Assembly: GCA_949741915.1 (NCBI GenBank)
Contig: CATJOM010000042.1
Span: 1 to 36,034, forward strand
DNA length: 36,034 bases
Reading direction: 5' to 3'
Origin: an uncultured Candidatus Melainabacteria bacterium
GTDB taxonomy: Bacteria; Cyanobacteriota; Vampirovibrionia; Gastranaerophilales; Gastranaerophilaceae
The translations under genes and the position numbers were made by a program. The notes below the pieces were generated by a model that did no database searches, was not told where the DNA came from, and saw nothing but the letters and a program-made list of their open reading frames with translations. Of this stretch, positions 1 to 36,034 are shown piece after piece (position 1 is the stretch's first letter; every line of letters starts with the position of its first letter).

Positions 1-153
1 AACTCCTTCAAAATTAACAGTCTCACTAAACTTCTTTGTCATTACAGGAGCCAAAGCTGCAAGTAACAATGAAGCAACCAACAATGCCATAAGCATTTCT
101 ACTAATGAAAAAGCAGGTTTCCTTAAAAGGCTCCTGTGGGTGTCTGGTCTCAA
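1..153 (-). CDS. Type IV pilin-like protein, N-terminal part (runs off window)
   Basis: The minus strand encodes a prepilin-type N-terminus: a short basic leader ending RKPA, then FSLVEMLMALLVASLLLAAL, then APVMTKKFSETVNFEGV up to the window edge. This is the type III/IV prepilin pattern of a processed phenylalanine, a glutamate at +5 and a hydrophobic helix used for membrane insertion and pilus or pseudopilus assembly. I chose TTG at 153 because a GGAGG sits 5 nt upstream (complement of 159-163). The frame stays open further, to an ATG at 243, but no ribosome site precedes it. The C-terminal body lies outside the window, so major pilin and minor pseudopilin cannot be told apart. The leader is encoded by GC-rich DNA unlike its surroundings. 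Confidence 0.7.
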   Translation of the reverse strand, partial: MRPDTHRSLLRKPAFSLVEMLMALLVASLLLAALAPVMTKKFSETVNFEGV

Positions 154-587
154 TAGACCCTCCATCCTGCGTCGCAATCGTACGGTTCCATTCCGCCGGC
201 TCATCGCCGCCGTCACCCAGAACACACGGCTTGCGCTTTTCATTTCAACGAGGGAGAAAGCATTGGCGGGCTGATATTTCGAGATGCCTCTATTATCTGA
301 GTTTTTTGTGTTAATTTTCGGGTTTGCATTTGCATAAATGCTCCCGAAGGGCTCTAAGCGCAGTGCTTTTTTAGCGCATGCGCCTTTTAGATGAAAACTT
401 TTAATCATAAAAATTACCTACTTGTCTTATATATAATTACGCATAAATTTCGTAAAATATAATCTCTTAACTATATTATATAGTTATTACATTATAAATC
501 AAGTGAAAAAATAAATATAAGAATATAAAATTTTTTGCACTTCAATGCAAAATCAAATTAAGGAGTAGTTGAACAGGAAGATGGAAT
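154..587. other. Intergenic region, GC-rich left half and AT-rich right half
   Basis: No convincing gene is seen. Positions 154-300 are GC-rich against an AT-rich background and hold a small inverted repeat around 193-210 (loop TCATC between GGC and GCC). The open frames here have no family features. Positions 400-587 are very AT-rich and should hold the promoters for the divergent pilin and XRE genes, but no clear -35/-10 pair stands out. Confidence 0.5.
533..552. promoter_or_regulatory. Inverted repeat upstream of XRE regulator (possible operator)
   Basis: TTTTGCA (533-539) and TGCAAAA (546-552) form a perfect 7-bp inverted repeat separated by 6 bp, about 35 bp before the XRE regulator start. 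This size and symmetry suit a dimeric helix-turn-helix protein, so autoregulation is plausible but is inferred only from position. Confidence 0.4.
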
Positions 588-953
588 ATGTTGACAAAGG
601 GTTACAAGGCCTTAGAGGGCGAGGAATTTGACGTTAAGTTTAATGATTTCAAAGTCCTATTTGGAAAAAAAATAAAGCATTATAGAGATTTGAAAAATTA
701 TACCCAGGAATATCTTGCTGAGCTTGTAGATATAGAGCAGGCGAGCCTTTCAAACATAGAGAGGGGCAAGGTTTACCCGACGCAAATTACGTTATACCGC
801 CTGGCGGCAGCACTTGAGGTGGAACCATACCAATTTTTTACCATAGGAGAGCGAATTGCAGTACAAGATATGGTTAAAGAGGTTGCTGATGCTATGTATA
901 GGGATAAAAATCTTGCAGAGCTTATGTATAAATTTTTTTGTGCTTTGCAGTAA
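588..953 (+). CDS. XRE-family helix-turn-helix transcriptional regulator
   Basis: This is a 121-aa protein with a Cro/CI-type helix-turn-helix at about residues 25-80: KIKHYRDLKNYTQEYLAELV, then a recognition-helix region with SLSNIERGKVYPT and LYRLAAALEV. This is the common five-helix XRE fold used by small bacterial DNA-binding regulators. The C-terminal 40 residues are helical and probably dimerise. There is no peptidase or toxin domain. An inverted repeat lies upstream. The start is ATG 588, preceded by weak AGGA/GGA purine signals; a nearby ATG at 581 is in another frame. The target genes are unknown. Confidence 0.85.
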   Translation: MLTKGYKALEGEEFDVKFNDFKVLFGKKIKHYRDLKNYTQEYLAELVDIEQASLSNIERGKVYPTQITLYRLAAALEVEPYQFFTIGERIAVQDMVKEVADAMYRDKNLAELMYKFFCALQ

Positions 954-1023
954 AAAGCTTTTGGTGATGGTGTTTCAGGCAATGTTGGTTTATCGTAATA
1001 TTTCTTAATATAGTTTGGCTATA

Positions 1024-2247
1024 TTAATTTTGGTTATATAGAGCTGTTTTGACGATATCTTCCGCAGCTATTTTTGCTGTGCTCCAGCAGTTTTGCAGGT
1101 TAAATCCTCCGCAAAAACCATCTATATCAAGGGTTTCGCCGATTATCCAAAGTTTATCGTTAATTTTTGATTTACAATTTTTATCAATTTCATTCAGGCA
1201 AACCCCGCCGGCGTGCACTATTTCGCCTTTTCCATCAGGTCCTTCTATTATAAAAACAAGGGTGGAGAGGGTTTCGACCTCAATTTTTTTAGCATGGCAT
1301 GCCTGTTTTTCAAAATTTATATTATTTTTTTCAAAAATATATTTTGCGAGCGATTTTGGAATAAATTCTGAAATTATGTTGCCGAAACTTTTCACGGGGT
1401 TAATTTTTATATGTTCAAAAACCTCATCAGGATTGAGGATCGGGATTTTAATGGTGTAAGGAAGGGTGCTATTTACCTTTATTGAGGATATTTTGAAAAT
1501 TGCGGGGCCTGAAATTCCCTGGTGGGTAAAGATTATGCCACCATCAGGCGTGTGAATACTAACACCTGTGGGGAAATTGGGGCCTTTATCTTTTATTTTA
1601 AGGCCGCAAAGTGAAGGTTTATAAGGGATTATGGTGTGGCCAAGCTGTGAAGCAAGCTTGTGGCGGTCTTTTGAGCCTGTTGCAAGGACTAAGATATTGA
1701 ATTTATCAAGCTCTTTGGCGTTTTTTATGCATTTTTTAATAATTTTTAAGTTTTGTGATTTATTTAGTTCTAAAATCATTTGTGTGCGAAGGGTTTTTGC
1801 ACTGTTTGATACGGGAAACACACGTCTATCAGGCTGTGTGTAGGTTTTAATTCCTATTTTTTCAAAGTATGAGCGGGTTTCTAGTGTAGAATATCTGGAA
1901 AGTATTGAATAGAGGAACTTTTCGCCACGCGGGTAATATGAAGCGAATTTTTTAAAATCCGTTTCGTCAAAAGTAAGGTTACAACGCCCGTTTCCGGTGG
2001 GCAGAATGGTTGTCAGCGTGTCTAATTGGTCAAAAAGCGTGATATGATAATTGTTACAGGCATTTTCTCTAAAGGCTTCAATCAGCTGTAATGCGCAATA
2101 TGAGCCTGCTGGCCCTGCACCGACTATTGCAATATTTGCTTTATAATCCGCTGTTCCTTGCATAGTAAGGGTTTTGGTGGTTTTGTTTAAATTTGGCTTT
2201 TTCGCATTTGTTGTCATTTTATTGTATTGTGCTGACGTGTGAAACAC
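1024..2247 (-). CDS. NAD(P)/FAD-dependent flavoprotein, YhiN/HI0933-like
   Basis: The protein has a Rossmann dinucleotide-binding motif (NIAIVGAGPAGSYCALQL) near its N-terminus, the family signature LPTGNGRCNLT, and a C-terminal FAD segment (IIGETLDIDGFCGGFNLQNC). This order is typical of the HI0933/YhiN flavoprotein family of about 400 aa, whose physiological substrate is not established. The start is uncertain. GTG 2247 gives 407 aa, while ATG 2217 or ATG 2163 would remove a low-complexity, lysine-rich N-terminus; 2163 leaves the Rossmann strand close to the start, as is usual. None has a clear ribosome site. It is followed downstream by the convergent XRE gene. Its role in the cell is not predictable from context. 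Confidence 0.85.
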   Translation of the reverse strand: MFHTSAQYNKMTTNAKKPNLNKTTKTLTMQGTADYKANIAIVGAGPAGSYCALQLIEAFRENACNNYHITLFDQLDTLTTILPTGNGRCNLTFDETDFKKFASYYPRGEKFLYSILSRYSTLETRSYFEKIGIKTYTQPDRRVFPVSNSAKTLRTQMILELNKSQNLKIIKKCIKNAKELDKFNILVLATGSKDRHKLASQLGHTIIPYKPSLCGLKIKDKGPNFPTGVSIHTPDGGIIFTHQGISGPAIFKISSIKVNSTLPYTIKIPILNPDEVFEHIKINPVKSFGNIISEFIPKSLAKYIFEKNNINFEKQACHAKKIEVETLSTLVFIIEGPDGKGEIVHAGGVCLNEIDKNCKSKINDKLWIIGETLDIDGFCGGFNLQNCWSTAKIAAEDIVKTALYNQN

Positions 2248-2429
2248 TTATGTAGCGCTCGTCTTCGTTTTATTCTTTTGAGAAATCCTTGTATTTAGGG
2301 CTTTTTGGTTGGTTTGCACGTGATGTACTTTATTTTGCTTTTTTGTTTGGCGAACTTAAGAATAAGCATGCAGTGAATTTTTGACCATGCGCAATCCTTT
2401 AATTGCTGATGGTATAAGGTTTTTGACAG

Positions 2430-2945
2430 CTAAAAATTATTTTCACTGATAACAGTTCCGTATAAATACACGTCTTCTGGGCATTCCAGCGCCTCATGAA
2501 GTTCTAAAATGGTTTTATTTAAAATTGGGTGCTTAAAATCAGGGTTGATTTCAAGCATTGGAACAAGGGCAAAAGCCCTGTCTTGCACGTGTTTATGGGG
2601 GATTTCAAGAATTTCGTTTTTAAAAATAAGTTTATCATAGAATAAAATATCGATGTCTATTGCTCTTTCGCCCCATCGTTGCTCTGAATCTCGATTTCTG
2701 CCTAGCTTTGCCTCAATGCTCTGGCAAACTCTTAAAAGCTCAACAGGCTGTAATTCAGTTCTAATAGCTATTGCAGCGTTGACAAACCAATTTTGGTTTT
2801 TGTTGCCCCAAGGTTCCGTTTCGTAGAAAGATGATGATGCCACAAGGGTTATGGAGTTGTCAGCAGTCAAAAAGTTAACTGCCTGTTGGATTTGAGACAA
2901 TCTGTCTCCTCTATTTGAGCCCAGGGAAAGGAATACGAGCGCCAT
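2430..2945 (-). CDS. folK: 2-amino-4-hydroxy-6-hydroxymethyldihydropteridine pyrophosphokinase (HPPK)
   Basis: FolK transfers pyrophosphate from ATP to 6-hydroxymethyl-7,8-dihydropterin in folate biosynthesis. At 171 aa the protein has the usual monofunctional length. It shows the family landmarks in order: the N-terminal FLSLGSNRGDR, YETEPWG at 41-47, and RWGERAIDIDILFYD at 90-104, which carries the two Mg-binding aspartates D97 and D99. The C-terminal helix is normal. It is transcribed away from ftsH with a 101-bp shared upstream region. No folP or folB is next to it here. Confidence 0.95.
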   Translation of the reverse strand: MALVFLSLGSNRGDRLSQIQQAVNFLTADNSITLVASSSFYETEPWGNKNQNWFVNAAIAIRTELQPVELLRVCQSIEAKLGRNRDSEQRWGERAIDIDILFYDKLIFKNEILEIPHKHVQDRAFALVPMLEINPDFKHPILNKTILELHEALECPEDVYLYGTVISENNF

Positions 2946-2976
2946 TTGCTTTCTTCTTATAATAATATATTGCTAA

Positions 2977-3005
2977 TTAACATTTTATTATTCTTTTGAT
3001 ATAAT
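2977..3005 (+). promoter_or_regulatory. Sigma70 promoter for ftsH
   Basis: TTAACA (2977-2982), a 17-bp spacer and TATAAT (3000-3005) lie 41 bp before the ftsH start. This is one mismatch from the ideal vegetative promoter, with ideal spacing. Confidence 0.75.
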
Positions 3006-3046
3006 AGCAACAGGCATATTTTAAATATTTTTGAAGAGGACGTAAA

Positions 3047-4981
3047 ATGAAGAATAATCAGTCTTTGGGCGTATATATAATAATCGGAATAGTGGCTTTA
3101 ATTGTTCTTGCAATGGTTTTTGCGGGGCCCGCTACTTCTACTAGTGAAATTTCTTATTCAAATTTTGTGCAAAAGGTTGAAAATAATGAAATTAAGTCGG
3201 TTGTAATCTCTAAAGACCTTGCTATTGCTGTTCCAAAACAGAATAATGACACTGAAAAGCCTGCTGCGGAAGCAGAAACTCCTAAGACTGCTGCTGAAAA
3301 TTTGGCGGTTCAACTTTTGGGCCCTCAAGGTGCAAATGGCGCTATAGTGCAGTATAAGGTGCGCGTGCCGGAAAATAGTCAGAAATTATCTACGCTTTTA
3401 GAGGAACATGGAGTAGAAATAAGTTATAAAAAACCTCAGGAGGGTTCTACTTTTTCTACGGTTGCGTCGATTTTGCTGCCATTATTTTTTATCGGCTTAA
3501 TAATTTTAATATTAAAAGGCATACAGCAAGGCGGCTCTGCTGCAATGAATTTTGGCAAGTCAAGGGCTAAAATGATGCTTGAAAATAAGGTTAAAGTAAC
3601 ATTTAAGGATGTTGCCGGAATTGATGAAGAAAAGCAAGAATTAGAAGAGATTGTAGACTTTTTAAAGAATGCTGAAAAATACACAAAATTAGGCGCTAAA
3701 ATTCCAAAAGGCGTACTTCTTGTTGGTGTTCCTGGTACCGGTAAAACCCTTATGGCAAAGGCAGTTGCGGGTGAAGCTGGTGTACCGTTCTTTTCTATAT
3801 CAGGCTCAGATTTTGTTGAGATGTTTGTTGGTGTTGGTGCAAGCCGTGTTCGCGACCTTTTTGAACAGGCGAAAAAACACCAACCTTGTATTATATTTAT
3901 AGATGAGATTGATGCTGTGGGCCGCCAAAGGGGTGCAGGTATGGGCGGAGGCCATGATGAGCGCGAGCAAACTCTTAACCAGCTTCTTGTTGAGATGGAT
4001 GGTTTTGATGAAAATACAAATATTATTGTACTTGCTGCGACAAATAGGCCAGATATCCTTGATAACGCGCTATTGAGGCCAGGAAGATTTGACAGGCAGA
4101 TTATAATTAACAGGCCTGATATTTTAGGCAGGGAACAAATTTTAAATGTTCATGCCAAAAATAAGCCGCTTGCAAAAGATGTTGATCTAAAGGTTTTAGC
4201 AAAGAGAACTCCAGGCTTTACCGGGGCTGATTTACAGAATCTTCTGAATGAAGCTGCACTTTTAAGTGCTAGACATAATCAGACTGAAATTTCAATGGCG
4301 CATCTTGATGAAGCTATAGATAAAGTTATGGCAGGGCCTGAGAAAAAATCAAGAATTATATCTGATGATGAAAAAGAAAATACAGCGCATCATGAAGTAG
4401 GGCATGCTCTGCTTGCTATTCTTTTGAATGATTGTGATCCGCTGCATAAAGTTTCTATAATTCCAAGGGGTATGGCGCTTGGAATAACAACTGTTTTGCC
4501 TGAAAAGGACCATCTGACTTTGAAGAAAAACCAGCTTTTAGACAGGATAACAATGACACTTGGCGGCAGAGTTGCGGAAGAAATCATATATGGTCCTGAA
4601 AATATTACAACAGGCGCATCTAATGACCTTGAAAAAGTTACTGCAATTGCAAGAAAAATGGTAACTGTTTATGGCATGAGCGAAAAAATGGGTAATCTTC
4701 AATATGGCAGAAGCCAGGAGCATGTATTTATGGGGCGTGATTTTGGCCATATGCAGGATTTTTCTGATGAAATTGCTGCTGAAATCGATAAAGAGGTAAA
4801 GAAAATTGTGGATGAAAGATACACAATAGCAAAAAATTTACTTCTTGAAAATGAAGATATGTTAAGAAAAATCGCAAAAGAACTTCTTGAAAGAGAAACA
4901 CTTGATGATACAGAGTTTGTTGAAATTATGGATAAAATAAGAGCCCAGAGGCTTGATAGACAGGGTGAAACCGGAGTATAA
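3047..4981 (+). CDS. ftsH: ATP-dependent zinc metalloprotease FtsH
   Basis: FtsH is a membrane-anchored AAA+ protease that extracts and degrades misfolded membrane proteins and short-lived regulators. At 644 aa it has the normal length. In order: a transmembrane helix at about 8-27, an extracytoplasmic domain, a second transmembrane helix at about 139-158, a Walker A GVPGTGKT at 227-234, a Walker B IFIDE at about 283-287, the second-region-of-homology arginines in [20 protein letters not shown], the zinc site HEVGH at 449-453, and the peptidase domain. The segment [10 protein letters not shown] before the second helix sits in a variable periplasmic region. A ribosome site GAAGAGG lies upstream of ATG 3047, and it has its own consensus promoter. 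It probably heads the operon with the two corrinoid protein genes. Confidence 0.97.
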
Positions 4982-4983
4982 GC

Positions 4984-5874
4984 TTGAATAACTCTTCTTT
5001 GGAGATGAATAATAAAAATATTTCAACGAATAACCAAGCCAAAACACCTATATTTGCGCTTGAAATATTAACAAAGATTAAGGAAAATTTTCCAAAACCT
5101 ATTTCTGATTATTGGGGTGAGGGTGTTATCCTTAATACTGTTGAGTGGTTTAAAATGGCTCAGGGTAAGGCATTGAACTCTGGTGCAAAATATGTTTCGG
5201 TTTATTTTAATATTGATGAGGATAGTGAAATTGATACCTGCCTGAAACTGTTTTCTGAAATCCAATCTTTGTCTAAAGTGCCATTAATTATAAGGGGGAG
5301 TGGCCAAAAAACATTGGATGAAAAATTAATTCCCGCATTGGTTCAGCAAATAAGTAAGCCTGCTATAGTTGCTTTTGCTCAGGATTCAAATTACACTGCA
5401 ATTGTAAATTCGATTTTAAATTCTAATTATAGAGATGAAATAAGATTGGTTTTAAGGGCTCCTATTGACATTAATTTAACAAAAGAACTTAATGTTTTAT
5501 GTATGGATTTAGGAATGAAGCCTCAAAATATCATTATGGATACAGACACAGGTTGTGTTGGCATGGGGCTTGATTATGGATACAGTATTATTGAAAGGCT
5601 TTGTATTGCAAGGGCTGAGGGTGACAAGGTTTTAAATTCACCCGTTATAGTGTTTTCTGGTGAAGAAAGCTTTAAATCAAAAGAATCAAAGAGTGATGAT
5701 TTTAAGGATACAAGAGGTAGCCTTCAGGTGAGAGCTTATTCTATTGAAATTTCTACAACCATGGCTTTGTTACTAGCTGGTGCTGATATTGCTGTTGTTC
5801 AAAATCCAAAAACAGTAGATACGATTTTATCCCTGTATTCGGCTGCCAGCGTGGAGGGCGTATGTCTGAGATAA
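4984..5874 (+). CDS. acsD: Corrinoid iron-sulfur protein small (delta) subunit, AcsD/CdhD-like
   Basis: This 296-aa protein looks like the TIM-barrel small subunit of the corrinoid iron-sulfur protein (CFeSP), which hands a methyl group to acetyl-CoA synthase in the Wood-Ljungdahl pathway. Visible family features include the DYWGEGVILNTVEWFKMAQG segment, MGLDYGYSIIERLCIAR, and the C-terminal run with ALLLAGADIAVVQNPKTVDT. It starts at TTG 4984 with GGAG at 4972-4975 inside the end of ftsH. ATG 5005 is an alternative, but its GGAG is too close. It overlaps the next gene by 13 nt, so the two are translationally coupled. No acsA, acsB or acsE is in the window. A complete pathway cannot be inferred. 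Confidence 0.85.
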   Translation: MNNSSLEMNNKNISTNNQAKTPIFALEILTKIKENFPKPISDYWGEGVILNTVEWFKMAQGKALNSGAKYVSVYFNIDEDSEIDTCLKLFSEIQSLSKVPLIIRGSGQKTLDEKLIPALVQQISKPAIVAFAQDSNYTAIVNSILNSNYRDEIRLVLRAPIDINLTKELNVLCMDLGMKPQNIIMDTDTGCVGMGLDYGYSIIERLCIARAEGDKVLNSPVIVFSGEESFKSKESKSDDFKDTRGSLQVRAYSIEISTTMALLLAGADIAVVQNPKTVDTILSLYSAASVEGVCLR

Positions 5875-7013
5875 AGACTACTCTTGGCACGATGGATATT
5901 TTTAAATTGCTTCCTGCTGCAAAAAAGACAGAAAATGCAAACTGTAAAAAATGCGGTTGTGCTGGGTGTATGATGTTTGCTGTTAAGCTATCAAAAAATG
6001 AGGTTGATATTGAATTATGTCCTCATATACCAGAGGAACTTTCTGTACAATTCTGTCATTCAAGAAAAATACAACAAGAAACGGTTAATATCAAGGGTTC
6101 TTGCCACGATTTAACCGTGGGTGGCGAAAAAGTGATGTTTCGCCATGAAAAAACGTTTTTAAATCCTCCTCCATTTATAGTCATGCTTGATTATGAAGAT
6201 AAAAATTTTGAGACCAATTTGGAAAAAATCGCAAATTTTAGGGTTGAGCATATTGGTGAAGAATTTCTTGTGGATGGTGTTTGCCTGAAAAAATATTCTA
6301 ATGAAGCCAAAGAAAAGATTATAAATTTTGGGTTGAATTTTGTAGAAACTGATGAATTTAATAAACTTTTAGAGATTTCGGATGAGGATTTTTCAAATAC
6401 GCTTAAAACCCTTGAATTTATTAGGCATAAGGCAATTGTGGATAGGGATGAGGAATTCATCAAACCTGTATATGTGCATCTAAAAGATAAAGATATAGCT
6501 CTACTTTGCGCTAAAGGAAGTGCTTTTGTATGCAAATATGCTTCGCTATTAATTTTTGATGTTTTCGATGAGGCACTTTTTACCACACTTTGTATTTTAA
6601 GGCAAAATATATTCACTGATCCCGAAATGCCTTTACAGGTTGAATCTAAGGTGTATGAATTCAACAATCCTGATGAGAATTCCTATGTGTTTTTGACCAC
6701 AAATTTTGCACTTAGTTATTTTGCTGTTGCAAACGAAATTTCAAATCTTAATAAAGGTGCTTATCTTGTAATTACGCCATCGGAAGGCATGAGCGTTTTA
6801 ACAGCATGGTCTGCGCAGAAAATTACGGCAGAAATTGCATCCCGCGTGATTAGTGCGAATAGTATTTTAACAAAAATCAAGAATAAACGTATAATAATTC
6901 CTGGCCTTCTTTCTGATTTAAAAGAAGAATTAGAGGAAGCTCTCCCTGGTTGGGAAGTGATTCCAGGAACCGTGGAAGCTTATAAAATTCCTGAGTTTGT
7001 GAAGAAGTTGTAG
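5862..7013 (+). CDS. acsC: Corrinoid iron-sulfur protein large (gamma) subunit, AcsC/CdhE-like
   Basis: The N-terminus carries the CFeSP [4Fe-4S] ligands C28, C31, C36 and C53 (C-x2-C-x4-C-x16-C), which reduce the cobalt of the corrinoid cofactor. A middle barrel region follows, and then the C-terminal corrinoid-binding domain: the VFLTTNFALSYFAVANEI segment and RIIIPGLLSDLKEELEEALPGW, both typical of CdhE/AcsC. At 383 aa it is shorter than the usual ~440, with the shortening in the middle domain. It overlaps acsD and is followed by the convergent HNH gene. The partner subunit next door makes the assignment firm. What methyl transfer it serves in this organism is not shown. Confidence 0.85.
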   Translation: MSEIKTTLGTMDIFKLLPAAKKTENANCKKCGCAGCMMFAVKLSKNEVDIELCPHIPEELSVQFCHSRKIQQETVNIKGSCHDLTVGGEKVMFRHEKTFLNPPPFIVMLDYEDKNFETNLEKIANFRVEHIGEEFLVDGVCLKKYSNEAKEKIINFGLNFVETDEFNKLLEISDEDFSNTLKTLEFIRHKAIVDRDEEFIKPVYVHLKDKDIALLCAKGSAFVCKYASLLIFDVFDEALFTTLCILRQNIFTDPEMPLQVESKVYEFNNPDENSYVFLTTNFALSYFAVANEISNLNKGAYLVITPSEGMSVLTAWSAQKITAEIASRVISANSILTKIKNKRIIIPGLLSDLKEELEEALPGWEVIPGTVEAYKIPEFVKKL

Positions 7014-7025
7014 TGATGTATTTAT

Positions 7026-7859
7026 TTAATTGTACAGTTTATTATTAGTATATGTTTGCAAGGTTTTCTCGACGCTGCTTGTGTATTGTTTGAATCTCAT
7101 CCTTGTTTTTGCATCCGTGGTTTGCGAGTTTATTACTCTTTTGATATCCATAAAATAACGCCTTATATTTTTGTGCATTTCAGGTCTTGCCTTCAAAAAT
7201 TCGTTATAGCTTAAATTTCCCCTTGCTTCATTGCAGTCTTTGCACATCAGTAAAAGGTTGCCAATGTGATTATCTTGTGATTCACTAAAGGGAATAATGT
7301 GCTCAACTGTCGGCTGTGTATTTTTTACCATTTTAAAAACAGTTTCTTCAGGCTGCCTTCTTTTATACTTAACAACAAAGGCATCTAAATCGTTTTTGGA
7401 GTTTGGCAGTTTTTCATAAAGTCTGTCAATTTCTTTTTGCGGTACCCGTATATCCAGCTTTTTTAATAATGCCAAGTATGAATTTATCAGGTATCTGTTT
7501 TTAAATTCACCTTCTATTTTTGCGTTACTAATTCGTGAAGCTTGATTTTGCTGCCATTTTTTTATCAAGCTGGGCCTTTTGTGTGTTCGATTTTCAATAG
7601 TACTGGTGAGTTCATTTAATATGCGCACCTGTTTTTTTCTTAAAGACGACAAATGAGAACCTGAGAGCATATCTAAAAGTTCAGAAATATTTTTTTCAGG
7701 ATGTTTTATGGCGGTGTTTGCGATTTTCTTAATGAGGGTTCTTTTTGTCGTTTGGAATTTTTCTATGTTTTCAAACAGGTGTTTTGATAATTCTTCTCCG
7801 TATTTTTCTGCTGTTTCTACTGAGAACTGCCATGCTTTTTCCTGATTGTAATCATGCAT
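7026..7859 (-). CDS. HNH endonuclease-like protein, probably 5'-truncated
   Basis: The 277-aa frame carries a C-terminal HNH motif: PTVEHIIPFSES (E186, H187), N201 in HIGNLLLMC, and the zinc pair C206/C209 in CKDC. HNH modules cut DNA with a single metal ion; the natural role is unknown. The first 150 residues are helical with no other domain I recognise. ATG 7859 has no ribosome site. The same frame stays open upstream for 51 more codons (to a stop at 8013-8015) and encodes a convincing zinc knuckle, LSCPCCGEKM, directly before this methionine, plus SFGAKRIARKAF further up. No ATG, GTG or TTG occurs in that extension. The true start is therefore probably missing, most simply cut off by the prophage. 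The gene is convergent with acsC. Confidence 0.75.
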   Translation of the reverse strand: MHDYNQEKAWQFSVETAEKYGEELSKHLFENIEKFQTTKRTLIKKIANTAIKHPEKNISELLDMLSGSHLSSLRKKQVRILNELTSTIENRTHKRPSLIKKWQQNQASRISNAKIEGEFKNRYLINSYLALLKKLDIRVPQKEIDRLYEKLPNSKNDLDAFVVKYKRRQPEETVFKMVKNTQPTVEHIIPFSESQDNHIGNLLLMCKDCNEARGNLSYNEFLKARPEMHKNIRRYFMDIKRVINSQTTDAKTRMRFKQYTSSVEKTLQTYTNNKLYN

Positions 7860-7965
7860 CTTTTCGCCACAGCAAGGGCAGCTTAATTTGTTATGGTATT
7901 TTGTTAGGGGAAATGCTTTTCTTGCTATTCTTTTTGCACCAAATGATAATGTGAAGAGACTGGAA

Positions 7966-8042
7966 GTTTGAGAATTTTTAAAATGGGGTAAATTGCTTAT
8001 ACAATAGGAGTTTTAGGGGTGTTTTGAGGTTTGAGAATTTTT
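7966..8042. repeat. Two direct copies of a 14-mer near the prophage end
   Basis: GTTTGAGAATTTTT occurs at 7966-7979 and again at 8029-8042, exactly 63 bp apart. The first copy coincides with the place where the HNH reading frame seems to be interrupted. They could be the first two transposase-binding sites of the phage end. Confidence 0.55.
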
Positions 8043-8046
8043 TCAG

Positions 8047-8122
8047 TTTTTACCATTTTTTTACAGAAAAATTACAGGGTTTTTACTCAATATTTACAGG
8101 GATTTTCAAGATTTTTACAAAA
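8047..8122. repeat. 11-bp periodic T-tract array (probable bent DNA)
   Basis: Seven degenerate units resemble TTTTTACAGGG. The A of each TTAC falls at 8052, 8063, 8074, 8085 and 8096, with an exact 11-bp step. A degenerate unit follows at about 8107, and a last full one has its A at 8117. T-tracts phased with the DNA helix are known to bend DNA. The same units could also be protein-binding iterons. Confidence 0.6.
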
Positions 8123-8134
8123 ATAATTAAAAAA

Positions 8135-8425
8135 CTGGGGGACAAGTTGGGAAATATGCATTTTTCTTAAAAATCAATGTTTTAAATTTTTAAGAACTTT
8201 TTAAAAAGATTTTAAAAAAGTTTTAAATTTTCCTTAGAATTTATGTCCGAAATATGCAATTTAAAAACTTTTAAAAGAATTTTAAAATAGGTTTTAATTT
8301 TTTAAGAAAAGTAAAAACTAAGTTATTTTCTACACAATTTTCAAAGATAATTTTATTAAATTCAAAACAAAAATAAAAGGTGGTGGGGGACAGGTGAGGG
8401 ACAAAATTCATTCTTAAAAATATAT
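8135..8425. repeat. Duplicated GGGGGACA block plus GAAATATGCA repeats
   Basis: Two blocks of about 40 bp are related. One at 8136-8175 begins TGGGGGACAAGTTGGG and the other at 8385-8425 begins TGGGGGACAGGTGAGGG. Both end in CATT...CTTAAAAAT. A separate 10-mer, GAAATATGCA, occurs at 8151-8160 and 8249-8258. The set of spaced direct repeats at a phage end fits transposase or regulator sites. Confidence 0.5.
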
Positions 8426-8474
8426 ACTTTATATATCAAAATACACAACAAATTGTTTATTAAACTAAAAAGAA

Positions 8475-8504
8475 AAGACGGAATCCGATTTTATCATCCG
8501 TCTT
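8475..8504 (-). terminator. Terminator of the leftward early operon
   Basis: AAGACGGA (8475-8482) and TCCGTCTT (8497-8504) form an 8-bp stem. On the minus strand the stem is followed by a T-rich run (TTCTTTTTAG). It lies 21 bp past the stop of the last early gene. Confidence 0.75.
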
Positions 8505-8525
8505 AAGTTAAAAGGTATTTAGGTT

Positions 8526-8792
8526 TTAAAATGGAATTTCGTCATCATTGATATTTTGTTTGCGTATCAAGTGTTCAATTTTTAAAATTAAAAAATCGTT
8601 ATATGGATGTTTAAAATGTAATCTTACAGCTTCCCTGTAGGCAGTTTCAAAAGACCAATGGACAACCCTTGGCTCTCTGCCTTGCGGGCAAAATACATAA
8701 TAACCCATGTTTTTCACAAGTTTATTTGTATAATTTAGATATTTTAATGTTGCAATTAATAGGATTAATAAAATAATTCCAAATATTATCAC
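8526..8792 (-). CDS. Small single-pass membrane protein, last gene of early operon
   Basis: This 88-aa protein has an N-terminal transmembrane helix (IIFGIILLILLIATLKYL) and then a basic, cytoplasm-type tail with two aromatic-rich segments. Its start overlaps the Mor-like stop by 4 nt, so it is translationally coupled. I do not recognise the family. The position after Mor in a transposable phage would also suit a holin or an exclusion factor, but nothing in the sequence proves either. Confidence 0.6.
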   Translation of the reverse strand: MIIFGIILLILLIATLKYLNYTNKLVKNMGYYVFCPQGREPRVVHWSFETAYREAVRLHFKHPYNDFLILKIEHLIRKQNINDDEIPF

Positions 8793-9157
8793 TGTACTTC
8801 TCCTTCACTATTTATAAAATCCAAGTGTCCTTGCCCATCGCAGGGTACTTGCTTTTTGTTTTGCACCAAAAGGTCCCTTATATACCATTCACTTGTTTTA
8901 AAATCCCTGCAAAGACGCCGTATTAAAGCTGTGGTTGGTGGAAATTTTTCAAATGCCTGTAGTATAAGTCTCTTTTCTATGTTAGCCAAACCGCGAGCAG
9001 GAACCTGAATGATATTACCAGGCATATTAAGAAGCAATTCCATAGCGACATTTACGCCACATAATTCAAAAATTTCTCTAAAAACTTCTGTTGGCATATC
9101 ATCTACAGTTAGCTTTTCGGTGTCGACTTCAATACCTCCACATTTAATTATTGTCAT
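8789..9157 (-). CDS. Mor-like middle/late transcription activator
   Basis: The 122-aa protein matches the Mu Mor/C family: a helical N-terminal dimerisation region (VFREIFELCGVNVAMELLLN), the short linker strand IIQVPARG, and a C-terminal helix-turn-helix (IRRLCRDFKTSEWYIRDLLV). In Mu, Mor binds a dyad upstream of the middle promoter and C does the same at late promoters. Only one such protein is seen here, so it may do both jobs. Candidate target motifs lie at 21142-21184 and 31615-31635. It sits downstream of Gam in the early operon, as in Mu. Confidence 0.8.
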   Translation of the reverse strand: MTIIKCGGIEVDTEKLTVDDMPTEVFREIFELCGVNVAMELLLNMPGNIIQVPARGLANIEKRLILQAFEKFPPTTALIRRLCRDFKTSEWYIRDLLVQNKKQVPCDGQGHLDFINSEGEVQ

Positions 9158-9165
9158 TTTCCCTC

Positions 9166-9660
9166 CTAGCTGATTAATGCCGCAATTTCTGCCATATTGG
9201 GCTCGATTGAAAGCTTGTCTTCCTTGATTATTGATACACCGATTTTTGTTAAAGTGTTTGCATCCAGTTCCTTTAACTTATCTTTTTCGATTTCTTCCTT
9301 AATTCTTAAACAAAAGTCTAAATTAAGCGCCTTTATTGCCTTAATAACAGTTGCAACACAGGGGCAAAGGACTTTTTTTGTTATTTTGTATGACAAGGTT
9401 CCAAAATTAAGCTTTTTGTTTCGTTTGTTGACAAAGGAATCCTTATTCTGTTCACAAAAACGGCTAATTTCTTTTTTGATATCCTCGGCTTCTTTCTTTA
9501 TAGCAACACCTTTGGTTGAATATTCTTCCTTCAATTCATTAATTTTTATGGTTAATTCACCATCCAACTTGGTTTTTTGAATTTCCAGCTCACCTAGTTT
9601 TTTAAGTGATTTATCCACTTCATCCCATGACTTTAATACACTTTCCTTTTTCTTAGCCAT
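9166..9660 (-). CDS. gam: Host-nuclease inhibitor Gam-like protein
   Basis: This is a 164-aa protein of the Mu Gam family, whose members bind DNA ends as a dimer and protect linear phage DNA from host exonucleases. A long charged coiled coil spans about residues 10-75, followed by the typical core GTLSYKITKKV and the C-terminal KIGVSIIKEDKLSIEPN. Its start overlaps the gp16-like stop by 8 nt. Bacterial and phage Gam proteins are usually about 170 aa, so the gene is full length. Confidence 0.85.
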   Translation of the reverse strand: MAKKKESVLKSWDEVDKSLKKLGELEIQKTKLDGELTIKINELKEEYSTKGVAIKKEAEDIKKEISRFCEQNKDSFVNKRNKKLNFGTLSYKITKKVLCPCVATVIKAIKALNLDFCLRIKEEIEKDKLKELDANTLTKIGVSIIKEDKLSIEPNMAEIAALIS

Positions 9661-10117
9661 TTTTAATCTTCTCCTTCTGATTTTGTTCCATAACCTGAAT
9701 AGCTTTTATAACCTTGCTTATTTCATTTTGAGTTAAAAAGCTTAATCTTTTTTTGCCTGTAATTCTTTCTATGAATGAATTTAAAGCCTTTTCCTTAGCT
9801 GTATCTGTAGGCTGATTTGAAATATTTTTCCACATAGCATCGATTTTTCGAAGTTGTGCCGGTGTTCCCATTCCGTATCTGCCAGACATGTTATTGTATT
9901 TAGTGTAGTGGCTGCCTGTTTTTGACTTATATGCTCCAATTTCTGCAGCTTTGCATTTGAGGCTTTGGAGTAATTCTTCAGCTTGGCCCCTGGTTAAATC
10001 TTTGCTAGAATCTACACCATAGCTTTGCAAAATATCTAAATATGTTTCAGTATCTATATTTAACTGTTTCCTTAGAAAACCTATAAATTGACGTTGTTTT
10101 GGCGTGCTTTTCATCAT
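9653..10117 (-). CDS. Mu gp16-like regulatory protein (DUF1018 family)
   Basis: The 154-aa protein has the layout of the Mu gp16/DUF1018 family: an N-terminal helical segment (TPKQRQFIGFLRKQLNIDTE, then a YLDILQSYG helix and LTRGQAEELL), and a C-terminal half beginning GTPAQLRKIDAMW. The family is regularly found between MuB and Mor in transposable phages. Its exact biochemical role is not known. It overlaps MuB by 4 nt (ATGA type). Confidence 0.8.
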   Translation of the reverse strand: MMKSTPKQRQFIGFLRKQLNIDTETYLDILQSYGVDSSKDLTRGQAEELLQSLKCKAAEIGAYKSKTGSHYTKYNNMSGRYGMGTPAQLRKIDAMWKNISNQPTDTAKEKALNSFIERITGKKRLSFLTQNEISKVIKAIQVMEQNQKEKIKNG

Positions 10118-11043
10118 ATTAAAAGCTTCTCCCTTGCAGCATCAATTACATCGATATCAAGTTCAATGTTTTCGGATTTTACAAAATCAAAACAAAGGTC
10201 TAACAGGTTCTGAATTGAACGGGCATTATAATTTGTTGATATGGCAATATATTGAACTAACCTATCGTTACAAGATGGAAAATATTGATGCACAAGTTTT
10301 TCAATGTCGTTCATTTTAAGCGCATCAAGTTTCTCAAGATACCCTATTCGGCTTGAAATATATGGAAATCCACTTTGTACCTTTTGCAAAAGTGCGCGTA
10401 ATTCATCTGTACCAACAAATAAAACACCACAATTATTTTTTGTTCTGTCGTGAATTTTTCTAATGGTTTTAAAAACCTCTATTTTCAGGTTTTCAGCCTC
10501 ATCAATAATGATTATGTACTTGTTCTTTTCAAGCTTTTTAATTACGTTTGAAGTAAATTCATCGAGGCTTGTATTATTTAAGTAACTTAATTTGAGGTGA
10601 TTTGCTATTTGTTTTAAAACTTCTCTGGCACTTGACTGTTCAAAAGGGTCGACCACAATAACACCTGAAGATGTTTTTTTGTATTCGTTGATAGCTGTTG
10701 TTTTACCAATTCCCGGAGTTCCATAACATACACCCATTTTACCCTTTAGTTGACACATATTTGCAGCATGGAACAGTCTTTTTGCAATCGTTGTTTCGAC
10801 AAAATCAAGGGTTTTGTTTTCGGTATTTTCTTTTTTACTAAACAGGCTTAAATAATTTTTTAAATCATCCTCAAGTGCCACCACATCCCCAGTGTATTTT
10901 CCTGAAATATACAAACTAAGGGTTGATGGGGATTTGTTTACGCCTTTTGCAATAGTTGAAAGATTGAGTTTCTTTTCATCAATTAGCTGTTTAATACTGT
11001 TTTGAATTTCTTTGTTAAATTTTACTTCCATTAATTCTGTCAT
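10114..11043 (-). CDS. MuB-like target-selection ATPase
   Basis: MuB is an AAA+ ATPase that coats target DNA and delivers it to the transposase. The protein is 309 aa, about the family length. It has an N-terminal helix-turn-helix (NLSTIAKGVNKSPSTLSLYI), a Walker A GTPGIGKT at 108-115, a Walker B IIIIDEAE at 177-184, a sensor-1 type LFVGTDELRALL, and a small C-terminal helical domain. It follows the transposase by 7 bp in the same operon. Confidence 0.9.
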   Translation of the reverse strand: MTELMEVKFNKEIQNSIKQLIDEKKLNLSTIAKGVNKSPSTLSLYISGKYTGDVVALEDDLKNYLSLFSKKENTENKTLDFVETTIAKRLFHAANMCQLKGKMGVCYGTPGIGKTTAINEYKKTSSGVIVVDPFEQSSAREVLKQIANHLKLSYLNNTSLDEFTSNVIKKLEKNKYIIIIDEAENLKIEVFKTIRKIHDRTKNNCGVLFVGTDELRALLQKVQSGFPYISSRIGYLEKLDALKMNDIEKLVHQYFPSCNDRLVQYIAISTNYNARSIQNLLDLCFDFVKSENIELDIDVIDAAREKLLI

Positions 11044-11050
11044 TTTAACC

Positions 11051-12985
11051 TCACATTTCTATCCTTCTCTTTTCAATTTGCACTTTGTGCAAATCTTCAT
11101 ATATAGTTATTTCAAGTTTGCGTTTTGATTGTCTATTTTTTATGGGCACGGTTTTTTCCTGCGCCCATTCAATAGAATTAAACGCATTAATAGGATTTGA
11201 AGCATTTATTAAAGCTTTTGTTTTCTTTTTAGTTGAATCAATAAGCGCCTTTTGTTCTTTTAATTTGCGCCTATATGTATAAATATCAAACGTACTGCCC
11301 GTTTCTCTTGCAAGTGCGTTAACAGGAACAACGGTTTTAGCTTCCCCTATATACTCGCCTTTAAGGGAATAAATTTTAATTTTTGAAATATCAAATAGGC
11401 TGTATTTAACAACAAATTTACCGGTTTTGCCATACAAAGCAGTTGTTTCATATTCCTGGTTGAACATCCGTATAGTATTGCGGCGGGCGGTTCTAATTTC
11501 AGACGACATCATTAATTCATCAAGCATGTCGATATCCACACCGGTACCCCGGGCATCATTAAAAGCTTCGCCTATAGTTCTACCTTTAACGTGTTTACAA
11601 GGACGGGTACGATAATATTCAAGCCAGGATTCGATAATCATTTTTGCTTGTTCAATGGTTGGAATTTTATCATTTTGATGCAGATTTTTATGAAATTCCT
11701 CATTACGCCTCAAATGTGCCGGACGATTTTCAATAGAATTCCCAATATACGATGAAACTGCCGGTGGACAGGATTTTACAAATTCACCGAAAAATCTTTC
11801 AACAACTTTGGCCCTGCCATTATAGGGTTGGGCAAATTTAACCGTAATGCCAAGATTTTGATAAACACCTTGAAGTCCGGTTTCTTTAAAGTTTTTAACA
11901 CCGGTAAAATATTGGCTCTTGAAGGCCCCGCCGTTATCCAAGTACACATACTTTGGAATTTTCCCAAGTCTTAAAATAGCATTCCTTAAAGCTGAAGATA
12001 TTGCTTGTGTATTTTCTGTAAGCATAATTTCAGAACCGGCAACATCCTTTGAAATCCAATCATAAAATACAATCCATATAGCACGGCAGGGTTTCCCGGT
12101 AAAAGGATTTAACACCTGAAAATCAAGTTTGTTACCATCTGCCACTAAAGCATCACCAACGTCAATGGAAGACAAATCACGTCTTAAATAAGGTGCGACG
12201 GTGTCCTTAAGCTTCTTTTCTCCGTCTCTCGCTAAAATATGGACATCATTATGATTTTTTTGTATAAAGTTTATAAAGCGCCTATATGTAGCCTCTGATT
12301 TTACTGCTTTACCGTCTTTTTCAAACTGAAATTTTAAAATATTATATGCGCTTTTTAAATTAAATTTGGCATCGTTATAATATATATTAATAAAGGCAAG
12401 CTTTTCTTCATCCGTTAGAGAATTTGTTAAGATAGATTCACCTTTATAATTATAGTTATTAATTAATGCAGTATAATCACCGTTGTTTTCAGACAATGTT
12501 TTTTGCCACCTGTAAAGGCTGCCTTTTGAAACCTTGTCCAAGATATTAAACAAAGGGTTTGAAATAATTCCTGAATTAAACCCCATAACAAAATCATTAT
12601 CAGCTTGTTTTTTGTTACTATAATTAATTCTATAATCCTGCCAAAGCGAAAGAACATCCACTTTTGCAAGAGCAATTTTTTTAGCTGAATCAGGGATTAC
12701 AGCTTCTTGATTTAAAGAAAATGCAGGAAGACAAGATAAGCCCTCCTGCCTATCACCATATTTAGTATCCGTAGAGTAAATTTTTTCTTGAAGTTCTTTT
12801 TCTAAAGATGAAACAAGAATTTCGTATTTCTGCCCGGACTTACCGCCCCCAAGTTTGTTTTGTGAAAGCTTATACGTGTAACGACTCCTTTGGCAGCGCT
12901 TTTTTAAAGTTTCTGTAGAAACTCCCGTAAATTCAGCAATTTCTTTTATACTTAAATATGAAGTTTTTGAAACATTCTGAATCAT
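11051..12985 (-). CDS. MuA-like DDE transposase
   Basis: MuA cuts the phage ends and joins them to target DNA. The 644-aa protein begins with a winged-helix DNA-binding module (YLSIKEIAEFTGVSTETLKK). A helical region follows, and then the RNase H-fold core with catalytic D283 (ALVADGNKLDF), D350 (VYLDNGGAFK) and E396 (AKVVERFFGEF). D283 and D350 are 67 residues apart, as in MuA. The C-terminal part contains the beta-barrel region and a basic end (RQSKRKLEITIYED), which may be the MuB-contact and tetramer-assembly tail. Its start codon overlaps the stop of the upstream 47-aa gene in TAATG, so the two are coupled. Confidence 0.95.
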   Translation of the reverse strand: MIQNVSKTSYLSIKEIAEFTGVSTETLKKRCQRSRYTYKLSQNKLGGGKSGQKYEILVSSLEKELQEKIYSTDTKYGDRQEGLSCLPAFSLNQEAVIPDSAKKIALAKVDVLSLWQDYRINYSNKKQADNDFVMGFNSGIISNPLFNILDKVSKGSLYRWQKTLSENNGDYTALINNYNYKGESILTNSLTDEEKLAFINIYYNDAKFNLKSAYNILKFQFEKDGKAVKSEATYRRFINFIQKNHNDVHILARDGEKKLKDTVAPYLRRDLSSIDVGDALVADGNKLDFQVLNPFTGKPCRAIWIVFYDWISKDVAGSEIMLTENTQAISSALRNAILRLGKIPKYVYLDNGGAFKSQYFTGVKNFKETGLQGVYQNLGITVKFAQPYNGRAKVVERFFGEFVKSCPPAVSSYIGNSIENRPAHLRRNEEFHKNLHQNDKIPTIEQAKMIIESWLEYYRTRPCKHVKGRTIGEAFNDARGTGVDIDMLDELMMSSEIRTARRNTIRMFNQEYETTALYGKTGKFVVKYSLFDISKIKIYSLKGEYIGEAKTVVPVNALARETGSTFDIYTYRRKLKEQKALIDSTKKKTKALINASNPINAFNSIEWAQEKTVPIKNRQSKRKLEITIYEDLHKVQIEKRRIEM

Positions 12986-13128
12986 TATTTAAAGAAAATC
13001 TCCAAAATTGCTTCTGTAAAATAAAAATAAAAGAATCCTGCAATTATAACTAATGCAAAAGATTTAAATTTAAGCGAAAAACCCCAAAGCAAATATAGGC
13101 TTAAAAAATAACAAAAAATTTCCGTCAT
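12985..13128 (-). CDS. 47-aa membrane peptide between Ner-like gene and transposase
   Basis: A short frame encodes a very hydrophobic peptide with two membrane-length stretches (IFCYFLSLYLLWGF and FALVIIAGFFYFYF) joined by the basic turn LKFK. It starts 1 bp after the Ner-like stop with a GGGGG ribosome site about 7 nt upstream. Its stop overlaps the transposase start by 1 nt. The tight coupling on both sides argues that it is a real gene, though no family is recognised. It could act on the membrane early in infection, but this is only a guess from position. Confidence 0.65.
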   Translation of the reverse strand: MTEIFCYFLSLYLLWGFSLKFKSFALVIIAGFFYFYFTEAILEIFFK

Positions 13129-13129
13129 T

Positions 13130-13342
13130 CTACACCCCCAAATTTTCTTTAAGCCATCTATCGACCCGGCTTATTTTTGATAATCCGAAAATTGCCCTAT
13201 ATACGGCAGTATCAGAAATATTCAAAGCTTTTTTAATGTCTCTTTGTGTAAGACCGGCAATTTTTAAGCGATATTTAATTTCATAGGCCCGCTTAATATT
13301 TTTTAAGTTTCTGTCGGATTTAATTTTTGTTTGTGTTACCAT
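13130..13342 (-). CDS. Ner-like small DNA-binding protein
   Basis: The protein is about 70 aa, basic, with a helix-turn-helix (GLTQRDIKKALNISDTAVYR). It is the first gene of the leftward early operon, the place of Ner in Mu, where Ner represses both early and repressor promoters. I chose ATG 13342 with AAAGG at complement 13350-13354, rather than TTG 13360, which has no ribosome site. The start lies 43 bp past the -10 of the early promoter. Confidence 0.75.
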   Translation of the reverse strand: MVTQTKIKSDRNLKNIKRAYEIKYRLKIAGLTQRDIKKALNISDTAVYRAIFGLSKISRVDRWLKENLGV

Positions 13343-13384
13343 TTTTTTACCTTTAAACAAGTTAAAAATTAAACTTATGAAATA

Positions 13385-13413
13385 ATTATATAGAAATTTC
13401 TATATAATGTCAA
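13385..13413 (-). promoter_or_regulatory. Leftward early promoter with palindromic operator in its spacer
   Basis: On the minus strand TTGACA (13413-13408), a 17-bp spacer and TATAAT (13390-13385) make a perfect sigma70 consensus. The spacer is filled by the 18-bp perfect palindrome ATATAGAAATTTCTATAT (13388-13405). A related half site (ATAGAAATTTATA) follows at 13413-13425. A repressor bound to the palindrome would directly block RNA polymerase. A rightward -10 (TATAAT 13403-13408) for the repressor gene overlaps the same site. Confidence 0.9.
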
Positions 13414-13442
13414 TAGAAATTTATACATAAATAGCCAGAAAA

Positions 13443-14102
13443 ATGGAACTAATCGAAAGAATAGCATATATACTTGAAAACAATCAGGTTAAACCTGGAA
13501 TCTCAGAATACGAATTTGCTAAGTCCTTAAAGGTTAGTCCTTCTAAATTTTCCGAAATTCGCTCTGGAAAAGTGAAATCAATATCGTCATCTTTAGCATT
13601 AGAAATTTCTAAATATTACAATGTTGATTTCAAATGGCTTTTAACAGGCGAAGGCACCCCCTTTAGCAACAAGGATGAAGATTGTATCACTCTCGAGCGT
13701 GTGCACATAACTCCAAGTTGCGGCATTGGTACTGTTGTTTTAGATGAAGCGGAGGTTACACCAATTACCCTTGGCAAAAAATTAATTCAAAATATATTTA
13801 GGGTCGGGAATCATAGTAATCTAAAAGTTTTTACGGCAACGGGTGATAGCATGGAGCCTACAATATTTAGCGGTGATGATGTACTTGTAAATTTTGGAGA
13901 TTGTAATTTTAATAACGGTGGCGTCTTTGTCATTGAAAAGTTTGGCGATTGGTTTATAAAAAGATTACGATTGAGGTTTGATGGCAACCTTGAAATAATT
14001 TCAGACAATAATAAATATGAAACAGAAATTATTAAATATGATAGTGGCACCGTAGTTAATATAAAAGGCAGAGTTATTAAAAATCTAAGCAGAGGATTAT
14101 AA
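13443..14102 (+). CDS. Phage repressor, helix-turn-helix plus S24 (LexA-like) peptidase
   Basis: The 219-aa protein has an N-terminal helix-turn-helix (SEYEFAKSLKVSPSKFSEIR, then SLALEISKYYNVDFKWLLTGEG) and a C-terminal S24 domain with the catalytic serine S136 in ATGDSMEPT and lysine K173 in WFIKRLRL. Proteins of this kind hold the lysogenic state and cleave themselves when RecA is activated, so induction by DNA damage is expected. The classic Mu repressor lacks this domain; the feature is lambda-like. The gene is divergent from the Ner-like gene across the operator at 13388-13405. Confidence 0.9.
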   Translation: MELIERIAYILENNQVKPGISEYEFAKSLKVSPSKFSEIRSGKVKSISSSLALEISKYYNVDFKWLLTGEGTPFSNKDEDCITLERVHITPSCGIGTVVLDEAEVTPITLGKKLIQNIFRVGNHSNLKVFTATGDSMEPTIFSGDDVLVNFGDCNFNNGGVFVIEKFGDWFIKRLRLRFDGNLEIISDNNKYETEIIKYDSGTVVNIKGRVIKNLSRGL

Positions 14103-14115
14103 AAGAAAGGTGAAA

Positions 14116-14499
14116 ATGAGCTTATTTTTAAAATGGCTATTTGGCGTAATAGGTATTATTGCAGGGTTATTTATCTTAATTTTAATAATAGGTTTAATCG
14201 GTGCTGCTTCTGATGGTACTTTTGATGAAACAAAACAAAAGGATGACCCAAGCATTTTAACCAAAGAAAAATTTGGTGAAAATTATCCATATACTGTTGA
14301 TAATCTCAAATTAAAATGTGAAAATGATGCCGTTTGGGTGGAGGATTCTGCCGAAAATAAATATGCCTTAAATGGCTTGGCTTCAAGCAAACTTCAAAAT
14401 GACCCCAAATACAGAGGTTATACAACGGAAATTTCAAAAACAAAACCACTTGTAGAAGATTCCAAAATTTTAGATATGGGTTTTATATTTTGCAAATAA
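14116..14499 (+). CDS. Membrane-anchored DUF2511-like protein in the repressor operon
   Basis: The protein has an N-terminal transmembrane helix (GVIGIIAGLFILILIIGLIG) and then a small extracytoplasmic domain: EKFGENYPYTVDNLKLKCE, then a YALNGLA motif, and a C-terminal LDMGFIFCK. This resembles the DUF2511 pattern of a conserved cysteine pair and YALNG motif. ATG 14116 has AAAGG 5 nt upstream, better than GTG 14110. It follows the repressor by 13 bp and so would be made in the lysogen. Lysogenic membrane proteins are often exclusion factors; that role here is a guess from position. Confidence 0.65.
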   Translation: MSLFLKWLFGVIGIIAGLFILILIIGLIGAASDGTFDETKQKDDPSILTKEKFGENYPYTVDNLKLKCENDAVWVEDSAENKYALNGLASSKLQNDPKYRGYTTEISKTKPLVEDSKILDMGFIFCK

Positions 14500-14520
14500 T
14501 ACCTGTGAAACTTTAAATAA

Positions 14521-14548
14521 ATGGGCAGATAAATTCTGCCCATTTTTG
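14521..14548 (+). terminator. Terminator of the repressor operon
   Basis: ATGGGCAG (14521-14528) pairs with CTGCCCAT (14536-14543), followed by a short T run. It lies 22 bp past the preceding stop codon. Confidence 0.8.
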
Positions 14549-14558
14549 TAAGGAGAAA

Positions 14559-14663
14559 ATGACCACAAAATATATAAATATGAAATTGTCAATGTACAAT
14601 TTTGCTCACAAAGCTGGTACATTTTTGGCAAAACAAGCTATTTGCCAGGTGCACCTTCCATAA
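14559..14663 (+). CDS. Possible 34-aa peptide after the terminator
   Basis: A short frame begins with ATG after a good AAGGAG ribosome site 4 nt upstream and encodes 34 residues with no recognisable domain. Its end overlaps the tail of the convergent G-like gene. The ribosome site is the only support. Confidence 0.25.
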   Translation: MTTKYINMKLSMYNFAHKAGTFLAKQAICQVHLP

Positions 14664-15123
14664 GCATTTCTTCCGCCTTTATGTAAAGTTCTGCCCAAAG
14701 TTCGTCTTTTCTGACATCATCCATTCGCATAAATTCACGCTTTTTCATTGTTTTATTACGTTTCAAGCTGCCGTTACCGCCAAAATTATGCAGTGCTGCA
14801 TAAACTTTATTTGTTCCAACCATTGCAAAATCCTTGCCGGATTTTGCCCTGATATCCCGCCTCAAATGACCGTCAAGCGTCATAATCTTCCCGCCTGATT
14901 TGCCGTGTTTTAGACGCCATTTTTTATATTCTTCACTCCATTCAGGCCATTTTTCACCTGTATGAGTGCCTTCTGTTTCAAAGTTTTTATTAACAGTATT
15001 TTTAAGAAAAACCCGGGCAACTTTCATTAAAGGGCTTAAATCTTTAAATTGTTCCACCTTTTTCTTTAAAAAATCAACTACATTCTTGCAATCAAAACTC
15101 GCCTTAAAAAACTTATCTGCCAT
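14638..15123 (-). CDS. Phage virion morphogenesis protein, Mu gpG-like
   Basis: This 161-aa protein fits the gpG/virion morphogenesis family, which acts in tail completion or head-tail joining. Visible features are the segment GEKWPEWSEEYKKWRLK, LDGHLRRDIRA, and AMVGTNKVYAALHNFGG, which is typical of gpG and HK97 gp10-like proteins. It is the last gene of the leftward late arm, coupled by an 11-nt overlap to the NUMOD-like gene. It meets the rightward repressor operon head-on. Confidence 0.8.
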   Translation of the reverse strand: MADKFFKASFDCKNVVDFLKKKVEQFKDLSPLMKVARVFLKNTVNKNFETEGTHTGEKWPEWSEEYKKWRLKHGKSGGKIMTLDGHLRRDIRAKSGKDFAMVGTNKVYAALHNFGGNGSLKRNKTMKKREFMRMDDVRKDELWAELYIKAEEMLMEGAPGK

Positions 15124-15442
15124 AGTACACCTCCGCTAATTTACACCCTTTAGCTTTCCAGCCCTCATTTATGCATCGTGTAATCCATCCGACAGTTACG
15201 CCTAATTTATTTGCACATTCGCTTCGCGAAGTATAAAAAACATTTTTTGTTATATTATGTATAGCTTTAAGCCTTCCGTCCTTTATCTTTTTTAGCTTTA
15301 TAAGGCTTGAAATATACTCGTTGATTTTATCTAGATTATTTTTTTCTTGTTCATTTAATGCAATAAACTTCTGCCAGTTGTTGTAACAGTAATTAAAATC
15401 TTCTTTTTTTATTTCATTTTTTAATGTTTGATTAAATTTCAT
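15113..15442 (-). CDS. Small protein with a lone NUMOD1-like DNA-binding module
   Basis: The protein is 109 aa. Its first 60 residues are helical and charged. Its second half, AIHNITKNVFYTSRSECANK followed by LGVTVGWITRCINEGWKAKG, looks like the NUMOD1-type helix-turn-helix found beside homing endonucleases, without any nuclease domain. It sits inside the head-gene operon between F-like and G-like genes, a typical homing-endonuclease location, so it may be the remains of one or a small regulator. It overlaps the G-like gene by 11 nt. Confidence 0.6.
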   Translation of the reverse strand: MKFNQTLKNEIKKEDFNYCYNNWQKFIALNEQEKNNLDKINEYISSLIKLKKIKDGRLKAIHNITKNVFYTSRSECANKLGVTVGWITRCINEGWKAKGCKLAEVYYGR

Positions 15443-15453
15443 TTTATCTCCTT

Positions 15454-15508
15454 GCGTAGTGCTTATTTTTCAAGGCTCATCGCCTTAAAAAATCGCACCG
15501 GCTCACGC
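15454..15508 (+). repeat. Hairpin repeat element, copy 1 (intergenic)
   Basis: The element begins GCGT-A-GTGC and ends GCAC-CGGCTC-ACGC. Between these lie paired arms TTTTT/AAAAA and AAGGC/GCCTT around a TCATC loop. The arms pair along most of the 55 bp with one conserved lopsided internal loop (A against CGGCTC). It lies directly upstream of the candidate small RNA promoter. Confidence 0.75.
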
Positions 15509-15532
15509 ACCTCTTTAAAAGTTTTTTAAATT

Positions 15533-15541
15533 TGTTATAAT
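15533..15541 (+). promoter_or_regulatory. Extended -10 promoter for the candidate small RNA
   Basis: TGTTATAAT (15533-15541) is a TGN-TATAAT extended -10 element. It is 6 bp before the first base of a long stem. No good -35 is visible, which extended -10 promoters do not need. Confidence 0.55.
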
Positions 15542-15547
15542 AAAAGT

Positions 15548-15637
15548 AATAGAGTAATTGATAGTCCAAATAAATCGTATATGGCGGGGTAATTCCTGTT
15601 ATAGGGCATGACGAACCCACAATTACTCTATTTTTTT
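15548..15637 (+). ncRNA. Candidate phage small RNA with 13-bp closing stem and T7 end
   Basis: AATAGAGTAATTG (15548-15560) is the exact complement of CAATTACTCTATT (15620-15632), which runs into seven T. The 59-nt interior can fold further: CGT (15576-15578) with ACG (15611-15613), ATG (15581-15583) with CAT (15607-15609), and TCCT with AGGG around GTTAT. The promoter, stem and terminator fit one transcript of about 90 nt, opposite in strand to the surrounding head genes. It matches no RNA family I recognise. The stem also overlaps the F-like stop codon, so a role as a 3' structure for the F mRNA is the alternative. Confidence 0.5.
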
Positions 15638-16933
15638 GTAATCTTTTCCAGTAGACAAATTATAGTAATTAACTTTTCCAATGGTGGTAACCCTAGAAAT
15701 TGGATACTTGATTTCTTTCCTTTTGCTTTTTTGATTAAAACGCACACATACTTTAATACATTTATTGCTGTTTGGAATTTTATGTATAAAAGCAATTTGT
15801 TTCCATTTTGAATTAGTGTAATCCCAGTAAACTTCATCAGGTTTATTTACAATATTGTAAATTTGCAAGTATTCTTCCTTTGTCAAAGCTTGCGCATCCT
15901 GTTTATGCATTCCGGAATGTCCTATTTGGTCATTTTGAATTACGACAATTGGAGAGCTTGGTGTTTTATCTATTTTTTGAAACAACTCAGGCTGAATCCA
16001 GGTTAAAGTTTTTTCTTGTAGAGTATTTTTGAACCCATTCTTAAAAATATTTTCTACCCAGGTTGTATATGCCTCCTTTTTGTGCGGATTTTCGGCCATT
16101 TTGGCTATAAAATTATACCTAATTTGTTCAGGAAGCCCCTCAACTTTGTTCCAGGCTTGAACATCAATACCCCAGCCTTTAACCCCTAAATTTGTTCCCC
16201 ATCCTGCACCGGGTGTTAAATTTATTATTTTACCCGCACTTTCAAAGGTATATGTTTGTGTAGGCATTTCTTTACCATCCACTATTACTATCGAAGGCTT
16301 AATTTTGCCATCCGTAGATTCTACCTTTATTCCGAGCTGTTCTGCCTGATATTTTGTGAGGTTTATAACATAACACCTGCAACCCCAGTCCAAGGGCGGA
16401 ATAAAAACAAGCCAAAATGTATCATCTGCCCTATACGCCTTATCGTGCATTGCTGCGTGTGCAGGACGTTCTCTGCCGTCTGCCATTGTTTTAAATACCC
16501 AAATTGGCGCAACATCAATTTCTTCAAGCATTTCACGATATCGTCCAACCGCATAGGCTGAATTCATATTGCAGTCATAAATCAGCTTCATACGCCTTGG
16601 TGTGCCAAGTTCCGCCTTTATTATTTCTCCGGTTTTTGGGTCTTTTAGTTCTTTAAATCCGCTCCAGCCTTTTTGACTAAAAAGTTTTTTAGCATCTTTT
16701 TTAAAGGTTGAAAAGCTTTCACCGTTTTCTATTGCGCGTTCTAAAAGCTTTTTAGTGTCAGACAGCAAATCAAGCTCCGTCATTTTAGCTACCGTAAAAG
16801 CAGTGGCGTGCGCATCTTCATAAACTTCATGCCAGTTGAATGAAGTTTTAAGCCCTTTTGATTTAAAGAAATCAACAATTTCTTCAGGCTTCATATAAAA
16901 AGCGGCTTCAAGTTCTTTTTCTTTAATTACCAT
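15623..16933 (-). CDS. Mu F-like head protein with C-terminal nuclease-like domain
   Basis: The 436-aa protein contains the SPP1 gp7/Mu F head-morphogenesis region, with ACRYREMLE-like arginine motifs and the hallmark DGRERPAHAAMHDKAY followed by WLVFIPPLDWGCRCYV. This minor head protein enters the capsid with the DNA in Mu. The last ~120 residues (after ETLTWIQPELFQKI) form a separate domain with IGHSGMHKQDAQALTKEEYL and WKQIAFIHKIPN, reminiscent of the PBECR (barnase/EndoU/colicin E5-like) domains fused to such proteins. ATG 16933 has AAAGG 7 nt upstream and overlaps the portal stop by 11 nt. Confidence 0.85.
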   Translation of the reverse strand: MVIKEKELEAAFYMKPEEIVDFFKSKGLKTSFNWHEVYEDAHATAFTVAKMTELDLLSDTKKLLERAIENGESFSTFKKDAKKLFSQKGWSGFKELKDPKTGEIIKAELGTPRRMKLIYDCNMNSAYAVGRYREMLEEIDVAPIWVFKTMADGRERPAHAAMHDKAYRADDTFWLVFIPPLDWGCRCYVINLTKYQAEQLGIKVESTDGKIKPSIVIVDGKEMPTQTYTFESAGKIINLTPGAGWGTNLGVKGWGIDVQAWNKVEGLPEQIRYNFIAKMAENPHKKEAYTTWVENIFKNGFKNTLQEKTLTWIQPELFQKIDKTPSSPIVVIQNDQIGHSGMHKQDAQALTKEEYLQIYNIVNKPDEVYWDYTNSKWKQIAFIHKIPNSNKCIKVCVRFNQKSKRKEIKYPISRVTTIGKVNYYNLSTGKDYKKIE

Positions 16934-18488
16934 CTTTGAACCTTTCATCCATCCTTTTGCGGTGTTCCTGGATGTCAAGTCTGCCTTTAAGCTCTGAAAT
17001 AAAAATGACTTTAGTAAGCATTTCTTCAAGCTCTTCCGTGTTTAAATCCGGGTAAACTTCGGCAAGTTTTTCAAGAGCTTCTTCAGCATTTTTGTTTTTT
17101 TCAAAAAATTCAATAATAGGATTTAAGGCGGGTGTTATTTGTTTCTCAAGATTTTCGGCACTAAAAAAATCTTTGCTTTCAGGCGCTTTATGCGCTGAGT
17201 TATCTTCATCTTCGGCATCACTGAAATTTATCCCCGACAGGTTTGTTTGCTTCGGTACAATTTTAATATCACCTTTTTGATAACCGTAAGTTTTTAAAAT
17301 ATATTCTTCAGAAAACTCAACACCTAAAGATGAAACCTTAATATCTCTTTCGGCTTTTTGAATGCCAAGGTCTTCATCCTCAACAAAGGCAAATTCAGGC
17401 ACTTCATCATCATTAAAATTGATAGAATTTATAATTTTAATAAAATGGTTGACAGTTTTTTCAACAAGACGCATATCAGCATTTATAATATCATCCCTTA
17501 CACCCATGTGTGCTTTGCCTAAAGCATAAGAACCGTTTTGCCCGGATTCCGTGCTTAAAGTTTGACCTAAAATAGATTTTGCAATATTGGCTTCGCACTT
17601 ATTAACAAGTGAGAGGTGAATATCTGATGAACCTGTTGAACCTGTTGGCACAATTTCAACCCTTGAATCATCAGGAATTATACCTATTGCATTTTGTGCC
17701 ATCTGCATTAGCTTATAAAGAAAATCTTTTTGCTCTGGTTCTGAAAGTTGTCTTTGATAACGCCCGAAAATCCACGGCATACCAAAGTGTTCTGCAAATT
17801 TAACCAAAAATTCCATACCGCCATTTATAAACGCCACATTCCAAAAACAACGGCTTAAAATTGCCTGTCCGTGGGGATTTTGAAATGTAGCTTTATGACG
17901 GGGCAAAAGAAATTTAAGTCCGTTTTCAAAATCAATAAGACGTTTCCCATCCATATTTTTATCTTTGAAAAAGAATTCACCGTCTGAATTAAAATGAAAC
18001 CACTCCTGCGGCTTTGAAGTTAATTTAACAGGAATAATATAGCTGCCATCTTTTTCATAAGAAATTTCAATAGGATTATGCCCATATAAAGGTGCATCTA
18101 AAATATCCTCAATTAATTTGTAGATATCAATAGTTTTGAAAATTTCATCATAAAAATCAAAATGGGCTTTGTTGCAATTATTTTCCCTTAGCTCCCATTT
18201 ATTAGATAAAGTTCCTGCTTTTCTTGAATCAATACAGGTGCCTACCTGATAATGATTGGTCAAAGTTCTTAAAACACTCAGACGTTTTCCGGCATTTTTT
18301 AAAACAACATCCGGGTTTGGCAATATGTCAATTACGCTCATAAACCCTTCAACTGTTTTTGTATTTGCCCAGTCATCTAAAATAGATTTATCTGTCGTAG
18401 GGCCTTTTAGGAAAACTCCTCGTTTTCCTAAATCAGCACCGGCTTGCGCTTTTTTTATAAATTTATTTTTTATTTTATTAAAAAACAT
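16923..18488 (-). CDS. Portal protein, Mu gp29-like (DUF935)
   Basis: The 521-aa protein is of the DUF935/Mu gp29 portal family, which forms the ring at the capsid vertex through which DNA passes. Typical segments are YQVGTCIDSRKAGTLSNKWE, GHNPIEISYEKDGSYIIPV, FLLPRHKATFQNPHGQAILS, and ILGQTLSTESGQNGSYALGK. The length agrees with the family. The ribosome site AAGGA lies 8 nt before the start. It is followed by F and preceded by the large terminase, the order seen in Mu. Confidence 0.9.
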   Translation of the reverse strand: MFFNKIKNKFIKKAQAGADLGKRGVFLKGPTTDKSILDDWANTKTVEGFMSVIDILPNPDVVLKNAGKRLSVLRTLTNHYQVGTCIDSRKAGTLSNKWELRENNCNKAHFDFYDEIFKTIDIYKLIEDILDAPLYGHNPIEISYEKDGSYIIPVKLTSKPQEWFHFNSDGEFFFKDKNMDGKRLIDFENGLKFLLPRHKATFQNPHGQAILSRCFWNVAFINGGMEFLVKFAEHFGMPWIFGRYQRQLSEPEQKDFLYKLMQMAQNAIGIIPDDSRVEIVPTGSTGSSDIHLSLVNKCEANIAKSILGQTLSTESGQNGSYALGKAHMGVRDDIINADMRLVEKTVNHFIKIINSINFNDDEVPEFAFVEDEDLGIQKAERDIKVSSLGVEFSEEYILKTYGYQKGDIKIVPKQTNLSGINFSDAEDEDNSAHKAPESKDFFSAENLEKQITPALNPIIEFFEKNKNAEEALEKLAEVYPDLNTEELEEMLTKVIFISELKGRLDIQEHRKRMDERFKDGN

Positions 18489-18679
18489 TGCTTAAATCCT
18501 TTATCTTGTATTTTGCTTCACTCAAACAAGTCATTCACTTCGTTTCACTGGCGTTCATTTTTGTTTTCGCTCCCGCGGGTCATCGCTTTGCTTCGCCCTT
18601 CGCAAAATCCGCTTTAATTTCTTTTTAACGCTTTTTAAAAGCCCCATTAAATATCTTTTATATACAAATTATTGATAAA
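18489..18679. other. GC-rich spacer between terminase and portal genes
   Basis: This 191-bp spacer interrupts an otherwise tight operon. Its centre is unusually GC-rich with TTCG/TTCGC runs, and it shares the exact 11-mer TTCACTGGCGT (18544-18554) with the outer hairpin element at 27055-27065. It does not fold like the clear copies, so it may be a decayed relative. Confidence 0.35.
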
Positions 18680-20095
18680 TTAATTAAACCCTCTTAAAAG
18701 GCCATCTAGCCCGTTTAAATTTAATTCACCGTTTAAACCCTTGTAAATATTAGGTTTGGCGGACAATATAATCGGTTTTTGATACGGCGCATTTGTGCCC
18801 GCATAAACAGCAAGTGCAAAGCTCCAAAATCTATCAGCGTGCCCGTCTGTTTCAGACCTTGACACATCAAACCTTATAACGTTTGATACTTCGGTTGCAA
18901 TCCTTTTAACGGAATGCAGGTCATTTTTAATTAATTCATCATCCGGGATTCTGATATTCTTATCTTGAAAAGCATATAAAAGCTTGTATGCCATCTCCTC
19001 TTTTGCTTTTGATGTAAAGGTTACAGGTTCAACCAGCCTGGAGCCGAATTCATCCTTTAATTCTTCAGCCATTTGATTGCCAATCCCTGTATTATCTATA
19101 GCGAGCCTCCGGCATTTTGGATTTGCTAAAATATAACTTATAAGGCTTTTTTGGTCAGAATATTTGACATTTTTTAATTCATAAATCTTTCTTAGATAAA
19201 AAACGCTTCCCAATTTTTCAAAAATTGAAATTATGGAGAGGTCGCGTTTTCTTGCCACATCATAACCGACATAAAAATCATTTGTAATGCTTGATAAATC
19301 TTCAAATAATGTATCTTCAATACAGGTATTTATAAGTTCATAAGGTAAAAATGCGCTCCCTTCATCCACTGCAACACAGCAATATTCTTGCTGCCAAGTT
19401 ACCTCATCACCGCAGCCTTGCCTTTCTTCTTCAATCCAGGCTTGCCTTTCTTCTTCGGTTAATTTTCTGTCTAAAATCTTATCTGCAAGCCCTTCGGCTA
19501 CGGCTTGAAAGATGTCAACCTTATGCAAAGACCATTTCAGCTGACCTTTTCTAATTTTTTCTATAAATTTATAAAACAAATTGTTTGTGCCATTTAATGA
19601 TGAAATTATTCTTAAGGGATAACCCCACGTTATTACAGGCTTTGCCGCTTTCCATAATTCAACCGGGTTTTCGTGAAATGCAAATTCATCAAGAACAACT
19701 TTGCCGCCTTTAGAGCGGAACCCTTTGGGGTTGGACGTTAAAGCGTTAATTCTCGCACCATTTTTAAATTGCATTGATAAGGCTTTTATATCTTTATCTT
19801 CATCAATAATAATTTCACCAAGCGGTTCAAAACTTGCATTAACAGCTTTTGCCCAACCTTCGCAATACAAAATATATTCCACTGCAGCCGAAGCGTTAGC
19901 CGATGAAAACCAAGTATCAACAGGTTTCCCGCGAACCAAAAGTGTATTTGCATCTTTTACATCTTCAAATGCTTGTACCCAAGTAAAACCCGTACGGCGG
20001 GATTTTTCAGATAGTTTAAAACGGGCGGTATCAAGCAACCACCTTTTTTGATAGGGTAAAAATAAATTAAAGCTTGATGCTAATTCAATTCCCAT
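18680..20095 (-). CDS. Terminase large subunit, Mu gp28-like
   Basis: The large terminase cuts and pumps DNA into the prohead. The 471-aa protein has a Walker A-like motif SRRTGFTW at about 32-39, a Walker B VVLDE at 133-137, a coupling motif (ISSLNGTNN), and a RNase H-like nuclease domain with acidic residues D279 (YVGYDVARKRD), D334 (LAIDNTGIG) and a late DGHADRFW aspartate. This layout matches gp28-type terminases of transposable phages. It directly follows the small subunit gene with no gap. Confidence 0.9.
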   Translation of the reverse strand: MGIELASSFNLFLPYQKRWLLDTARFKLSEKSRRTGFTWVQAFEDVKDANTLLVRGKPVDTWFSSANASAAVEYILYCEGWAKAVNASFEPLGEIIIDEDKDIKALSMQFKNGARINALTSNPKGFRSKGGKVVLDEFAFHENPVELWKAAKPVITWGYPLRIISSLNGTNNLFYKFIEKIRKGQLKWSLHKVDIFQAVAEGLADKILDRKLTEEERQAWIEEERQGCGDEVTWQQEYCCVAVDEGSAFLPYELINTCIEDTLFEDLSSITNDFYVGYDVARKRDLSIISIFEKLGSVFYLRKIYELKNVKYSDQKSLISYILANPKCRRLAIDNTGIGNQMAEELKDEFGSRLVEPVTFTSKAKEEMAYKLLYAFQDKNIRIPDDELIKNDLHSVKRIATEVSNVIRFDVSRSETDGHADRFWSFALAVYAGTNAPYQKPIILSAKPNIYKGLNGELNLNGLDGLLRGFN

Positions 20096-20542
20096 CTATC
20101 CCCCAATTACAGCATCAAAGAATTTCTTAACCATTTCTTGGGTATCAGTTTTTTGCGTTTCGGGTTGTTGTTCCCCGGTTTGTGAGGTCAATTCTTCAAT
20201 TCTTTCGGCTGCTTCCTGTTTTTCATATTGTTTTAATTTGGCTATTTTATCGGTCATCGCCATAATAAAATAGCAGGTCTTTTGGTCAGGAATTATTCCT
20301 TCATTCCTAAAGTCATCAAGTGCTTTTTTGGAAATCGCCCCTAAAAGTTCATAAAGCGTTTGGTTTGTGGAATACTGACTTTTTAAATAGCGCTTGCGTT
20401 TTTCTTCCCAGCCGCCTGCTTTTTTCCAATTGTGAATGGTCTTTTCAGACACATCAAGCCTTTTTGCAATCTGACTTACCGTCATTTGCATTTCAACAAA
20501 ATATTGCGCTGCTATAGGTTCATATTCGGGCTTTTTTGTCAT
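20096..20542 (-). CDS. Terminase small subunit-like protein
   Basis: The 148-aa protein begins with a helix-turn-helix (MTVSQIAKRLDVSEKTIHNWKKAGGWEEKR; SQIAKRLDVSEKTIHNWKK is the core) and continues as a helical oligomerisation region. It has the size and shape of small terminase subunits of the DUF1804/gp26-27 type that recognise packaging DNA. Its stop abuts the large subunit start. The C-terminal EMVKKFFDAVIGG may be the large-subunit contact. Confidence 0.75.
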   Translation of the reverse strand: MTKKPEYEPIAAQYFVEMQMTVSQIAKRLDVSEKTIHNWKKAGGWEEKRKRYLKSQYSTNQTLYELLGAISKKALDDFRNEGIIPDQKTCYFIMAMTDKIAKLKQYEKQEAAERIEELTSQTGEQQPETQKTDTQEMVKKFFDAVIGG

Positions 20543-20544
20543 AG

Positions 20545-20793
20545 CTATTCTCCAAGCGCTTCTTTAACCTGTTTAAGCTTCTTTTTACATTCAAGAGCTT
20601 CATTATAGATTTCTAAAATCTCACATCCAAGCTGTCTGATTTCTGCCGCTTTTATATCTTCAATTTGTTCAAAATACGGAATAACCCGGCTTGAGATATC
20701 ATTTAAGCGCATAATAAGCTTAAGTTCCAAGTCCTTTAGCTTCTTTTCCTGTTCTGTTTTCGTGATTTTTAATTGCATAATCGCCGGATTCAT
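20545..20793 (-). CDS. Small coiled-coil protein upstream of terminase
   Basis: The protein is 82 aa and almost entirely charged helix (ITKTEQEKKLKDLELKLIMR to the C-terminus), as expected of a coiled coil. It overlaps the previous gene by 4 nt and precedes the terminase by 2 bp. Its place corresponds to small gp25/gp26-type proteins of Mu, whose functions are unclear. No catalytic features are present. Confidence 0.65.
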   Translation of the reverse strand: MNPAIMQLKITKTEQEKKLKDLELKLIMRLNDISSRVIPYFEQIEDIKAAEIRQLGCEILEIYNEALECKKKLKQVKEALGE

Positions 20794-21089
20794 TCAATAA
20801 TACTCCCCTGCTTTTCATCGTGACTCATTTTTTTAACCATTGGACACCACAAATTATTTGAAACTTTGGTATCAATTTTTTGTAAATATGTAAGTTGTAA
20901 AATATTTTGTTCGATAACTTTATCCAAAAGTTTGAACATATTGTCATTATTACCTTTAAGCATTTCGGCATTTGCAGTGCTAATGCTTTTGAACATTTCG
21001 GCGCTTGATTTATGGTAAATGTAAAAAGTAAAAAACATAAAAGCGCCTATTCCTGCAAATTTTAAGATTTCAATAAACCATTCAGGCAT
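20790..21089 (-). CDS. Small membrane protein, DUF2730-like or holin-like
   Basis: The 99-aa protein has an N-terminal transmembrane helix (ILKFAGIGAFMFFTFYIYHK) and then a helical, polar domain. It is first in the leftward late arm. Mu-like phages have a DUF2730-type protein with one helix and a coiled coil at this place, and a BhlA-type holin has a similar shape. No endolysin is beside it. The two cannot be told apart here. Confidence 0.6.
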   Translation of the reverse strand: MPEWFIEILKFAGIGAFMFFTFYIYHKSSAEMFKSISTANAEMLKGNNDNMFKLLDKVIEQNILQLTYLQKIDTKVSNNLWCPMVKKMSHDEKQGSIIE

Positions 21090-21141
21090 AAGTTTTCCTT
21101 TCTAGTGTTACAAGCAACATACCAAATCGCATAATTAATTA

Positions 21142-21162
21142 CATATAAGTAATTTATTTAGT
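21142..21162 (-). promoter_or_regulatory. Late promoter motif, leftward copy
   Basis: On the minus strand ACTAAATAAATTA is joined directly to CTTATATG. The same arrangement faces the other way 15-22 bp further right and recurs at 31615. GGTATGTT follows about 18 bp downstream. It lies 53 bp before the first gene of the leftward late arm. There is no -35, as in activator-dependent promoters. Confidence 0.6.
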
Positions 21163-21163
21163 A

Positions 21164-21184
21164 ACTTTCTAAGCTTCTTATATG
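21164..21184 (+). promoter_or_regulatory. Late promoter motif, rightward copy
   Basis: ACTTTCTAAGCTT is joined directly to CTTATATG, and GGTATGTT follows about 18 bp downstream, just as in the leftward copy. It precedes the protease/scaffold gene by about 94 bp. The left half of the motif is a near-dyad, as expected for a Mor/C-type site. Confidence 0.6.
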
Positions 21185-21277
21185 AAAGAGATTTTCAAAA
21201 AGGGTATGTTAGAACCATAAAACAATTTGACACAGTCTTACCAAGTATTTATGTAACGAAAGGCAAAGTATGAACTA

Positions 21278-22258
21278 ATGGCAAAGTGGTGTGAAATTTT
21301 TAGAACAGGTCAACATAAGGATTCAAAAGGCAGACCTTTTAATTGTACACTTTTAGACCTTGAGCTTATGAAAACAAAGTATGAAAACGTGCACAACCAG
21401 GTTCCTATTTGCTGCGGACACCCGCAAACAAATTCACCAGCCTACGGATGGTTTGACCAACTAAAAATTGCACCAAACAACAAGGCAGGATACAGTCTAT
21501 ACTCCACATTTAAAAATGTGCAGCCGGAATTTATTGAGGCAGATAAAAAGGGGCTGTTTAAAACCCGTTCATTAAGCTTTACCAAGGATGGTATTATAAG
21601 GCATTTAGCTTTTTTGGGCGGGGGGACTCCTGCAATTAAAGGGTTAGAACAATTTTGCTTCTCTGATTTTGATGAAGAGAATGATTCAATTTTTAATTTT
21701 GAAGATTTTGAAGATAACGAAAATAACGAAGAAAAGGATTTTTCTATGGGTAATGAAGACAAACTAAAAGAAGAGCTTCAGACAAAAAATGACAGAATTG
21801 CCGAGCTTGAAGCTGAGCTACAGACTAAAAATACAGAGCTTGAAACAAAAACGGCAGAATTAAAAGCTAAAGAAGATGAAGCGGACAGAAAGGATTTTGC
21901 AGACTGGACGGACACAATGATAGCAGAAGGTCGCATTCTTCCTGCACAAAGAAGCGATGTAATAAACATCTTGACCGCAGTCAACGACTCAGGTTTTGAG
22001 TTCGATGATGGCGGAAATGGCGAAAAAATAGATGCCAAAGGAAGTTTTAAAAGGCTTGTAGGTTCAATTAAACAGCTTGATTTTAAAGATACAAACAGGC
22101 GTGATTTTAAAGACAACGACGATGATGCCATCAATTTCAGCGATGCTGAAGATGTTGCAACTAACATTAAAAAAATACAAAAAGAATACTTTGAAAAAAC
22201 AGGTATAGAGCTCAATTCAGCTCAAGCTTTGGCGGAATTAAAGAAAGGGAATAAATAG
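21278..22258 (+). CDS. Phage protease/scaffold fusion, Mu gpI-like
   Basis: The 326-aa protein fits Mu gpI, a prohead protease with a scaffold tail. The N-terminal half has PICCGHPQTNSPAYGWFDQL and LFKTRSLSFTKDG, consistent with the protease histidine and serine segments of this family. The second half (about 160-210) is a long coiled coil (EELQTKNDRIAELEAELQTK) typical of scaffold. ATG 21278 has only a distant AAAGG. It is the first gene of the rightward late arm and contains a nested scaffold start at 21746. Confidence 0.85.
   Translation: MAKWCEIFRTGQHKDSKGRPFNCTLLDLELMKTKYENVHNQVPICCGHPQTNSPAYGWFDQLKIAPNNKAGYSLYSTFKNVQPEFIEADKKGLFKTRSLSFTKDGIIRHLAFLGGGTPAIKGLEQFCFSDFDEENDSIFNFEDFEDNENNEEKDFSMGNEDKLKEELQTKNDRIAELEAELQTKNTELETKTAELKAKEDEADRKDFADWTDTMIAEGRILPAQRSDVINILTAVNDSGFEFDDGGNGEKIDAKGSFKRLVGSIKQLDFKDTNRRDFKDNDDDAINFSDAEDVATNIKKIQKEYFEKTGIELNSAQALAELKKGNK
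21746..22258 (+). CDS. Nested scaffold protein (Mu Z-like) from an internal start
   Basis: In the same frame as the protease, ATG 21746 (residue 157, start of MGNEDKLKEEL) has its own AAGGA ribosome site 7 nt upstream. It would give a 170-aa scaffold without protease. Mu makes a separate scaffold (Z) from inside gene I in the same way, so this is likely to be real. Confidence 0.6.
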   Translation: MGNEDKLKEELQTKNDRIAELEAELQTKNTELETKTAELKAKEDEADRKDFADWTDTMIAEGRILPAQRSDVINILTAVNDSGFEFDDGGNGEKIDAKGSFKRLVGSIKQLDFKDTNRRDFKDNDDDAINFSDAEDVATNIKKIQKEYFEKTGIELNSAQALAELKKGNK

Positions 22259-22708
22259 ATGACGATAAAAAGCTATCAAGCTTCCAGTGCAATACCAGCA
22301 TATAGCTTTGTTAAATTTAACGATGAAAAATCTATTAAAGCCGCAAGTGTTGCAACGGATAACATCATAGGGGTTACAGACAGCACTAACACTACTGAAA
22401 ATGACATAGCAGATGTGTTTATGCCGGGTGAGATTGCTTTGATTCTGGCGGGTGGTACCTTTAGTGCAGGCGACGCTTTAACATCTGATGAAAACGGTTA
22501 TGCCATTAAAGCAGATGCCGGAGATAATATCGGCGCAGTTGCACTACAAGATGCTGTTAGCGGTGATATTATTCAGGCAATTGTTACCATAAACCGCACA
22601 TTTGAAACATCAAACACAAATGAAGGCGGTGATACAACACCCACAACAACCCCTAACGGAACAAGCCCCAATAGTGAAACATCAATTCCAAGCGGAATAG
22701 ATAATTAA
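22259..22708 (+). CDS. Capsid decoration-like protein (DUF2190-type)
   Basis: The 149-aa protein has a beta-rich body: PAYSFVKFNDEKSIKAASV, then IIGVTDS, then AGDALTSDENGYAIKA. This follows the DUF2190/gpD-like decoration fold found between scaffold and major capsid genes. The last 35 residues are threonine, serine and proline rich and disordered. It starts right after the scaffold stop. Confidence 0.7.
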   Translation: MTIKSYQASSAIPAYSFVKFNDEKSIKAASVATDNIIGVTDSTNTTENDIADVFMPGEIALILAGGTFSAGDALTSDENGYAIKADAGDNIGAVALQDAVSGDIIQAIVTINRTFETSNTNEGGDTTPTTTPNGTSPNSETSIPSGIDN

Positions 22709-22724
22709 ATAGGAGAATAAAATA

Positions 22725-23669
22725 ATGTCAGGAGAAGAAAAATTTCAAATAGAGCCTGAATTAACAGGTGTCGCACTCGGATACACAAATAAAAAGCTTA
22801 TAGCTGATAAAATTTTCCCTAATGTACCCGTAGCTCAGGAGTCTTTTAAACACTTGGTTTACAAGGATATTCTAAAATCATCTATACCTGAAACAAGAAT
22901 TGGCGACAAAGGCGAAGCAAACATGATGGAGTTTGGTTCAGAGAAAGTAACTTCATCAGTTGAAAATCATTCACTAAAAGATATGATTCCAAAGACAAAA
23001 ATAGTCAGTGCGGCAAAACAAGGCACAGATATTAAAGCCATTATGACAATGCAACTTGTAAACTCTCTAAAAACTGCCAGAGAAGTTGACCTCAGCAAAA
23101 AACTTTCGGATGTAAACAACTATTTGACGGGCAACACTTACAATCTTGGAAAAGATGAAAAATTAGGCAGTGATAAGTCTATGGCTGTAGATATGATTGA
23201 AGAATACAAAGGAAAGGTTTTAGGCGGCGCTAATACAATGGTTCTTTCTGAACGTGCGTTTTCTAAATTACGTCGCGATAAATCTGTAATAAAATCCTTA
23301 ACCCTTAACAAGGGTGTAAGTGAATCAGAAATTTCCGCAATGATAACTTTTGAAGCAATAAAAGAATTATTTTTGTTTGAAAACATTTTTATTGGCCAAA
23401 GCAAGATGAATGGCGCAAAAAAAGGCCAAAATGCGTCTATAAAATCTTGTTGGGAAGATGACATAATACTTTTAAATATCGACCCTCTTGCAACAACCGA
23501 TTACGGTATAACATACGGATATAGTGCCGTGTATAAAGATTACACGGTTGGAACATATTTTGATGAAGATAAAGGCTTAGAAGGCTGCGAAATAATAAGG
23601 CCTTATGCATCTTACATCGACTTAATATGTTGTCCGGCCTGTGGTGCTTTGCTTAAAGGAGTAGTCTAA
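22725..23669 (+). CDS. Major capsid protein
   Basis: The 314-aa protein sits directly after scaffold and decoration genes, the place of the major head protein. It has the N-terminal GVALGYTNKKLIADKIFPNV of an HK97-fold capsid family, and internal segments typical of the capsid P-domain (NTMVLSERAFSKL, DDIILLNIDPLATTDYG). The C-terminal end CCPACGALLKG contains closely spaced cysteines. ATG 22725 has an AGGAG ribosome site. Confidence 0.85.
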   Translation: MSGEEKFQIEPELTGVALGYTNKKLIADKIFPNVPVAQESFKHLVYKDILKSSIPETRIGDKGEANMMEFGSEKVTSSVENHSLKDMIPKTKIVSAAKQGTDIKAIMTMQLVNSLKTAREVDLSKKLSDVNNYLTGNTYNLGKDEKLGSDKSMAVDMIEEYKGKVLGGANTMVLSERAFSKLRRDKSVIKSLTLNKGVSESEISAMITFEAIKELFLFENIFIGQSKMNGAKKGQNASIKSCWEDDIILLNIDPLATTDYGITYGYSAVYKDYTVGTYFDEDKGLEGCEIIRPYASYIDLICCPACGALLKGVV

Positions 23670-24131
23670 GTGTCTTATTGTACCTTGGAAAATCTCACAT
23701 CCTTAATTCCAATGCAAGAGCTTATCAATTTAACAAACGATGAGACTCTTGCCCGGGATGTTAAGGAAATCAATACAAAACAGGCTGAAAACGCTATTTC
23801 TTACGCAGATGAAATCATAAATTCATATCTTAGAAATAAATACAAACTGCCCTTAAAGTTTGTACCGCCGATTTTAACACAAATAGCAGTTGACCTTACG
23901 GCATTCAGACTCTATTCAAGACGACCCCGCAAGCTGCCTGAGCATATAAAAGACAGCTATGATGTTGCAATAAATCTTTTAAAAAACATCCAAAAAGAAA
24001 CAATGATACTGGATTTGCCGCACGAACACCCGGACAAAGAAGTATCAAAACCCGCACCAATGATTTTAACCAACAAGGGCGCCAATTCAAAAATATTTTC
24101 AGACGACGTTATGAAAGGCTTTAGACTTTGA
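23670..24131 (+). CDS. Head-tail connector, gp36-like (DUF1320)
   Basis: The 153-aa protein fits the DUF1320/Mu gp36 family: YCTLENLTSLIPMQELINLT, AISYADEIINSYLRNKYKLP, LTQIAVDLTAFRLYSRRP. Family members act as adaptors between portal and tail. It starts with GTG directly after the capsid stop. Confidence 0.8.
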   Translation: MSYCTLENLTSLIPMQELINLTNDETLARDVKEINTKQAENAISYADEIINSYLRNKYKLPLKFVPPILTQIAVDLTAFRLYSRRPRKLPEHIKDSYDVAINLLKNIQKETMILDLPHEHPDKEVSKPAPMILTNKGANSKIFSDDVMKGFRL

Positions 24132-24589
24132 TAGATACAGTTGAAAACAGAATATCCCAAACTTTGGAAGAGAAATTCCCGGAATTTGATGTTTTGCCTT
24201 TTCCTGTAAATTTTGAAGAATTTCACAATACATCACCCACCGGATGTTTCTTAACCCGTTTTGAAAATATGGTTTTTCAGGTTCAAAACACCCTAACGGC
24301 TGTAAATTGCAATACTGATTATAATTTCACGGTATTTTTCTCGGCAAGGTATCTTCAAAACCACAGAGAAGCCTATGAGTTTCTTAAAAAATTAGTAAAG
24401 ACTTTAAACGGGCTTGATATCTTAAACAAAAGATTGATGCTAAAAAAGCTTGTTTTTGAAGATGAAATCAATGGCGACCTTTGGTATTCACTCAGTGTAT
24501 GTGTGAATCTGCCAGTGGTCGATGAAAATAAAAATTTAAGCATATCTGAAGATGATTTAGATGTGTTATTTCCTAGAAAGGCAGTATAA
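24128..24589 (+). CDS. Tail completion protein, gp37-like (DUF1834)
   Basis: The 153-aa protein follows the DUF1320 gene and is alpha/beta with the segment TPTGCFLTRFE-like core (SPTGCFLTRFENMVFQ) and AYEFLKKLVKTLNGLD. Position and size match Mu gp37/DUF1834 tail-completion proteins. TTG start overlaps the previous TGA stop by 4 nt. Confidence 0.7.
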   Translation: MIDTVENRISQTLEEKFPEFDVLPFPVNFEEFHNTSPTGCFLTRFENMVFQVQNTLTAVNCNTDYNFTVFFSARYLQNHREAYEFLKKLVKTLNGLDILNKRLMLKKLVFEDEINGDLWYSLSVCVNLPVVDENKNLSISEDDLDVLFPRKAV

Positions 24590-24590
24590 A

Positions 24591-26078
24591 ATGACAGATT
24601 TTTTACACGGTGTTGAATCAAAAGAAGTGGAAAGTAATAATTTTACCATTCAGGATGCCGACATATCAAGCGTTGCAGTTATCGGTACAATGCCTACATA
24701 CGAAATTGAAAACCAAAGCCGTAGTGCTTACGGTTCTTCCACATCGGAAGCCCCTAAAACACCGGCTCACGCGGCTAGAAAAGTTACAAAAATCGTAAAT
24801 TACAATTACACCGGTGATATTGGAAATAATATTGAAGGCTTTACAATCCCTGAAGCGGTTCAAACCATTCTTGATTTATCAGGCGGTGCGAATATTTATT
24901 GCATAAACGTTTTTGACAATGACAAGCATACAGCATCTGTTGATAAATCAATAACATTCACGGACGACATTTGCATTTTGTCTGAAACCGGGGTGCAAAA
25001 TCTCGTATTAAAGCAAGGTGAAGATAAGCTTGAATTGGGTAAAGATTACGAATTTGACGCAAAAACAGGTAAAATCACAATTTTAGAAGGCGGCGCGCTT
25101 GAAGATGACCAAACAAATGTAACTGCAAGTTATAAATATGTTGATTTTACAAAGGTGACAGATACCGATATTATAGGTTCGACCGATGCTAACAACGTTA
25201 GAACAGGCATTCAGGCTATTTGGGATATTGTAGCAGAATACGGTGTGGTTCCCGGCATAATTATTGCCCCCGGTTTTTCATCCAAAAACGTCAGAACCGC
25301 CATTGAAACAATATCTGAAAGGCTTCGGGCTTTTTCTTATGTGGATGTGCCCAAGGGTACAAACGTTAATTTGATGGAAAAGGCACGTTTTAAGCCGGTT
25401 GAAGATATTGACTTGACTACATCGTCAAGGCGTTCTATGTTATCCGGACCTTGGATGGATAGATATAATCAATATGAAAATGTAACAACTTTAAAACCGT
25501 TAAGCCCTGTTGCAGCAGGTTTAAGGGTAAAACTCGACCGTGAGAGAAATTGCGCTAAATCAATAAGTAACACCCCGATTTCAATCGCAAAGGGTATGGA
25601 ATTTCCTATTTCCTTTATGCTTGATGACCCCGCAACGGATTCAAATCGTATTAACGCCCTTGGTATTGCAACGGTTATTAACTATAAAGGTGTTTACTAT
25701 TTCTGGGGCGCAAGGAATTCAAGCTTTCCTTCAAAATCAGGTATAAAAACCTTTGAGCATGTCACAAGAACAACCGATTTTATCATCAAAAGTATTCAGG
25801 ATTCACAGTTTGTCTGCGTTGCAGAAAAAATCACCCGCGGCTTCATTGATGATATTATAGCCAAAATTAATGATAAATTTGCAGCCTGGGCAAGCGGAGA
25901 TGACCCTTTAATTTATGGCGGTGAAGCATATTTTGATGACACATTAAATACAGCTGAAAATATTTCGGACGGGCATTTATACCTGCCTTGGGATTATTGC
26001 CCGGTTGGGTGTGCCGAGCGCATTACAAACCTGCCGCATTTGGATATAAAAATCATTACAAAAAGCCTTGTTGGCTAA
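24591..26078 (+). CDS. Contractile tail sheath protein
   Basis: The 495-aa protein has the contractile sheath layout: an N-terminal arm (FLHGVESKEVESNN), a central region with AEYGVVPGIIIAPGFSSKNVRTAIE, and the C-terminal sheath domain with RFKPVEDIDLTTSSRRS, YYFWGARNSSF and VTRTTDFIIKSIQ. It starts at ATG 24591 with AAGG upstream, not at the earlier in-frame ATG 24561 inside the previous gene. Residues 44-61 (RSAYGSSTSEAPKTPAHA) are encoded by a hairpin repeat element. Such an insertion is unusual in a sheath gene. Confidence 0.9.
   Translation: MTDFLHGVESKEVESNNFTIQDADISSVAVIGTMPTYEIENQSRSAYGSSTSEAPKTPAHAARKVTKIVNYNYTGDIGNNIEGFTIPEAVQTILDLSGGANIYCINVFDNDKHTASVDKSITFTDDICILSETGVQNLVLKQGEDKLELGKDYEFDAKTGKITILEGGALEDDQTNVTASYKYVDFTKVTDTDIIGSTDANNVRTGIQAIWDIVAEYGVVPGIIIAPGFSSKNVRTAIETISERLRAFSYVDVPKGTNVNLMEKARFKPVEDIDLTTSSRRSMLSGPWMDRYNQYENVTTLKPLSPVAAGLRVKLDRERNCAKSISNTPISIAKGMEFPISFMLDDPATDSNRINALGIATVINYKGVYYFWGARNSSFPSKSGIKTFEHVTRTTDFIIKSIQDSQFVCVAEKITRGFIDDIIAKINDKFAAWASGDDPLIYGGEAYFDDTLNTAENISDGHLYLPWDYCPVGCAERITNLPHLDIKIITKSLVG
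24720..24772 (+). repeat. Hairpin repeat element, copy 2 (inside sheath gene)
   Basis: The copy starts CGT-A-GTG and ends CAC-CGGCTC-ACG. It pairs as GTG/CAC, TTA/TAA, GG/CC and CTTCC/GGAAG around the loop ACATC. It is read in frame by the sheath gene. Confidence 0.75.
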
Positions 26079-26108
26079 ATAGTCAGGGCAAAAGGAAGGA
26101 TTTAAACA

Positions 26109-26615
26109 ATGGTAACAGTACTTACAAAATCAAATATATATCTTGGAAAATCTTTATTTGGTATCGCAAACAAAGTAACAGCGCCCGATATTGAAATGGA
26201 AACCGCTACAATAACTCATGGTTTTGGTAGTTATGATGTAAACACAGCTTTTAAGTCAATGACCAGCAACATTAATATTCAGGGCTTTGATAAGGATGTT
26301 TTTAATGCAATCTCAAACCCCTTTGGATGGCTTAATTTTACAATTTATGGTGCGCTTGAAGAATATTCAAATGAAAGCCTTGTAGGGTCAGAACAGGCAA
26401 AACTTATCATAAGGGCTTCAAGCAAAAAATTCAGTCTTTTAGGCGAACTAGAACAACAAAAAAATCTTGATTACCCTATAGATTTTAATGTTTCAGCTGC
26501 AAAACTCTATATTAATAACAAAGAAAAATATGTGATTGATAACATTAATCAAATATACAGGATAAACGGGGTTGACTTGCTTGCAAAGGTAAGAAAAGAC
26601 CTAGCATTACAGTAA
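26109..26615 (+). CDS. Tail tube protein
   Basis: The 168-aa protein follows the sheath gene, has an AAGGA ribosome site and is of the size of the P2 FII/Mu tail-tube family. ATITHGFGSYDVNTAFKSMT and FDKDVFNAISNPFGWLNFTI are tube-like segments. It would stack as hexamers inside the sheath. Confidence 0.8.
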   Translation: MVTVLTKSNIYLGKSLFGIANKVTAPDIEMETATITHGFGSYDVNTAFKSMTSNINIQGFDKDVFNAISNPFGWLNFTIYGALEEYSNESLVGSEQAKLIIRASSKKFSLLGELEQQKNLDYPIDFNVSAAKLYINNKEKYVIDNINQIYRINGVDLLAKVRKDLALQ

Positions 26616-26630
26616 TACGGAGAATAAAAA

Positions 26631-26894
26631 ATGACAAAAGCACAAACTGAAAACTTGGTAAAATTAACACTTTCAAACGGTGTTAAAGTAGAATTTGACC
26701 CAACAAAGGGCAACGGTCATTGTCTGATGAAAGCAAGACAAGCTTCAGGCGGTATGGCAACCGTAATTTATATACTAGCTGAAATTGCCACATTTGACGG
26801 TGAAAAAATGCCGGCACCTGAAATTTTAAATTTTAATGCACATGACATTATAACCCTTGAAGAAGCTTGGGGAAACGCCAAACCGGGACAATAA
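26631..26894 (+). CDS. Tail assembly chaperone, short form (gpG-like)
   Basis: The 87-aa protein lies between tail tube and tape measure genes, the fixed place of the tail chaperone. It has an N-terminal strand region (KLTLSNGVKVEFDPTKGNG) and a C-terminal EEAWGNAKPGQ. Its 3' end contains a -1 frameshift signal. It has a GGAG ribosome site. Overproduced short form and rarer long form coat the tape measure protein before tail growth. Confidence 0.8.
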   Translation: MTKAQTENLVKLTLSNGVKVEFDPTKGNGHCLMKARQASGGMATVIYILAEIATFDGEKMPAPEILNFNAHDIITLEEAWGNAKPGQ

Positions 26895-27052
26895 TCCCGG
26901 ATGTTGAAATGATGGCTTTTATAGCCCACTTCCTTCATTTCTCCAAAAAAGAAGTCTATGAAATGACATTTGATGAAATCATTTTTTGGTTCAATGAAGC
27001 TCATTCTTTATGGAAAAAACTTAACCTGGAACCTGAAAAACATAAGCCGTAG
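26631..27052 (+). CDS. Tail assembly chaperone, -1 frameshift fusion (gpGT-like)
   Basis: Slipping back one base at 26870-26876 joins the first 82 residues of the short form to 58 more (from RQTGTIIPDVEMMAFI onward), giving about 140 aa. The added T-like domain (EMTFDEIIFWFNEAHSLWKK) is short and helical, as in Mu gp41' and P2 E'. The TAG stop at 27050-27052 lies inside a hairpin repeat element. Confidence 0.75.
26870..26900 (+). promoter_or_regulatory. -1 ribosomal frameshift signal
   Basis: The heptamer G-GGA-AAC (26870-26876) is in the correct frame to slip back. Six bases later CCGGGA (26883-26888) pairs with TCCCGG (26895-26900) around CAATAA, which holds the zero-frame stop. The lambda G/GT signal uses the near-identical GGGAAAG. 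Confidence 0.85.
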
Positions 27053-27127
27053 TGTTCACTGGCGTAGTGCTTTGCGGCTTGCTCATCGCAACCCGCACGC
27101 ACCGCCTCACGGAACACCGGTTCGCGC
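27048..27127 (+). repeat. Hairpin repeat element, copies 3 and 4 (one nested in the other)
   Basis: The inner copy (27063-27111) pairs as GTGC/GCAC, GCGG/CCGC and TTGC/GCAA around TCATC, with flanks CGT-A and CGCCTC-ACG. The outer copy is split by it: left arm CGT-A-GTGTTC (27048-27057) and right arm GAACAC-CGGTTC-GCGC (27112-27127). It supplies the stop of the frameshifted chaperone. Confidence 0.7.
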
Positions 27128-27157
27128 AATTTAATCTCATAAATTTTCCTTGATATT

Positions 27158-27181
27158 AGGGGCTTTTGCCCCTTTATTTTT
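27158..27181 (+). terminator. Intrinsic terminator before the tape measure gene
   Basis: GGGGC (27159-27163) and GCCCC (27168-27172) form a stem with a TTTT loop, followed by TTTATTTTT. The stem is short but GC-only. It may only partly terminate, since tape measure expression must continue from the same promoter or a hidden one. Confidence 0.65.
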
Positions 27182-27195
27182 AGCAAAGGATTAAT

Positions 27196-29202
27196 ATGCC
27201 CGCTGATATGAAAGTAAATCTTTATCTAAAAGCATTTGACACAATGAGTAGTGTCGTAAAATCAGCGTGCGCACAATCTGATGATGCCTTTGAAAAAACC
27301 AATAAACGTCTTGAAGAAACAGCAAACAAATTTGATAAAGCAGGACAGAAAGCAGCAGTTTTTGGTGGGGCTCTTGTTGCAGCATCAGGATTAAATGCTA
27401 AAATTGCGGGCGATTTTGAAGCAGGAATGAACAATGTTTCAACCCTGATTGATACTGACACTGAAAGCCTAAAGGCAATGGGGGATGAGGTTTTAAGGAT
27501 TGGTAAAAATTCTCCAAAAGCCATATCAGATTTAACCGACGGGCTTTATTCCATACGTTCTGCCGGCATATCCGCAGATGAGCAGTTTAGGGTTTTAGCG
27601 GGTTCAGAGAAACTTTCTGTTGCGGGGCTTTCAACCACAGCGGAAGCCGTTGACATTGCAACATCTGCTATAAATGCCTTTAATCTTAAAGGCAAAGAAG
27701 CAGACGGTATTTACGATATGTTCTTTAAGGTTGTAAAGTATGGGAAAACTAATATTTCAGAATTTGCCCAAGGTTTTGGTTCGGTTGCAGGTGTTGTCGC
27801 CGCTGCCGGCATTCAATTAGACGAATATTCAGCCTCTGTTGCTGCAATGACAACATCCGGCCTAAAAGCAAATATTGCCCACACACAAATGAAGGCTGCC
27901 ATTGCAGGTTTGTCCCGTGGCTCAAAAGAACAGATGGAAATATTTACAAAGCTTGGTGCTAAAAATTTTCCTGATTTAATTCAAAAATCTGGTGGGGTTG
28001 TAAACGCCTTTGATAAAATCTACAAAGGTGTTAATGGCAACCAATCAAAATTGATTCAGCTGGTCGGTTCCGTTGAGGGATATAATGCTATTCTTTCTTT
28101 AACAGGGGCAAATAATGCAACCTATCTTCAGACCCTAAATGATATGAGAAATGGCGGAGATTCACTATCAGAAGCCTACAGAAAACAAACTGACGGGCTT
28201 AATAATCAAATGGCGATTATGAAAAATAATGCCCAGGCTTTAAGTATTAAATTTGGTACAGCACTTTTGCCTGTCATAAAGGCCGCAGGCAGTACATTCC
28301 AAACAGTATCTAGCATTATTGACAAAATGCCACCAGGGCTTACAAGTTTTGTTTCAATTGCGGCAGCTGGAATTGGTGTTGTAAGTCTTTTTGGCGGCAC
28401 AGCATTAATGGCTGTTGGTGGCATTATAAGAAATGTAATTTTACTTAGAAAGGTTATGCGCGGCTTTTCTATTGTAACCTGGGCAAACCCTGCGCTATTG
28501 CCCATTATGGGTGTTGTTGCAGGAATAGCCTTGCTTGCTGCGGGCACTATTTATTGTTATAAAAAATTTGAAGGCTTTAGAAATATTTGCCAGGGAACGT
28601 GGGCAGTTGTTAAAGCCGGCGGAGCTTGGCTTGCTGTCTTATGGCAGGGCTTTTTAACCGGCGCCGGTGCCGTTTGGAACTTTATAAAACCTGCTGTTTT
28701 GTTTGCTGCTAAAATTTTAGCCTGGACAACCCCTATAGGCCTTGCAGTTAAGGCCATTCAAACTTTATGGGGATGGATTGGTAAATTAATTAATAAAGCA
28801 GGCGGATTAAGAGGCATTGGCGGAAAACTCAAAGAATGGGGTGATGAACAAAGCAAAAAAGCGGAAGAGATTAATAAAAACATCAAAAAAGACAGAGCAT
28901 CACAAGTGGACGGAAGCCACGCTAACGGCCTTGATTATGTGCCGTTTGACGGATACAAGGCGGAACTTCACAAAGGTGAATCTGTCTTAACGGCGCCTGA
29001 AGCTAACCGCTGGAGAAGAGGCAATATAAACAATAATTCAAGCGAAAGCATCAAAATCGATTTTCACCCCACAATCCATTGGGGAAGCAATGTTTCAAAC
29101 TCATCAAAACAAGAGTTCCTGGCACTTCTATATAAATATAAGGATGAGCTTGTAAAAATTATACTTGATATCTTAAGACGCAGAGAGGCAAGGGTTTACT
29201 AA
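27196..29202 (+). CDS. Tail tape measure protein (TP901 family)
   Basis: The 668-aa protein sets tail length. The N-terminal 50 residues are a coiled coil, then comes the TP901-type core (AGLSTTAEAVDIATSAINAF, ISEFAQGFGSVAGVVAAAGI, ALSIKFGTALLPVIK), a hydrophobic region of about 380-530 with several membrane-type segments, and a charged C-terminus with a conserved DYVPFDGYKAELHKGE (tape measure end). The length predicts a tail of roughly 100 nm by the usual 1.5 angstrom per residue rule. The start ATG 27196 has AAAGGA upstream. Confidence 0.9.
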   Translation: MPADMKVNLYLKAFDTMSSVVKSACAQSDDAFEKTNKRLEETANKFDKAGQKAAVFGGALVAASGLNAKIAGDFEAGMNNVSTLIDTDTESLKAMGDEVLRIGKNSPKAISDLTDGLYSIRSAGISADEQFRVLAGSEKLSVAGLSTTAEAVDIATSAINAFNLKGKEADGIYDMFFKVVKYGKTNISEFAQGFGSVAGVVAAAGIQLDEYSASVAAMTTSGLKANIAHTQMKAAIAGLSRGSKEQMEIFTKLGAKNFPDLIQKSGGVVNAFDKIYKGVNGNQSKLIQLVGSVEGYNAILSLTGANNATYLQTLNDMRNGGDSLSEAYRKQTDGLNNQMAIMKNNAQALSIKFGTALLPVIKAAGSTFQTVSSIIDKMPPGLTSFVSIAAAGIGVVSLFGGTALMAVGGIIRNVILLRKVMRGFSIVTWANPALLPIMGVVAGIALLAAGTIYCYKKFEGFRNICQGTWAVVKAGGAWLAVLWQGFLTGAGAVWNFIKPAVLFAAKILAWTTPIGLAVKAIQTLWGWIGKLINKAGGLRGIGGKLKEWGDEQSKKAEEINKNIKKDRASQVDGSHANGLDYVPFDGYKAELHKGESVLTAPEANRWRRGNINNNSSESIKIDFHPTIHWGSNVSNSSKQEFLALLYKYKDELVKIILDILRRREARVY

Positions 29203-29942
29203 TGTTTGAAAAATGGAATATGCTTAAAATCCTTAATATGATTGAAGCTCCGTCAACTAAAAAAGAATATACCTATAATCAAATGCCCTGTATAAATTCA
29301 AAGCCAGCTCTTCAAAGGGGTAATGAAAATTTGCTCGAATATGCTGTTTTTCTGCCTTTGCATTTTTCTTTTTGTAACCCTAAAAAAGTAATTGAAACAA
29401 TTAAAAAATGCGCCTTAAATGGGGATAAAATCGACTGGGTATACCAAAAACAATATATGGGGCAGTTTGTAATAAATTCTGTTGAGAAAACTTTAACCAA
29501 AGCTCTTAAAGGCACGATTATTTATGCAGAGGTTAATTTTAATCTGCTTGAAGTGCCGCCCGACCCTGATTTTAAAGCCGAAGGCAAAGGCTCTATGATT
29601 GATGAAACAAAGGCGGTGAGTGAAAAACACCCCAAAATTAAAGAACTTGCCGCAAAAGTAAGGGTTTCGGCTGTGGAATCGTTTAAAGAAAATGTTAATA
29701 CTGCTCTTTTAAATACATCTTTAACAGATATGGGCAAAGAGCTTGTAAGAACAGTTTCAAACTCTGTTGCGACAGATTTAACCGGAGTTAATGTCGGGGA
29801 TTTATATAATACGGTGGGCGCTTATGCAGATGCTGTTAAAAATAATGATAACTTAAGCCCTGCTGAAGCTTTAAATGTAGCTCAAAGCATCAGAGCAATC
29901 CCTGAATTAATGCTTGATGGCTCATTGCGAGGAGGGTTCTAA
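29202..29942 (+). CDS. Tail protein, P2 gpU-like with C-terminal extension
   Basis: The first half of this 246-aa protein resembles P2 gpU: KCALNGDKIDWVYQKQYMGQ, then FVINSVEKTL and a beta stretch ending in FNLLEV. It binds the end of the tail tube in P2. The last ~100 residues are helical and have no known match. The ATG overlaps the tape measure stop by 1 nt. Confidence 0.65.
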   Translation: MFEKWNMLKILNMIEAPSTKKEYTYNQMPCINSKPALQRGNENLLEYAVFLPLHFSFCNPKKVIETIKKCALNGDKIDWVYQKQYMGQFVINSVEKTLTKALKGTIIYAEVNFNLLEVPPDPDFKAEGKGSMIDETKAVSEKHPKIKELAAKVRVSAVESFKENVNTALLNTSLTDMGKELVRTVSNSVATDLTGVNVGDLYNTVGAYADAVKNNDNLSPAEALNVAQSIRAIPELMLDGSLRGGF

Positions 29943-29946
29943 AATC

Positions 29947-30159
29947 ATGTCTTATATTTTATACACAACCGGGCAAAATGAAAGATGGGACACAATAGCT
30001 TATAAATTCGGCTCTACTTATAATATTTTACCCATAATTGAGGCAAACCCGCACGTTAAAGTAAGCCCTGTTTTACCTGAAGGTATAACTTTAAAAATCC
30101 CTGTTCCTGAAATGAAAGCAAATAATGATAAAACGAGGCTTCCTGTATGGAAACAGTAA
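29947..30159 (+). CDS. Tail protein X-like, LysM-type
   Basis: This 70-aa protein contains a LysM-like core (ERWDTIAYKFGSTYNILPII, then ANPHVKVSPVLPEGITLKIP). Family proteins help to join baseplate and tail tube. I chose ATG 29947 because the earlier in-frame ATG 29914 lies in the previous gene. The GAGGAGGG ribosome site lies about 10 nt before it. It overlaps the next start by 13 nt. Confidence 0.8.
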   Translation: MSYILYTTGQNERWDTIAYKFGSTYNILPIIEANPHVKVSPVLPEGITLKIPVPEMKANNDKTRLPVWKQ

Positions 30160-31163
30160 ATTCAACAAATAAAACACGAAAGCCTGTTGTAACGCTTCTT
30201 TGTAACGGAAAAGATGCAAGTAAGGATTTTTCAAAGTATTTAAGGGAATTAACCTTTAATGAATTTGAAGATGAACAATCAGATGAACTTACGCTCACTT
30301 TAAACAACAATGACGGATATTTTTCAGACCTTTGGTATCCAAATAAAGGTGACAAATTAAGTGTTACAATTCAATACGGTGAAGATGTTTTTGAACCCGG
30401 AGCTTTTACAATTGATGAAAATAGTTTTAACTGGGGTTTATCGGGCGACACTATTGAAATCAAAGCACTTGCAACCTCAACAAACTTTTCTGTTCGAACG
30501 CAAAAAATAAAAAATTGGAGCGGATATACCTTAAACAAAATTGCTGAAATAATAGGAAAACAGTACGGGTTTAAGGTTTTGGGCAACACTGGAAATGTAA
30601 AAATAGGTGTAATTGTTCAAAAAAATGAATCGGATATTGCTTTTTTGAAACGTATATCAAAGCTTTACGGGTATATTTTTAATATTAAAGATGGTTATTT
30701 AACCTTTACTTTGCTTTCAGATTTAGAATCAGGAGAGGCTTTATTTACCCTTTCAAAATCTTCGGATATTGAAAGTCTTAGCCTGAATGATACTGTAACA
30801 AAGATTTACGGCAAAGCAAAAGTGCAATACCTGGATTTAAAATCTAAAACAGTTAAAACATACACAGCAGTTGGAAATACTGAAATAACAGACACTTTAA
30901 CCGTTTACAAAAGGTGTTCTTCATTATCGGAAGCAAAAATTGTGGCACAATCTGCCCTTAAAAATTCTTCAAGAGAGGTTACCGGCAGAATTCAACCGTC
31001 AAGACCCAATAAACTTTTTATGGCGGGCGTAAATTTTGATTTAACGGGAATTGGCAAACATGAGGGCAAATACCACATTAAATCACATACTTTAAAAATT
31101 GATGAATCAGCAAAATTAAGTCAGGAAGGAGAGATTTCAAAATGCTTGAATTCGGCACAGTAA
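30147..31163 (+). CDS. Baseplate hub protein, P2 gpD-like
   Basis: The 338-aa protein fits the late control D/gp27-like hub family. N-terminal CNGKDASKDFSKYLRELTFN, the middle VRTQKIKNWSGYTLNKIAEI, the LKRISKLYGYIFNIKDGYLT core, and RIQPSRPNKLFMAGVNFDLT are typical. The hub sits at the end of the tube and holds the spike. It overlaps the X-like and V-like genes on either side. Confidence 0.85.
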   Translation: METVNSTNKTRKPVVTLLCNGKDASKDFSKYLRELTFNEFEDEQSDELTLTLNNNDGYFSDLWYPNKGDKLSVTIQYGEDVFEPGAFTIDENSFNWGLSGDTIEIKALATSTNFSVRTQKIKNWSGYTLNKIAEIIGKQYGFKVLGNTGNVKIGVIVQKNESDIAFLKRISKLYGYIFNIKDGYLTFTLLSDLESGEALFTLSKSSDIESLSLNDTVTKIYGKAKVQYLDLKSKTVKTYTAVGNTEITDTLTVYKRCSSLSEAKIVAQSALKNSSREVTGRIQPSRPNKLFMAGVNFDLTGIGKHEGKYHIKSHTLKIDESAKLSQEGEISKCLNSAQ

Positions 31164-31609
31164 AAGAGATAAAAGGCTTGGAAGCAAAGGTTCATTTTGA
31201 AGCCTGGGGATTAGAAGACTTGTGGCTTAAGGTGCCGCAAAAATTTACCGTAACCAAAAAATCAAAAATGATGCCTGAAATGGGACAGCTTGTTGCTGTT
31301 GTCTTAACGGATGATTTATGCGAAGGGGTCATTTTGGGCGGCATTTACAATGATGAAGATTTGCCGCCTGAAGATTTGGGGGATGATTTCATTCAGTTTG
31401 CTGACGGCTCTTCTTTTTCTCACACAGAGGGGTCTAAAAGCTTTAACTTAGAAGTTGAAAACCTTTATGTAAGTAAAAACATTATAGCAGGCGGCGAAGT
31501 GCAGGATTCAAGAGGCACGCTTGATTCAGTGCGGCAGCATTCAAATAGCCACGCTCATACAAATGGAAACAACGGCTCTAATACAGGAGCTCCAACAGCC
31601 ACAGTTTAA
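31142..31609 (+). CDS. Baseplate spike protein, gpV-like
   Basis: The 155-aa protein has the gpV layout: an OB-fold N-terminus (GTVKEIKGLEAKVHFEAWGL, MMPEMGQLVAVVL), then a stalk and the tail end SNSHAHTNGNNGSNTGAPTA, which contains the H-x-H metal motif that binds iron at the tip of P2-like spikes. It overlaps the D-like gene by 22 nt. Confidence 0.85.
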   Translation: MLEFGTVKEIKGLEAKVHFEAWGLEDLWLKVPQKFTVTKKSKMMPEMGQLVAVVLTDDLCEGVILGGIYNDEDLPPEDLGDDFIQFADGSSFSHTEGSKSFNLEVENLYVSKNIIAGGEVQDSRGTLDSVRQHSNSHAHTNGNNGSNTGAPTATV

Positions 31610-31614
31610 TAGAA

Positions 31615-31635
31615 ACTTAATAAGTTCCTTATATG
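31615..31635 (+). promoter_or_regulatory. Late promoter motif, baseplate copy
   Basis: ACTTAATAAGTTC is joined to CTTATATG, and the match to the copy at 21164 runs on into GAAA and ATTTT. ACTTA-A-TAAGT is a perfect dyad. It lies 33 bp before the W-like gene in the only clear gap of the baseplate cluster. Confidence 0.6.
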
Positions 31636-31667
31636 AAATAAAATTTTGAAAATTAAATAATAGGAAT

Positions 31668-32006
31668 ATGGAAAGTTATCAACACAAAAGAAATTCGCTC
31701 ACTGAAACCGTTTCGGGCAAAGAAGATGTTAAACAATGTGTTAAAACCATTGCATCAACTCAAAAGGGTTCTGTCCCTTTCATGCCCGAATTTGGATGTG
31801 ATTTATTTCCAGCTGTTGGTGAAAAATCTCCCCTTGCAATTGATTATCTAATAGGAGTTTACACACGGGAAATTTCGCTTCAAGAGCCAAGATGCGAAAT
31901 TTCCGAGGTTGTTGGTGATTTCACAGAAGATGGACAAATAAAAATGACAATTTATTTTACCTGCAAAGAAGATGAAAACAGTGATTTTGTGGAGGTTTAC
32001 GTATAA
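31668..32006 (+). CDS. Baseplate wedge protein, gpW/gp25-like
   Basis: The 112-aa protein has the gp25/gpW pattern: SGKEDVKQCVKTIASTQKGS, FMPEFGCDLF, and the C-terminal EVVGDFTEDGQIKMTIYF. Such proteins contact the sheath at the baseplate. The start follows a late motif, with a weak GGAAT ribosome site. Confidence 0.85.
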   Translation: MESYQHKRNSLTETVSGKEDVKQCVKTIASTQKGSVPFMPEFGCDLFPAVGEKSPLAIDYLIGVYTREISLQEPRCEISEVVGDFTEDGQIKMTIYFTCKEDENSDFVEVYV

Positions 32007-33037
32007 TGATGTCAGAACGTAGTGTTTCAGGGCAAGGCTCAACACCTTCCCCTTTCACACCGGCTCACGCAGCCCTTGAATTTATAAAAATTGACCCAAA
32101 AGCAGATGAGGCACATTTAATTGAAAAGTTTGAAAAAGACACCGATACAAAGGTGCAGATTGCCCATGATACAAGGATTTTAATTGAGTTAATGGTTTAT
32201 TATGCAAACCTAATTAAAGCCCAGGTTAATGATGCTTGTAAACTTAACCTTGTAGAACACTCAAGGGCACCAATTCTAGACTTTTTAGGCAATCAAAAAA
32301 ACTGTCCGCGCCTTGAAGACGAGGAAGATAAAGACTATATTCAAAGGATTTTATTATCCCCTGAAGGGTTTTCCGTTGCGGGTCCTGAGCTTGCATATAT
32401 TTATTTCACAAAATCTGTTGATTCTTTAATTAAAGATGTGCAGTGCGAAGTGCCTGAAGATGATATAAAAATTAAAATCGGTGAAACTGAAACCGTTATG
32501 ACAACGAATGAAATAACAACGGCTCTCTTTAATATCGTTTGCAATTATAAAGAGGGTGAGGTTGAAATCACTTTAAATCAGGCGCTTGAAGCGGGTTCAA
32601 AGATTAAAGTCACCGTGCCGCACCCATATAGAACATTTTTGCATATTTTAACGCAAGATGGCACAGAAGTTGAAGGGCTTTTGGATAAAGTTTCAGATGC
32701 CTTAAAACCCGTTAAGCCGCTTTGTGATTACCCATTGCCACAGTTTGCAAAGATTGAAGAATTTGCAATAAACGGCAAAGTTTATCTTAGAAAAAATGCG
32801 GATGAAGAAACTGTTAAAAAGAATGTTAATGAGCTTTTAAATAAGTATTTAAGCGGTGTTAATCTGTTTTTAAAAAAATCCGTTGTTAAAAATCATATAG
32901 TGTCTTACATAAATTCTATTGACGGCGTTTTTGATTTTAAAGTTACAAAGCCGACTTCAAACATGCTGGCTAAAATTGATACGGCATATAAGGGTACAAT
33001 CGGCAATATAACTTATGAAAGGGTGACAGATGAGTAA
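32006..33037 (+). CDS. Baseplate protein J-like
   Basis: The 343-aa protein fits the baseplate J family: EFIKIDPKADEAHLIEKFEK, LVEHSRAPILDFLGNQKNCP, and SPEGFSVAGPELAYIYFTKS. J forms part of the wedge. The first ~22 residues (up to FTPAHAA) come from a hairpin repeat element; related proteins usually begin near LEFIKID. GGAGG lies upstream of the ATG. Confidence 0.85.
   Translation: MMSERSVSGQGSTPSPFTPAHAALEFIKIDPKADEAHLIEKFEKDTDTKVQIAHDTRILIELMVYYANLIKAQVNDACKLNLVEHSRAPILDFLGNQKNCPRLEDEEDKDYIQRILLSPEGFSVAGPELAYIYFTKSVDSLIKDVQCEVPEDDIKIKIGETETVMTTNEITTALFNIVCNYKEGEVEITLNQALEAGSKIKVTVPHPYRTFLHILTQDGTEVEGLLDKVSDALKPVKPLCDYPLPQFAKIEEFAINGKVYLRKNADEETVKKNVNELLNKYLSGVNLFLKKSVVKNHIVSYINSIDGVFDFKVTKPTSNMLAKIDTAYKGTIGNITYERVTDE
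32018..32070 (+). repeat. Hairpin repeat element, copy 5 (start of gpJ-like gene)
   Basis: Flanks CGT-A and CGGCTC-ACG enclose paired arms GTGT/ACAC, AGGG/CCCT and AAGG/CCTT around a CTCAACA loop, with the same C-C mismatch position as the other copies. Confidence 0.75.
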
Positions 33038-33587
33038 TAATTCATTGCTGCCTCAAGTGTTGCAGGATAAGCATAATTTAGCTCTTGAAAGTTGTATGAA
33101 AGAGGCTTTTAAAATTGACCTTAAAAAACTTTTACTTTGCCCGGTTGAAAATGTCAACGAAACCTTGCTTCCAATTTTGGGCAAGGAAAACCATATTATG
33201 GGATATGAAGGATGGAATTTAGCAAAAACAAAGGAACAAAAACAAAATTTAATCAAAAATTCACCTCAGCTGCACGCAGAAAAAGGCAGTATCCCGGCAC
33301 TTAAAAAAGCTTTGCAGACTTTAAACATTGAAGCTGATATCAAAGAATGGGACGAATATGACGGACGTATCGGGCATTTTAGGGTGGAATTTCTAAATAT
33401 TTATGATCGGGGGTTAGATGATAACTTTGAGGCTGAAATTAAAGAAATGATTAACAATTATAAGCCTTTAACCAGGATTTTAGATGTAATTAATTATTTT
33501 TTATGTTCAAAGGCAAAAGTTTATATCGGTGCAAGGGTTTCAACCCTTGAAACCACTGTTATAAAGACAAAGGAAGTGCAAATATGA
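33030..33587 (+). CDS. Tail protein I-like
   Basis: The 185-aa protein fits the P2 gpI family by position and by segments such as LPQVLQDKHNLALESCMKEA, WNLAKTKEQKQNLIKNSPQL and AEKGSIPALKKALQTLNIEA. It links baseplate and fibres. Its start overlaps the J-like stop by 8 nt. Confidence 0.85.
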   Translation: MSNNSLLPQVLQDKHNLALESCMKEAFKIDLKKLLLCPVENVNETLLPILGKENHIMGYEGWNLAKTKEQKQNLIKNSPQLHAEKGSIPALKKALQTLNIEADIKEWDEYDGRIGHFRVEFLNIYDRGLDDNFEAEIKEMINNYKPLTRILDVINYFLCSKAKVYIGARVSTLETTVIKTKEVQI

Positions 33588-34678
33588 CAGAACAATTTTA
33601 TGCAGTATTAACCACAGAAGGTATGATTGAAGTCTTAGATTGCGTTGCAAATAACCGGAGTTTTGAACCTGCTAAAATGGCGGTGGGCGATAGTAACGGC
33701 AATTATTATGAGCCCGAAAAAACCCAGACCGCTTTAAAAAACCAGAAATACGAAGGTAATATCTTTGCACAAGGTAAAAAACCGCCAAAGGGTAATGCTT
33801 CAGGTTACTTATATTTTTGTTTTCAAATTCCGCCAAGCGAAGGGGATTACACTATAAGGGAAGTAGGGCTTTTCAGTTCTGAAGGTAAACTTTGGGCGGT
33901 TGCAAAGTATCCTGAAACCTTCAAAACCAAGGCGGATAGCTCAAGCAATAAAACTTTGAATATTGAAATTCAAATTGAATTGTCTGATATGATTATAAAC
34001 ACAATTATAATTGATGATTCAGGCAATTTGGTTACAAGGCAGGTATTGGAAGAGTATCAGCTACTTGAAGAAAAAGGCAAGGCAGGCGGATATGCGCCTT
34101 TGGATGATGAAGCTAAGGTGCCGTTAGAACATTTACCATCAACCTTTGCTCCCTTTTGCTTTAATTCCGGTGCAGTGGATGAAAACGGGAATGCAGCACT
34201 GCTTCAATTAAGTACAGTGACGGAAACTGTGCCGTCTGAAACCGAAGAGGAAGAGCCTGCAACAGTTGAAAAGAAAATAATTACTCTTAAAAGCCCTGCA
34301 GCGTATACGGATGGGAGCGGGAAAACAGTTACAATCCAAAAGGATTTAACTTTAGATGTGACAGATTTTGTGCCAGGAACTTACAGCCTAAGAGTAGCCG
34401 ACCGCAATGGTGAGTTAATATTCTTTAGTGTTGGGGGCGGTAAGGTTTACAGGCAGAAAAACTCGCCTAAAGACCCTAATTTATACGATTTATGGCAAGA
34501 TTTATCAGTTGCGCCGCATTTGGTTTATTGTTTAGAGGAATATGGAGCATCATTAGAAGACGACCCGGGTTTGGCTTGGCAAATAACAAATGAAGTTGAA
34601 GCCGGGGTTTATACCATACCTGCTGCACCTGCTAAAGGAGGAGAAAACTCTGAAACCGCCCAAATCGGGGGGGGGTAA
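33584..34678 (+). CDS. Tail fibre protein, gpH-like N-terminal type
   Basis: The 364-aa protein begins with the tail-collar fibre region (AVLTTEGMIEVLDCVANNRS, KMAVGDSNGNYYEP, YTIREVGLFSSEGKLWAVAK) that attaches fibres to the baseplate (DUF3751 type). The rest is low in recognised motifs, with a GYAPLDDEAKVPLEHLPSTF fibre segment. The gene ends QIGGG at a run of nine G, directly before the stop. It overlaps the previous gene by 4 nt. Confidence 0.85.
   Translation: MTEQFYAVLTTEGMIEVLDCVANNRSFEPAKMAVGDSNGNYYEPEKTQTALKNQKYEGNIFAQGKKPPKGNASGYLYFCFQIPPSEGDYTIREVGLFSSEGKLWAVAKYPETFKTKADSSSNKTLNIEIQIELSDMIINTIIIDDSGNLVTRQVLEEYQLLEEKGKAGGYAPLDDEAKVPLEHLPSTFAPFCFNSGAVDENGNAALLQLSTVTETVPSETEEEEPATVEKKIITLKSPAAYTDGSGKTVTIQKDLTLDVTDFVPGTYSLRVADRNGELIFFSVGGGKVYRQKNSPKDPNLYDLWQDLSVAPHLVYCLEEYGASLEDDPGLAWQITNEVEAGVYTIPAAPAKGGENSETAQIGGG
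34667..34675 (+). repeat. G9 tract at fibre gene end (possible phase-variation site)
   Basis: Nine G encode the three last glycines of the fibre protein before TAA. Removing one G (or adding two) removes the stop and continues in frame into the next gene through GKLMTNPYN. Confidence 0.6.
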
Positions 34679-34682
34679 ATTA

Positions 34683-35180
34683 ATGACCAACCCATATAAT
34701 ATTCAAAATATTATAGGTAATGAAATTGGCGACCCCGTTCCAACATTTTCAAATAAGCTTGATGATGGGTGGATATGGCTTGAAGGGGCTGAGGTTTCAA
34801 AAATAGCGTATGGTAAGCTTTATGAGATTTATGGTGATGATTACGGAACCCCTATTGACCCTGAAAACTTTGTATTACCTGATTGCAGGGAGAAAACACC
34901 TTGGAGCAGCCCTGATGGAAGCTTTGGGTATTTAGAACCGACATTGCCGAATATTACCGGAACTCTTAATGCCAGAGGTTTGTTTGATAGCGGAATTTTA
35001 GCCAAAAGTGGAGTTTTTGAACAAAGTTATTATTCAAATAATCTTTCACAGGTAGCAGGAGCTAAAAATAACACACAGGGTTTTTCATTTAATGCTCACA
35101 ACTCAAACCCCATCTATCAAGACGGGGCAACAGTACGCCCTCCTTCAATAAAATGCAGGGTTAAAACCCGCTACAGATAG
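34683..35180 (+). CDS. Tail collar-domain protein
   Basis: The 165-aa protein contains the tail collar motif (DDGWIWLEGAEVSKIAYGKL, YEIYGDDYGTPIDPENFVLP), which usually forms the tip of fibres. It ends in a basic GATVRPPSIKCRVKTRYR. The start is ATG 34683 in this frame, 7 nt past the G9 tract, which itself may serve as ribosome site. The frame is open upstream to 34590. See the G9 tract for a possible fusion with the fibre gene. Confidence 0.8.
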   Translation: MTNPYNIQNIIGNEIGDPVPTFSNKLDDGWIWLEGAEVSKIAYGKLYEIYGDDYGTPIDPENFVLPDCREKTPWSSPDGSFGYLEPTLPNITGTLNARGLFDSGILAKSGVFEQSYYSNNLSQVAGAKNNTQGFSFNAHNSNPIYQDGATVRPPSIKCRVKTRYR

Positions 35181-35214
35181 ATAAAAGAATTAAATAATAA
35201 GGAGAAATACAACT

Positions 35215-35847
35215 ATGAATATGAATATTTATCATTATGATAAAGACACAAAAGAATTTACTTTTTCAATGATGGCAGATAAAGACCCGGAAGAAACAAG
35301 ACTCAAGGGTGAATTTGTACCTTTGATACCCGCTTACGCAACAAGTATTGAGCCTCCTGAATTAAAAGAAAATGAAGCAGCGGTTTTTGATGTTGAAAAT
35401 AATAAATGGGTGGTGGAGCCTGATTACAGAAAAAACTTTAAGCTTGTTACTGCAGAATTTAATATTCAAAATATTACAAAAATAGGTGAAATCAAAGATG
35501 GTTTTGTTGTTTTAAAAGATATTGCAGAATTAATCAAGCAAAATCCGCAGCATTTTAAAATTAAAAATAATGAAGTGGTTAAAAAAACAGAACTTGAGAT
35601 TGAAACAGAAACAAAGGAAGCTGAAAGACAGGTAAAAATAGCTGAAATTAAAGCTAAGCTTGAAGAAATAGATATTTCCTCACAAAGAAGCTCAAGGGCA
35701 ATTTCTCTTTGTATTTTAAATGAAGAAACTCCAAACCCTGAAGATATAGAAAAACTTATGGATTATGAAAACAAAGCAGGGGAATTAAGAGAAGAATTAC
35801 AGGAGCTTGAAAACATACAGAATGAAAGCGAGGGAATAAATGAGTAA
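35215..35847 (+). CDS. Tail fibre assembly-like protein
   Basis: The 210-aa protein begins IYHYDKDTKEFTFSMMADKD and has PLIPAYATSIEPPELKENEA and NNKWVVEPDYR, the usual layout of tail fibre assembly proteins. The C-terminal 90 residues are a long coiled coil (EIETETKEAERQVKIAEIKA). It has an AAGGAG ribosome site. It ends overlapping the next gene by 8 nt. Confidence 0.7.
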   Translation: MNMNIYHYDKDTKEFTFSMMADKDPEETRLKGEFVPLIPAYATSIEPPELKENEAAVFDVENNKWVVEPDYRKNFKLVTAEFNIQNITKIGEIKDGFVVLKDIAELIKQNPQHFKIKNNEVVKKTELEIETETKEAERQVKIAEIKAKLEEIDISSQRSSRAISLCILNEETPNPEDIEKLMDYENKAGELREELQELENIQNESEGINE

Positions 35848-36034
35848 TAATTCAATGCCCGCCAAAATCAAAAGTGGTGGCATAATTAAATGCAACCCTT
35901 ACAATATTAACCCTGAAATCAAAGAAATTAAAGACAATTCTTTAATTAAGGATGATAAAGAAAAAATAATAAACTGGATGATACCAGATTATTCTGCAGG
36001 AATAGATAAAGGATTAGAATTTGTATCAGATGAT
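35840..36034 (+). CDS. Partial protein, possible further fibre gene
   Basis: 65 residues are visible before the window ends (MSNNSMPAKIKSGGIIKCNP, later WMIPDYSAGIDKGLEFVSDD). ATG 35840 has a GAGGG ribosome site and overlaps the preceding stop. No family is recognised in this part; the position suggests a fibre or adhesin. Confidence 0.65.
   Translation, partial: MSNNSMPAKIKSGGIIKCNPYNINPEIKEIKDNSLIKDDKEKIINWMIPDYSAGIDKGLEFVSDD

Follow-up and report, generated by a model that had tools for sequence, protein, structure and literature searches.

A dispersed REP-like palindrome of Candidatus Gastranaerophilales inserted within genes of a Mu-like prophage

The prophage described here carries short hairpins that share their ends, differ in their stems and lie both between genes and inside them, raising the question of whether they serve the phage or are a mobile element of its host lineage. 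The window (the whole stretch of DNA analysed, 36,034 nt from an uncultured Candidatus Melainabacteria bacterium) is composed of bacterial chromosome followed by a Mu-like prophage, recognised from its gene content, whose right end lies beyond the window. The left end of the prophage can be placed exactly: IMG/VR contigs from sample 3300006217 contain the same phage (99.9–100% identity) with a different left flank. The prophage also contains genes for Gam, a head maturation protease, a major head protein and a tail fibre, and a tRNA scan returned no tRNA. The features referred to below are as follows, with the strand of each element given as the one that reads GCGTRAGCC.

Left 7.9 kb of the window: bacterial chromosome, with FtsH, HPPK and CdhD-like genes
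7950..36034, no strand assigned: Mu-like prophage carrying six element copies
10114-11043: MuB-type ATPase
11051-12985: MuA-type transposase
15455..15508, minus strand: element E1, 54 nt, from sequence; 72.0 bits to the covariance model; fold z -4.6 on the minus strand
15623-17029: MuF-like
16923-18488: portal
18396..18449, minus strand: element E6, diverged, 54 nt; 30.3 bits; in frame within the portal gene
18680-20095: terminase
24591-26078, plus strand: tail sheath
24720..24772, minus strand: element E2, in frame and antisense in the tail sheath gene
27048..27127, minus strand: element E5, outer copy split by E3; from sequence and fold
27063..27112, minus strand: element E3, nested in the loop of E5; 61.6 bits and fold
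27196-29202: tape measure
32006-33037, plus strand: baseplate J-like
32018..32070, minus strand: element E4; 72.2 bits; in frame and antisense at the N-terminus of the baseplate J-like gene

The initial annotation listed four hairpins (E1–E4) in one orientation within the late genes. All four are real, with the coordinates and flanks reported, and they exceed chance: the 3' flank CACCGGCTCACG occurs seven times in the window at ≤2 mismatches, against 0.47 expected, and the pattern CGTAGTG...CACCGNCTCACG is matched five times in the 2.45 Mb genome, always within the window and on the plus strand, with no match to the reversed-pattern control in the same genome. The total is six, however, since a covariance model built from these four copies also finds E6 in the portal, and E3 lies inside E5, whose halves (CGTAGTGTTCACTGG and GAACACCGGTTCGCGC) pair across the nested copy through GTGTTC/GAACAC. 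The common orientation holds for all six, though the prophage genes run both ways; this fits placement by replication direction, although the sample is small (n = 6). The location in late genes stands for two of the original four, E2 and E4, which are in frame and encode RSAYGSSTSEAPKTPAHA in the tail sheath and RSVSGQGSTPSPFTPAHA in the baseplate J-like protein. E1 is intergenic between minus-strand genes and abuts, on the upstream side, the AAGGAG ribosome-binding site of the ORF at 15113-15442 (minus strand). The fourth is found where a small ORF terminates: the CGTAG of E5 supplies the TAG (27050-27052) that ends a 47-residue ORF (26909-27052) upstream of the tape-measure gene. E6 is translated in the portal as AQAGADLGKRGVFLKGPT, with GCGCAAGCC as a stop-free variant.

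The element is a unit of ~50–57 nt with near-constant ends (GCGYRAGCC-GGTG ... CACT-ACG) and a stem that is free in sequence yet base-paired. Its constant parts are GCGYRAGCC, GGTG/CACT and ACG; most copies span 49–68 nt with up to ~20 stem pairs, and a few minimal copies of 25–27 nt contain no inner stem. The GCGYRAGCC segment mostly corresponds to a GNRA-type loop closed by GC, at a frequency inflated by the pattern-based selection of copies, and the 5' end of the GCGTRAGCC...CACTACG strand can alternatively form a small GC-GNRA-GC hairpin. Folding energies of single window copies on this strand range from -21 to -24 kcal/mol, with z between -3.0 and -4.6.

Pairing of the dissimilar inner arms, as originally proposed, is found in each copy, and the proposed compensatory changes are borne out by 39 distinct copies, none of them used in building the model. 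In this set 91.6% of cells are paired (67.7% in shuffles), 138 cells are double-changed (42.3 in shuffles), and double changes occur in 14 of 17 pairs. The covariation score is 0.540, compared with 0.169 for shuffled sequence (0/500 shuffles reaching it) and ≤0.084 for slid controls. The 39 rows were aligned with the model itself, which biases them towards its structure; even so, in 44 copies picked by their ends alone, the stems outperform dinucleotide-shuffled controls, with a mean z of -3.5. Of the 13 pairs that RNAalifold recovers, 12 show double changes. The outer CGT/ACG arm of the original proposal fares less well: its variation is mostly one-sided, so that this pairing is weakly supported, and the better fold is that of the opposite strand.

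At the DNA level, insertion is seen in the C17 recombinase gene of the window genome, where an element copy accounts for 57 extra nucleotides in frame. The homologous gene in IMG/VR contig L211, with flanks 95.4% and 91.6% identical, contains no element and is exactly 57 nt shorter; the genes in L212 and the more distant L213 are likewise empty. No target-site duplication is visible at this single DNA-level empty site. At the protein level, removing its 18 inserted residues leaves a window portal that matches the G026 portal in a nearly gap-free alignment (MFFNKIKNKFIKKTDKSILDDWANTKTVEG against MFNFFKTKFSIKR-DKSIFEEYASAKDVVG), the baseplate J-like protein minus the E4 insert is colinear with its homologues in G026, G004 and G033, and all four tail sheath homologues show a 16-column gap opposite the insert. 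RSAYGSSTSEAPK is an example of such an insert peptide. An AlphaFold model of the sheath for placing the insert was of low confidence (mean pLDDT 47 from five sequences) and was not used. Host metabolic genes contain in-frame copies as well, in a vitamin B12-dependent ribonucleotide reductase (G060), within a linker that is shorter in relatives, and in a class II aldolase (G001). Sense copies in host genes with in-frame elements have GCG CAA GCC at this point. Most intergenic copies instead carry GCG TAA or TGA GCC, where a reading frame would be stopped; this is the pattern expected if insertion is followed by selection on frame. Comparison with empty sites shows that the element has been inserted, including within genes.

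The distribution of the element bears on whether it belongs to the phage. Strict and relaxed patterns match the window's own genome in the window prophage only; a core pattern adds the copy in the C17 recombinase gene and one on C67, and the covariance model adds weaker copies on C58, C55, C126 and C60. C67 also carries an integrase-like ORF. Across the order, the covariance model finds copies in 27 of 146 genomes, of which 26 are among the 117 genomes of the window's family and one lies outside it; copy numbers per genome are minimum counts. A scan of ~85,000 named species with the pattern GCGTRAGCCGGTGN{14,44}CACTACGA gave 35 stretches, none from a Rickettsia record. Thirty are from Candidatus Gastranaerophilales/Melainabacteria, a record titled Cyanobacteria, or metagenome-assembled genomes with the same repeats; the other five (Burkholderia, Mucilaginibacter, Solibacter, Acidimicrobiia and Vreelandella) are about at the estimated chance level. 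In IMG/VR the strict pattern gave 11 stretches, and only those from sample 3300006217 represent the window phage. The rest are single matches in unrelated contigs of higher GC, not above estimated chance, and were rejected as copies. A difference in the portal of the IMG/VR phage, considered as a breakpoint at the element, proved to be a 69-bp in-frame deletion that starts ~4 nt past it.

Six copies in one orientation within a 28 kb prophage could be read as phage-specific sites for packaging, recombination, regulation or binding that are under selection in this phage, and in the second Mu-like prophage of the window genome (on C60) the position equivalent to E1 holds two diverged copies. The Mu-like prophages of three other genera of the family (two in G026, one each in G004 and G033; 115 kb), however, contain no copy, the positions in portal, sheath and baseplate J are not common to relatives, and most copies in other genomes are not in phage genes. 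This host distribution argues strongly against phage-specific sites, which we regard as very improbable. The element is a dispersed repeat of the Candidatus Gastranaerophilales lineage rather than a phage-specific one. Copies in relatives, retained pairing and empty sites together support the mobile structured element suggested by the initial annotation, and show it to be mobile in evolutionary time, with fixed ends and a free stem.

In the hosts, copies are mainly intergenic near gene 3' ends, with some intragenic. In 22 of 28 cases the upstream gene is encoded on the same strand as the element's GCGTRAGCC, often with the element immediately after the stop codon, and the same is true of the downstream gene in 20 of 29; at L114 and L123 the element's own TAA terminates the gene. 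Host copies often alternate head-to-tail with a second palindrome, GCGACGT-[variable stem]-CAGGAGC, and the repeat is therefore a mosaic. Terminal inverted repeats and a target-site duplication would mark a MITE of a DDE transposon; the two termini of the composite, GCGTRAGCC and CAGGAGC, do not form such an inverted pair. Membership of a bacterial lineage and of this mosaic are observations that go beyond the initial annotation. Composites form the leader, with the ribosome-binding site, of two MuA genes, which reads as co-option. A general role of the second module as a mobile ribosome-binding site was rejected, as only 3 of 59 can act in this way.

This placement makes an RNA-level role for some host copies a serious rival, if an improbable one. 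The element would then be mainly a structured RNA (a terminator, an mRNA-stability hairpin or a leader hairpin) selected on transcripts, with dispersal secondary. The bias towards the strand of the upstream gene and the two MuA leaders agree with such a role, as does the better RNA fold of the GCGTRAGCC strand in 42 of 44 copies, which is partly due to one constant G-U pair. Against it, four of the six prophage copies are antisense to their own or neighbouring genes, intragenic copies and the nested E3 fit poorly, the capacity to supply a ribosome-binding site is confined to the few second modules noted above, and a search of Rfam 15 at nine loci found no family match at the elements with E up to 1. 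We consider it quite unlikely that the element is mainly a structured RNA. The reading that we prefer, a dispersed, mobile, non-autonomous REP-like palindrome of the host lineage, is probable. Counting against it are the searches for a mobiliser, which found none, the single DNA-level empty site, where a target-site duplication is not seen, and the strand bias of the host copies.

As to a mobiliser, no recurrent mobility gene was found near the copies; MuA is present at a few loci, and the other neighbours are ordinary housekeeping or phage genes. A reverse transcriptase was rejected as mobiliser, being present in only 6 of 11 genomes, as was a RAYT/IS200 transposase (Y1_Tnp, PF01797), detected in 1 of 15 genomes, though 5 of 14 control genomes were positive. 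The latter result bears on a further alternative, that the element is a classical GTAG REP family mobilised by a RAYT whose gene is no longer present in, or was not captured by, the assemblies examined. RAYT loss is described in some strains (PMC3733652), and the GTAG at the hairpin foot (CGTAGTG), the stop-supplying copies at gene ends and the intragenic copies resemble that survey's elements. The scarcity of Y1_Tnp, the long free stem, the constant 3' tail and the head-to-tail mosaic arrays, an arrangement absent or rare among GTAG REP dimers, all point the other way, and we judge this alternative unlikely.

For the non-autonomous palindrome, a mechanism can be outlined on the REP model. The element would spread in single-stranded form, folded into a hairpin that an enzyme moves in trans; its stem may drift because recognition would need pairing and not sequence, and insertions that disrupt essential frames would be lost. 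The Gastranaerophilales palindrome has inserted at least six times into the resident Mu-like phage, whose copies we read as passengers, and the phage may ferry copies between hosts. Single-strand mobilisation in trans is a tentative proposal that we hold to be possible. A broader version is rather doubtful, namely that the hairpins spread through the order without an HUH (RAYT-type) transposase by a new single-strand mechanism, with Mu-like phages as both a landing ground, in frame in structural genes, and a vehicle between hosts.

The spread of REP- and RPE-type repeats is an unsettled question, particularly where genes are entered and no dedicated transposase is present. This family, from gut relatives of the Cyanobacteria, offers a filled and an empty version of one gene, a nested copy, in-frame copies in phage structural and host metabolic genes, and a Mu-like phage as a candidate vehicle. 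Its fixed ends and free stem show the bases that a mobiliser must read, and the mechanism is therefore testable.

The closest described layout is that of the GTAG-tagged REPs, surveyed together with CGTC-tagged REPs by Di Nocera et al. 2013 (PMC3733652), with Cyanobacteria among the carriers. Because these elements have a similar layout and also occur within genes, the initial statement that no described element has this layout was too strong. GTAG REPs measure 20–40 bp, with a stem of 5–13 bp, a loop of 2–20 and an unpaired GTAG at one end; they are predominantly intergenic near gene 3' ends, with some intragenic, form head-head or tail-tail dimers, and are accompanied by a RAYT (a Y1 HUH transposase) in most carrier species (PMC3733652). 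In E. coli-type REPs, recognition requires the GTAG and stem irregularities (PMC8266576, TnpA-REP biochemistry). Like GTAG REPs and BIMEs, the element is a short imperfect palindrome with GTAG at its foot and compensatory stem variation, occurs in dimers and arrays, lies near gene 3' ends where it supplies stop codons, and has copies inside genes. Unlike them, it has a long, sequence-free inner paired stem and a constant 3' tail (CCGGCTYACGC), exceeds their size range in most copies, alternates head-to-tail with a second palindrome in place of their dimer types, and is accompanied by PF01797 in a single genome of the 15. Its GTAG occupies the same foot position, but the last G is stem-paired in most copies. 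The element also lies within phage structural genes, and a text search of the survey (PMC3733652) found no mention of phage insertion of GTAG REPs. The element is REP-like in its working rather than an established member of the GTAG REP super-family, from which it departs in RAYT, dimer type and size range.

The palindromes derived from IS200/IS605, which move by single-stranded DNA transposition, share with the element an imperfect hairpin, strand asymmetry and one orientation per replicon. They differ in that 14 of the 15 genomes here contain no Y1 transposase and that no left and right end pair surrounds a cargo. Rickettsia palindromic elements (RPE; Ogata, Claverie) are reportedly in-frame palindromes in unrelated protein genes, tolerated as short extra peptides. 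By this description the insertions in portal, sheath, baseplate J, recombinase, ribonucleotide reductase and aldolase are of the same kind, and RPE are the nearest parallel for the in-frame coding insertions, as the initial annotation had suggested. The bacterial groups are unrelated, and the strongest cluster here is in a phage. RPE-4 and RPE-6 have themselves been classed as CGTC REPs (PMC3733652). A search of the open-access literature for repeats of this sort in Melainabacteria or Gastranaerophilales yielded nothing relevant, and the family is apparently undescribed. The best reading is that it represents a new REP-like/RPE-like family of Gastranaerophilales and an invader of a Mu-like phage.

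The left end of the Mu-like prophage is defined by a second assembly (locus L013, positions 1-1812), in which the same phage occupies a different chromosomal site. Sequence common to this locus and the window starts with TGTGAAGAG, which places the exact left end at window position 7950. An HNH endonuclease gene (7026-7859) ends about 90 bp outside this boundary. Two genes with CdhD-type (CO dehydrogenase/acetyl-CoA synthase) domains, adjoining FtsH, occupy positions 4984-7013; the genome is placed near Gastranaerophilales.

The phage is also carried by an IMG/VR contig (locus L017, 3300006217_000456), where it is almost identical to the window phage apart from the portal gene. Comparison of the two sequences reveals a 69-bp in-frame deletion in the IMG/VR copy, corresponding to window positions 18323-18391 and beginning about 4 nt past E6, the diverged element copy that lies in frame in this gene (18396-18449, minus strand). 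Homologues agree with the window form, indicating that the stretch was lost from the IMG/VR copy.

In host arrays, the element alternates with a second palindrome family, GCGACGT-[variable paired stem]-CAGGAGC (L129, L139, L114, L203 and other loci). A variant of the element itself (module 1) was also found, with the foot GCCRGAGTG...CAACTGTYGATA. Six contigs of genome G027 (C7, C11, C14, C18, C19 and C21) end near element copies, which suggests that assemblies are broken by these near-identical repeats and that copy numbers are underestimated.

Composite elements with a minimal hairpin form the leader of the Mu-type transposase (MuA) gene in two genomes (L071 and L084); they lie upstream of the start codon, and their CACAGGAGC is the ribosome-binding site of these genes. 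The window's own genome (G000) contains a second Mu-like prophage, on contig C60, that is distant from the window prophage (39% sheath identity). Two diverged elements in this prophage (C60 positions ~40518-40688; L168 518-688) sit behind its MuF-like gene, a position equivalent to that of E1, the intergenic copy at 15455-15508 (minus strand) of the window.
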